Below are positions 1 through 64,000 of a stretch of 64,000 nt of DNA, in pieces. Under the pieces are notes generated by a model that was not told where the DNA came from, made no database searches, and saw only the letters and a program-made list of their open reading frames with translations. The position numbers and the translations under genes are program-made. Location: contig OZ020625.1 of the NCBI GenBank assembly GCA_963971575.1, positions 15,353,646-15,417,645 of the forward strand, read 5' to 3'. The DNA is from Liopterus haemorrhoidalis. Lineage: Eukaryota; Arthropoda; Insecta; Coleoptera; Dytiscidae. Numbering within the stretch: the stretch's first letter is position 1; every line of letters begins with the position of its first letter.

Positions 1-214
1 GGACCCCCCCCCGTACTGTGGAAAGTGATGACTTTTTTTTTGCTCTTCACTTAAAATTTAGAAGGGAAGACCTATTTTTTTTTGCTCTTCACTTAAAATT
101 TAGAAAGGAGGACCTTTTTTTTGCTCTTCACTTGAAATTGAAATTTTGCCCTGTGTTTATAAAAATTATGTATAATTGGACCCCCCCCAAGCCAAAAATC
201 TGTGTGCGCCCCTG
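1..214. mobile_element. Right end of a hAT-like non-autonomous element with a minisatellite
   Basis: The segment ends in GTGCGCCCCTG, the complement of a CAGGGGCGCAC-type hAT terminal repeat. The other arm of the inverted duplication lacks it: homology starts exactly at 215, so the other arm is an empty site. CATTCATG (215-222) is the likely 8-bp target duplication, but the left copy lies outside the window. Inside are about three copies of a ~40-bp unit made of a T-run, GCTCTTCACTT and a GGAGGACC-like end. The same unit, inverted, occurs at 40370-40600. No coding region is supported. Confidence 0.5.
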
Positions 215-284
215 CATTCATGAGCTTGGATTTTTGCCCATTTTTAGTTTTTGGGTCCATAGAGACATTTGTGTATCATAGAGA

Positions 285-440
285 CTTACGATCCATTTTC
301 TCTCTACCTGCAAATGTCATTTCAATTGATATTGTTCCCGATTTAGGAAAATTATGGAATGTTTAAGTGGGATTCTTCTTTATTCACGATATATTGTACA
401 TTGCGGCACACAACAAAATGAATTGTTTTTTTTTTGCCAT
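285..440 (-). pseudogene. Decayed THAP-like exon
   Basis: On the minus strand an ATG at 440 is followed by a run of ten A and then, in another frame, FCCVPQC (398-418). This resembles the C-x2-4-C start of a THAP DNA-binding domain; a KW pair follows downstream. The frame is broken by the A-run, by an in-frame TAA just after CCVPQC and by further shifts. The mirror copy at 58428-58585 has the same internal stop but an eight-A run. A THAP exon running divergently from the ZAD gene is the best reading. The match is short, so confidence is limited. Confidence 0.4.
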
Positions 441-1119
441 TTTTCACAAGAATAAAACACAAACAACAAAAAAACACGTATTTCTCCACTGAACAAAACA
501 AAACAATGTCACTCTCGTATTTTCCGCAAATCGCCACCAGATGTCAGGGCGCTTAGGAAGTTTCCCCTATTGGTTTATAAATAATTTTTGGTCAAATTTA
601 CGTTTTCTTGCTGTATATAGTATATTTAATTTATAACCGAGTATTAAAAAAGTGTATAAATATATGTGAATCCATTTTATGATAAAATTTGCTGCTCGTA
701 AATGAATATTTTCAGAGGTTATAATGTTGGTGCTCACAGAGAAAATAAAATATTATACTTTGAACTTAAAACATTTATTTGTATACTTAATATCTACACA
801 TTTCTCAATAAATTGTATAGAACGAGAGCTCTAAGGCACGCCTACCCAGGGACTTTGTTTGCTTCGACGGACTATAATTGTTGTTTCTTTCCAATAGTTC
901 AATTCAAGGACGCCTAACTCGACATATGTCACTATTTAAAAAATTGAAGTTTTCCTTCATATCCCGTACTTCTGGTTTGTTCCGGAAAATTTCACTACTT
1001 CCAACCGATTCTTTGGATAGACTTCGTCTATAATTTTTTTTATCAACTTACTCCCACCTCGCGTTTCGAGAAAAACTGGATGGACGAGTGGTCTGATCAA
1101 TGTTAACAATTATTTTCAG

Positions 1120-4100
1120 GTCTCCCCAGTGTTGCGCAATCAGGGAGCGATATGTTCAGAATGTTGCAGTAAAGTGAATGGTTTCTATGAATTCCGTGAG
1201 CAATACTTGCGGAACAGTCAAATATATATAAATTACACATCACAACTGAGTTCTGCCTCTGAAACTCGCGGAGAGTTGTGTGTTTATTTGACGGATTGCA
1301 AAAACGAACAAAAACAATGTTTGGGGACCTTGGAAGAGTACTGTCATAACAGTAACACAGTGAAAACAGAAAAGGAAGACTGCACAGGTATTGTAGCGGC
1401 TGTCCCATTTAACTGGGAATGTATGGCGATCTCTAAAAGTACCAAAAATACCACTTCAGTTAAACTAGACCAAATTATCTATATAACTAGTGCAGCTCAA
1501 TGGCATTTTTAAAATGCATAGCAAACTAGATATAAGCAAAAAACTAGTATTCGCCAAATTGAATTTTCCCTTATTTATTTTTGATGTATTAAAAAACATA
1601 TACTACATTAAACTAAACTTTCTTCAGTCAACTATTTGCTTACTTTCCAGTGCTGCTGTAAAATTACTGATCATTTTTATTTATTAGTAATAACTTAAAT
1701 GTTTCTTGGAGTAAGTCGTGTCTCTTGCAGTTTTTTAGATCCCTACATATTCCCGGTTAAATGGGACACCCAGTATGTCAATATAAGACATTTTTATTAT
1801 ATCTTCAGCCTTATTTATTTATCTTTGCTCTATTTTGAAAATTGTAGGATGTGTAAAAGAGGTTGAATAATTAGTAAATACATAAATATTTGCTAATATA
1901 ATGAATTAAACTTTGACTGGCATACTGATTAAAACTTTAATAATATTGTTTATTTCATATTCCATTATTTATAGAAAGAGACTAGTTGTAGTTGCTTTAC
2001 GTACGTGTTTGTTCCAGGAACGAATTTGAATGATGGCGCAGGTGGTGACTTACATCCTGATGTCACCAGAGACGGCGATGTTAGCGATATTATTAAAGAT
2101 GATGTGGATGTTAAGACAGAATATGAAGATATGACTGATGACTATATAGTGATGGCTGGGACAGAGCATACAGCTGAATGGGAGAATGGTCAGTAACGGG
2201 CACATTTACAACTAACTTCTACTTATGACTGTTGTTCATATTTCATTGTCACAGTTCTGTTTATTTCAGACGAATTGGGGCAATGATCAGTACACATCTT
2301 AAATAAAATATATATTTTGCAGTCAGTAATTCGTTTGTATTTCACTGATGATGTGTTTATTTCAGGTATCACAAATGGAGTTACAGTTGTCGTTTATCAT
2401 GATGGGATGAACACAGAAGAGACTGTCGTCAAGTCTGAACCTGTGGACAGCAGTGAATGTGAAGGAAATGTACTAGCAAGTACAGCTGTTTCAAACATTG
2501 GTGAGCAGAGCTAGCTTTATTAACAGCTTAATGCGTACATCACGTATCAACGTCACGACATCACGACACAATATCAACTATGTCAATTGTTCAGTAACTA
2601 TAAGTGTATATATTTCAGAGAGTCGCGATACTGGGTTGACATATATCATGTCATCTGCTGACGCCATGTCCAAGCATAACTACAAAACTAATATAATCCT
2701 CAATGAGGAGATTGATATCAAGACTGAATGTGGAGATGACGGTGATTATATGGAGAGTGCAGCTGCGCAAGATACAGGTCAGTCAATAGTTTAATATTAT
2801 TGTACTAGTTGTGAGCTTCCAATACTGATATTTCCAGTTTCTATTTACTGAATACATGCACAGGGTCACAATGAGTAATAGTTTGCTAGTTGTAGTAATT
2901 TGTTAATATAATTTATCCAATAAATGATTTAATTCTTATCGACCTCTCACAAACTCTCTGACTACAGTTTGATACTTGAAATATTGTTTCTTTGTAGACT
3001 CTTATCTTTCATCAGCCAATATACAATCCTCACTTCATTTCAACATGGTTTTGTTAAATATAAATCGAACACAACAGCCATTTTTTCATATCTCAATTCC
3101 ATGCACAAAAACAGAGGCAAAATCACTTTGCTTAGGCTTCTCTTACGATTTTACTAAAGCCTTCGATTTAATCCATCGCTCCATAATAGGAATTAAATTA
3201 AATGACATCGGTAGTGTAGGTCCACCGCAATCGTGGCTCTCATTATTTTTTTCTTATAGAGAGCAAGTTGTCTCTACTAGCCAAAACCATATATATATTT
3301 TTTTTTATTTATTTATTTATTTATTTATTTTTTTTGGTGGGGAATTGTGTGCAGGGTTAGTTTAATTTAGTGGCAAAGAAAAGAACTCGTGATTTCAAGT
3401 GCAATGTAATGGAACACGCATATACAGTTGCTTTAAAAGATCCGGACAGTCAAATAAATTATTTAACAACTTGTATAGAAATGTCAATTTCAAATATCAA
3501 ATAATAATTACAAATCTCATAAGCGACAGTGTAACAAAAGAGTTCCACAAGGTTCTATACTTGGTCCAGTGTTATTTCTCTTGTATGTAAATGATTTACT
3601 TTCATTATTTCCAAATAATGCTATTTGTAATACTATATTGTATGCGGATGACACTTTACACATTACTTCATATTGTAGATGCATCGTCACTAGCTCTGGA
3701 TGGTAAAAATAACTTTATTATTATTATTATTGCAATCAGAGCAGAAGCCCAGGGCTTGTTATGCTCAATTTAACCATACATTTTATACATACAAACTAGT
3801 TACATGATATACTAATATAAACAAATAATTACATAATTACTTAAATTAAGAAATGAAGATTTTACAATTAAATTAAATATAGAACTAAAATTACATTGCT
3901 TGGAGAAATAAATGACTTATTCTGGCTTTAAAGGTGTTTATGCTTGGGGCAGACACAGCTTCTTCCGGGAGAGAATTCCACAGGTTGAAGACACGGTTGG
4001 TGACGAAAACTTAGTAGCAATAAGTCGGTGGTGCTTTGACAATAATCTCATGCTAAATACCGAAATAAAAATCATCCTCTGCTTTTCCATGAACACAACA

Positions 4101-6624
4101 ATGCACTTATTGCCGGCCCATATTTACATTTGCAACGACAAAAAAAAAGTCATTGTTCCCAATCTACAAAATTTTTGGTCATAATAAGTGATAATCTAAA
4201 CTGGCCAATAAAAACTGGATAATCACGTGGACTATTTGCTACCTAAACTTAGCAAATCTTGTTTTATATTGAACAAGCATAAGGATATGGTTACTGCAAG
4301 TATACTCAGAGCTGCTTACTTTGTAATATTTCACGTAACAATGTGCTATGGCATTTTGTTTTGGGGTAGATCATGTGTATCGTAAAAAGTTTTTCTCCAC
4401 AACCGCTAGAGAATTCTAGAGACCAATTCTAAAATCAATTTTGATTACAGAAAGTTAATATTCTAACACAAGAGTTGGAATGTTATTCTAAAATACTTTT
4501 CTTCTTATGCATTTTGCGTGTATTTCATTCCTTCAATAGTTAAGGAATAATTATTTCATGCTTGTTGTCAGTTGTTATTGTTCACTATAAGGTATGCATT
4601 CTTCCGCGCTGAATAGTAGTGCGGACGGTATCTATGACGTATGGATACAATTAACAAATGCGAAGTTATTTTAAAAAATTTAGTAAAATAACTTACTAAA
4701 AAGTGACAAGATAGTGGCCGATGTGAGGCAAATTAAAATAAAATTAAACAAAAAAAAATAAAAAAAATAAGTTTAAATAATTATTTAATTTGTTATGTAA
4801 AGTAGGGTCTATGACTCGGTTGGAAAGATGAGAAAAATCGATGCTCGTGGTTTCTCACGGTCACCTGCGGCTCGCGCTCGGAATGTTCTACTCGCATCGA
4901 ATTTTCTCATTTCAACCTTGTAGTTTCAATACTATTCTAGTTCAAATTCTCACTATTCGCATAATAGCAGGTGTCCCTTTAGATCATCTTGCAGATCCTT
5001 TTTTCCAGTTTTGTCTGAATTAACTCTTCCATCTTTTTATATATTAGAAGCCGTAATGTTTGTTAAAAATAATCCGTACCTAATCGCTATTCATTAATTT
5101 CCATACTTATCATACCGGCAATATATAGCATATGCACTGTACAGTAAAGATCCGCACTATATGGCTGTAACATTATGTTATATGGAAAACTATTTTGTTA
5201 ACTCGTGTGGTTTCAGTTCATATTATATGTGTCATCTTGACTAAACCTCATCATTTAGGTAATGTGTTATTGGTTAAATAAATTTATTATTTATAAGAAA
5301 ATAACTATATTTAAACAACTGAAAGTTTGTCTCAATAATCAATGCAAAATTGTTTGCAGCTAGTGAAACATCTTCCAGTGAATCAGATGAGAGTTGGGAG
5401 CCGTTGGCCATAAACAAGCGTAAACAACCCACAACAACAAGGTCATCACATTTCATAAGACACAAGAAAATGCATTCTGGAGGGAAACCATTCAAATGTG
5501 ATCAGTGTGATAAAGCATTTTCAGTGTCTTCAAATTTGATTACTCACAAACGAACACATTCTGGAGAGAAACCATTCAAATGTCATCAATGTGATAAAGC
5601 ATTTTCAATGTCTTCAAGTCTCATTAATCACAAACGAGTACATTCTGGAGAGAAACCATTCAAATGTGATCAATGTGATAAAGCATTTACAGTGTCTTCA
5701 AATTTGATTACTCACAAACGAACACATTCTGGAGAGAAACCATTCAAATGTGATCAATGTGATAAAGCATTTTCAGTGTCTTCAAGTCTCATTACTCACA
5801 AACGAATACATTCTGGAGCGAAACCATTCAAATGTGATCAGTGTGATAAAGCATTTTCACAATCATCAAATCTCATTCTTCACAAACGAAAACATTCTGG
5901 TGAGAGACCATTCAAATGTGATCATTGTGAAAAATCATTTTCACGTTCATCTGATCTCACTGTACACAAACGAAAACATACTGGAGAGAAACCATTCAAA
6001 TGTGATCAGTGTGATAAAGCATTTTCAATGTCTTCAAGTCTCATTACTCACAAACGAATACATTCTGTAGAGAAACCATTCAAATGTGATCAATGTGATA
6101 AAGCATTTTCAAGGTCTTCACATCTTGTTACTCACAAACGATTACATTCTGGAGAGAAACCATTCAAATGTGAGCAGTGTGATAAAGCATTTTCAAGGTC
6201 TTCACAGCTGGTTATTCACAAACGATTACATTCTGGAGAGAAACCATTCAAATGTAAGCAGTGTGTTAAAGCATTTACGAATTCATCACATCTCATTAGG
6301 CACAAACAAGTACATTCTGGAGAGAAACCATTCAAATTTGATCAATGTGATAAAGCATTTTCAAGGCCTTCACATCTGGTTACTCACAAACGATTACATT
6401 CTGGAGAGAAACCATTCAAATGTGATCAGTGTGATAAAGCATTTTCAGTGTCTTCAAGTCTCATTACTCACCAACGAATGCATTCTGGAGAGAAACTATT
6501 CAAATGTGATCAGTGTGATAAAATATTTGCACAGTCCTCAAGTCTCATTACTCAATTACGGTCTGGAGAGGAACCATACAAATGTGATCAGTGTGATAAA
6601 GAAATTTTTCCACGACCACTATAG
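1120..6624 (+). CDS. ZAD/C2H2 zinc-finger protein, left copy (5' exon not found)
   Basis: Likely sequence-specific nuclear DNA-binding protein. Exons by AG/GT boundaries: 1120-1387, 2018-2188, 2366-2500, 2619-2777 and 5360-6624; all visible introns are phase 1. The first exon holds the second half of a ZAD dimerisation domain (ICSECCSKV with C-x2-C, then FYEFREQ). The next three encode acidic linkers with KTE/KSE motifs reminiscent of SUMO sites. The last exon encodes about 14 C2H2 units joined by HSGEKPF linkers. Unit 11 has lost its first Cys (FKFDQC), unit 13 lacks a normal HxxxH and unit 14 is cut short before the stop. Finger helices differ mainly at the DNA-contacting positions (SRSSDL, SQSSNL, SVSSNL, SRSSHL). 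The start codon and first half of the ZAD were not found upstream, so this copy may lack its first exon or have a distant one. Confidence 0.75.
2950..4190 (+). pseudogene. Jockey-type reverse transcriptase relic in the last ZNF intron
   Basis: Frameshifted fragments read as non-LTR reverse transcriptase: a YDFTKAFDLIHR segment near 3150-3180, a [18 protein letters not shown] stretch spread over frames near 3550-3600, and a YADDTLH motif near 3642. The same relic is mirrored at 50990-51890, so it was inserted before the arms duplicated. It is interrupted here, but not in the other arm, by the LINE tail at 3716-4007. No intact protein is possible. Confidence 0.6.
3716..4007 (-). mobile_element. 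5'-truncated CR1-like LINE tail
   Basis: Present only in the left arm. On the minus strand it encodes the last ~38 residues of a non-LTR reverse transcriptase (VFNLWNSLPEEAVSAPS, then a stop), followed by about 170 bp of 3' UTR ending in an (ATT)n microsatellite, as in CR1/L2-type LINEs. AACTT (3711-3715 and 4008-4012) flanks it and may be part of an imperfect target duplication. The other arm shows the uninterrupted site. Confidence 0.6.
4191..5359. other. Intronic stretch without a recognised gene
   Basis: This is the 3' part of the last ZNF intron. It is AT-rich, mirrored in the other arm, and has no ORF with recognisable similarity. It ends in the acceptor TTGTTTGCAG at 5359. Confidence 0.6.
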
Positions 6625-6660
6625 AATTTACCAATTCTCAACCCAATTTTGACTACAGAA

Positions 6661-9600
6661 AGTTTTTTTTTTTTTTGTTTAGTCGGACCTTAGCTACTAG
6701 GCGATTGGTCTGGAGCTATTTAGAGTTACTGTAAAATAATATTTTATCTATATTTCTGTATTAAATACGTTGCCATTAAATTGAGAAAAAAAAATAAAAT
6801 AAAACATTCACAATAATAAAATAAAAGAATTAGAGCGTTGCCATTATATTCGGGGAAAATTAATATGGTAATTAAAGTTAATAAAGGATAATGCGTTGCC
6901 ATTAATGTATAATATAATATATCTTGAGTTACACGTATGTAGCTGTATTTGTTTTAAGTATTAGTTGAATATTTGTTGGTAAAGTTATTTTGTTTTCAGT
7001 TAATATTTTATACAATTGTTGTTGTTGGATTTGATACAAATTGCATGATAGAAATAAGTGATTCAAGTCGGCTTCATAACCTTGTGAGCAGGGACATATG
7101 TTGGATTCTATTAAGTTAAATCTATAAAGATGTGCAGGACACATTGTATGATTAAATCTCATCCTTGATATCGCTGTTACATATTTTTTTGGAATAGGAG
7201 TTTTACTAAACCATGTTTTTTTAATGGTGTTCTGTATGTTAAAAGAAAATATACCTTTTTCCTCTGATGTAATATTAAATTGATTATGCCATGCTTTATG
7301 ATAACTAAGTTTTGTTTCCGCGATATTTTCGTTTGAGAAATGTAACACTTGTTCAATTGCACCCTGTTCTATTGCTAATTTAGCTTTAGAATCGACTATT
7401 ATGTTGCCCTTAATATCCGCGTGACCTTTGATCCATATAATTTTTACCTCAATGTTTTTATTATGTTTGGCTATATTTATGATTTCTATTATCTTATATA
7501 TTACTTTGGGGTTGTTAGTGAATCCTGGGTTTTTTAATTTTTGAATAGAGCTCAGACTGTCTGTTAGAATAGTGGCTGAATTGTAATCTGGAATGTGTAA
7601 GTTTAATAAATACTCAGTAGCGCGATATATTGCTAAAAGTTCTATATGGAATATGTTAACAGTATTATTTGTTTTGTACATAAAATCTTTTTCTGTTTGG
7701 GGATCATATATGGCAAATCCAGTGCCTTCTTTTTGTTTTGATCCATCTATATATATTTCGTATGTTTTCCCGAGTTTTGAATTGATTAATTTTATAGGAT
7801 ATTATTGTCTTTTATTTGTATTTCTGAACCAACTATATTATTAGGAAGATAGTATTCTAGTGAATATAAGAAGCATGTTAGATTAAAATTTCTTTCAACA
7901 GTAATTTTTGATACTTTGTAACTCAAGAAACTATTCACTAGAGGAGGTAGTATTCTGCGTTGCCAGTAAGGGGAGATGAGACATTTAGTTGAAAGATGTA
8001 TAATATTATCGGCGAGGATATATAGTTTATTGGTGTACATATGTATGCAGCCAGAATTTGTTTGATAACGTTTTTCTTCTTATATTAAGAGGTAGTTCGT
8101 ACCATTCAGCGAGTAGGCTGTGTTTAGGTGTTGATTGCATAGCTCCGATACATAATCTGAGGTTTTTATGTTGTATTTTATTTAGTAATTCTAATAAACT
8201 ATTAGTTGCAGAACCATACACTATACAACCGTAGTCAATAATTGATCTAATTCTACACCTATAAAACGTTATGACTGTTGATACATCAGCACCCCATTTT
8301 TTCTTAGAAATTATTCTAAGCATATTAACTGCTGAATCACATTTTTTAACGAGATTACGAATGTGGGACTTAAAATTTAATTTTGCGTCTAAATACATCC
8401 CTAGATATTTAATTTCTAGTACCAGGTTAATTTGTATTCCTCCCAAATTTAGTGACTTAGGGAGGGAATTTTGTCGGTGTCTCGTGAAACATACTATTTT
8501 TGTTTTATTCGCACATAGTTCTAGGCCGTGATTTCTGAGCCAATCAATTATTTTACGCATACCTATATTCAGAGAATGTTGTGTAACTGAAAATTTTGTT
8601 GAGGTGCAGTATATTATTTATTTATTTATTTATTTTACATCGGGCTATTTCTGCAACGAGGCTAATCGCCGATGCCAGGGGGCGAGCTCCTACACCTGGA
8701 TAAGTGGTGAATGATTGTGAAAATGAGAGTAATGTAAACATATTATTCTCGCCCGAATAATATTACCAACGAAGGAGGCTCGAACCACCGACCGCCCAGT
8801 CCTGACTGTTTCTACGAGTTTAAAACCGCACGACTTAATGCGCTCGGTCACTCCGTTGGCTGAGGTGCAGTATAAGCACATATCGTCTGCATAACTTAAA
8901 AAACTTGTTTCAGGAATGAGTACTTGCACCAGTTCAAAAGTATAAATAAGAAATAAAATGGGGCTCAACACACCCCCTTGTGGTAAACCTAATTTGGATG
9001 TTCTAGGTCCTATCATATTTTGTGCGTGTTTTATGTAAAGAATGCGCGACTTAATTATGTTTTTTATTGATTTAATTATATTAAATGGTATTTTTAATTT
9101 ATACATTTTGTTAATTAGTGTATCTGATCAAACGTTATCATAAGCCCCTTTGATGTCCAAAAAAACAGTTAAATAATTATTGGCAGAGTTCTGAATGGCT
9201 GTGCACAGAGTAGCTAAACTATCTAAACAACTGTAATTTTTCCGAAATCCAAACATGCAATTTGGGATAATGTTTTCAGATTCTAGCCACCATTCTAATC
9301 TAGTTTTAATCAGACGTTCATATGTTTTAAGTAAACATGATGATAGTGCAATAGGTCTGTAAGAATCTACTTTGTGCGGGTCTTTGTTAGGTTTGAGCAA
9401 CGGGATTATGTTGTATTTATTCCAGTCAGGAATAGTTATGCCAGAATCATAAATTTTGTTGTATATATTTAATAATATTTTTTTCATATTTTTCGGAAGG
9501 TGATGAAACATAGGATAGCGTATTTCGTCATGTCCTGGAGAAGTATTCGATGATGATTTTATTGCATTTAAAAGTTCGGGGAATGTGAATGGCTTATTTA

Positions 9601-10570
9601 ATTCCGATGTTAAATTTGCATTTGTTATATTTACAGTATAATCATTATTTTCTACTATGGGGGGAGCCAGTTTTTGTAAGAATTCTTCTAATATATTGAA
9701 AGATGCAGAGGTAGTATTTGTAGGAGAAGGGTTGATACCGTGGTCAATGTTTTTAATTTTTTGCCAGATAGATTTAGACGGGTATCTTTATTTACGGGGT
9801 TTAAAAAAAAATTCAATTATTTTTTCTTTTCAATTTATAAATTCTTTTGGCTTTGGCGGCCATTCTTTGGCATGCGATATAATTATCTACATTTTTTTGT
9901 ATGTTATATTTTTTATATGCGTCTTTACGTTCCTGGTCAGCTTTTTCGCATTTCTCGTCCCACCAACATTTAATGCGATGTGGATTGATTGTTTTTATTT
10001 GATTTTTAGGAATTGATTTACATTGATGCATTGATGCTTCAATGCAATACATTGATGCTTCAATTATAATTTTAATAAATTTATAATAATTTTGAATGTG
10101 ATCGTCGATGTAACTGAATTTTTTAGCTAAGTTGTTTGCTGTGTGATTATAAGATACCCAGTCAGCATCCTGTACTCTCCACTTGTTTTTTGGATTAACT
10201 GTGATTTTACCTGGTTTGTTACCTATTTCAAGTATCAATGGGAAATGGTTAGATCCATGAGTATCAGGAATTGTACGCCAGTTAAATTTAGAGTAGAGGG
10301 TTGGAGAACATATGGAAAGATGAATTGCAGATTTTTGTTGGGAGGGGTTGGTACATAATGTTGGTGAACCATCGTTTAGTATACAGAGGTTGTGCAGATC
10401 AGTTGCTTCTATTAAGTTTTCGCCTTCTTTATCGGTTGAAACACACCCCCAAGCTGCGTGGTGACAGTTAAAATCGCCAGCAAAAATTGTTCTGGATGAA
10501 GTTTGACTGATAATATTAGCCCAGGAATTTTTTGAAATTTTATGTTTAGGTTTAGCATATATTGACATTA
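6661..10570 (-). mobile_element. I-type LINE (RNase H-bearing), degenerate
   Basis: Read on the minus strand from 10570 down: the C-terminal part of an APE-type endonuclease (9813-10568, FAGDFNCHHAAWG); reverse transcriptase fingers and palm (9128-9511, SYRPIALSS; 8861-9106, GLPQGGVLSPILF and SYADDMCLY); thumb (8027-8560); RNase H (6929-7681, ending in WIKGHADIKGN) with a C-terminal Cys/His cluster (CPCSQGYEADLNHLFLSC). The order EN-RT-RNase H-zinc knuckle is that of I-superfamily LINEs. The reading frame is broken in several places and by a SINE at 8614-8860. The 5' part (ORF1, start of EN) is absent. The poly(A) end at 6661 and about 130 bp of 3' UTR are shared with the other arm, so insertion preceded the duplication. 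Confidence 0.8.
8614..8860 (-). mobile_element. tRNA-derived SINE inside the LINE
   Basis: Flanked by an exact 14-bp direct repeat, TGAGGTGCAGTATA (8600-8613 and 8861-8874). On the minus strand it starts with a tRNA-like head (AGCCAACGGAGTGACCGAGC), has a B-box-like GGTTCGAGCCT at 8786-8776, and ends in an (AAAT)n tail at 8614. It splits the reverse-transcriptase palm of the host LINE. Confidence 0.75.
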
Positions 10571-11310
10571 TATTATTTATTTATTTATTTACAAAAATAG
10601 GCTACACAACAAGAGGAATCCCAATAATAGTGTAGCACAGAAAAACATATAAAATTAAATTAAATATTCGAATCAGTAATTCAAAAACAATAAGATATAA
10701 ACCAATTACATATTATACACAAATTTCGTGTATACAAGTTAGATAAAGTTATAAAACCATATAAATCAAAAATGTAATAATTTATTTAAGGTATTTATGT
10801 AAGATAGTCCAGAATTATGTAATAAGAGAATTAATGTAAGATTTTATTTAGAGATTTCTTAAAAACATTTATACTCGTGTCGAAAATGTCGGGAAATGAT
10901 TCGGAGGTTGAAAGTTTGTTGAACATAAAACATATTCTATTAATGGAAGAATTAAAAGCATAATTAGCCGGTCGCTATGGCGTAGTGGTCAGCTCATTTG
11001 ACTGCTAACCGTGGGGACTCGGGTTCGAATCCCGGTCATGGCATGGATGTTTGTATTTGTCATAAAATTAATAAAGTATCCAATATAAAAATAACAGAGT
11101 AGCTGGCTAAAGGTCCATATATATTAGGACTAAAGAGCCAAAATCAAAAAAAAAAAAAAAAAAAAAAAGCATAATTACTATTAGGAGGAGGTACGGACGG
11201 AAGTGTACATGTTAAAAGTGACTAGTGAATTTCCTAAGGTAAATATAATTATATTCCTTAATTATTTACTATATTTTGTCATAAAACCTACCATTTCATT
11301 CTTTAAGTTA
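10571..11310 (-). mobile_element. Second LINE tail, 5'-truncated
   Basis: On the minus strand a short frame ends in a segment typical of the C-terminus of CR1/RTE-like reverse transcriptases (DTSINVFKKSLNKIL, then stop). About 300 bp of AT-rich UTR and an (AAAT)n terminus at 10571-10590 follow. A SINE (10967-11164) sits within it and a mariner element abuts at 11311. Confidence 0.5.
10967..11164 (+). mobile_element. tRNA-derived SINE
   Basis: Flanked by a 13-bp direct repeat AAAAGCATAATTA (10954-10966 and 11165-11177). It has a perfect A box TGGCGTAGTGG (10978-10988), an anticodon-loop-like GACTGCTAACC, and a perfect B box GGTTCGAATCC (11022-11032). A tRNA-unrelated body and an A-tail follow. 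The layout resembles tRNA-Ser(GCT), but the cloverleaf is not complete, so this is a SINE rather than a tRNA gene. Confidence 0.8.
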
Positions 11311-12766
11311 TACAAGGTGTCTCAAAAGAAATTTTATATTTATTTAGCTTACTGCGTGAACGCAACGTATCCGAGGGGCGCGGGGGTTTTATTTATTTAT
11401 TTATTTATTTATTTTATTTATGTAAATTTTAGAATCGTACACAGGTCGAACCCAATAAGTACGACTACAATTAATATATAATGAGTTCTTAAGATGTTAT
11501 GTTATGGTTATGAGTTATGGGTTATGTCAATCGGTAGCCTGGCTCTTGGGAATTCAGTCGCTATGGAGCGTTTCTCGGGAGCAGACCGCGCGTTATGCGT
11601 GCGAGAGTTTTACAAAAACGGTGATTCGGCGACTGTAGCGCGTAGAAAATTCTGCAGTATTCGAGGTTTTCGCCACTTAAATGATGCGCCAAGCATTCCT
11701 CTCATTCGAAATTGGGTTAAAAAGTTTGAAGATACTGGTACAACGCTGGATAAATCAAAATCCGGGCGACCTAGGTCATCAAGAACGGTAGAAAACGTGG
11801 AGGATGTTAATCAGTCTGTTTAACGACTGAGACGACCCGAACCTTTCAATTCTGAAGCGCGCAAGTGCTTTAAATGTGCATAGATCTTCATTACATCGCA
11901 TTATGCACAAAGACCTAAAGCTGCACCCCTACAAAATTCAATTGGTGCAAGAATTAAAGCCCCAAGATGCCAGTCAGAGGCTTAATTTCGTAAATCAGGT
12001 GATTGAGCGATTTTCAACGTTTACCAACATTTTGTTTTCGGATGAAGCTCATTTTCATCTTAATGGCCACGTAAATAAGCAGAACTGCCGCTACTGGAGT
12101 ACAACGAATCCGAAACGCAAACATCAGAAACCCTTACATTCGCCTAAAGTGACCGTATGGGCTGCGATGTCGGCGCGAGGAATTATCGGCCCTTACTTTT
12201 TTGAAGACGAAAGGGGGCGTGCAGTTACAGTGAATTCAGAGCGTTATGTGGAGATGTTAGACAACTTCTTGGTACCTGAACTGCAAAACTTTCCTGGCTA
12301 TAACCAAAGAACATGGTTCCAACAGGACGGAGCAACTTCACACACGTCCAATATGTCTCTGCCACGTGTTCGTGAAATTTTCTCAGGCAAATTGATCTCC
12401 CGGAGAGGTGACATAAATTGACCTCCACGCAGTCCAGATTTAACCCCTATGGACTTTTTCCTATGGGGTTATCTTAAATCTAAAGTTTAAGCCAATAAAC
12501 CAACTTCACTGGCGCATTTGAAAGAAAATATCCGTCACGAAATGGCAGCCATCCCTGAGTCCACCTGCCGAGACGTCATAAGTAATTTTACTGTTCGATT
12601 AAATGAGTGCCGAGAACGCGAGGGTCTACATTTAGACGATATTATTTTTAAGAAATAAATCCCCAAAAAGTGTATTTTAATAATTAATAAACATTTTTTC
12701 TATATACGGCTTACTTTTTTTTTAATCGATCCACTAAATATAAAATTTCTTTTGAGACACCTTGTA
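11311..12766 (+). mobile_element. Tc1/mariner-superfamily element
   Basis: Terminal inverted repeats of about 28 bp (TACAAGGTGTCTCAAAAG at 11311 and its complement ending at 12766) are bounded by the TA dinucleotides these elements duplicate. It encloses one degenerate transposase gene. The left interior contains a (TTTA)n stretch (11391-11420) that may be a further insertion. Confidence 0.85.
11563..12658 (+). pseudogene. Mariner-like transposase, broken
   Basis: Starts MERFSGADRALCVREFY with an N-terminal helix-turn-helix region. Catalytic residues are visible as Asp in LFSDEAHFHLNG, Asp in WFQQDGATSH and a third Asp in PPRSPDLTPMDFF, giving a DD(36-37)D layout. It ends DDIIFKK. Breaks: a frameshift around 11820-11875, a TGA at 12418 just before PPRSPD, and a TAA at 12488. 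No functional transposase can be made. Confidence 0.85.
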
Positions 12767-12779
12767 TTAACACTATAAC

Positions 12780-14580
12780 TTCACATTTTCACATATTTAC
12801 AAATTTTAACCACACACCTGGTTTTGAATGCATGTCTGAACTATTCAAGAAATCAGTCAGACTAACGACATCTTATCACCAGTGGCCTGTGCAAGGCCGA
12901 CCCATCGGTAACGTGCAGGTTACTGCAATATCTGATAGGCAAGTGTTATGATCGGGAAGAACGTGGAGTAATAACGGACTCGGTTACAATCAACAGCTAA
13001 TATTTAATTTACATATAATATCTAATGTTACATTGCACTGGCTACCGCCTAACATGACGGCCAACGCCCGAGTGTCGTGCCGCTGCAGATGCGTTGTAGC
13101 TTCCGCTTCGTCCCTCGTGACCACTCCCTGGTCGGTGGCGCCGCCAGTACACAACACTCCTCCCTCCTAGGTTTAATACGTAATCTTCCAGCTTCTTCGG
13201 TCGGTTAGGATTCCGTTGAGGCCTAGGAGTCCGGGTAGTCGGAATTGTTGAATCCGGAACTTTATCTTGGACTGGAAACGCCTTGTTAGGGCTGCCAGTT
13301 GTTACCTCGGCCGTAGGAGCCACTACAAAAGCTAGCGGCTCGTCGACTTCAGGAGTCTGCTGAGGTTCTGGTTCATCTGTGGTTGGTGATTCGGTTGTTC
13401 TTGACATCATCTGATCTACGTGCCTGTGCCAAGTTAAATCATTTTGGGAGAGGAGGCGGTAGGAACGAGGACCGGTTACTTCCGTGACTGTCGCAGGAGT
13501 CCATACATACCCAGATCGATAGTCACGGGCATATACTTTATCTCCCACATTGAATGTACGAGATTTACGACCTCGAACTTCGGAACTCTTCATCGGTAAA
13601 GCGTTCGGATGCAACTTGTCTAAGCAAGTTCGGAGGCAACGCCCCATTAGGAGTTCAGACGCTGATTTCCCTGTAGTGGTACTTGGTGTTACGTGTTGTG
13701 ACAGTAAAAATCTGGACAGGCGTAGTGGCCAATCCCCTTGTATGATTCTTTTCAGTGAATCTTTTGTCGTCAGGACGACCCGTTCTGCTTGTCCGTTCGA
13801 TGCTGGGTGATACGGTGCCACAAGGATCTACCGTATACCATTTGCTCGAAGGAATTGTTTGAATTCTTCAGAAGTGAATGCGGTCCCGTTGTCAGACGCT
13901 ATCACGTCAGGCAGTCCATGAGTCGCAAATGTAGTTCGGAGAGCCTTGATCGCATCGTCTGATGATGTAGACCTGACTAGCTGTACATCCAGCCATTTGG
14001 AATATGAGTCGACTATCAGGAAAAACATCCTCCCTTGAAATGGACCCGCAAAATCCACATGTAAACGTGACCATGGATTTTCTGTCCGTTCCCATTGTAG
14101 TGGTGGAGCCTTCGGTGGATTATGTCGCGTCAGTTGACATGTTGAACATCGTTTGACTAAATCCTCTATTTCTTCATCTAGTTTCGGCCACCATACATGG
14201 CATCTTGCCAATGCCTTCATTCGGACTATGCCCGGATGATATGGCATGTAGATATTTCAGTACTTGACTTCTTCCTTCCTGAGGAATGACAACTCGGTTT
14301 CCCCAGAGTAAACAGTCTCTATAGGCAGACAACTCATTCCTTCTATTGAAATAGGGTTTGTATTCTTCGTCAATTTTACTCGGCCAACCCTTCCTTACCC
14401 AGAAAAGAACTCTTTGAAGGGTCACATCTTTACTGGTAATCTCTTTCAGTTCTCCTGCACTCAGAGGAACGTCCTCTGTGCAGTTAAGCATTAATACCTC
14501 TCCTAGTTCTGGTACATTCTTCCCTGACCCTTGAAGTGGTATTCTGCTTAGGGCATCTGCATTTGCAAGAGAATTGACCA
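12780..14580 (-). mobile_element. Ty3/gypsy fragment (RNase H end, integrase, probable 3' LTR)
   Basis: Minus-strand order: the end of RNase H (NADALSRIPL at 14574-14520), a zinc-binding integrase region (CSTCQLTRH), and an integrase core with DFAGPF, SDNGTAFTS and PYHPASNGQAER, then a C-terminal domain (VGDKVYARDYRSG). A TAG at 13825-13827 interrupts the integrase between the second Asp and the Glu. A frameshift lies near 14240. The sequence from about 13040 down to 12780 is probably its 3' LTR. The 5' portion (gag, protease, RT) is missing because the element stops abruptly at the junction with the next gypsy. Confidence 0.75.
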
Positions 14581-17500
14581 CAGAATTGCACGATTAGGAA
14601 CGACGAGGCGATTGGTTACTTGAAATCCGCTGAAATACTTAAGGTGGATGAGTCAAAATGTGAACCAGTCCGGCTGGAACAGCTAACAGTAAATACACAG
14701 AATGTAAGTGAAAATGATCAAGAGCGACTTCTCACGCTGTGTAATGAATACAGAGATTGTTTTGCATTCAATCTGAAAGAGTTAGGTTGTACTGATTTAG
14801 TCGAAATGGATATACTAGACAATGATGTACCAGTGCGCAGAAAACCCTATAAGTCCAGTATAGCAGAGCGCGAAACAATAAAAGAACTAGTAGCCGAGTG
14901 GAAGAAACACGGTATTGTATGTGAGACAAGGTCGCCTTACGCGTCACCCTGTCTATTAGTTCGGAAAAAGTCTGGTGAACCGCGAGTAGTAGTGGATTAC
15001 CGAGCACTTAACGCACAGACGGTTAAGATGAATTTCCCAATTCCAACTGTCGAAGAACAATTTGAAGGTCTGAGCGGTTGTAAATTATTTACCAGCTTAG
15101 ATTTAGGCAATGCTTATTTGCAGGTGCCCCTAACTGAACGGGCAAAACAAAAGAGCGCGTTCATAACAAACGACACCACGGGACAATTTAACAGAATGAT
15201 GTTCGGGCTAACGAATGCTCCGTATGAATTCAGCAGGTTAATGTCTCTCGTCTTAGGACCTTTAGGACGCGAAACCGCAATTTGGTACTTAGATGACGTG
15301 CTTGTTGCGGCTAAGGATTGGTCAGAGATGTTGGAGAAGCTCAGAAAAGTTTTCGAAGCCTTTAAGAAAGCGAAACTCACGCTTAAGATACAGAAATGTA
15401 AATTTGGAATGTCACAAGTAGACTATCTAGGATTTACACTCTCAGAAGCAGGTATCACACCAGGCGATTTTAAGATCGGTGCGATCAAAGAATTCCCAAC
15501 ACCGAAGAATGTACATGAAGCGCGGAGATTTTTAGGCTTAGCTAGCTATTTTAGACGCTTTATATCAAACTTTGCGGTACGTGCAAAGCCAATTACTGAT
15601 TTAACCAGAAAAAATGAAAAATTCATTTGGAGTGATAAGGCAAACTTTTCGTTTAATGATTTGAAGGAAGCTTTATGCTCAAAACCAGTGTTGAGGTTAT
15701 TTAACACGGAAGCAGCACACACGGAAGTGCATACGGACGCAAGCAGCCTAGGGATCGGAGCAATATTGTTGCAAGCGGATGAAGATGGTGGTGCACTGCA
15801 ACCAGTTGTGTACCTATCCAAGAAAAACACGCCAGCCGAATCACAGTATTCTTCATGTAAATTAGAACTTATGGCGGTAGCTTATGCGTTGAATAAGTTA
15901 CGCAATTACTTATTCGGACGACACTTTGTTTGCGTTACTGACTGTGAAGCTTTAGTTCACATGAACGCGAACAAGACGAGAAATTCGCAGATTGCTAGAT
16001 GGCTACATTTGGTCCAGGATTTTGACATGATACTTCGGCACAGGGCAGGTACGAAAATGGCTCATGTTGATGCATTATCTCGAGCACCCGTCGGAGAAGA
16101 AGGTGACACATATCAGCAGCTATATGACCGACTAGACGTATTGATGGTCCTTTCCGAAGAAGATCAGATTATGGTTATGCAGAGGAGTGACCCGGAGCTA
16201 CGACTGAAGATCAGTTTGTTGCAAAAGGATAGGCAATCCTTGACTGCTGATGAGATAGCAAATATTCAAGGGTACCGGTTGCATGACGGACGATTATTTA
16301 GGATCGGGACGTCTCAGAATAAAACGCGAGACCTTTATGTTGTTCCAAAATCTATGAGGAAGACCATGTGTGTGCGTTATCATGACAACGCTGGGCACTT
16401 TGGTCTGGAACGAACAGTGGGGGCTATGAGAAGCAGTTTCTGGTTCCCCAGAATGCGACGGTATTTACGTCAACACTTAAGATCATGTTTTGCATGTATT
16501 GTCAATAAAAATCCAGGTGGACGACAGCCCGGGTTTTTACACAGCTTACCAATCCCAGAAAGACCCTTCGCACGCGTACATGCGGACCATTTTGGACCGT
16601 TGATCAAGTCCAAGAAAGGAAACGTTCATATTTTGGTTGTCAAAGATGCGTTGACAAAATACGTAAAATTATATGCAGTTAAGAATACGAAGACTAGCAC
16701 GAATCTAAAAGCAGTTAGAAAATTCTTCGATTCTTTTGGGATACCGATACACATGATAACTGATAGAGGTACTTGTTTTACCTCTAAGGAATTTGAAGAG
16801 TTTTGTAAGAAATTAAATGTAAGACATACACTAATTTCTAGCAGGCATCCACAGGCTAACGGAGAAGTTGAATCCGTTATGAAGGTTCTATTGCCAACGC
16901 TATTAACATCTATCGAAGATGAAGAGCAGTGGGACGTGAAGTTACCACTAGTTGAGAGGTACTTAAACAATGGTATCAACAAAAATACCAAGAAGTCACC
17001 ATTCGAGGCTTTGTATGGATATCAGCCGGTGTTCGACAACGCGGCATATGAGTTAATCGGTTTAACCTCGGAGACGAAGGAACGTCAGTTTCCGGAAGAA
17101 ATTCGGCATGAGATTCGCAAGAATATGGCTGAGCAGCAAGCTAGGTCCAAACGGTATTATGATTCAAAGCGGTACGAACCTGAACAATTAGAAATTGGCG
17201 ACATAGTCTTTATAAAAGGAGCCAAAGATTATACAGGTCAACCAACGAAGACACAAGGTCGGTATAAGGGGCCTTACATTGTTATGCAAGTTCTCCCAAG
17301 CGATGCGTACCGGGTTAGTTCCATCGATGGGGTGGGGGAAAGACACTTTACCACGACCGCGCATATCAGTCAAATTAAGCGTTATAGAAATCACATTGAA
17401 TCAGAAGATTCCGACACAGATCCAGATGATACCCAAGATAGCGGCACCGACCAGCAGGCACCAGAACGAGATCCATCCAGCGATCCAGATAGTGGCAGTG

Positions 17501-17607
17501 CTAGTGTCAGTGCAAGTGCTAGTGACAAAATCGCGAGTGCAAAAACGCAAAGACGACCCAAGCGGATTCATCAAGTACCGACGTACTTGAAAGACTATGA
17601 ACACTAA
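14581..17607 (+). CDS. pol: Ty3/gypsy pol polyprotein, open reading frame, 5'-truncated
   Basis: Over 1000 codons are open from the 14581 junction to TAA at 17607; no ATG opens the frame at its left edge. Domains in order: reverse transcriptase with YLDDVLVAA (about residue 225) and FTSLDLGNAYLQVPL; RNase H with HTDASSLGIGA; a zinc-binding integrase N-terminus (SCFACIVNK); an integrase core with HADHFGP, TDRGTCFTSKEF and NGEVESV; then a GPY/F-type module (KGPYIVMQV) and an acidic Ser/Asp-rich tail. All expected catalytic residues are visible. Gag, protease and the 5' LTR are absent, so the element cannot transpose alone, but the open frame implies recent arrival. Codon use is less AT-biased than in the older neighbouring elements. 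Confidence 0.9.
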   Translation, partial: QNCTIRNDEAIGYLKSAEILKVDESKCEPVRLEQLTVNTQNVSENDQERLLTLCNEYRDCFAFNLKELGCTDLVEMDILDNDVPVRRKPYKSSIAERETIKELVAEWKKHGIVCETRSPYASPCLLVRKKSGEPRVVVDYRALNAQTVKMNFPIPTVEEQFEGLSGCKLFTSLDLGNAYLQVPLTERAKQKSAFITNDTTGQFNRMMFGLTNAPYEFSRLMSLVLGPLGRETAIWYLDDVLVAAKDWSEMLEKLRKVFEAFKKAKLTLKIQKCKFGMSQVDYLGFTLSEAGITPGDFKIGAIKEFPTPKNVHEARRFLGLASYFRRFISNFAVRAKPITDLTRKNEKFIWSDKANFSFNDLKEALCSKPVLRLFNTEAAHTEVHTDASSLGIGAILLQADEDGGALQPVVYLSKKNTPAESQYSSCKLELMAVAYALNKLRNYLFGRHFVCVTDCEALVHMNANKTRNSQIARWLHLVQDFDMILRHRAGTKMAHVDALSRAPVGEEGDTYQQLYDRLDVLMVLSEEDQIMVMQRSDPELRLKISLLQKDRQSLTADEIANIQGYRLHDGRLFRIGTSQNKTRDLYVVPKSMRKTMCVRYHDNAGHFGLERTVGAMRSSFWFPRMRRYLRQHLRSCFACIVNKNPGGRQPGFLHSLPIPERPFARVHADHFGPLIKSKKGNVHILVVKDALTKYVKLYAVKNTKTSTNLKAVRKFFDSFGIPIHMITDRGTCFTSKEFEEFCKKLNVRHTLISSRHPQANGEVESVMKVLLPTLLTSIEDEEQWDVKLPLVERYLNNGINKNTKKSPFEALYGYQPVFDNAAYELIGLTSETKERQFPEEIRHEIRKNMAEQQARSKRYYDSKRYEPEQLEIGDIVFIKGAKDYTGQPTKTQGRYKGPYIVMQVLPSDAYRVSSIDGVGERHFTTTAHISQIKRYRNHIESEDSDTDPDDTQDSGTDQQAPERDPSSDPDSGSASVSASASDKIASAKTQRRPKRIHQVPTYLKDYEH

Positions 17608-17855
17608 TGTAGACTATGAACACTAAGTTAAGTTATTTTCTTGTATGATTGTACAATGTTAATGAGGTCATTAACCCGGCAGAATGGCCGAGTGTAATAA
17701 ACCCTTGTTGTAAAATTTTTTTGCAGTTGGCAACATTGTGAGATTGTCAGCGAGTCGGGAAAGAGTCATGGCAATGGACGCTGTAAGATTAACTATTGTA
17801 GTGATTTATATTCTGACAAATAAATTACAGTGATTTTAATAAGTTTATTACAACC
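17608..17855 (+). repeat. Probable 3' LTR of the gypsy element
   Basis: Follows the pol stop. It includes a TGTAATAAACC polyadenylation-like stretch near 17691 and could end TTATTACA near 17850. With no 5' LTR in the window the limits cannot be checked. Confidence 0.35.
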
Positions 17856-18452
17856 ATAGAAACTAATAATTATAACAAACACGACAACACGACATATATC
17901 TGTTTTATTGCACATAAAAGTAACAGTTGCACAGTATGTAAAGTGTGGCAGTATAATTGTATTATATATTATAATTGTATAATCTAGTGTATCTACTTAA
18001 ACTATACCTATAAGAAATTCTGCTGAAAAAGCCTATTTTTTTTGCCACTTTCTTAATTACGTATTGCACGTGCTCTTTAAATTTCAACTTCCTATCTAGT
18101 ACAACTCCTAAGTATTTATATTTATCAACCAATTCTAACACGCAATTATTAACTTCTACTCTTTCTACCCTATTGTCTTTTATATCTAAATCGTACTCAC
18201 TATTTTTACATAATATCGTATATTTACATTTATCTAAGTTAAGTTTCAGTCTGTTCATTTCAAAATACTCATTCATTATTTTTAGTTCATCTTTTAATCC
18301 ACTAACTACCTCTTTATAACTATCTCCTTCAACATATATTAAAGCAGTGTTTCTCAACCTTTTCTGGCATGGGGCCCTCAAAAAAAAAAACGTAAATACT
18401 GTCTGCGGCCCCCCTATGTATATATATATATACCTAGTACCTAGATAGGCGA

Positions 18453-19013
18453 ATGGAAACACAGAACGGAAATACGCAGTCCACCACGCACATACTATAT
18501 TATAAAAACCAGTTTTCCAGCGCATACAGAACCGATGAGAGGACGTTACAAGAAATTGTACGCAGTAATGTGAAATGTAAAAACAGCGAAGAAAAACTCC
18601 AGCTGCGTATACATTATAAGAGCCTAAAAACCGCACAATTAATTTTGAAAAATAATTTAAACCCCAAGAAGACTGCCCTGAAGGAGACCAACGTAATCTA
18701 CAAATTTTCATGCAAACACGAGGACTGTGAGCCACGTAATGTAGCCTATGTTGGATTAACCACAACAACCCTGTCAAGACGACTCACGATGCATCTACAA
18801 ACCGGAGCCATCAAAAAACATTTCTTACTCGAACATGACATGCATTTAACCCGACAAGAATTAGTTAATCAAACAACCATACTGAAGAAATCCCCAGATT
18901 ACCATCGGCTACAAATCCTAGAGGCACTCATCATTAAGAAAGACCAGCCCGAAATAAACCTTCAATCCACAGGATTAGCCCGGACCCTCTACCTGCATGG
19001 CAACCATTCATGA
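18453..19013 (+). CDS. GIY-YIG endonuclease domain, Penelope-like element C-terminus
   Basis: An open frame of 186 codons. Residues ~80-130 read YKFSCKHEDCE then AYVGLTTTTLSRRLTMH, which fits a GIY-YIG nuclease core (YVG pair, conserved Arg) preceded by a Cys/His motif. This is the layout of the endonuclease at the C-terminus of Penelope-like retroelements. The conserved tail (LQILEALIIKKDQPEINLQ) matches the Glu-containing end of that domain. The reverse transcriptase that should precede it is missing, so this is a 5'-truncated insertion whose frame has stayed open. Its ATG is probably internal to the original protein. Confidence 0.65.
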   Translation: METQNGNTQSTTHILYYKNQFSSAYRTDERTLQEIVRSNVKCKNSEEKLQLRIHYKSLKTAQLILKNNLNPKKTALKETNVIYKFSCKHEDCEPRNVAYVGLTTTTLSRRLTMHLQTGAIKKHFLLEHDMHLTRQELVNQTTILKKSPDYHRLQILEALIIKKDQPEINLQSTGLARTLYLHGNHS

Positions 19014-19095
19014 TTTTCCCCAATTACCTCATTTACTCATTTACCGTTACAAATTGTATATAAATAACATTGTCAATTGTTTTTATTTAGTTTAG

Positions 19096-19130
19096 CTTGA
19101 TAATGATTGTAAGAACAATCGAAACGTTGC
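19096..19130 (+). ncRNA. Degenerate hammerhead-ribozyme-like motif
   Basis: About 80 bases after the GIY-YIG stop: a core-like TTGATAA, a 6-bp stem GATTGT/ACAATC closed by loop AAGA (19105-19120), then GAAAC. Hammerhead cores have CUGANGA, stem II and GAAA; here two core bases differ. Penelope-like elements are known to carry hammerhead motifs, which supports the reading. Catalysis is doubtful. Confidence 0.35.
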
Positions 19131-19273
19131 AATAATAAATAAATATGTCTCAAAATATAGGCTTTTTTATTAATCACCTTAGTGATCCCCAAAAAAGGAC
19201 GATACGAAAATTGGAAAAAGTGTCAAAAAAGTTAATAGACGCGGAATATAGTGTAGTGTTCAATCAGTGTTGC

Positions 19274-19292
19274 ATATATATATATATATGTA

Positions 19293-19340
<48 letters not shown>
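19274..19340. repeat. (TA)n microsatellite
   Basis: Nearly uninterrupted TA repeats with a few TG steps, inside the hAT element. Confidence 0.85.
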
Positions 19341-19343
<3 letters not shown>

Positions 19344-21075
19344 AGAGAGATAGAGGGTGGGAGGGAGGTATCACAAGGTGTATCAAGATAGTGGAAACAC
19401 GATTTTTCTCTAAAAGAATATGTGTGAGCAAGTTGGGAAAAAAATTTGGTGACCAGAGTTTAATAATTGGATGGTAGAATTTAAATTTTCCGGAATAAAC
19501 CGGAAGTACAGGATATCAAGGACAACTAGATTTTTTATATAGCTTTTGAAAAGAAACTTTTTTGATAAAACTTTTAGATAAACATATTTATAATATCTGT
19601 TACGGTTACCTATAATGGCTTGCAAGTATATTTATTTATAAGTGTTCAAAGTTGCTTTCCATTTTGAACACTTTCGCATCCTTACTCTTTAGTTAACAGT
19701 AGCTCGGAGCATAACAAAAAATATTGCACGTTCAAGTCGTACCTACTTGAAAGTACTTGAAGTTCCTCCAACGCCAACCGTTTTAATTAGTTTAAATTAG
19801 TTGTCAAAATAAGTATAGTTTATTTTATTGATGTTTAAAAGGTATATTTTAATGAATAGAAAATGTCATATATTTATGAATATATCTTGCAAAATTGAGC
19901 GTTTTTCTATTATAATTTCATGTTTCGATCTTATATGACTCGCGGCCCCCCGACGATGTGTTCACGGCCCCCCGGTTGAGAAACGCTGTATTAAAGTATC
20001 ATCCGCGAACATATTTATTTTACACTTTTTTAATATTTTTGTGATGTCATTAATGTATATAATAAATAGCAGTGGTCCCAACACAATTCCCTGTGGCACT
20101 CCTATATAGTTTTTTAATTTCTCACCAAGCACACCATTCCATTTCACCTTTTGTTCTCTGTTCAGCATGTATCTGTTGAACCATTTCAATACTGTGCCCC
20201 TTATACCATAGCAGTAAAGTTTCTGCAGCAGTATGATCTATCAATAGTTTCGAAAGCTCTTCTTAGATCTAAGAAAACTAGTCCTACATGTTTTTGCTTA
20301 TCTAAAGAGGCTTTCCATTCATTTATAACATGCTGCAACGCAGTTTCACATGAATGTTTACTTCTGAATCCCGACTGGAACTTTGATAAAGTATTATTTT
20401 TATCCAAATGTTGAATAATTTGTTGATATACAACTCTTTCCAGTATTTTTTCACAAGCAGGAAGCATGTTCAGTGGCCTGAACTCATTTGTCTTTTTGGT
20501 TTTTTCAATTTTTGGTATCGGCACAACTACTGACAGTTTTAAAACTGCAGGAACCTCTCCCTTTTCCAACGAGACGTTCAGCCAGTTCAGCAAAGGGTAA
20601 CAAACAACATCAAATAAGTCTTTGATCAGTATCCATATTTATATTATCTGTACTTGACTTATTTGCCATAGTGAAAATATATTTTTGTAACTCCTGTAAA
20701 CTAATGAGTTCAAAGTTGTTAATTAATGTATAATTTTGGTCTTCTGATCATCTTTCTGAATATATCTTCTTGATGGTATTGAATTATTAATTTCTTTAAT
20801 ACTGTTGATAAAATAGCTGTTAAAGGCATTTGATATTTCGAAATCATTTTTTATTAACTTTCCATCGAAAAATATTTGTTTCTTTTTGTTTTTGTTTTTG
20901 ACCTAAAATATCTTTTAAAGCTCGCCACATTAAGATAGGCTGTGATTTGCAGTTATCAATCTTTCTTTCATAAAATTTTTGTTTTGCTTCTCTCACTACA
21001 TATTTGCATTCGTTCCTACTTCTTTTTTTCTTTTTATCACTGTTGTTTACAGTTTTTTTAATTCAATTGTTGCAA

Positions 21076-21420
21076 TTGTTCCAGAGACAAACCCATAACA
21101 AATGGGTTGCTTCCATTTTTTTTTAATACCACGGAGCATTAAAACGATGACATGGTCAGCAAATTCTCTTTTTCTTTCTCCACTGCAATCTACAAATAGG
21201 GTTGCCATCTCTCCAGGTTTGGCCCGGAGACTCCGGATTTCAGTGAGTTATCTCCGGGCTCCGGGTTTAACTATTATTTTTCGCGCCAAAACATCGCTAT
21301 TGCGGAGAAGATCGACGCGCGCACACTCGATTGCACCGTTCGTATTAGTACGACGCGCGAAACCACGTGGATAGAAGTAGTATAGCAATGATCGTTCTGC
21401 CTCATTTCAAGGCCACATAG
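21076..21420. other. Non-coding flank left of the Polinton
   Basis: No gene is supported. It includes a short GC-rich stretch (about 21190-21370, with CTCCGGG repeats and several CGCGC sites) unlike the AT-rich surroundings, possibly a fragment of another element. Confidence 0.5.
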
Positions 21421-21884
21421 ACACTTTACTTCCACATTTTACTTTCTCGTCCCATCCCCCTCCACATTTTACTTTCTGGTCACATCGCCAGGTGTTTTCA
21501 AGAAGGTCATATTTTTCAGACGTTGCGTGTTTAGCCCGAGGCGAGTTGCAACCTTAATTTCACACCCCGCCCCAACCCTAATTTCACACCCCGCCCCAAC
21601 CCTAATTTCACACCCCGCCCCTAGCCTAGACATGTTATTGTCGTTAGAATGTGAGGTCATATTTACTTTTTATAAAAATGAAAATATTGCGTTAGAAGGA
21701 TACTTAGAATGTCGTTTAGAATTAGAATGTTAAGGTTATAATTATATTTAATTTATAAAAATCAAAATAGTTACGTTGAAAGGTAATATATATTTAACTT
21801 TTATATTACAATCTGGTGTAACCTTCTCAACATGATATTAATCTAATGATCTGAAAAAGGGTCATTAAATAAAACATAGTTTGT
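21421..21884. repeat. Polinton left terminal inverted repeat
   Basis: Starts ACACTTTACTTCCACATTTT and pairs with the complement of 38086-38433. Contains three copies of a GC-rich ~24-bp unit (CTAATTTCACACCCCGCCCC) where the right repeat has two, plus about 100 extra bases. The inner end (GATCTGAAAAAGGGTC onward) is almost identical between ends. Confidence 0.9.
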
Positions 21885-21987
21885 ATATTTTTCACATGTG
21901 AATTTATTGAAATCATAAAACATTACAAATATATCATTACACACTTTTATCATATTTTATACGTTAAGTATACATATTAAAAGAAAA

Positions 21988-23208
21988 TTACAATACACGT
22001 ACAATACTGGTTGTAGGAGAATATTTAACAATTTTATCATGTAAAATTAAACAATATGCAGTAGTATTCGCAGGCATGTTTTCACCAGTTTCAAATTCCA
22101 AACGTACTTCTACAGCTCCAGATTTTAATACTTCATTCTGATGAGTGCAGTCAATAACCACCAATGGTGCGAATCTTTTAAAATCATCTGGTGACATTAT
22201 CGGCCCATTATCTCGACCGTAATAAGATGATTGAAACTGTGCATACATATCATATAACATTGCATAACAATTTTGCTTAAAGTTCAAATTTAAATTATCA
22301 TACGGATATATTTCAGAATTTAAATATAATTTTATATTAGTTAAATTACAATGGTTAAATATACTCATACTTTTACCCAAATCATTTTTCACATTTGTCT
22401 GCAATCCGAAAATGATAAATCGAGGTTTTTCAAGTTGAGAGGTAGTTTTCACCGCCCAGGTATGATGTTGAGTTTCTTGCAAAACGGGATACTCGATCAA
22501 CTCCCAACTTCTAAACGCTAATTGCAGTTCAGCATTAGCATTAAGTAAATTCAACAACATTAAGCGTTCCGCATCTGCCACTGAAATGTGTGGAATCTTC
22601 CACTGAACTTTATTTAGTTCAAGTTTTAGTTTTTCTGTAGCAACAGAATTTTTAAAAGCATTATTATCCGTGTTGCTGCGTATGAGAACCAACTCTTGAC
22701 GCAAGTTCATTATAATTTTTCGGAAATCCTCAGCAAAACCAAGCATCATTTTTAGTGGTATACATACATTGAAGTAACCCTTTTCATCTATTAACGAATC
22801 AGCAGTCTCTGAACACCCATACCAGCCAGCGTTTTTCAACGCCTTACTTTCATTCTGGTTGCATGAAACAAACGATTTCATAGTGGTTGTAATACCCGGA
22901 TTTCGAACCCTATCAATTACAACCCCGTTCACTTCATAGCGAATTTCATCGAATAAAAATGCAATACCATTATTCGTAAATTTTACGTTGGTCGAAGGTT
23001 TTCCATCCTCCTTAGTTACTCTACCTTCTATGTAAATTAAACTGTTCCACGGTAGAGTATAAGTATCCTGCTGGGGGATCGGTATCCGAATCTCATCATT
23101 ATTGTTAAAAGTGGTTGATGAGTATGGTTGATGAGTGTGTTTCTCTGCGTTAACAATAGAATTATCTTCTAGAGCACGTTCTGTTACATTTAAAATATTA
23201 AGATCCAT
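21988..23208 (-). CDS. Major capsid (hexon-like, double jelly-roll) protein
   Basis: 406 residues starting MDLNILNVTERALEDNS. It is assigned by position beside the penton, protease and PLA2 genes and by its resemblance to the beta-rich ~400-residue proteins at this position in insect Polintons/adintoviruses. Visible features are an N-terminal IPIPQQDTYTLPWNS strand region, IYIEGRVT, and C-terminal LILHDKIVKYSP. It is predicted to form the trimeric capsomer. The ORF is intact. No jelly-roll can be proven by eye; a structure prediction would settle it. Confidence 0.68.
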   Translation of the reverse strand: MDLNILNVTERALEDNSIVNAEKHTHQPYSSTTFNNNDEIRIPIPQQDTYTLPWNSLIYIEGRVTKEDGKPSTNVKFTNNGIAFLFDEIRYEVNGVVIDRVRNPGITTTMKSFVSCNQNESKALKNAGWYGCSETADSLIDEKGYFNVCIPLKMMLGFAEDFRKIIMNLRQELVLIRSNTDNNAFKNSVATEKLKLELNKVQWKIPHISVADAERLMLLNLLNANAELQLAFRSWELIEYPVLQETQHHTWAVKTTSQLEKPRFIIFGLQTNVKNDLGKSMSIFNHCNLTNIKLYLNSEIYPYDNLNLNFKQNCYAMLYDMYAQFQSSYYGRDNGPIMSPDDFKRFAPLVVIDCTHQNEVLKSGAVEVRLEFETGENMPANTTAYCLILHDKIVKYSPTTSIVRVL

Positions 23209-23325
23209 TTTTCCTAGTACACTTGAAAACTGTACTGATTTTAATCCTAATCCAAATAACTACCGTAGAGAATTTATTCTTCTTCTTCTTCTTGTCAGCA
23301 AGATCTTTTATTTTACCACCAATTT

Positions 23326-23475
23326 TTAAATCTTAATTTGAAGTCCAAGCGATTGCAGAAATTTCCGATTATCCAACGTTAACTGTTTGACCGTCCTTAA
23401 CGAACTGGGTTTTTTAAACTCATACGGTTTATTTATTACCGTGCGAATAGTGGGTTGATTGTATTTAATGACCAT
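23326..23475 (-). CDS. Small basic 49-residue protein overlapping the penton gene
   Basis: ATG at 23475 lies inside the last codons of the penton-like gene (11-base overlap); stop at 23326. The product starts MVIKYNQPTIRTV, is Lys/Arg-rich and ends in a FLQSLGLQIK motif. The tight overlap and downstream position in the capsid block suggest co-expression with virion genes. Function is unknown; a small core or scaffold-type peptide is a guess. Confidence 0.5.
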   Translation of the reverse strand: MVIKYNQPTIRTVINKPYEFKKPSSLRTVKQLTLDNRKFLQSLGLQIKI

Positions 23476-24184
23476 TCTGAGCTACTTTCTTTAGATGTAG
23501 TCTTAACGTTATGACTTCATCCCTGAAATTGATTAAATTGCCATCTTGATCTTGTATATGTACAATAATCGATCTTATACTACGTGTGTTTATAGGCATG
23601 TAAATCGTATTTTGTGGATTTTCAATAATTTTTTCACCAGGTTCTACATTTGGGAAAAATTCATGAATAATATGCGTTTGTTCATTATTATTATATGATC
23701 CTGATATCAAATTGCACATAATACATATAGCGTTTACTTTGAGAATATTTATTGGATAATCAGCTATATGTACCTCATTAGCTTTTAGAAGATTGGATTT
23801 ATACCCCAATAATTCTCTGAAGGTATCATTTCTAGTGAAATCAATATCTTGACTTGCTAATATTTCACATTTTAAAGTACTTCTGTTCGCCTTTATTATT
23901 AATGTTTGTTTCCCACCCGGAGCATCCTCATTCAGTTTTTTAATAAACCTGTTCAAGTATGTTTTTATATCCCTCACTTCGTATGATCCTGTTGGTAATT
24001 CACATTTTTTATCACCAAAATAGAAACAATTATTAACACTCTCTTCAATGTTTGGAATCGCATTATATGACTCACAATTAATTAACCCCAACACATATTC
24101 CCCATCATCATCTAAATCAATAGCAGGATTAATATCTGCAGTTAAGATAGAGCTGCGTCCTGTGAGAGTGAACGTGTATGACAT
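23465..24184 (-). CDS. Minor capsid (penton-like) protein
   Basis: 239 residues, starting MSYTFTLTGRSSILTADINP. Alternating hydrophobic strands and the motifs LINCESYNAIPNIE and IHEFFPNVEPGEKI place it with the small conserved capsid protein found next to the major capsid gene in Polintons and adintoviruses, predicted to be a single jelly-roll at the fivefold vertices. The ORF is intact. The assignment is by family resemblance and synteny. Confidence 0.65.
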   Translation of the reverse strand: MSYTFTLTGRSSILTADINPAIDLDDDGEYVLGLINCESYNAIPNIEESVNNCFYFGDKKCELPTGSYEVRDIKTYLNRFIKKLNEDAPGGKQTLIIKANRSTLKCEILASQDIDFTRNDTFRELLGYKSNLLKANEVHIADYPINILKVNAICIMCNLISGSYNNNEQTHIIHEFFPNVEPGEKIIENPQNTIYMPINTRSIRSIIVHIQDQDGNLINFRDEVITLRLHLKKVAQNGH

Positions 24185-24229
24185 GGCTTCTTTAAAGCAA
24201 CTAATATGTTACACCTTTACATATATATT

Positions 24230-24475
24230 TTATTTGTTTTCATACAAAAATTTTAAACATAAGTGACCACAATTTATATCCTTGTAAGTTTGATGCACAT
24301 CATGATTATATCTAATAATATCACAATCATTATTACTTTTAAGATATTTCACTAATTCAATCGGTGGTTTTAAGTTACCAAAACTGTCAAAGTATATAGC
24401 CACATTTTCATATTTTTTATAACACACCCAATGTGAACCAGGATGGTTAGCATCATCCAAATTTATAACACCCAT
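24230..24475 (-). CDS. Adenain-like cysteine protease, ATG-less N-terminus
   Basis: Virion-maturation protease family (C5/C48-like). In the 81-codon ATG-started frame the probable catalytic residues are His15 (GSHW), Asp30 (YFDSFG) and Cys69 (NCGHLCLKFL). Family members extend further upstream, and the same frame stays open back to about 24612 with family-like sequence (ALTNIDISKFAKKL, YFRGVFSRNELP). That ~40-codon extension contains no ATG and begins where the upstream PLA2 gene ends, in another frame. Either a non-ATG start, readthrough or loss of the start codon must be invoked. The catalytic part itself is undamaged. Confidence 0.72.
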   Translation of the reverse strand: MGVINLDDANHPGSHWVCYKKYENVAIYFDSFGNLKPPIELVKYLKSNNDCDIIRYNHDVHQTYKDINCGHLCLKFLYENK

Positions 24476-24600
24476 TTCATTTTTATTTACTTTTACGGGT
24501 AGTTCATTTCGAGAAAAGACTCCACGAAAATATGGTAATTTTAATTTTTTTGCAAATTTGCTTATATCGATGTTGGTGAGTGCACGTTCTGGTAACTTTA

Positions 24601-25416
24601 TTAACAGTTTTTTGATTTACATGGAGCTCTCAAATACATTCCATAACCTTTTTTATGTGGTCGCAAGTACAATCCTTTACCCATAGCTATCGCCTCTAAC
24701 GTTTTGTTGTGTCTCTGACTTTCTTTTAATTGTTCAGAGGCGGTACGGGCATCACCAACAGCCTTTGCAATTCCTGCTGCACCACCTCCTAAGGCTCCTA
24801 GGGCGCTAAGCCCTGCAAAAAGAGGGATCAAGGGAAGAAAGCCACCAGATTTTGGTAGTGGTATTACACGCGGTGTTCCAATTTTTTTCTTTATTTGTTT
24901 GATTGAGCGGAGAGCTACTTGAGCTGCTTTCTCTATGTTTACAGGTTTATTTTTTCTGATGGCAGTACGAGCCCGTTTCACTACATCACGAAAAGAGATA
25001 ACTCCCTGACTTTTTCGTTTCCTAGTCTTACGCTTAATCGTGGATTGTTTGTTAACCATACCCATGCCTAACTTCACTTTTGCCTTCATAGCTGATTTTA
25101 CTCCGAGCGATGCAATTTTTTCACCTATTGATGCGTCTGATGATTTGAGACGTTGAGATGCCTCCTCAGCTAGAATCCGATCTGCTTCGTGTCGATCTTT
25201 AATTTTTTCACTTAGATTATAGGCGATATCGTGTTGTTTGCAAGCCTCGTCTAACCTATTTATTCCAGGGTCCCCACGCAGTAATCTTTTCTCTAAGCGG
25301 GTACCAGGACCACAATATCTATATCCTGGGATATGAAGTTCAATTGGAAGTTTGTTTATTAAAGTGTTTAAGAAACCTGCACCCTGTTTGCGATACACAC
25401 CTCTCTGATCATACAT
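24601..25416 (-). CDS. Phospholipase A2-bearing basic virion protein (VP1-like)
   Basis: 271 residues. A Ca-binding loop YCGPGT (34-39) and ACKQHDIAY with catalytic His62-Asp63 match the parvovirus VP1 type of phospholipase A2, used in that family to breach endosomal membranes. Then come a Lys/Arg-rich middle, a Gly/Ala-rich hydrophobic segment (~202-231, LIPLFAGLSALGALGGGAAG) and a conserved C-terminal GKGLYLRPHKKGYGMYLR motif of adenovirus-core-like look. It sits first in the minus-strand capsid block, diverging from the ATPase. Intact. Role in entry is inferred from the domain. Confidence 0.75.
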   Translation of the reverse strand: MYDQRGVYRKQGAGFLNTLINKLPIELHIPGYRYCGPGTRLEKRLLRGDPGINRLDEACKQHDIAYNLSEKIKDRHEADRILAEEASQRLKSSDASIGEKIASLGVKSAMKAKVKLGMGMVNKQSTIKRKTRKRKSQGVISFRDVVKRARTAIRKNKPVNIEKAAQVALRSIKQIKKKIGTPRVIPLPKSGGFLPLIPLFAGLSALGALGGGAAGIAKAVGDARTASEQLKESQRHNKTLEAIAMGKGLYLRPHKKGYGMYLRAPCKSKNC

Positions 25417-25477
25417 TACAAATGATTAAATAAATAAAAATGTTGAGATATTTATTAGTTTTCCTCCAACAACCACC
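25417..25477. promoter_or_regulatory. Divergent intergenic region, likely bidirectional promoter
   Basis: Only 61 bases separate the start codons of the minus-strand capsid block and the plus-strand ATPase. The interval is AT-rich with AAATAAATAAAAA and TATTTATTAG stretches. ACCACC precedes the ATPase ATG, giving a good eukaryotic start context. Confidence 0.45.
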
Positions 25478-26164
25478 ATGCGTGTAGTAAAACAATCCCA
25501 AACATTAAACGTTGTAAATTGTGATATTGAATGCAAACAAAAACAAAGGCATAGTACCTTACTACCTTCAATTGTTAGATGTTTGATTTCTGGTCCGAGC
25601 GGTTGCGGGAAAACAAATATAATCGTTGCATTAATTGAACATCCAAACGGTTTACGTTTTGAAAATGTAAATGTTTATTCCAAGTCTCTGTATCAACCCA
25701 AGTATAAGTATTTGGAACAGTTGTTGAAACCGATAAATGGCATTACGTTTAAAGCATTTAACAGTTGTGAAAAAATTGTATCGCCTGCTCATACAAAATG
25801 TAATACTGTTTTTATATTTGATGATATTATGACAAGTAGACAGGACGTAGTACGTCAGTATTTTTCCATGGGGCGACATTTTCTGGTTGACTGTTTCTAC
25901 CTTGCCCAGACATATTCAAAAATTCCGAAACAACTCATTCGTGATAATTCAAATTTAATCATTCTATTCAAACAAGATGAAATGAATTTGAAGCACGCGT
26001 ACACAGATCACGTGGGAACAGATATGAATTACAATGAATTCAGAGACATGTGTTCGTTTTGCTGGCGTGACAATTATGGTTTTTTGTTAATTAATAAAGA
26101 ATGTGCTTTGAATAGTGGTCGCTACAGGAAAGGTTTTGATCATTTTTTAATATTGGATAAATAA
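25478..26164 (+). CDS. FtsK/HerA-type genome-packaging ATPase
   Basis: 228 residues. Walker A GPSGCGKTN at about 37-45 and Walker B TVFIFDDI at about 110-117, followed by a sensor-like DCFYLAQTY. This is the compact packaging ATPase of Polintons, adintoviruses and related DNA viruses. It is predicted to pump DNA into the capsid. The ATG is the first in frame and has ACCACC upstream. Length fits the family and no breaks are visible. Confidence 0.88.
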   Translation: MRVVKQSQTLNVVNCDIECKQKQRHSTLLPSIVRCLISGPSGCGKTNIIVALIEHPNGLRFENVNVYSKSLYQPKYKYLEQLLKPINGITFKAFNSCEKIVSPAHTKCNTVFIFDDIMTSRQDVVRQYFSMGRHFLVDCFYLAQTYSKIPKQLIRDNSNLIILFKQDEMNLKHAYTDHVGTDMNYNEFRDMCSFCWRDNYGFLLINKECALNSGRYRKGFDHFLILDK

Positions 26165-26191
26165 TTCGGATGGAGCAAATTGTTCCCAGTA

Positions 26192-26366
26192 ATAAAATAG
26201 AGTCGGAGAAGAAAACAGCTCTGTTTAGTTTGTTTTTACCTAATTTTAACCTGTTTTAACATATTTTTAGTTGTTTTGGGGGAGTAGAGCAGATTTTTTC
26301 TAGAAATAAAATAGATTTGGTGAAGAAAACAGCTCTGTTTAGTTGTTTTTAACCTGTTTTAGTAGT
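26192..26366 (+). promoter_or_regulatory. Two direct repeats before the 350-residue gene
   Basis: A ~60-bp unit containing GAAGAAAACAGCTCTGTTTA occurs at about 26192-26260 and again at about 26305-26366, directly ahead of the ATG at 26367. The duplicated block replaces any ORF here and may hold promoter or leader elements. Confidence 0.5.
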
Positions 26367-27419
26367 ATGGATAAAAAACTGAAAGAGAGGTTGGTAAAAA
26401 CTCGCAAAACGGTTAAACGAAAACTGCAAGCTTTAAAAGAAGGTGCTAAAGAGCAGGAAAGCCAGCTAGAGAAATCATATGAACCGGTTACAAAACAACT
26501 GAAAGAACTAACGAGTAAGTTTTATGATGTGAGTGCGATTAAACAAGAAGAAAATCATGAAGAAAATTTAAAAGGTGAACCAAAAATTGAAAAACATTCC
26601 TCTTCAAACGTAAAAAAACCTTCCAAATCAGTACCAAATGTTTTCGATGCTAGTACAACAACCGATCAGGAAATTCCCTCATTTCTCGAGAGTAGTGTAA
26701 TTGCACAGAATGCACCAAGCATGGAGGAAGAAGAAGAAGATCGAGATATTGATTATAGTTATTTATCAAATATTCTAGCTAAATCAATGTCTGAGGAAGC
26801 ATGGGAAGAATATCTTACACAGTATCACCCACTACCACGTCAATACATTGAAGAAATGATAACACATGAGGGTACTAAATTTGATCATACAACCGGTATA
26901 ACTTTAAATCCGATTAGTAACAAATTTAAAATTGCTAATGCTGATGTTGACTTTGTTGATAAAGATATAGTTATAAATAATGTAAAATATAGTGGCACCC
27001 CTGGTCTGTACGAACTACTTTTTAAAAGTAAACCTTCAGGTTATACTAAAGTTGACAATGCCAATTATCATGATATTCTAGAGAGATTTAATGTTCATAA
27101 AAGAAATTATGATCCTGATGAGCAGGTGCGTGGGAATCGCTCACTAAAATATAGAACAATTATTAAACCGTTACTAACACAAACAACATCAACTCCGAGA
27201 CGGGTTTCTAAAAGACAGGTTGTGAAAGGTTTGCATGGGGGAGGATTACTTATGAATTATAGTAATAATCCTGTGGAATATGTACACTGGGATGATCCAA
27301 ACGAGCTAGTTGATAGATTGAAGCTTTTAATTGCATCCCAAGTGGCTGGTAACAACAATCATAATAATGAAATTGTATCCATCATTGAAGAGTTAAAAGA
27401 AGCCAACATTATTCAATAA
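26367..27419 (+). CDS. Uncharacterised Polinton protein (DUF8207-like)
   Basis: 350 residues from the ATG at 26367 (MDKKLKERLVKTRK). The N-terminus is a Lys/Glu-rich predicted coiled coil (1-70), the middle is acidic and Ser-rich, and the C-terminal half has the conserved-looking SGTPGLYELLFKSKPSGYT and RGNRSLKYRTIIKPLL. These motifs recur in hypothetical proteins beside the integrase of insect Polintons; the DUF8207 name is from memory. Position between packaging ATPase and fibre-like gene suggests a virion or assembly role. No catalytic motif is seen. Confidence 0.55.
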   Translation: MDKKLKERLVKTRKTVKRKLQALKEGAKEQESQLEKSYEPVTKQLKELTSKFYDVSAIKQEENHEENLKGEPKIEKHSSSNVKKPSKSVPNVFDASTTTDQEIPSFLESSVIAQNAPSMEEEEEDRDIDYSYLSNILAKSMSEEAWEEYLTQYHPLPRQYIEEMITHEGTKFDHTTGITLNPISNKFKIANADVDFVDKDIVINNVKYSGTPGLYELLFKSKPSGYTKVDNANYHDILERFNVHKRNYDPDEQVRGNRSLKYRTIIKPLLTQTTSTPRRVSKRQVVKGLHGGGLLMNYSNNPVEYVHWDDPNELVDRLKLLIASQVAGNNNHNNEIVSIIEELKEANIIQ

Positions 27420-27432
27420 AATCAGTATCAAA

Positions 27433-27804
27433 ATGCCCATCAACAAGTTTGGACATCATGCAACAAAATACCGTCATTATGATGATGACGATGATGATGA
27501 TGCATATAATTTCAATAACAGGCGAATAGCAAACGTTGGTGATCCTATAAATGATAATGATGTAGTTAATAAAAAATATATGAGACAGGAATTGGATTCT
27601 ACATCAATTAAATTAAATGATCGGATTCAAAAGCATAGGGATGATATTGATATCATATTGAAACGTGTAATATCAGTAGTAAAAAGAGTAGTTGAAGAGT
27701 TGAAGATGCTGAAACCTGAAATAGAAGATACTTCAAGCAAGAGCGTTCAGTTAGACCTCGATTCTGTTACAACAACAACGGGTACAGTGACAACCGTTGA
27801 ATGA
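27433..27804 (+). CDS. Fibre-like coiled-coil protein
   Basis: 123 residues. Residues 17-23 are seven consecutive Asp. Residues 34-49 read NVGDPINDNDVVNKKY, closely resembling the repeat found at the shaft of phage and adenovirus-like fibres (NVGDP...D.VNK.Y). Then follows a long heptad-rich region (~50-105) and a Thr/Val-rich tail. A trimeric attachment or vertex protein is a reasonable inference. It lacks a visible receptor-binding head. It lies 13 bases after the previous stop and 6 bases before the integrase start. Confidence 0.5.
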   Translation: MPINKFGHHATKYRHYDDDDDDDAYNFNNRRIANVGDPINDNDVVNKKYMRQELDSTSIKLNDRIQKHRDDIDIILKRVISVVKRVVEELKMLKPEIEDTSSKSVQLDLDSVTTTTGTVTTVE

Positions 27805-27810
27805 TTGAAC

Positions 27811-28740
27811 ATGTCTAAAGCAAAACGTGATGTTGTTAATGAATTACATAGATCTGCAAGGATTAATTTTAAACGGAGACAAGTTATCATTAAAGGTTTA
27901 GATGAAACATTTCAAGCAGATTTGGTAGAAATGCTTCCGTATGCGCGACTAAATAAAGGATATCGATACATACTGGTGGTGATCGATACATTTTCAAAAT
28001 ATGTGTGGGCTGAACCAGTTAAAAGTAAATCAGGAATTGATGTGTCTAAAACAATGCAAAAATTTTTTTCTAGAAATAATCGAATTCCTAAAAATCTACA
28101 AACTGATATGGGTAAAGAATTTTATAATAAAGAGTTTAAAAAATTAATGGAAAAATATAATATTAACCATTACTCAACATTTAGTAGCAAGAAAGCGAGT
28201 ATTGTGGAGCGTGTAAATCGTTCACTTAAATCACTCATGTGGAAGGAGTTTAGCTTTCAGGGAACATACAAATGGCTACAATTATTGCAAGATATTGTGT
28301 TGAAGTATAATATGAGGAAGCATAGCACGATTAATATGAGACCGATTGATGTTATAAAAAAGATTGAAAAACAGGTGTTGAATACCTCTTATAATCGTAT
28401 TAAAATTGCTGATATAAAGTCAAAATACAGGGTTGGTGATCATGTGCGTATAAGCAAATATCGTAGTGAATTTGAAAAGGGTTACACACCAAACTGGTCA
28501 AACGAAATATTCATTATCTCAAAGATATGTTTAACAAACCCTACCACATATATCCTGAAGGATTTTACAGATCAACCAATACAGGGAGGATTTTACAACG
28601 AAGAATTGCAAAAAGTGAAACATTCTGACTTGTACTTGGTTGAAAAAGTGCTTAAACGAAAAGGTGATTTGGTGTTTGTAAAGTGGTTGGGGTTTAATAA
28701 TAATCACAACAGTTGGATACATAAAAGCAATGTAGAGTAA
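27811..28740 (+). CDS. Polinton integrase with C-terminal chromodomain
   Basis: 309 residues from the ATG at 27811. RNase H-fold rve core with catalytic Asp37 (QADLVEM), Asp99 (QTDMGKEF) and Glu133 (SIVERVNR). The N-terminus (ELHRSARINFKRR) has no HHCC zinc site, as usual for these integrases. The C-terminus (YLVEKVLKRKGDLVFVKWLGF, from about 270) is a chromodomain with its aromatic residues, likely steering insertion to modified chromatin. No breaks are visible. It mediates insertion of the linear element and is the retroviral-type hallmark of Polintons. Confidence 0.92.
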   Translation: MSKAKRDVVNELHRSARINFKRRQVIIKGLDETFQADLVEMLPYARLNKGYRYILVVIDTFSKYVWAEPVKSKSGIDVSKTMQKFFSRNNRIPKNLQTDMGKEFYNKEFKKLMEKYNINHYSTFSSKKASIVERVNRSLKSLMWKEFSFQGTYKWLQLLQDIVLKYNMRKHSTINMRPIDVIKKIEKQVLNTSYNRIKIADIKSKYRVGDHVRISKYRSEFEKGYTPNWSNEIFIISKICLTNPTTYILKDFTDQPIQGGFYNEELQKVKHSDLYLVEKVLKRKGDLVFVKWLGFNNNHNSWIHKSNVE

Positions 28741-28783
28741 AACTGGTGTTCAATTCGTTGCTTCTAGGCTTCCAGGGATCATC

Positions 28784-29549
28784 ATGCGTTCTATGATAGT
28801 TGATTTACAAGGATTCAAAATAGTGAAAAATAATGAATTTATATGTAAAGAACTCGCTGTAGTTGATGTGGAAAGGTGAAATATGTATTTCAAAAATATT
28901 TAAACCGCCATGTCCATGGTCCGATCTGAGTTCTGAGGACAAGTACAATGCCCGATGGCTTACAAAAAAGTATCACAATTTGGAATGGTGTTGTGGAAAC
29001 GATTCATATATCAACTTTCCTACAACACTCAAGGATTTATTAGATGGTGCTGAAATTGAAAATGTATATGTGAAAGGGTTGGAGAAAGTGCAATGGTTGC
29101 AAAATTACATAGACAAGAAAATAATAAATCTTGAAAATTTAGGGTGTCCAAAACTAGCTGAGATTAGTGAACCTCTTCAAACAGACTATTGCAATTTACA
29201 TATTAATAATTGTGCTGTTCGTAATGTTAAAGCATTATTAAAATGGTTTAAAAAAACATTTAATACCTATAATGCCTTCAAAACATATCAAATTCATGGT
29301 GGTGTTTTGAATTTTATGGATGCCGAAGAAATAGCTCAACTTCCCATGGAATTTATTATGGTGTTTGCAGAAAAACAAATCAACGATCAATGGAATAAAT
29401 TTCCAGTGTCTTGGAGGAATGATACACGTTTTCAACAATATTTGTGTTGCCACACCCATTATAATGAATGGAACGGTGAAAACGAAGATGTTGTTGGTTT
29501 TTCCAATCCATTGAGGAAGGATTGTTTACAGTGTAATATAAACCAATAA
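28784..29549 (+). pseudogene. Uncharacterised Polinton gene with an N-terminal frameshift
   Basis: An ATG at 28784 opens 31 codons (MRSMIVDLQGFKIVK...) that stop at 28879. The neighbouring frame, open from about 28863 to 29549, carries the rest (FKPPCPWSDLS, WLQNYIDKK, CNLHINNCAVRNVKALLKWF, a C-terminal Cys/His cluster). The two pieces read as one protein split by a one-base shift between about 28865 and 28880. The family recurs in insect Polintons. The DLQGF start and CNLH motif loosely recall DEDD-type nucleases, but I do not recognise it securely. Confidence 0.5.
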
Positions 29550-29756
29550 TATGTATATTTTTATGTATTAATTATATCAATTTTTAAAATAAATAAATAT
29601 GTTTTAACATTAAAATAACTTTCATTTTTATATCATCATATTCCTTACAATATTCTGCTGGTGGGGAGTTGTATATAAGAGATGTAATGATCATATTTTT
29701 TGAATTAGTTGTGGGAAATAACTCACCGTAACAACCATAAAAAAGAAAGGTTAAAA

Positions 29757-30281
29757 ATGATAAAAGAAGAAAACAGGCTTAAGACGTTTGAAAATTGGCC
29801 TTGTCATTATGTACATCCACGTGATTTAGCAAGATCCGGATTTTATTATTACAACGTGGAGGACACTGTTCGCTGCCCTTTCTGCAAAATTGAAATCTGT
29901 CGTTGGGAAGATGGAGACAACCCTTCAGAAGAGCATCGGTACTGGTCAGCAAATTGTCCATTTATTAATGGACTTGATGTGGGGAATATACCAATATCTA
30001 CCGATTTTCAACATGAATTTAACATGGATATTGACGAAGTTGATTTGACATTTACAGATGGTGAAAATAACGAAAATACCGCTAAAATTCCTGATAAAAA
30101 TTTTAATAAATCGCAGGATGCTAATTTACCAGTTAACAAAAATGAGAATATGGCTGATGAAGATACAATAATATTTTCAAACCTTAATAATATCAAAATT
30201 TCAAATCGTAAATTGAAAAATATTGAAATGAATATGACTCAAGATGGAAATGAATCTATGGCAACAATTAAGTTTAAATAA
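29757..30281 (+). CDS. BIR-domain protein (IAP-like)
   Basis: 174 residues from the ATG at 29757. One complete BIR domain at residues 8-70: RLKTFENWP, LARSGFYYYN, and zinc ligands Cys40, Cys43, His60, Cys67 with the canonical C-x2-C-x16-H-x6-C spacing. The remaining ~100 residues are acidic/Asn-rich, with no second BIR and no RING. Single-BIR proteins occur in insects and in large DNA viruses of insects, where family members block caspases or act in division. Here it sits inside a Polinton, so a captured anti-apoptotic function is inferred, not shown. The frame is intact. Confidence 0.85.
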   Translation: MIKEENRLKTFENWPCHYVHPRDLARSGFYYYNVEDTVRCPFCKIEICRWEDGDNPSEEHRYWSANCPFINGLDVGNIPISTDFQHEFNMDIDEVDLTFTDGENNENTAKIPDKNFNKSQDANLPVNKNENMADEDTIIFSNLNNIKISNRKLKNIEMNMTQDGNESMATIKFK

Positions 30282-30669
30282 AGAAATTATTAATTGTATA
30301 TTATTATGTATTGTAACAATTGTAATGAAGGAATTGTAAGGAGGTATTGTAAGGAAGGAAAAATAAAAACAAAATATTCATTATAATTATTTTATTTATT
30401 TATTAATATTATAGTTACATACACATTACAGTTTATATATATATTAAGAAATTATTGTATTGTTCGATACCCCCATGGTAATGTATCTGTGTATACATAA
30501 TTTACAACCCTTTTATCGTCATGGGGGCTAAGAGTCAATTTTTTCTGTTTAACTGTAAAAACTTTATGCTTTTTGGATATAATATTGCTTTGCTCTTTTG
30601 TTATAGTGGTGTTATTAAACAAACAGTCATAGTAGTCATCAAATCCGATTGTTTTCAGAACTGCATTGG

Positions 30670-33600
30670 TTATACCTTTTGCCCGTTTACCAACCTTTTT
30701 CTTGTGTACTTGTGTACTTTGTACGCATACATTTTTGATCTTAACCCAACGAAGGAAGTCATAATATCACCATTTAATTCATCCTTCATCAAACCTATCA
30801 CCTTTTTATTGACTCGAGGCATGTTAAATATATTATTTTCGGGATAATCTGACGTATCAAACTTGTGAATATCACACTTCATCACTTTAAAAATGTCAAA
30901 ATTGAAAAAATTATATATGAGGCTATCTGTGTCTGTGTAAAGGAGTTTTGCGTTTTCACCAAAATGTTTCTTTATGTAATTATAATGAAAATCATATAAA
31001 AAAATTTTAGACAAGTCAAGAATTGAAAACCCAACGTAAATCGGTTTATTAAATATGACCTGTTTTTTATTCATTTCTATAAGTATCATGTCATCATCTA
31101 AAATTGTACAACTATGAAAATTAGGTTGGGATATATACTTCCTGGCTCCATAACGACCCTCCCACTTTGTGACCAGTTTCACATCTTTATATTTGCGTAC
31201 ATTTTCCATTGTTTTACCAAAAACAGCGTTGTTCATTAGTTTATAAAAATTCTTTTTGAACTCATTATCAGACTTTTTTCTTAATTCAGTATTTAAATTA
31301 ATATATTTTCTAAGCCATGAGCTTTGTTGAAATTTTAACACGCGGTGAATTTTGATAACTTTCATCCCGAGTTCTAAATACTGTTTCAAGTTTTGATAGT
31401 GAGTCACATAATTTTTTTTATCATATAAATTTGTAATTAATTTTGCTCGTTTAGATATAGGTGGTGTGAATTTTTCTGGACAAAGGGGTAGATCCTTATG
31501 TAACCCTTGTAACTCTAATGGATATTCTAAATCCACTTCAAAGATATAACCAATATTGGACTCATTTGAAGTTTTTAACAAATCAATTTTATAAATGTCA
31601 ACATCTGGCACCCACTCAAAATTTGCATATGGTAAAAACATAGACATAGCTGCACCATATAAGTTATTTACATCATAATACATTAAATGAGATTCAGCTT
31701 CATTATGATTATAATCCTCACCCATATACTTGTTATTAGCTTTACCATACCTGTTACAACACTGAGACACACCACCTCTAATACCTTTTTCTATAAACAT
31801 GATTTTATCAATATCTGTTAACAGTTCCAACTCAATTTCACTACACTTCAACATGGCATCAAACGCGAGGCCTGGGGCAGTATAATAATGCAAAGCATCC
31901 AATTGGTAGGTTTGCATACAGCTGTCTCGGAAACCTTGAAACACATCTGCTAGCAGCGTGATGTCTGTTTTTAAGTAGAGATCGGCATATTCACCCAACG
32001 TTTTTATACCAAATGTATTCCATACATCTTGAGCGTGTTGATAATCTTCTTCACTTACACCTTCATTTAGTAGTGTGCTGAAGAAGGCCTCTTTTGGTGG
32101 TAGATGTATATCATCAAGCTTTTCCCAAGAGTCCAAGTATTCATATGGGAATATACCCTTCCTAGTGAGTAACTTGAACTTTTCATCCGAATTACAAAAC
32201 GATCTTGTTATCGGCTTCTCAAAATCCTTCAGATACGAAGATAACTTATCCAAACTGCTTGCCATAAAACGAAATGAATCAATGAAGCGAAATTGTACTT
32301 TGGTACCCTCTACATATTTAGTAAAGGAAATGTAGCGTTCCTTATTTATCGGAAGCAAATTAACATGGCCAGGTATTCCTGTTGCAATATTTTTTATTAT
32401 GAAATGGGCGTCGTAACCGGTCAAGTTATGGAAAACAACTGGAATTACCCTCGAGGTATGAAACTTCAGGTTACATATTTGATGACTAGAACCTCGGTAT
32501 ATCGATGTTATATGACAGTGGTCACGTGTGATAATATCTCCATCTTTAAATATCCCACCACAAATATGACATACCGTAGCACTAGCAAACTGAGTTTCTT
32601 CTTCATGCGTTAATTTCATAGGTAATGTTGTTTTCATTATTTTATCAACCTTTCGAGCCAGGTGGTTTAATTGGTTGATGAACCAGTCGATACAGTCTTT
32701 ACCACGATATGCCTGAAATGTTGATAGAGTTTCATCATATGAACACTTTAAGTAGTAGCCAATGCTGAATGGTATATGTTTATGAGTATATGTAGTATTT
32801 AGTCCATGTTTATCATCAATTTTCTCTACAATTGACTCGATGTCTGCATACAACACAAACGGTACTTGGAGTTTATATTTAAAATTCTTAAATTTTAGAA
32901 TTTTATGTTCCTCATCTGGAACTTCAAGTCTGCATTTATTTGCTTCAATACAATATATCACATGTTTTTTTAATAATGTTTCTGTACTAAAATAATTGAG
33001 ACATCTATCACATAAAAACGGTTTATGAGTCTTAGAAACTTGTCTACGTAAGAGTCTGGATAAATTTTTAATCCACATAAAGTGATAATTTTCAGGGGCT
33101 CTGATGTGATTCACTGTCTGTTGATCCTGGTTATATTCAATCATTTCATCTTCTTCTTCCTGCTCACCATTAGAACACATCATCAGAAGGTGGATTGCAT
33201 TCATATTATTATTGAATTTAGTGCTGAGCTTAACCGGAACTACTTCATGTTTTCTTCCAATTTTTTCAAGGGTGTATACATTTATAACCAAATTGTTCAT
33301 ATCTTCAAATTTTGATATATCTTTTATTTTAATTGGAAAATCAATTCCATCATATTGTAATACATCTTCAAAATGTGGATAGGAAGAAACACGATCTGAG
33401 TTTTTGTGAATGGGGTATAGAGCTGACATTATAGCCCACAAAAAGCAATAATTGTCATTATTTTTAATATTTATGATTGCCTTTAAAATTTTAATATCTT
33501 GAGGCAATTCAATATATGCGCTGGCTGCGATAGGTACATTGTTATTTATGTTCACTTTTAGATGCAGAATATTGTATAAACCCCATCCAGAATCTTTTTC

Positions 33601-34230
33601 TTGAAAATTCTCTAGTTTATTTTGTAATTTTTCTTTAACATGTTCATCAAACCAGGCAGCAATATCAGTTCCGTTATCAATTTCAATGTTCTTAACGTTA
33701 AAAGTTTTTATTTCAACGTTTCCCGTTGTGGGAAGAATAAATTCTGCACTGAAGACAGTGTTAACTTTTAAGATTGAAGTTTTCAAAGCATTTCTGATTC
33801 TGTTTATAAAAATCTTCTTACTTTTTTCAAAGAATATTTTTGGATCTTTGTACCCGGGTTTGTTGATTATTGCTCCAGTTTTAATTCGATTCTTGAAAAC
33901 TGACTTTATATCCACCCATGTTAGATTATTTTGTATTCGTTTGCGTTTAAGTCCTGCTCCTATCTTCAACTGATTATTTTTTAAATTTTTTAATTTTTCA
34001 CGGTAATACTTTAAAATAATGAGATTTGCTTCCAATTTATGTATATTTTCTTTTTCACAACTCCTGTTATGATTTTTAGATGTTTGAATGACTTTTTGAA
34101 CTGTTAAAATTATTTTATTCAGATGTTTACACCAAATTTTAGCTTCATCGTTTCTTTTAATCAATGTCAAAGCATTCCTTATATTTTTAATAACTTCATC
34201 AGTAGTATTGTTAATTATGTCACAATTCAT
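30670..34230 (-). CDS. polB: Protein-primed family B DNA polymerase, C-terminus frameshifted
   Basis: 1186 codons from the ATG at 34230. In order: a conserved [15 protein letters not shown] segment (~258), a C2H2-like finger (CDRC...HVIYC, ~407-427), ExoI YADIES (Asp463, Glu465), an endonuclease VII-like Cys/His insert (CHIC...DHCH...QICN, ~554-586), Exo[12 protein letters not shown] (~601), Exo[12 protein letters not shown] (~752), PolA YDVNNLYG (~852), Pol[12 protein letters not shown] (~997) and PolC YTDTDS (~1098). All catalytic motifs are present. Near the end an 8-bp tandem duplication (TTGTGTAC at 30702-30717) shifts the frame; the family-like C-terminal ~75 residues continue in another frame to a stop at 30452. 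The protein as read ends prematurely after the thumb begins. Confidence 0.92.
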
Positions 34231-34307
34231 ATTATATATTTTAATTTTGCTATAATTAATCACCTTTTATTTAAGAAATATTATTATTATTATTTTTATT
34301 TTATCTA

Positions 34308-34628
34308 TTATTCAAAACTGAATTCGATTTCGACACTATTTGATTTATTGCTACCAGTCTTTTCACCGTGAGATATTAAATATGCGCATCCTCTTCTAGC
34401 CGCTTCGTTGGCTTGCTCTAATTGCTCGTCCTCAATGGTATTGTATCGTGACCCGAGAAATATCACAGATTCCTCCAATTCAACTAGCAACCTTTGGCCG
34501 TATCTTGTATTCACTCTTCTTAATACTATTATTTTATATTTTTGATTTACAACTAAATTATTTAACGGTAAAGTTGGTTTAGAATACCCAACTTTATTAA
34601 ATGCTGTTGCGAGATTATTTGCAGACAT
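34308..34628 (-). CDS. Small uncharacterised protein upstream of polB
   Basis: 106 residues from the ATG at 34628 (MSANNLATAFNKVG). A beta-rich core (VVNQKYKIIVLRRVNTRYGQ, LLVELEESVIFLGSRY) has the look of an OB-fold, as in single-stranded DNA-binding proteins, followed by a basic/acidic tail. It is co-oriented with polB, 77 bases ahead of its ATG, so a replication accessory role is plausible. The fold assignment is inference only. Confidence 0.55.
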   Translation of the reverse strand: MSANNLATAFNKVGYSKPTLPLNNLVVNQKYKIIVLRRVNTRYGQRLLVELEESVIFLGSRYNTIEDEQLEQANEAARRGCAYLISHGEKTGSNKSNSVEIEFSFE

Positions 34629-34729
34629 GGCTCTAATATACAATTGGCGCACGAAACTGTTTTCGTTTCGGATTGGATCCGTATTTATACTCTAAATCGG
34701 GAAAAGTGAAAGTTCTAGAAATCCTTGAT

Positions 34730-35050
34730 GAAATCAGGTCATTTGAAAATTGTAACTATTGTAAAAATTAAAATGTAAAAATGTTAAGTGGACTAGTATA
34801 AATGAACGCTGATTTAACGGTAGGTTCAAAGTGAAATCAGGTCATTTGAAAGTTGTAACTGTTGTAAAAATTAAAATGTAAAAATTAAAATGTAAAAATA
34901 TTATGTCGACTAGTATAAATGAACGCTGATTTAACGGTAGTTTCAAAGTGAAATCAGGTCATTTGAAAGTTGTAACTGTTGTAAAAATTAAATTGTAAAA
35001 ATGTTATGTTGACTAGTATAAATGAACGCTGATTGAACGGTAGTTTCATA
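34730..35050. promoter_or_regulatory. Three tandem TATA-bearing repeats
   Basis: Copies at about 34730-34832, 34833-34949 and 34950-35050. Each begins GAAATCAGGTCATTTGAAA and contains ACTAGTATAAATGAACGCTG, i.e. a TATAAA box, then TAACGGTAGTTTCA. Copy two has an internal 14-bp duplication. The array lies between the divergent 34308-34628 gene and the CHHC gene at 35085, about 35 bases upstream of the latter's ATG. A multiplied promoter is the best reading. Confidence 0.55.
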
Positions 35051-35084
35051 TTCGAACTCAAGTTTCAATTCACGAGTTTCAAGA

Positions 35085-35366
35085 ATGTACAAACAAAACA
35101 ATTTCAATCATAATTTTGTAACGTGCCCGTTCAATCCTGCACATCGTGTGTTAAAACACAGATTCAGTGTCCACGTGTTAAAGGTGCACCCTGAATCGGT
35201 CAAAAATTTTTTTAAAAACTCGGAAGAGTTGAAAATTCTGGGACCCACATCTGGACTGCAAGCCGAAAATCTCCCAGGGCCTACATCTCTAACGATTGGA
35301 TCTAGACTGCAGGCCGAAAATCTCCCAACGGTATCAATCCCAGCAGATTGTGAGAGTTGGGAGTAA
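35085..35366 (+). CDS. Single CHHC-finger protein (GTSF1/U11-48K type)
   Basis: 93 residues. Residues 14-35 read CPFNPAHRVLKHRF then SVHVLKVH: Cys, His at +6 and His at +16 fall exactly on the CHHC finger pattern (C-x5-H-x9-H-x3-C). The fourth ligand position is Val followed by His, so the last ligand is changed. CHHC fingers bind RNA in U11-48K and in the piRNA factor GTSF1, which has two. Here there is one finger plus a low-complexity tail built from repeated LQAENLP units. A host small-RNA or splicing target is an inference. Confidence 0.6.
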   Translation: MYKQNNFNHNFVTCPFNPAHRVLKHRFSVHVLKVHPESVKNFFKNSEELKILGPTSGLQAENLPGPTSLTIGSRLQAENLPTVSIPADCESWE

Positions 35367-35612
35367 ATACATCGGTAAATCGGTGAATCTATCAAAAAAG
35401 TTTTTTTAAAAAACGCGGAAGAATTGAAAATTCTGGGACCCACATCTGGACTGCAAGCCGAAAATCTTCTAGGGCCTACATCAAGATCTGGATTGTAAGC
35501 CGAAAATCAAGATCTGGACTGCAAGCCGAAAATCTCCCAGGGCCTACATCAAGATCTGGACTGCAAGCTGAAAATCTCCCAACGCCATCACTCCCAGCAG
35601 ATTGTGAGAGGA
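35206..35612 (+). repeat. Degenerate direct repeats in and after the CHHC gene
   Basis: A ~150-bp segment spanning the 3' part of the CHHC gene (CTGGGACCCACATCTGGACT ... CCCAGCAGATTGTGAGAG) recurs at about 35389-35612, with inner ~40-bp units (GGACTGCAAGCCGAAAATC) repeated several times. The second copy follows the stop codon. It looks like local amplification of the gene's low-complexity tail. Confidence 0.65.
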
Positions 35613-35664
35613 TCTTCTAAGCAAAAATTTCTCTCAACACAATACATTCCAGTAAGTACATACC

Positions 35665-36315
35665 ATGTCTTTGTACGAACAGGCAAAATTAAAAGTACGT
35701 GAAGTGTATCAGGAGCATTGGGACATTGTGAAACAAGAACTTCCCAAAACAATCTACAGAGATCTAACTTTAGATTGGTGGTTAAATAATAAAAAAATAA
35801 AACCAAAACAAAATTTAGTAGAAGAATATGATCTCTGTCCTGAGCATTATCGCGATGAATACGCACCATTCCCACCTGAAACATTTATCAAAAGTATGCA
35901 GCTTAATTTAGAAAATTTACCTAATTCTCTCACTGAAGTTTTTTCGTTCCACATTCGATATTCCCGATATGAAAAATGTTCACGTCGTGGAAGATCTACT
36001 TTAATGTGTGCTCGATGTTACGACAAACATTCTTTTGCGGTTGGCGATCAATACTGGCATCGCACATGTCATGATCTTATAAAAAATCCTTCTTGTTTCG
36101 TACAAAATGTGGTATGGAAAAAAGAAAACTGGTGTGGATTATGTTTAACAACACCTTTATTTGATTATCTATACACCAAGGATTTATGCCATGGTGTATG
36201 GATGTATCATGAAGATGGGTTTTCAGATAACGAATCGGATTCAGAATCCGAGGAGCGAAATACCACTGTTCGTCGTCGTAGATTAATTTTAAAAGAACTG
36301 TGTAGTATGAAATAA
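35665..36315 (+). CDS. Uncharacterised Cys/His-rich Polinton protein
   Basis: 216 residues from the ATG at 35665 (ACC before it). The N-terminal half is helical/charged. The middle holds a cluster of Cys and His (CSRRGRSTLMCARCYDKH, RTCHD, NWCGLC) that could bind two zinc ions. The tail is acidic (DNESDSESEE) then Arg-rich. I do not recognise the family. It is intact and lies at the right of the plus-strand block just before the hairpin. Confidence 0.55.
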   Translation: MSLYEQAKLKVREVYQEHWDIVKQELPKTIYRDLTLDWWLNNKKIKPKQNLVEEYDLCPEHYRDEYAPFPPETFIKSMQLNLENLPNSLTEVFSFHIRYSRYEKCSRRGRSTLMCARCYDKHSFAVGDQYWHRTCHDLIKNPSCFVQNVVWKKENWCGLCLTTPLFDYLYTKDLCHGVWMYHEDGFSDNESDSESEERNTTVRRRRLILKELCSMK

Positions 36316-36454
36316 AACGTACACTGTAAAAATTATTATTTTGCAATGCATGTTTCATTTAAAGAGACACACTTCTTTTAAAATTAATCTACGACAACTA
36401 ACAGTTCTTGTTACTAAAGTAATTTTTTAAAACTTCTTTGCTTTATTTAGTTTT

Positions 36455-36695
36455 CCTCGATAGGTAATGAATAGACCCCCCCTCTGACACAATTTTATTT
36501 AATTTCACTAAATTTTCCGGTCAAATTTAGTTGAAACTTCACCCAAGAAAAAAGTTGAATTCCTTAAGTCTATGACAACTAACAGTAGGAATTCAACTAT
36601 TTTCTTGGGTGAAGTTTCAACTAAATTTAACCGGAAAATTTAGTGAAATTAAATAAAATTGTGTCAGAGGGGGGGCTATTCATTAGTTATCGAGG
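36455..36695. repeat. Near-perfect inverted repeat (109-bp arms, 24-nt loop)
   Basis: Arms 36455-36563 and 36588-36695 are complementary with only a few mismatches; the loop is 36564-36587. Outer ends CCTCGATA / TATCGAGG, inner ends GGAATTC. The arms also contain a CCCCCCTCTGACAC block. A transcript through here would form a long double-stranded hairpin. No terminal transposon signature or target duplication was found. Confidence 0.92.
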
Positions 36696-37579
36696 TAAAC
36701 TGCACAAAGCAATTTTTTTTATTTTTTTTTTTTTATTTTTTTTTTTTTAATTTTTTTTTATTATAATTTTAGTTTAAATTATTTTTTAATTATTTTACAG
36801 TACACGTTCAAAGAGAGACAGTTTATTAATTAAAAATTGTGTGAGTACGGCTCTGTATAGTGAACGCTAGTATCTAGGTCAAGTCGCTGTATGCGGCGAA
36901 CTCAAGCAGTACCGGTTACCGTACGTCCGTTTGCTGCACTAAGAGACATTTTCCCCGATAGACTTTGCTCCCAGGTATTAAGTTCTTAAAAACAGTTGAA
37001 TTCTATACCGATTTTTGTTTTTTCTAACTAAGTATACAAAGTATTTTTAGTTGTATTTGTTAGTTTCTTTTAACATATATTTTTCATGTATTTTATTGTA
37101 AGTTATTGTAAGAAATATATGTGTATATGTAAATAAATACTTTTATTTCATATTAATGTAGTAATTTTTATTTCATATTAATGATATAGGGTAAAAATAC
37201 ATGAGGGTTTTTATTACAAAATAGATTCTGTGTTAAAATAACTATGTACTTACAAGGGTCTGTTATTCTTAATTCTTTTCTTCGATATAATTTAAACAAA
37301 ACATAGGATCACTGTTTTGTAAAACCACTTAAACACTTATAACTTTAAACATAGCTACAAATGCAGTCGCCTTTATAGCAAAGAATAATAGAAAGTGAAT
37401 AGGAACGGAACGGAAAGTAGGTTAATTGATATTTAGAAATCGAAAGGGTATTTTATACTTCAATAAGATTTTTTATTTATATGTAACACATTTGCAAAAT
37501 TGTTTTAACATACGTAACGTGAAAGGATTATAAAGGAAAAACATTTACATTTTTATTAAATATTTATTAATTATTTTGA
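36696..37579. other. Non-coding part of the Polinton
   Basis: T-rich tracts at 36710-36770, then AT-rich sequence with no recognisable ORF. Confidence 0.55.
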
Positions 37580-37978
37580 TCATAAATACTCATACATAAA
37601 ATGTTTAAGATGAAAATCGTCTTTTTCTGGAAAAATTTTGAATGCTTCGGCCCACGTTGGTATATCTGTTTCATAACCAATCCCTCCAATACTTCTTTCC
37701 AGGTTATCTTTCGAGCATAAAAAAGTTCGAATCAAAGAATATTTTCCGATGACAAACCTGGCAATTACAGGTGGATCGAATGGCTCATATAATATGAGAG
37801 ATATTATTTCACCAACATTTTCCTCAAAGTTTAGATATAAATTTTCAGTTATCTGATTATTTTGCAGATCCGTTAAATAAAATAGATTTGATTGAAAACA
37901 CTGCAGATTCAATTTAGGTACTAAATCCTGAGCTAGTTTATGAACATGATACTCATTCACGAGTTTTACATAAAACAT
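37580..37978 (-). CDS. Hypothetical Polinton protein
   Basis: 132 residues, MFYVKLVNEYHVHKLAQDL..., no recognised motif. Mixed alpha/beta character with a conserved-looking GGIGYETDIPTWAEAF. It is the outermost gene on the right, 107 bases inside the terminal repeat, transcribed inward from the right end. An intact frame of this length in AT-rich DNA suggests a real gene. Confidence 0.45.
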   Translation of the reverse strand: MFYVKLVNEYHVHKLAQDLVPKLNLQCFQSNLFYLTDLQNNQITENLYLNFEENVGEIISLILYEPFDPPVIARFVIGKYSLIRTFLCSKDNLERSIGGIGYETDIPTWAEAFKIFPEKDDFHLKHFMYEYL

Positions 37979-38085
37979 GATTGTGATGTATGTGCGCGTG
38001 TGTGTGTGATATTCTCAAGACTGTGCATATTTCTTTCAAAAGTATTCATTATAAAGTTTTTCCCAACGAGGTCGCAATGTAGGCC

Positions 38086-38433
38086 ACAAACTATGTTTTA
38101 TTTAATGACCCTTTTTCAGATCATTAGATTAATATCATGTTGACAAGGTTACAATGTAATGTAATATAAATGTTACCTTCTAACTTAATTATTTTTTTAT
38201 CTAAAGTAATAGTAAATATGACCTCACATTCTAACGACAATAACATGTCTAGGCTAGGGGCGGGGTGTGAAATTAGGGTTGGGGCGGGGTGTGAAATTAA
38301 GGTTGCAACTCGCCTCGGGCTAAACACGCAACGTCTGAAAAATATGACCTTCTTGAAAACACCTGGCGATGTGACCAGAAAGTAAAATGTGGAGGGGGAT
38401 GGGACGAGAAAGTAAAATGTGGAAGTAAAGTGT
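38086..38433. repeat. Polinton right terminal inverted repeat
   Basis: Complement of 21421-21884 with two rather than three GC-rich units and shorter inner sequence. It ends GGAAGTAAAGTGT at 38433, after which the match to the left end stops. Confidence 0.9.
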
Positions 38434-38587
38434 AAAATTTTTAATAGAAAAAATATAGAATGTGAGTAAAATTATAATTTGAAGTTAAGTTTAAAACTGT
38501 AATATAAATTTATATATAATTTACAAATAAATTTATAAATTGATACTCAAATTTATTATATTTTAAAATAATTTATTTCAGATAAAC
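38434..38587. other. Flank between Polinton and BED-like gene
   Basis: AT-rich. It ends in a plausible splice acceptor (TTATTTCAG) about 8 bases before the ATG of the next gene. Confidence 0.5.
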
Positions 38588-39764
38588 ATGGAGATAAACA
38601 AACAAGAACAATCAGGCGTTTCAGAAGCTCCTAAAAAAAAGATACATGTGCACTATAAATGTAAATTCAATGATGAATGGCTTCGAAGAGATGAATATTG
38701 TAAATGGCTAAAAAACTGACGAAATTACCGGAATGTGTCTATTGTGCAATATTAAATTCACGATAAAATATGATGGAGAAAAAGCGGTAGAAAAACATTT
38801 TAATAACCAAACACATTTGACTGCATTAAAATGTACTAAAGAAAATCAATTAATAACGTCGTTTCTCCCAAAAACTAATTCACCTGATGATGTAAAAGTA
38901 GCAATCATAGAATTTTCACAAATTTATCATGGCTTAAAACCAGTGGCGGACTAAAACTTCCCCGGGCCCAAGACATTTTTGATTTACGGGCCCTCAACCT
39001 ATGATTTACGGGCCCTCAACTTATGTTTTTTTAAAAAAGTAAAGAGCAAAATAAAAAAAAAAAAATATGTGAAGTGTGAATTTTCACACATTTCAGGGTT
39101 TCGCAGGTATTTAGTAAGTGAATAATGATTATTTGGAATGCAAAAAACAAATTTTATGTTAATATATTTTTTTTTTTGTTAATTTTAATTCGAATGCCTA
39201 ATACCATTATGTAAGTTTCTAAATATGTGCAGTATTTTTTTTTATATAGCAAGGTTCAATAAAATTTTGAAAAAATTCCTTTTAGATAGATATATAATCT
39301 AAAAATATTAAGTGATGCTGGAATGCTGAGTGTGTAGGACATATTTTGCTTTGTAGTATTCACTGTAAAATGAACAATATTTTAAAAATAATTTATCATC
39401 TCTTAATCTAAGAGCTTTAAAAACAAATTTTATGTTAAAATATTTTTATGTTAATTTTAATTAGAGTGCCTAATACCATTATTTAGGTTTCTTAATATCT
39501 GCAGTATTTTTTTTATATAGCAAGGCTCATTAAGATTTTGAAAATTGCGCCTATGGCTTCATTGGTTGTTTCTAGTCATAGCATAGCTCCTCCCTTTGAT
39601 TTCGTGTACATTCAAACAGAATTAAATTATAATTTCAACAATTTCCACTGGTTATTAAATTTACGCTTTTAAAAATTAAATGCAACATTTGCCAAAATAT
39701 AACTAGAATTTTGAAAAAATAATTTAAACAAAATAAAAATGCAAAAAAAAAATAAAAAATAATA

Positions 39765-39842
39765 TTGTCTCTTCTCGTGGGATTCGAACTCATTTTCTTG
39801 GGCAGAACGCTAGTACCGTAACCATTGCACCAAGATACACGT
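39765..39842 (-). mobile_element. tRNA-like SINE head relic
   Basis: On the minus strand an A-box-like TTGGTGCAATGGTTACGG and a B box GTTCGAATCCC (complement near 39779-39788) are spaced as in tRNA genes. No complete cloverleaf is apparent. It is probably a SINE head carried inside the hAT element. Confidence 0.45.
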
Positions 39843-40369
39843 TACAGTTTAGTGTGTTATATAACTATAAGTTTTCAACATTATTAGCAAAAAAACACAA
39901 AAAATGCTTTTTTTACCAAAAACATAATCTGATCAAAAATTCCTGTTGTACTATTCCGGTTCACACCAATGTACATTACTTAGAATTTTTTCAGATTTTT
40001 AGCTTAAACCATCTGGGCTACAGGGTGTGGGACAAATTTTTTTTGCACAATTTTGGCAAAAATCGCTTCAAAATAATTTATTTTGCAAAAATAAAAATTT
40101 GGTCGTTAATCCACGTACCAAGGGCTTTCATTTGATACCCTACTCAGAATTTAAAAATGCTTCGATGAGCACATATTTGTTTATATTTTTAGGGGGATAT
40201 GTTTTTTAGATGTATTAGTATTTTTCCTATGTGCGGGTCAAAGAGTTGTATATGCATGCCAAATTTCAACTCTCTAGCTTTAGCCGTTTGGCTACAATTT
40301 TTACCGAACAGACAGACAGACGACAAAATGACGGTATAAGGGTTTTTTGGTCATACCTACAAAACCCTA

Positions 40370-40600
40370 AAAAGGTCCTCACCTGCCAAATCCAAGTGAA
40401 GAGCAAAAAAAAAAGGTCCTCACCTCCCAAATCCAAGTGAAGAGCAAAAAAAAAACAGGTCCTCACCTCCCAAATCCAAGTGAAGAGCAAAAAAAAAGGT
40501 CCTCACCTCCCAAATCCAAGTAAAGAGCAAAAAAAAGGTCTTCACCTCCCAAATCCAAGTAAAGAGAGAAAAAAAAAGGTCCTCACCTCCCAAATCCGGG
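40370..40600. repeat. Minisatellite, ~41-bp unit
   Basis: About 5.7 copies of GGTCCTCACCTCCCAAATCC plus AAGTGAAGAGC and an A-run. The same unit, inverted, occurs at 20-150 in a different hAT family. Confidence 0.9.
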
Positions 40601-40960
40601 CCCTTGAAAATTACGGGCCCAAGACAAATGTCTTTTTTGTCTAAGGGGATAATCCGTCACTGCTTAAAACATAATCACAGTTATTGCAGCATTGACTGTG
40701 GAATGAAAATCAATTCGTTATTATATTTTGATTCCACAATTGGAAAAAAAATCCATTGTGGCAGAACAAAAGCCGAAGCAATTGTTGAAAACATACTAGC
40801 ACCTAAGTCTATTCAGGTAGTTCTTGACGAAATTGGAACCAATAACGGCAAAGCAATTCCGTTTTCCTTGGCGAACGATGCGTCCAACAAAGGCAACAGA
40901 AAAATGTTCCCGATTGCAGTTCAATATTTTCATTTAGAAAAATGAATTCAAAATAGAATT

Positions 40961-41209
40961 TCTTAGAGATTTGCCTTTCGCCCGGTCATAAAGGGACAGT
41001 TTACCGTTAAGGTCACGACATCTGGCATAAAGATGTGTCCAGACCCTATATTTATTGTGACCATAAGTATTGTACATTTTTGTAGTTAGTTTTTCAGTCT
41101 TAGCTTGACATCCTTTAATAACAGTCTTACTGAAATATATTTAAATAAAGTTAGTTAATAACATAATAAGTTTTTCATTTATGTATTCACCTTCCGCCAA
41201 TCTTTAACA
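40961..41209 (+). repeat. Copia 5' LTR
   Basis: 249 bp, beginning TCTTAGAG where the 3' LTR has TGTTAGAG, so the terminal TG is mutated; ends TTTAACA. Contains CCCTATATTTATTG and an AATAAAG polyadenylation-like site. Confidence 0.9.
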
Positions 41210-41223
41210 GGTTATGGGCCCAG
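41210..41223 (+). promoter_or_regulatory. Copia primer-binding site
   Basis: GGTTATGGGCCCAG lies immediately after the LTR, matching the internal initiator-tRNA-Met fragment that copia-family elements use to prime reverse transcription. Confidence 0.65.
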
Positions 41224-41477
41224 ATCGTGTATGTGAATATACAGTGAAAACGTGAAGTGTTGTTAGTGAAGACTTTGTTTAATCGTTTAGTGTTATATGT
41301 CAAAATGTTCGCAAGCACGGTGAGAATCGAGACCCTGCACAAGGATAACTACGATACCTGGAAGATGAAGATGCAAGCTTTATTAATCAAGAATGATGCA
41401 TGGTCGTACGTGAACGGTGAGAATAAAAAACCGACGTTAGTGACCGGTAACGCCGATTCGGAACTGGCGGTACAAAC

Positions 41478-42348
41478 ACGAGAGTCTCGCGACAGGACGA
41501 ACCTTCAAACTTATGTTCAGCTGGTTGCCTACATTCCATTGCGAATGTTCGGTAAAATGTCAGTAATATCGTGTGTATAATGTAAATGTAAATAAAATGA
41601 ATAAAACAGTAACTAATAAAGATATTTGTTTATACTGTAATAAAATACTTTGTAATAAATCTTCGTTGAAAAGGCACATTGCAAATGTGCACGGTATTTT
41701 TAATAAGCTGTGACGTAAAATTTATTAATTTCGTAAAATAGAGGCATCATATTAAACAACTTCATAGAACTAAATTAGAATGCCTTACCCTGAAATTTGA
41801 TTCCCTTAAGGATAAGTATTTATTAACTGTAAAGTAAAGAAAAACCTGTTTGTAAATTGCAGTGTGAATTTCATATTTTGAAAACTGAAAAGAATAATAT
41901 GAAAAAAAGATTTTTTCACATTATGTGTTAGATTGTGCCCCAAAGATATTTACAAATCATGAAATTCGATACTGAGTTGAGTTGATCATGAGTTGTTATA
42001 TTATAGGCTACATTAAGTGAAAATAATACAGCAGATAAATACAAAATCATTTCAACAGTTTCCCCGTGATGATGGAACAATTTAATTCGAATGTTTTTTT
42101 TTTTATATTTTTCTTATTAAAATGCCGTTTTAAGTGATTTATTGAACAATATCTGATAACAGTTTATACAAATACTTTTATCTGTTTTAAATTCAAACGC
42201 TTTTGCGCAAATTTTTTCTCTTTATTCATTTTGTTTGCGATCCTTAAGTTACGAACGCATGGTCACTGACATCTCAGAACATATGTGATGGAACGTAGGC
42301 AACCATCTCGCTTATTTTTGACAGTTCGTCCTGTCGCGAGACTCTCGT
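41478..42348 (+). mobile_element. 871-bp inverted-repeat element with 8-bp target duplication
   Basis: Inserted in copia gag. GTACAAAC flanks it exactly (41470-41477, 42349-42356). Termini ACGAGAGTCTCGCGACAGGA and its complement extend to ~75-bp imperfect inverted repeats (inner part GTTGCCTACATTCC). An 8-bp duplication suits hAT or P-type elements, but the ends do not start CAG, so the superfamily is open. Confidence 0.85.
41597..41713 (+). CDS. 38-residue C2H2 finger ORF inside the 871-bp element
   Basis: A tiny ORF (MNKTVTNKDICLYCNKILC...) whose C-x2-C-x12-H-x4-H spacing forms one complete C2H2 finger. It may be the remaining N-terminal DNA-binding end of the parent transposase. No catalytic part is present. 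Confidence 0.45.
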   Translation: MNKTVTNKDICLYCNKILCNKSSLKRHIANVHGIFNKL

Positions 42349-45300
42349 GTACAAACTTGGTTCAAGAATGATAGTAAAACCAAGTCTGACATTATTTTAT
42401 CGATTAGTCCGTCCGAATTAAAACAGATCAAGGGATGCGAAACTTCTCGCGCCGTTTGGTTGAAATTAGAAAGCATCTACCAATCAAAAGGACCTGCAAG
42501 AAAAGCGACGCTTCTGAAACAGCTGACTCTTCAACGTATGCAAGAAGGGGACAACATTCGCGTTCATATCGACAAATTTTTCGATGCCGTCGACCAGTTG
42601 AATGACATGGAAGTCGAAATCAATCCAGATTTGTTGGCGATCATGTTGCTGTACAGTTTGCCATCAAGCTTTGAAAACTTCCGATGTGCGATTGAGTATC
42701 GCGACGAGTTGCCTTCCCCGGAAACCTTGCGTGTGAAGATATTAGAAGAAAGTGAAGCGCGTAAGAATGATGAATGTAGTGCAAATGTAATGTACGCGAA
42801 CAAAAAGTGGCGAAATAACACGGACAAAAGTGCACGAAACAGTACGAACAAAAGTGCGCAAGTGAACAGCCAAAATAAGACTGGATTTAAATTCCGTTGC
42901 CACAAGTGTAAAGAAATCGGACATAAAGCTGCGGACTGTAAACAAAATGATAGATTTAAATCGTTCGGAAACGCAACCGCGAACGTGAGTTTGTGCGCGT
43001 CGAACACGCAAACGTATCAGGCAGGCCCACGTGCTGATAGTTTAAAATGGTGTTTGGACAGTGGCGCGACTTCTCACCTGTGTCGAACCATAAAATCAAC
43101 CATTAAATCTCGCGAATGATGCGTGTGCGGAAATAATGGCCAAAGGTACTGTTCTTTTTAAGACTGATGTGCGTGGAAAACCGATGAATATTTTCCTAAA
43201 AGACACTTTACATGTACCCAAATTAAGAACAAATCTGATATCTGTATCGAAAATTATAGATAACGGACATGCAGTGTTGTTTGAGAGAAACCGCGCATTT
43301 GTTGTTGGCCCGGATGGCCAAGAAACATTAATCGCTGATCGCATCGGTGATCTGTATTACGTGCGCGAATGTGAACACGACGGAAACGAACGCGCGACAG
43401 CGGAAGTGTGTGCGGATTCAGTGTGTGCAGCAGGTGCATCGAAAGAAAGTCTAAAACTCTGGCAATGTCGTCTAGGACATTTAAACGCGAAGGACGCGAG
43501 AGAAGCCATAAATAAAGGTGTTGTGCGTGGAGTTAATGTTCAAAAACTCGGTGGTGAATTGAACTGTGATGTGTGTTATCGTGCGAAAATGACCAGGGTA
43601 CAGTTTCCTAAGAAATCGGAGAGAACCACCGAACTTTTGCAAATAATTCACTCCGACGTTTGTGGCCCGATGAGAACAGAATCAAAAGGAAAATTTAAAT
43701 ATTTTGTGACGTTTATCGATGACTGTTCAAAATGGTGCGAAATTAAATTTATCAAGTCAAAAGATGAAGTGTTCAAGTGTTTTAAAGAATTCGTGTCTCT
43801 CGTCGAAAAACAGAAGGACAAGAAAATTAAATGTCTACAGTCAGACAACGGCCGCGAATATGTGAACAACGAATTCGACAGGTACCTAAAAATCAATGGA
43901 ATCACACGGCGACTGACGGCACCGTACAATCCGGAACAGAACGGTGTGTCCGAGAGAAAGAACAGAACGCTGATGGAAACCGCGAGATGCAGTCCGGATT
44001 GCCGCCTTCATTTTGGGCCGAAGCCGTCAACACCGCTAATTTCATACGAAATCGCTGTCCAGCACAGAGCCTCAACGGAAAGACGCCCTACGAAGTGTGG
44101 ACAGGTAAAAAACCGAACGTGAGTTACTTCCGAGAATTTGGCTGTAAAGTGTTTTGCCTGAATAAAAATCCCAATGAAAGTAAGCTTGATATGCGTGCAA
44201 AGGAAGGAATTTTTATTGGCTACGCGGAGCACTCAAAAGCTTATAGAGTGTGGATACCGGCGGAGAGCAAAGTTGAAGTTACTCGCGACTTGCGCTTCGT
44301 GGAAAATACCGTTAGTCAACCAGAGCACTACGTTGATTTTTTACCTGAAGTCAGCGCAGAATCACCTAGAGTAGCTGACATTGAGATTCACCCTCTCGAA
44401 GAAACTGAAATCGTCCCGCCTGAAGCAGATATGAACCCCGTGCAGAACCCCGTTACCCAGCGAGATCAAGCGCCGAAGAGAGGCCGAAGCCGCCCACGTC
44501 GCATGATGTCTGGCTCCAGGGGAAGACCTCGCAAGCTGTACCAAGAAGCCCGCGATGAGATCAACTACACCGATACACACGAGTGCGCCCTCCTATCGGA
44601 AGTTCCGATGAAACAAGCAGTCGCCGGTCCCGACGCTGAAGACTGGTATAACGCCATGGTAGCCGAAATTGAGTCAATTTTAAAAAACGACACCTGGCAG
44701 CTGATCGAAAGGCCTAAAAATCGAGTTGTGATTGGAAGTCGGATTGTTTTAAGTAACAAGTTCAGATCTGACGGCACACTTGAGAGGCGTAAAGCGCGAG
44801 TTGTAGCTCAAGGCTTTGCTCAGCGACCTGGCGTACATTTTACTCAGACTTATGCGCCAGTCACCCGACTAAGCTCAGTCCGTCTATTAGCAGCCCTGGC
44901 AGCTAGATATTCTATGAAGATACGTCAGTTTGATGTCACAACAGCATATCTGAACGGTGAACTTGAAGAAAACATACTAATGGAGCTGCCCAAACAGACA
45001 ACAGAGATCCTGGAGAGAATCGTGCGATCGAATGTCAGCGACAGAACCACTGAGAATGCCGCAAGTATGTTAGCTGAAATGAAGAAAGGTGACAAAGTAT
45101 GCTGGTTGAAGAAATCCCTGTACGGTTTACGTCAAGCCGGGAGAAGCTGGCACGCCAAGCTCAACAGCGTCCTCAGATCTGCCGGTGCCACACCCACCAA
45201 CGCCGACCCATGTGTGTACTACATGAAACAAGGGAAAGACCTGACTTTAATCGCTGTCTACGTGGATGATATCCTGGTTGCCTCACGAACTGAAGACAAT

Positions 45301-46517
45301 ATTGTGAAGCTGGGCAACGCACTTTCAAGTAACTTTGATATCAAAAATCTGGGTGAGATCGGTTACTGTTTAGGTATGAAGTTCACTCGAAAGGAATATA
45401 AAGTAGCTGTGCATCAGAGGGGATACATCGAAGACATTTTAAAACGATTCGGAATGAATAGACCAGACATAAGTCATGCAGTTAGTTACCCAAGTCAGTT
45501 AAACCATTGTTATGACAGAACTCACTGGACTGCTGCTAAGAAGGTCTTACGATATCTGAAGGGTACGAAAGACATTGGAATCCTGTATGAATCAGACTCA
45601 AATCCAATTAGAGGCTTCGCAGATGCGGATTGGGGAAATTGTTCTGAAGACAGACACTCATACACCGGCTATACGTTCTTATTGAGTAAGAGACCTATAT
45701 CGTGGGATTCAAAGCAGCAAAAAACCGTTGCTTTGTCATCCACTGAAGCCGAATACATGGCTTTGACCGAGGGAGCTAAGGAGGCCATATATATTGATAA
45801 AATTTTATGAGTGAACTCGGCTTGAGTGATCTTGGGAAAATTGAATTGTTGAACGACAACAATGGTGCGCTGAAATTAGCCGACAATCCAACATTCCACT
45901 CCAGAACTAAACACATAGACATCAGGCATCATTTCATCAGGAACGCGATACGTGACAAGAAGTTGACCATTCGATACTTGCGAACGGAAGAGATGATCGC
46001 CGATATCTTTGCCCAAGGACTTGCTCTACAAAAACATGAATATTTTGTAAAATTGTTAGGCATGAAAGAAGGTTTTGACAAGGCACATAGCAAGGGAAAG
46101 TGTTAGAGATTTGCCTGTCGCCCGGTCATAAAGGGACAGTTTACCGTTACGGTCACGACATCTGGCATGAAGATGTGTCCAGACCCTATATTTATTGTGA
46201 CCATAAGTATTGTACATTTTTGTAGTCAGTCTTAGCTTGACATCCTTAAATAACAGTCTTACTGAAATATATTTAAATAAAGTTAGTTAATAACATTATA
46301 AGTTTTTCATTTATGTATTCACCTTCCGCCAATCTTTAACAATTTTATTTATTTTTTTTCAATTTAATGGCAACGTATTTAATACAGAAATATAGATAAA
46401 ATATTATTTTACAGTAACTCTAAATAGCTCCAGACCAATCGCCTAGTAGCGAAGGTCCGACAAAATAAAAAAAATAAAACTTTCTGTAGTCAAAATTGGT
46501 TTTAGAATTGGTAAATT

Positions 46518-53760
<7,243 letters not shown>

Positions 53761-54119
53761 CTGAAAATAATTGTTAACATTGTTCAGAAATTTCTCCGAC
53801 TTAGATAGGTTTGGAAAAAACCACTATATAGAGTGCATCAGACCACTCGTCCATCCAGTTTTTCTCGAAACGCGAGGTGGGAGTAAGTTAATAAAAAAAT
53901 TATAGACGAAGTCTATCCAAAGAATCGGTTGGAAGTAGTGAAATTTTCCGGAACAAACCAGAAGTACGGGATATGAAGGAAAACTTCAATTTTTTAAATA
54001 GTGACATATGTCGAGTTAGGCGTCCTTGAATTGAGCTATTGGAAAGAAACAACAATTATAGTCCGTTGAAACAAAATAAGTCCCTGGGTAGGCGTGTCTT
54101 AGCGCTCTATGCATTTCAA

Positions 54120-57100
54120 GTACATTCAACGGAATATTACACTCGCGCGAAATTCTATATTATGTGTGAACTATTATATATAAACTAGAGCACCCGTTGC
54201 CAACTGCGTTGGCAAACACATTATTACCTTAATGTGGAACATGCTCGACATCTTACGCCTTACTTCATCCAATTCAAATTGAACGAACTCTTCGCCCATT
54301 ATTAAAAACTGGACAAATAATAAGTATTATCCGAATTATTTATTTATTAACTTTTTAAGATGGGAAACCGATTCATTTTCACTCAGTGCATTACATTTAT
54401 AATGTTAAAACTAAAGATGATTTGAGATGTTAAATTTAAAATATATTTATTAAAATAAATTTTCCAATTTCTCATATAATACAAAAATACGCATACGGAT
54501 TAATTTGCACATGGAAAAAAGCGCACACGGAAAAATACACACACGGAAAAAAGCGTACTTACACTATATCTCAAATCAGTTTGAAATAAATCGTGAGGAA
54601 CTATTACACAGTAAAATTTAATTGTTTGCCCGCTTTAATATATTGCGTTCACATTTGTAAGGTCAAATCAGATCTGGTTATTTTGGTTACTTATAGTGTG
54701 GTACTGACTTTTAAATGTAAATTTTTCATTTCAAAATATTCCTTACGCTGTAAAACCTACTTCAGATTTGTTGGTTATGATCATTATAACTAAGATATAA
54801 TTTATCTTTACCAACATGACATACAATTTCAAAGGTGCAACTATTGAACAATTTGTAATTTGTACCAAAATATTTTAAATATTTCGAACCAATTTTAAAT
54901 TTACATAAATAAGTTGTCACTTAGTGGCGCAGAATGACCAAACTCGGCCGGTAATTTTTGGTAAATAGTATATTATTAGATGAGCGATTATGACAGCCAT
55001 TATTCACGAAGATGCGTTTGAGCCCACGAGCCGAAGGCGAGTGGCGCAAATCATCTGAGTGAATAATGGCCATAATCGCGAATGTAATACTATGCTTTTT
55101 CCACACCTATTAAACAAATAAATTAGACTCAAATTTGATTATTTTAAAGAAAGTGACAGCGTCATCCATAACCAAAGTGAAAAACAAAACTGCCATGGCC
55201 TACTACCACTGCATTGTCAAATATGATTGGATCAACGAGAGTGATTTATGGAAATGTAGGTTTGTGATTGGCCGTAAGCAGTTAATTATGAAATGATAAT
55301 TCACTGTAGTTATTTATGGGTACTATTTTTCACGAAAAAAGTGCAAATAATTGCAATATAATTAAATAGGGGTGGAAAAAATTATTTATTTTTGCCAAAG
55401 CGTGTTTTACTCAGTGCTCTATATTTACATTTTTGAAAATTTAAAACGTTAGATAATTTAAAACATTAATCGTAGAAATAAAAAAATAATAAAACATTAA
55501 AAAAATAATAATAAAGTAAATAAAGTCACATTTTTCTTACATACTTTCATCAAAACCAAATATTTTTTAAAATAATTATTTTTATTACCAGGCAAACAGA
55601 AAATAAATTTGACAATTTTCTGCAAATTGTTAACAGAAATATTTTTGTCTGAAATTTTTTTAAACAATTGTACCCATTTCTCCTCGCTACTTGTAACCTT
55701 TTCCCGCCACAAATTATTGCGGTCAGTGTCGTTATAAAACTGTTTAGCATATACAACTTCGTCAAATAGAGTATCACAGTTAATGATCGGTGTTTTGGTC
55801 GTAAATTTGGAATTAAGTAATTGCATAGTTTTTTCAACATCGTTCCAATTTAAAAAACCGGGACATTTTTAACAACCGGCCGGGACGCCTGGACATGTTC
55901 TTAAAACCGGGACGTATGGTAACCCTAATTAACAATAATATTATCCGGTTTTAAGTTTCAAACAATAAAAACTTAGCGCGTTTAATGATGTTTGGATACT
56001 TCGGTAAGTTTCGTTACATGTCGGAATCTTGCTGCTACTATTTTTAGTGAAATATATTAATTTATTATAAAAATGTTTTTTTTTCTATTCTTTTTGTTAT
56101 GGCATTAGCAGCAAGAACGCCAAAAACTAATAGTTAGATAAAATAATCATTATATTAATAATTAGAAATTGTAGAAATAAAAAAATAATAAAGCATTGAA
56201 AAAATAATAATGAAGAAAAAAAAAGTCACATTTTTCTTACTTAATTTCATCAAAACAAATATTTTTTAAAATAATATTTTTCTGCTTCTAATAATTTTAA
56301 TTTATATTATTTTTGTGTAAACATATCAATTAAAAACTATTATTATTACGCGTTATATGTCAATATAAACTCGGTAATCTTCGGAATATTTCATTACATT
56401 TCGGAATCTCGCTTCAATTGTTTTAGATTTTAGACAACATCCACGCACCCACGCAAGGACACACGTTGGCGTATTATATTATAGATATTAATAATAGTTA
56501 TAAATACAAATCAATTTTGAGTTATAAATTCAAATCAACTTGAATTATATCAAACACAAATTATACAAATGAAGCGTAAAATCAGTACTTATCAGTTCTG
56601 CGCCAGACTATACACATTTTTTAAGGTGATTCCTAATTGCTCAGACGGAAATCCGCCTAAAATTTTTCAAATTAGTTCACATATTTTCCGGAGTTTTTGT
56701 TTGTTTCGCGGCACTATACTTACATATTTTTTTACGGTTAAGGAGATTTTTTTTTGCAATTATATTCTTGAAAACGACTCTAAAGTTCAATATTGTTATT
56801 TACAGGTGTTCAAAGTGTCTTCCATTTTTATATAAGCACCGACGCATCTTACTTTTAAGGTATCTGTAGCTTGGAACATAACACAAACAAAAATGTATGT
56901 TAAGTGTGATTTTTTACACATTTCAGGGTTTTGTAGGTATTTACTAAGTGTAAGAAGCCAACAGAATGCTGGATGTCTAAGAATATCTTATTGATAAAAA
57001 GTCTTTTGATAATCATTTTTATTCGTTATTTGAGTACTAAGAGCTCCTATTTATTTTTTTAAAACTATATCATGAGAAAATTACACATTAAAAAATCCCA

Positions 57101-58075
57101 GCGATTTTTTTCTTCATTTGCTTCGTATAGAAGTCTTCATCAAATTGATGAAACATATATTTATAAATGGCTTGTGTAAAAGGTAGGTTATACATCCTCA
57201 AATCTGATTTATATATTTATTTTACATCAGCCTATTTTCTTCAAATCTGACTAATTTACATTAATTTAAGGGGCAAACCGGATATATCTAAGGGCTATTG
57301 TGTTTTAATTATTTTTAAAATAATTAAAATAGATTTGTTTAATTTTAAAGTCTAAATGGGCCTTAACGAAAATGAATGAAATGGTAGCTACTATCTTTCA
57401 AATGCATCACTAAGGTAGAAATTTAGCTTAAGTTTCCGTTGTATCACTTGGCAGTGACTCTAGATTGGTGACTCAAATTAACGCGTATCCCTCTAGCGGC
57501 AATAAAGCGAAAACTTCTAGAATGTATACTGTCATTGTTTACATATAGTTCAGCATGTGTTTTTTTGTTTCTGTCCATTCTTACTCCGTTTTTACGAATG
57601 AAGTGATAAATTTAAGAAAACAAGATTAAATACTCCATGTTGTGTGTATGGTTTTCATTCAGAGAAAAATCTTCCAATATTAGATGAATTTTGTTAAAAA
57701 AATTATAGTGTATGACAAAGTTTCTTTATTAATTCTGCAATTTAATTTTAATCCCAACGAGAAAAATGCGTTTAAAGTTAATAGATTTACCATTTATGCT
57801 CATGTTAAGCTACAAGTGGAAAAAAAAGTTTATTGATGATTCTAAAATGTTGTTCCTATTTATCGAAGGGAATTTCTACTGTTCAGATGTTTCTAAACAA
57901 GCTTTTAACGTTGAATTTTTCGTTTTCCCTGTCTCACATGCCCAAGAAAATCGTTTAATGTTGTGTAAATTATTGTTAATATAATTAAAACCCCTTGTTA
58001 TTTCATGTGGGTGTTCCGTAAGTGTGTTAGTTTGCAAATATTTGACAGTTTTCTTGTGTAGAATAAATTACGAGT
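54120..58075. other. Right-arm-only segment, mostly non-coding
   Basis: Absent from the left arm, where homology is continuous near position 830. It contains a hAT fragment (55497-55925), a short palindrome around 54970-55085 and AT-rich sequence. No intact gene is recognised. No target duplication for the whole segment was found, so insertion here and deletion in the left arm are both possible. Confidence 0.55.
55497..55925 (-). mobile_element. hAT fragment
   Basis: A minus-strand frame (55497-55826) carries SSEEKWVQLFKKISDKNI and QKIVKFIFCLPGNKN, resembling the C-terminal dimerisation region of hAT transposases, cut off just after LPG. Next to it is an ATTAGGGTTACCATACGTCC-type terminus (55901-55925). 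An internally deleted element. Confidence 0.5.
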
Positions 58076-58427
58076 TCTCCTTCTATACAATTTCTTAAGA
58101 AATGTGTAGATATTAAGTATACAAATAAATGTTTTAAGTTCAAAGTATAATATTTTATTTTCTCTGTGAGCACTAACATTATAACCTCTGAAAATATTCA
58201 TTTACAAGCAGCAAATTTTATCATAAAATGGTTATAATTCAAATATACTATATACAGCAAGAAAACGTAAATTTGACCAAAAATTATTTATAAACCAATA
58301 GGGGAAACTTCCTAAGCGCCCTGACATCTGGTGGAGATTTGCGGAAAATACGAGAGTGACATTGTTTTGTTTTGTTCAATGGAGAAATACGTGTTTTTTT
58401 GTTGTTTGTGTTTTATTTTTGTGAATC

Positions 58428-58585
58428 ATGGCAAAAAAAACAATTCATTTTGTTGTGTGCCGCAATGTACAATATATCGTGAATAAAGAAGAATCCCACT
58501 TAAACATTCCATGATTTTCCTAAATCGGGAACAATATCAATTGAAATGACGTTTGCAGGTAGAGAGAAAATGGATCGTAAGTCTC
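58428..58585 (+). pseudogene. Decayed THAP-like exon, mirror copy
   Basis: ATG at 58428, an eight-A run, then FCCVPQC (58448-58468) in another frame and RKWIVSL downstream. It shares the internal TAA with the left copy but differs in A-run length (8 against 10). Confidence 0.4.
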
Positions 58586-58660
58586 TATGATACACAAATG
58601 TCTCTATGGACCCAAAAACTAAAAATGGGCAAAAATCCAAGCTCATGAATGCGTGTTTAC

Positions 58661-59678
58661 TCGATGCATTTTATGCCACAAGCAACTTTTAACTGATTTT
58701 TTATGTCCAAGAAAATACTGAAAAAAAGCACTTATTCCACTCAAAATTTGCCTAAATCATCAGTTTATGTATTAAAAGGTCCTTCTACTTCTTCAGGCAG
58801 AGATATTAATTTTTACTAATATATTTACCATATTTTTGTTGTTATTATATTGACAAGACAGTCAAAAAGAATTAAAAATACAATGAAAAACTAAAAATTT
58901 CCTTGAAATTTCTTAAGAATAGTATATTATTACATATCTTGTAACTCGTAGATTACCTTTAAATTAAAAAAAAGCACAAAAAAGCTCGGAAAATAGTAAA
59001 AATACAACTCGTGTTCATTTTCATCATGTAAACAAATACACGAGTAACAGCTTAATGTCACTTTCGAGTGTTCCAGCTTTGCCGCATATGGCGCTGCGAT
59101 CTTAAAAAGTTTCCCCTATACTATTTAGATACGTTGACAGATGACTCTCCTTTTTCATGTCAAAAGTTCAGAAGGCGATAGTGGCGCCGTTTTGGTAATT
59201 ATAGTCGCGAACAGTGTTGCCAACTGGCGGGAATCTCGCTTGGAATCTCGGAATTCCCTCTTTGCGGTAAAATTTAAACATTGGAGGCAAAAAGGGAAAA
59301 TAAGGGCCAAATGTGGGAATTATTCTCATACCATTTTTTAAAAACGAAACTATGTTTAAAAATGTAGGTATGTTATCAACATTAATATTGTTACTCCCAC
59401 ATTTCAATCGTTAAGCTGAAAGAATATTTTCTATGGTCACAGACATTAAACAAAATAAAAAGGATTCGAATTAGTGAAAATACACTCAATTCAATGTGTA
59501 TTCTCCGTAGTAGTTTACAAAAAGAAAGTAACACTTGTGTAAAGTATCCCGTTGCAGATCAAACCATACAATTACATAAGAAGAGTATGCATTCCTTTCA
59601 AAATTAGCATGTATTTGTTGTTCTTTAACTAAATAATTCATGCAATATATGTAATTACAATATATGTAATTATATTAG
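58661..59678. other. Non-coding stretch
   Basis: AT-rich. No gene, terminal repeat or tRNA-like sequence was recognised. Confidence 0.5.
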
Positions 59679-59922
59679 GTGACGTGGCTCAGTGGTAAGA
59701 CGGTTGTATATGGAGCACATTGACGCACTAGACGCTGGTTCGATACCTCCTTCGGATTTTTACTTTCCGATATTGTGCAGACAACGCTGGGGTCGACTCA
59801 GCCTCAAGTATTTAATACTTATAAATGAGTACCTGCTCATTCAGGTATAATAGGATTGGTCGAAACGTCACACTGACTCCAACGCCTAGATAGGCGTATT
59901 GGGAACCTATTATTATTTATGC
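59679..59922 (+). mobile_element. tRNA-derived SINE
   Basis: A box TGGCTCAGTGG (59685-59695) and a near-perfect B box GGTTCGATACC (59737-59747), followed by ~170 bp of body and a (TATT)n-like tail. Target duplication not clear. Confidence 0.65.
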
Positions 59923-59925
59923 AAT

Positions 59926-60863
59926 AATATTGGGCACTATTCTACTTTAGCAAACCCACTAGACAATGTTGCCAACTATAGTAAAATTAAAACAAGTAAA
60001 TTTAAACTAAAATTAAAATAGAATTAAATTTATTTGTATAATAATGCTTAACTTTCAGTTAAATAAATCTAATTAAATTAATATTCCGGTATTTTATAAT
60101 AAGAATAAATAATAATATTACATTCACAGCCGATTAAAGATTAAAAAAGGGGGAACATAATTTAGTGCACCTAAAAAAAAAACTGGGTGATTAGGTTAGG
60201 TTTAGTTAGTAAAAGTCTAGGACAGCAGAAGCCGAAAAGCTCAAAGTAAGCTTAAAAAAGTTTGTGTAAAAAACGTTTGTGCGGTGTAGGATGTAATTCA
60301 GTAGTTATACCTTTATCTTGTTGTTGTTATATTTTGTAAAGTGTATACATTCTTTATATATTTTTTTTTTTCACACGAACTCCTTTAAGGTTACTTTGTA
60401 TTTTTCGGCTTCTGTTGTCCTAGATTTTTATTAACTAAACATAACCTAATTACCTTGTTTTTAGGTGCACAGTACTTAATTTTCCCCCCATATTAGCCTA
60501 ATTAAAATTGTGTATCATTGTGCATACGTTTATAACATGGTGGTGCAGAGGGCCAGTTCATTGTCCACCTGAATTAAAAAATTTTTATATATCGATACAA
60601 TGCATAATAAATAACTACAACAGAAAAAAGTGAAAATAAATAATATTAAATTAAATTTAAACTACATTTATATATTAAAACTCTAATCACAGTAGAAATT
60701 AAGGGAATATTACTTATTTCTATATTTCTTATAAATAAACTCATTTAATAAATTGATATTAAATTTAAATTATTAAAATTGATATATTACATTTTACTAT
60801 TGCCAACACTGCACGCATGCGCAGTAAGGTGGGTTTGCTAAAGTAGAATAGTACCTAATATTG
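59926..60863. mobile_element. Large fold-back element with nested palindrome
   Basis: The outer ends are a ~30-bp inverted repeat (CTATTCTACTTTAGCAAACC and its complement). Inside, arms at about 60148-60272 and 60372-60495 form a second inverted repeat (GTGCACCTAAAAA, CTAGGACAGCAGAAGCCGAA). No coding capacity. A MITE-like or fold-back element. Confidence 0.75.
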
Positions 60864-62768
60864 AGACATGTCAAGTTGGCCATGGATCCAGCCAGCCACT
60901 AATCAGCACGGCACGGTAAATACAGCGGACCAAATCAAAGGGTTTGGGTCAGCGGTCCGAAAAAAAAAAAAAGAAATTAAGTTGGGAACACTGAAATTTT
61001 GCCAACTGTAACTAGAAGTTACTAGTTACTAGAAGTTATCCCTATTACACGATAACAATGATGAAATTATTGATTTTATCATAAGTTTTGTTCCATTAAA
61101 TTCCAATATAGTACTCTTATAACACATATAACATCATTATATTTCCTACAGTAGTACTACTATATTTTTAACGATTGCCTTCAAATAATAAATTTTAGTT
61201 CTACAGATTTAGCCTCTACAATGTTACCACTAGATAAAAGTTAAATGTTTTTCCACTTTTTTTTTGTAGTATTGCTGTACTGCACGCAAAATAGCGCGCA
61301 CTACAAATTAAAATCTGTTTTATAATTAAATACTTTAATTGAACATATAAGTAAGAACATATTAATCCATGAAATACGTTTCTATTATTGTAAAGCGAAT
61401 AATACTTAGAATTGGAGAGAAAACAAATATATAGATTATTAATATAGTTTAAGAAAAACATTAAACTGAAGGAGTTCAAAAGTGTTAGAGGCCAAGAATA
61501 AATACGCCAATAATAATTCGAAACAAATATCTCGAATATTAAAGACATTTAATTAAAAAAATGCCTTACATAATAAGTGATATTTTTAAATCTGATATAT
61601 CAGTAGAATATAATTTTACCTACGACAACCTGGTCTACAAGATATGCATGGAAATTTAGAACATTTAACTCTTTAACTGATTTATTTTTATACATTTTTG
61701 CAATGAATTTGTAATCAGTGATTCTTAAACTCTGGTCCGCGGGTAAAGGCCTTTAAGTGATTAAATTTGTTTTATATTGGAACTAGAAACTGTACAACTG
61801 CGGATTGGATGTACCTGAATGATATTAATTATAAAAAGGAAATTAGGAAATATGTAAATCCATTATATTTAAAATAACATACATACAGCGACTTAAAAAA
61901 GAGGATAGTGAGACAACTATAGTCTCCATATAAATTATATTTAACCAGAACTGTTAAATAATGATTATTTTTGTAATCAATTATTTGTGGAAAACCATTA
62001 CTCATATAACCGCAATCAGAAATTTGATTGAAATTACCTAAATAAACAGAATACAAAATTCTTGATACGATTAGAAATATTCAAAAAGTAATCAAATCTT
62101 TTCAAAACTATGTTAAAATTTGGAATTTTTCATATTCTCAAAATATTTAGGTCTACGGCCAACATCGCTCTTAATTTTCGCTTCCCTTGAAATAAAACAT
62201 TCATAAATAATAATCAATACACTTTATTATTCTAAAAAAACATTAACTTTTTCTTACATTTTATTACAATGTAAAATATATTTTACATACATGTTTATTA
62301 TTTGAAAACATTTATCGTACGTATATGCAGGGCATATATTCAAAATAATAAACCAGTTAGATAAAAAAAATAAATAAAACACTAAAAAATCTGACGAGAA
62401 AAAAAAATTAACTGTATTTGTAGCCCTAATTATTTTAATAATTATCATACAATTTGTTGATTTTTAAAAATTGTTGATGTGGTCATTTGCCAAAAGTAGA
62501 AACTAAGTGAAATCTTTTTCTGCACCTGTTATCCTACTATTCATTTTAACAACCAGTATGAAAGTATTTCAATATTTTAAGAACTGATATGCTCGTACCG
62601 GTTGAATATTGTCACTGCATAAATTTAAGTATTTATTACAATATATATAGTTTAACACATTGGTATGCGAATTTTTGTGACGGCATGTCATGACAATGTT
62701 TATTTAATAATTTAAAATAAAAATACGCCGTTAACCTGCCAAATTAAGGTAAGCTTAGAATTGCAATA
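60864..62768. other. Non-coding stretch
   Basis: AT-rich, with a short A-run at 60960. No gene recognised; the ORFs present have no visible motif. Confidence 0.5.
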
Positions 62769-63094
62769 AGGCGTTTACGAAAACTCTACCGGCAGATACC
62801 GGGAACATCAACTGCATTCGAAAACAAGTTCGGTGAACGTGTATAAGCATGTAGCTGTTTACCGACCGATAGATATACTGGGGAAGATTTACTATACCCC
62901 ACTCAATATAACCTTATTCTAGCTAAACTATTCTAACATAACTAGTATTCTGGCTAAAGCCTAGCCTAACCTAACCTTTTTAAGGATTATTTAAGCCTTC
63001 TGTATAGAGGCAGCACATAAGGTTATGTTCAGTGGGGTATAGTAAAGATTGGCCGATGTACCATATCCACCGGTAGAGTTTTAAGTAAACGCCT
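62769..63094. mobile_element. Fold-back MITE
   Basis: Terminal inverted repeat AGGCGTTTAC...ACTCTACCGG with its complement ending at 63094, and a second inner pair around TACTATACCCCACT (62896) and AGTGGGGTATAGTA (63031). 326 bp, non-coding. Confidence 0.7.
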
Positions 63095-64000
63095 AGTGAT
63101 TTGGCCAAGATACACTTTAGGTATGCATATTTATATATAAAAAGAATGCTGTTTGGATAGCAGGATCACCAGACCTGTATCTTTTTCACTAGTTTATTGC
63201 ACTGTCATTTATTATTTAATTATTAAAATTAATTTAGTTAACTAATACTTTTATTATGTCTTTCCATTTGAATCCGGTCGCAGTAGCACTACAAATATTG
63301 TAAGTCGCAGCAAGAAAACCTTTTTCACTGTGCCCAGCACGTATTTTCTCGTTCTGATATCCAGGCCTTATAGTGTTACATCGGACAGTGTTTCTTTGTT
63401 CCTCATTTTTTATCACATTTGACCATCTTATATCAAGATTCATTGTAAGCAACGGTTTTGAAAAACTTCGCAAAAATAATCTGGAATACAGAAAAATATT
63501 TAAAAAGTTTCCCTCAGTAGTCAAAACCAACATTTTTTAATAATAAATAGTTTAAATGTCATTTATAACATTATAATATCTACTTACATTAATTATTTAA
63601 AATATGTACATATGTTTATTAAAGGTGTGGCGCCCGCTCCTGGCCTAGGTAGGGTAGGAGTCCAGGACGACACACAAGGATTGACTTAAAATGTCAAAAA
63701 TATAATTGTGAGAATTTAATATAATAAAATAAGGTCAGGTTCTTGTTGCATAAGCGTTGCCAGGAATGATAACAAAAAGATAGAAAAAAAATTATTATCA
63801 AAAAAAAATAGTTGAAAAAAAAACTTAGTCAAAAAAAAATTATTTGTACAAAAACAAAATTAAATAATTTTAATTGTTGCGGACTGCAACAATTGATAGC
63901 GGTAAGCGCGGCTGGGAATACGATGAATTACTCTAAATTAATCCCAAAAATAAATTATAAAAAATCTTGATTTTAAATTTATAGAAAAAAAATTATATTA
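63095..64000. other. Non-coding stretch
   Basis: AT-rich. A 99-codon minus-strand frame at 63234-63533 has no recognisable motif and is not called. A short GC-rich patch lies at 63625-63680. Confidence 0.5.

Follow-up and report, generated by a model that had tools for sequence, protein, structure and literature searches.

The DNA analysed here (the window, 64,000 nucleotides of the Liopterus haemorrhoidalis genome) very probably carries a recently integrated provirus of the Polinton/Maverick class, of the insect adintovirus type, which comes from a large population of several lineages in the host genome. The class of the element is known. The new claim concerns its adenain-like protease, which is probably produced when ribosomes shift into the -1 frame at the end of the phospholipase A2 (PLA2) ORF and so extend the PLA2 protein, in a manner resembling retroviral gag-pro. 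The features of the element are given in Table 1.

Table 1. Features of the element in the window (coordinates of the whole stretch)
Feature	Position	Strand	Basis or remark
Left terminal inverted repeat	21376..21884	+	Outer tip AGTAGTATAG at 21376
Double jelly-roll (DJR) major capsid protein, 406 aa	21988..23208	-	PF21738, E 1.6e-126
Probable penton, 239 aa	23465..24184	-	Putative single jelly-roll
Adenain-like cysteine protease ORF, 128 codons	24230..24616	-	No start codon; -1 frame of PLA2 ORF
Slippery heptamer A_AAA_AAC	24607..24613	-	In phase with PLA2 frame, one codon ahead of PLA2 stop
PLA2 protein, 271 aa, hydrophobic C-terminal part	24601..25416	-	PF08398, E 3.9e-13
A32-like packaging ATPase, 228 aa	25478..26164	+	Pox_A32 PF04665, E 1.9e-5, passes cut-off
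349-aa protein	26370..27419	+	ORF list; no Pfam family
123-aa protein, tail-fibre base motif	27433..27804	+	PHROG 30017, PHROG 2710, PF03906
Retrovirus-type integrase, 311 aa	27805..28740	+	ATG at 27811; rve, E 2e-13
Gene of 228-aa ORF	28784..29549	+	Frame broken near start in window copy
BIR-domain protein	29709..30281	+	ATG at 29757; PF00653, E 5.3e-21
PolB, 1197 aa	30670..34263	-	Motifs and homologues
114-aa ORF	34308..34652	-	ORF list
CHHC zinc-finger protein, 93 aa	35085..35366	+	PF05253, E 3.1e-9
216-aa ORF, Cys/His-rich	35665..36315	+	ORF list
Long palindrome	36438..36712	.	89-nt arms at 97-99%, plus outer arms
132-aa ORF	37580..37978	-	ORF list
Right terminal inverted repeat	38086..38433	-	Without outer 45 bp and without target-site duplication

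The sequence-only reading had placed terminal inverted repeats around the element, and they were found as described, with a core of 184 nt at 99% complementarity (21421-21604 against 38250-38433) and an imperfect extension to about 21884 and 38086. Its left boundary at 21421, however, had to be moved 45 bp outward, since comparison with other copies placed the true end at the AGTAG at 21376. The left end was retrieved for seven other copies, and all seven had an outer stretch starting with AGTAG, in several sequence versions; the repeats proved to be the ends of the element rather than part of a larger unrelated repeat. Both ends were read in seven other copies, of which five showed a perfect 6-bp target-site duplication and two, like the window copy, showed none. 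In two of the four copies compared, the terminal repeats were identical over 482 and 487 bp, and these insertions are therefore recent. A search for termini by a single regular expression found none at any of the 20 loci; the ends of a family with a 97% identical capsid and of lineage L022 were read from alignments. In the window copy, the right repeat has lost its outer AGTAG stretch, and two reading frames are broken, those of PolB and of the 228-residue gene. Hence the earlier description of the element as near-complete holds for its gene content, but the copy itself is slightly damaged and defective.

The host genome contains at least 103 capsid-gene matches, some of its copies are recent, and its capsid and replication modules differ in history, which makes it a good site for studying recombination between such elements. 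The counts for DJR (102 of 307 candidates scored) and for PolB (39 of 646 scored) are lower bounds. Seven lineage representatives were 45-97% identical to the window copy, and the DJR, penton and PLA2 genes occurred together, in one order and on one strand, at each of the 20 further loci fetched. The dN/dS values were 0.07-0.20 for five genes between the window and near lineages and 0.18-0.29 between L024 and L026; being well below 1, they show that the capsid, protease, ATPase and PLA2 genes are under purifying selection. The recurring gene block, the 6-bp duplications and the low dN/dS bear out the Polinton/adintovirus-like character first proposed. Selection on the capsid genes, together with the many copies free of internal stops, would also suit a capsid block that the host had domesticated and retained for its own use. 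We regard this as very improbable for what appears to be a mobile virus-like element, because the copies are spread over many contigs, where their flanks and duplications differ, and include the two recent insertions. The truncated right end without a duplication could likewise suggest an error of the assembly or contamination by free virus, but the window element is inside a 31-Mb contig and its relatives are on many contigs with differing flanks, so that a sequence that is not integrated is hardly credible. In the provirus population, the family with the 97% identical capsid had a PolB that was 51.5% identical and inverted, and different terminal repeats, demonstrating that lineages exchange modules (capsid against PolB and terminal repeats).

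Profile searches recovered the DJR, PLA2, Pox_A32 ATPase, rve integrase, BIR and CHHC-finger genes that had been named from the sequence. An unrelated fold of the 406-aa protein would have spoken against a capsid; its strong Pfam match points to a double jelly-roll, and no PDB chain matched the alignment of eight lineages. The penton candidate resembled a 252-aa protein adjoining the DJR protein of L039, a distant environmental virus (hhalign 97%, E 1.1e-10), which makes it a probable penton with a putative single jelly-roll. Neither the 239-aa protein nor its alignment, which leaves out L035 with a stop codon within its stretch, gave a Pfam match or a credible PDB match, and a structure prediction from the single sequence had a pLDDT of 32.5 and was not used as evidence. 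The ATPase stretch of L032 contains a stop codon.

A protease was among the genes claimed. It is present, but it has no AUG and was missed by the list of ORFs with start codons. The best PDB match of the protease profile was adenovirus proteinase (1avp, E 0.014); against Pfam, C48 was matched by two of eight members and C5 by one of eight, all at E of about 0.1, which is not significant. No AUG was found upstream of the conserved N-terminal block of the protease at any of 28 loci. The protease ORF was in the -1 frame relative to the preceding ORF in 28 of 29 rows, the exception being L031 with another frame, and the ORF itself was broken in L022 and L028. In retroviral gag-pro, the protease is encoded in the -1 frame relative to a structural gene, with A_AAA_AAC or U_UUU_UUA ahead of the stop. 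The window junction has a similar layout in unrelated genes; it may work like gag-pro but does not belong to that system. An in-phase -1 slippery heptamer was present in all eight lineage representatives, with U_UUU_UUA in L029. The same overlap and heptamer arrangement was observed in L039. These observations suggest that the protease is probably a gag-pro-like extension of the PLA2 protein, which, if true, accounts for both the expression of the start-less ORF and its being overlooked.

Alternatively, the protease could be reached by splicing, by non-AUG initiation or by initiation once translation of the PLA2 ORF has ended; in that case, the heptamers would be by-products of lysine-rich, A-rich coding. 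The overlap is indeed lysine-rich, and its A-runs readily yield heptamers: the chance of a heptamer per lineage was 3-31% with random codons of the same gene and 11-88% with synonymous recoding, the highest value being that of L035. The predicted structure 3' of the heptamer was weak in most lineages, with minimum energies over 80 nt, computed without a shuffle control or pseudoknots, of -0.5 to -17.8 kcal/mol (-2.8 in the window). A broken Copia pol within the window also has a heptamer where its frame is interrupted, and so do two of 15 tandem -1 pairs outside the element (60-codon cut). On the other hand, L029 has the U_UUU_UUA sequence instead, which is expected by chance in 11-12%, and the -1 frame is nearly invariant. 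Away from this site, the upstream coding sequences of the eight representatives had few heptamers, at 7 of 1436 in-phase positions, and L039 had five tandem -1 pairs with a heptamer only in the protease pair. We therefore consider this alternative rather unlikely, and favor frameshifting. We also lean towards the broader view that Polinton-type DNA viruses make their adenain-like protease as retroviruses do, by -1 extension of a virion protein that is internal and probably acts on membranes. The site is kept or replaced in kind across the eight representatives in one genome and is present in a distant environmental virus; this may be an old general trait. In a viral contig collection, DJR queries found no relative, and the L039 protease query returned only the same contig (L040).

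The following life cycle is proposed. The integrase would insert linear DNA with AGTAG ends and duplicate 6 bp of target, and PolB would copy the element from its ends by protein priming. The DJR protein, penton, ATPase and protease would build a virion, in which the frameshift extension of the PLA2 protein would carry the protease into the particle and set its amount, by analogy with gag-pro. The PLA2 protein would breach a membrane at entry, and the BIR protein would delay death of the host cell. Virion formation by animal Polintons is a standing question, and a conserved switch of the gag-pro kind, by which a protease would be packaged, would be of use mainly to an element that assembles particles.

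Among the closest described counterparts are Sf Maverick 1 and 2 from Spodoptera frugiperda cells (PMC5803895), whose core gene set, compared by description rather than by sequence, matches that of the window element. In the parts of that report used here, the A32-like ATPase is 228 aa, equal to ours, the integrase with its chromodomain is 310 aa against 311 aa, and ORF7, at 404 aa and not termed a capsid protein there, is the same size as the DJR protein. A PLA2 protein (CAP, 258 aa) is listed beside an adenain-like protease (PRO, 133 aa), like the pair in the window, and no discussion of the start of PRO was seen in those parts. The PolB of 1162 aa has a weak endonuclease VII match, as does the window PolB, and the two Sf lineages, like those here, differ in PolB (52% identical) and its strand. 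BIR and CHHC genes, both present in the window element, are not among the genes given in the tables seen.

Adintoviruses are defined by a PolB with an N-terminal OTU-like domain, a hexon and an rve integrase with a C-terminal chromodomain, according to the portion of PMC11071296 drawn on, and the window element was compared with adintoviruses by this definition. Adintovirus lineages mix hexon and PolB clades, as do the lineages here. In the same source, -1 frameshifting is suggested for certain penton genes and as a route to potential hexon-adenain fusions, whereas the proposed partner in our elements is the PLA2 or a hydrophobic protein instead of the hexon. Vertebrate Mavericks have AGT-type end motifs, 6-bp duplications, purifying selection on core genes, capsid genes of the DJR and single jelly-roll kinds, protease, ATPase, integrase and pPolB. 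The elements here resemble them in these traits, with the penton and PolB as probable counterparts, but their gene order differs from that of the vertebrate elements, and a phospholipase is not mentioned in the sections of PMC8097293 consulted.

No polymerase family matched PolB in Pfam at E ≤ 0.1, and its identity is suggested by homologues and by motifs in the window protein that we take to be those of a PolB. Its frame is broken near residue 1187, and the homologous C-terminus resumes in another frame. Candidates for an OTU-like motif, Cys/His at residues 270 and 392, were picked by eye after the part of PMC11071308 available. Unbroken copies of both the PolB and the 228-residue genes were found elsewhere in the host genome, the latter with an open frame of 263 or 270 codons in all four near-identical copies read. 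The C-terminal chromodomain match of the integrase was weak (Chromo, E 0.0032, residues 284-311) and fell short of the Pfam cut-off. The 123-aa protein matched PHROG 30017 (unknown function, E 2.8e-6), PHROG 2710 (tail fibre, E 4e-4) and, short of the Pfam cut-off, PF03906 (E 0.0053), and is possibly a short fibre. Readthrough from this gene into the integrase, which is in the same frame beyond a TGA at 27802, was rejected as needless; the integrase ATG is at 27811. Besides the window copy, the long palindrome was present in all three other copies read.

No protease was found among the start-codon ORFs of the window. Twenty-eight of the 29 rows (28 copies, with that of the window entered twice) place the protease ORF in the -1 frame relative to the overlapped ORF. 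The one exception is the host locus L031, where the A-run is changed. No ATG was found upstream of the conserved N-terminal block of the protease in the 28 loci, and one ATG lies between this block and the FRGVF block in L029, L030 and L033. The protease ORF is interrupted in L022 and L028, and the PLA2 ORF stops early in L034. The best PDB match of the protease profile was adenovirus proteinase 1avp (E 0.014), with an alignment that covers the catalytic region, followed by African swine fever virus S273R (E 0.03). Other PDB matches near E 0.05 were judged to be chance, and a Pfam search with the protease gave nothing significant.

The PLA2 gene of the window ends with TCA AAA AAC TGT TAA, in which the slippery heptamer A_AAA_AAC is in phase one codon ahead of the stop, and the conserved protease sequence starts immediately after the heptamer. 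A canonical in-phase heptamer was observed within the overlap in all eight lineage representatives: A_AAA_AAC in five (the window, L020, L024, L026 and L037), A_AAA_AAA in two (L032 and L035) and U_UUU_UUA in one (L029). L029, L030 and L033 belong to a lineage in which the PLA2 homologue consists of two ORFs, read in different frames with about 700 bp between them. One encodes the PLA2 domain and the other the hydrophobic part; as the protease overlap is with the hydrophobic ORF, the constant overlap partner is the hydrophobic part and not the PLA2 domain.

Features located in the window and in other copies
Feature	Position	Strand	Description
Protease ORF	24230-24616	(-)	128 codons
Split PLA2 homologue	L029, about 6183 to 4698	minus	PLA2 with long charged tail, then hydrophobic part
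Terminal inverted repeats	21421-21604 and 38250-38433		184 nt, 99%; imperfect continuation inward
Near-perfect palindrome	36438-36712		89-nt arms, outer 44-nt arms at 84%
Tandem repeat near CHHC gene	34760-35002		117 bp, 2.1 copies, 96%
Second tandem repeat near CHHC gene	35444-35576		68 bp, 2.0 copies, 92%
ORF with repeated BIR-protein matches	L045:1655-3151		499 codons
Copia-type pol (rve, RVT_2)	43094-45807		frame change at A_AAA_AAC run
GIY-YIG ORF	18453-19013		E 1.9e-5; possibly Penelope-like
Reverse transcriptase fragment	20201-20593		E 1.3e-11
C2H2 zinc-finger ORF	5323-6621	(+)	at least 11 zf-C2H2 stretches
C2H2 zinc-finger ORF	47160-49859	(-)	at least 29 zf-C2H2 stretches

A heptamer arose by chance in 3-31% of trials per lineage with random codons from the same gene and in 11-88% with synonymous recoding, and therefore single lineages prove little; close lineages are also not independent in the count. 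Elsewhere in the upstream codons, 7 heptamers were found per 1436 in-phase positions. Some observations count against frameshifting. Predicted downstream folding was weak in most lineages (computed without shuffle control). Among the ten tandem -1 pairs of the window at a 90-codon cut, a second heptamer-bearing pair marks the broken frame of a Copia-type pol, which acted as a warning control and whose heptamer we read as chance or mutation. At a 60-codon cut, the heptamer was present in 2 of 15 tandem -1 pairs outside the element versus 1 of 5 inside. The case for frameshifting draws its strength from the constancy of the frame, the absence of an AUG, the swap to another canonical heptamer and the distant contig L039. 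On these grounds, -1 frameshifting likely produces the protease in the window element. The wider claim, of a -1 frameshifted protease beyond this element, is also favored but held slightly less firmly, because the partner is not always a PLA2 domain.

Scanning IMG/VR with the protease alignment matched one contig, L039. This polinton-like virus of 19.4 kb encodes related capsid proteins (hhalign gave 97% for its penton and 92% for its double jelly-roll major capsid protein, DJR). Its protease ORF lacks an ATG before the conserved block and is in the -1 frame of the upstream ORF, with A_AAA_AAC in phase; the upstream protein contains a hydrophobic segment and gave no match to PLA2. Just one of the five tandem -1 pairs on this contig (90-codon cut) contains a heptamer, namely the protease pair.

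The window element is a further member of an already known type of virus-like element. Its core gene set matches that of the Sf Mavericks, whose CAP (PLA2) and PRO are listed adjacent, and no discussion of how PRO starts was found in the accessible sections of that paper (PMC5803895). Frameshifts have been suggested for some adintovirus penton genes and potential hexon-adenain fusions (PMC11071296, in excerpt), and among the accessible portions of the open-licence papers searched on Polinton/Maverick, virophage and adenain frameshifting, the idea was raised there alone. The proposed protease frameshift is probably an undescribed property of such elements.

Pfam searches of the window element identified the DJR domain at residues 75-394 of the 406-aa protein (E 1.6e-126), a BIR domain (E 5.3e-21), rve integrase (E 2e-13), the parvovirus-type PLA2 domain (E 3.9e-13), a CHHC finger (E 3.1e-9) and a Pox_A32 ATPase match (E 1.9e-5). 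The chromodomain of the integrase was weak and below the cut-off (E 0.0032), and six larger ORFs (349, 239, 228, 114, 216 and 132 aa) had no Pfam family. A tail-fibre base motif was recognised in a 123-aa ORF (PHROG 30017, unknown function, E 2.8e-6; PHROG 2710, tail fibre, E 4e-4), which may encode a short fibre; the T7 tail-fibre Pfam model matched it weakly (E 0.0053) and an 841-aa protein of L039 more weakly still (E 0.041). For PolB, neither a Pfam polymerase match at E 0.1 nor a relevant PDB match was found. Motif positions were located in its sequence, which we take to be polymerase motifs. The assignment was made because of these motifs, the homologous long ORFs in other copies, and an endonuclease VII match (weak, E 0.023, Pfam) like that of a published insect Maverick PolB, which is equally weak (E 0.02; PMC5803895, in excerpt). 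Two tandem repeats were observed near the CHHC gene. The palindrome between the 216-aa and 132-aa ORFs, also present in all three other copies read (L047-L049), may be a foldback insertion of old date or a hairpin with a function.

The surrounding genome (1.02 Gb in 91 contigs) contains at least 103 capsid-gene matches, a lower bound with 102 of 307 candidates scored; a hand count of the 103 matches listed gave 62 that span almost the whole query (residues 1-7 to 401-406) and have no internal stop. The DJR of the window is 45-97% identical to those of seven aligned representatives. In all 20 further loci retrieved, the DJR, penton and PLA2 genes stand together in one order and on one strand. 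An ATPase match adjoins them in 18 (27 residues only in L022; cut by the stretch end in L029, L030 and L033), whereas L037 and L038 showed none. L026, L027 and L028 carry two BIR-like matches next to DJR, which suggests that BIR genes moved or were acquired on more than one occasion. Between the window and the nearer lineages (L020, L024, L026), dN/dS was 0.07-0.10 for DJR, 0.10-0.20 for penton, 0.11-0.17 for PLA2, 0.14-0.20 for protease and 0.11 for ATPase, and between L024 and L026 it was 0.18-0.29 across five genes; dS exceeded 0.8 in many of these pairs, and most more distant pairs were saturated.

The history of the capsid-integrase module is separate from that of the replication module, because the identities of DJR/integrase and PolB disagree between copies. 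In the family 97% identical to the window in DJR (L020, L045 and L046, pieces of one copy), identity is 94.6% for penton, 93.7% for PLA2, 94.7% for ATPase, 96.4% over 223 aa for integrase and 92.4% for the 228-aa protein. Its BIR gene is only 56% alike, and its PolB, on the opposite strand, 51.5%. A single ORF with repeated BIR-protein matches replaces the single-BIR gene. The terminal repeats are different, and likeness to the window begins only at 21858. At C13:736076, about 2 kb separate a DJR with 53% identity to that of the window from a PolB with 69% identity, while at C1:45730913 the DJR is 82% identical, yet the adjoining PolB just 62%. Terminal repeats were switched along with PolB, with AGTAGTATA retained at the extreme tip, in the one case read at both ends; the integrase would thus act on the tip, and the polymerase on the inner part of the repeat.

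The sequence-only reading had bounded the element at 21421..38433. Its inverted repeats were confirmed, and its left end is moved to 21376, because about 45 extra bases starting AGTAG, in several sequence versions, lie outside that end in all seven other copies whose left ends were taken first (L001-L004, L006-L008). A perfect 6-bp duplication was present in five of the seven other copies with both ends read (TATATG, AACACA, TAGATA, GCTATA, and AAGGCC in a copy of a different family) and absent in two (L006/L013 and L008/L015). One of these two has unlike terminal versions at its ends (38 of 46 bases alike), possibly from recombination between copies. The right end of L003/L011 was not found within the stretch examined, and only right ends were taken for L016 and L017. 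The window copy is missing the right outer 45 bp and has no duplication. Two of four copies compared show no difference between their two terminal repeats (482 and 487 bp), and some copies are therefore very young; the repeats of the other two were 96-97% alike over about 300 bp.

The window copy is damaged. Its PolB frame is broken near residue 1187, where the ORF stops at 30670 and the homologous C-terminus resumes in another frame; among the matches listed, nine other rows at 99-100% identity keep a frame of 1268 codons open, free of internal stops. The break in the 228-aa gene falls near the start of the gene; all four near-identical copies read (L041-L044) have this frame open over 263 or 270 codons. 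A GIY-YIG ORF and a reverse transcriptase fragment lie beside the element, and the window also contains two C2H2 zinc-finger ORFs.
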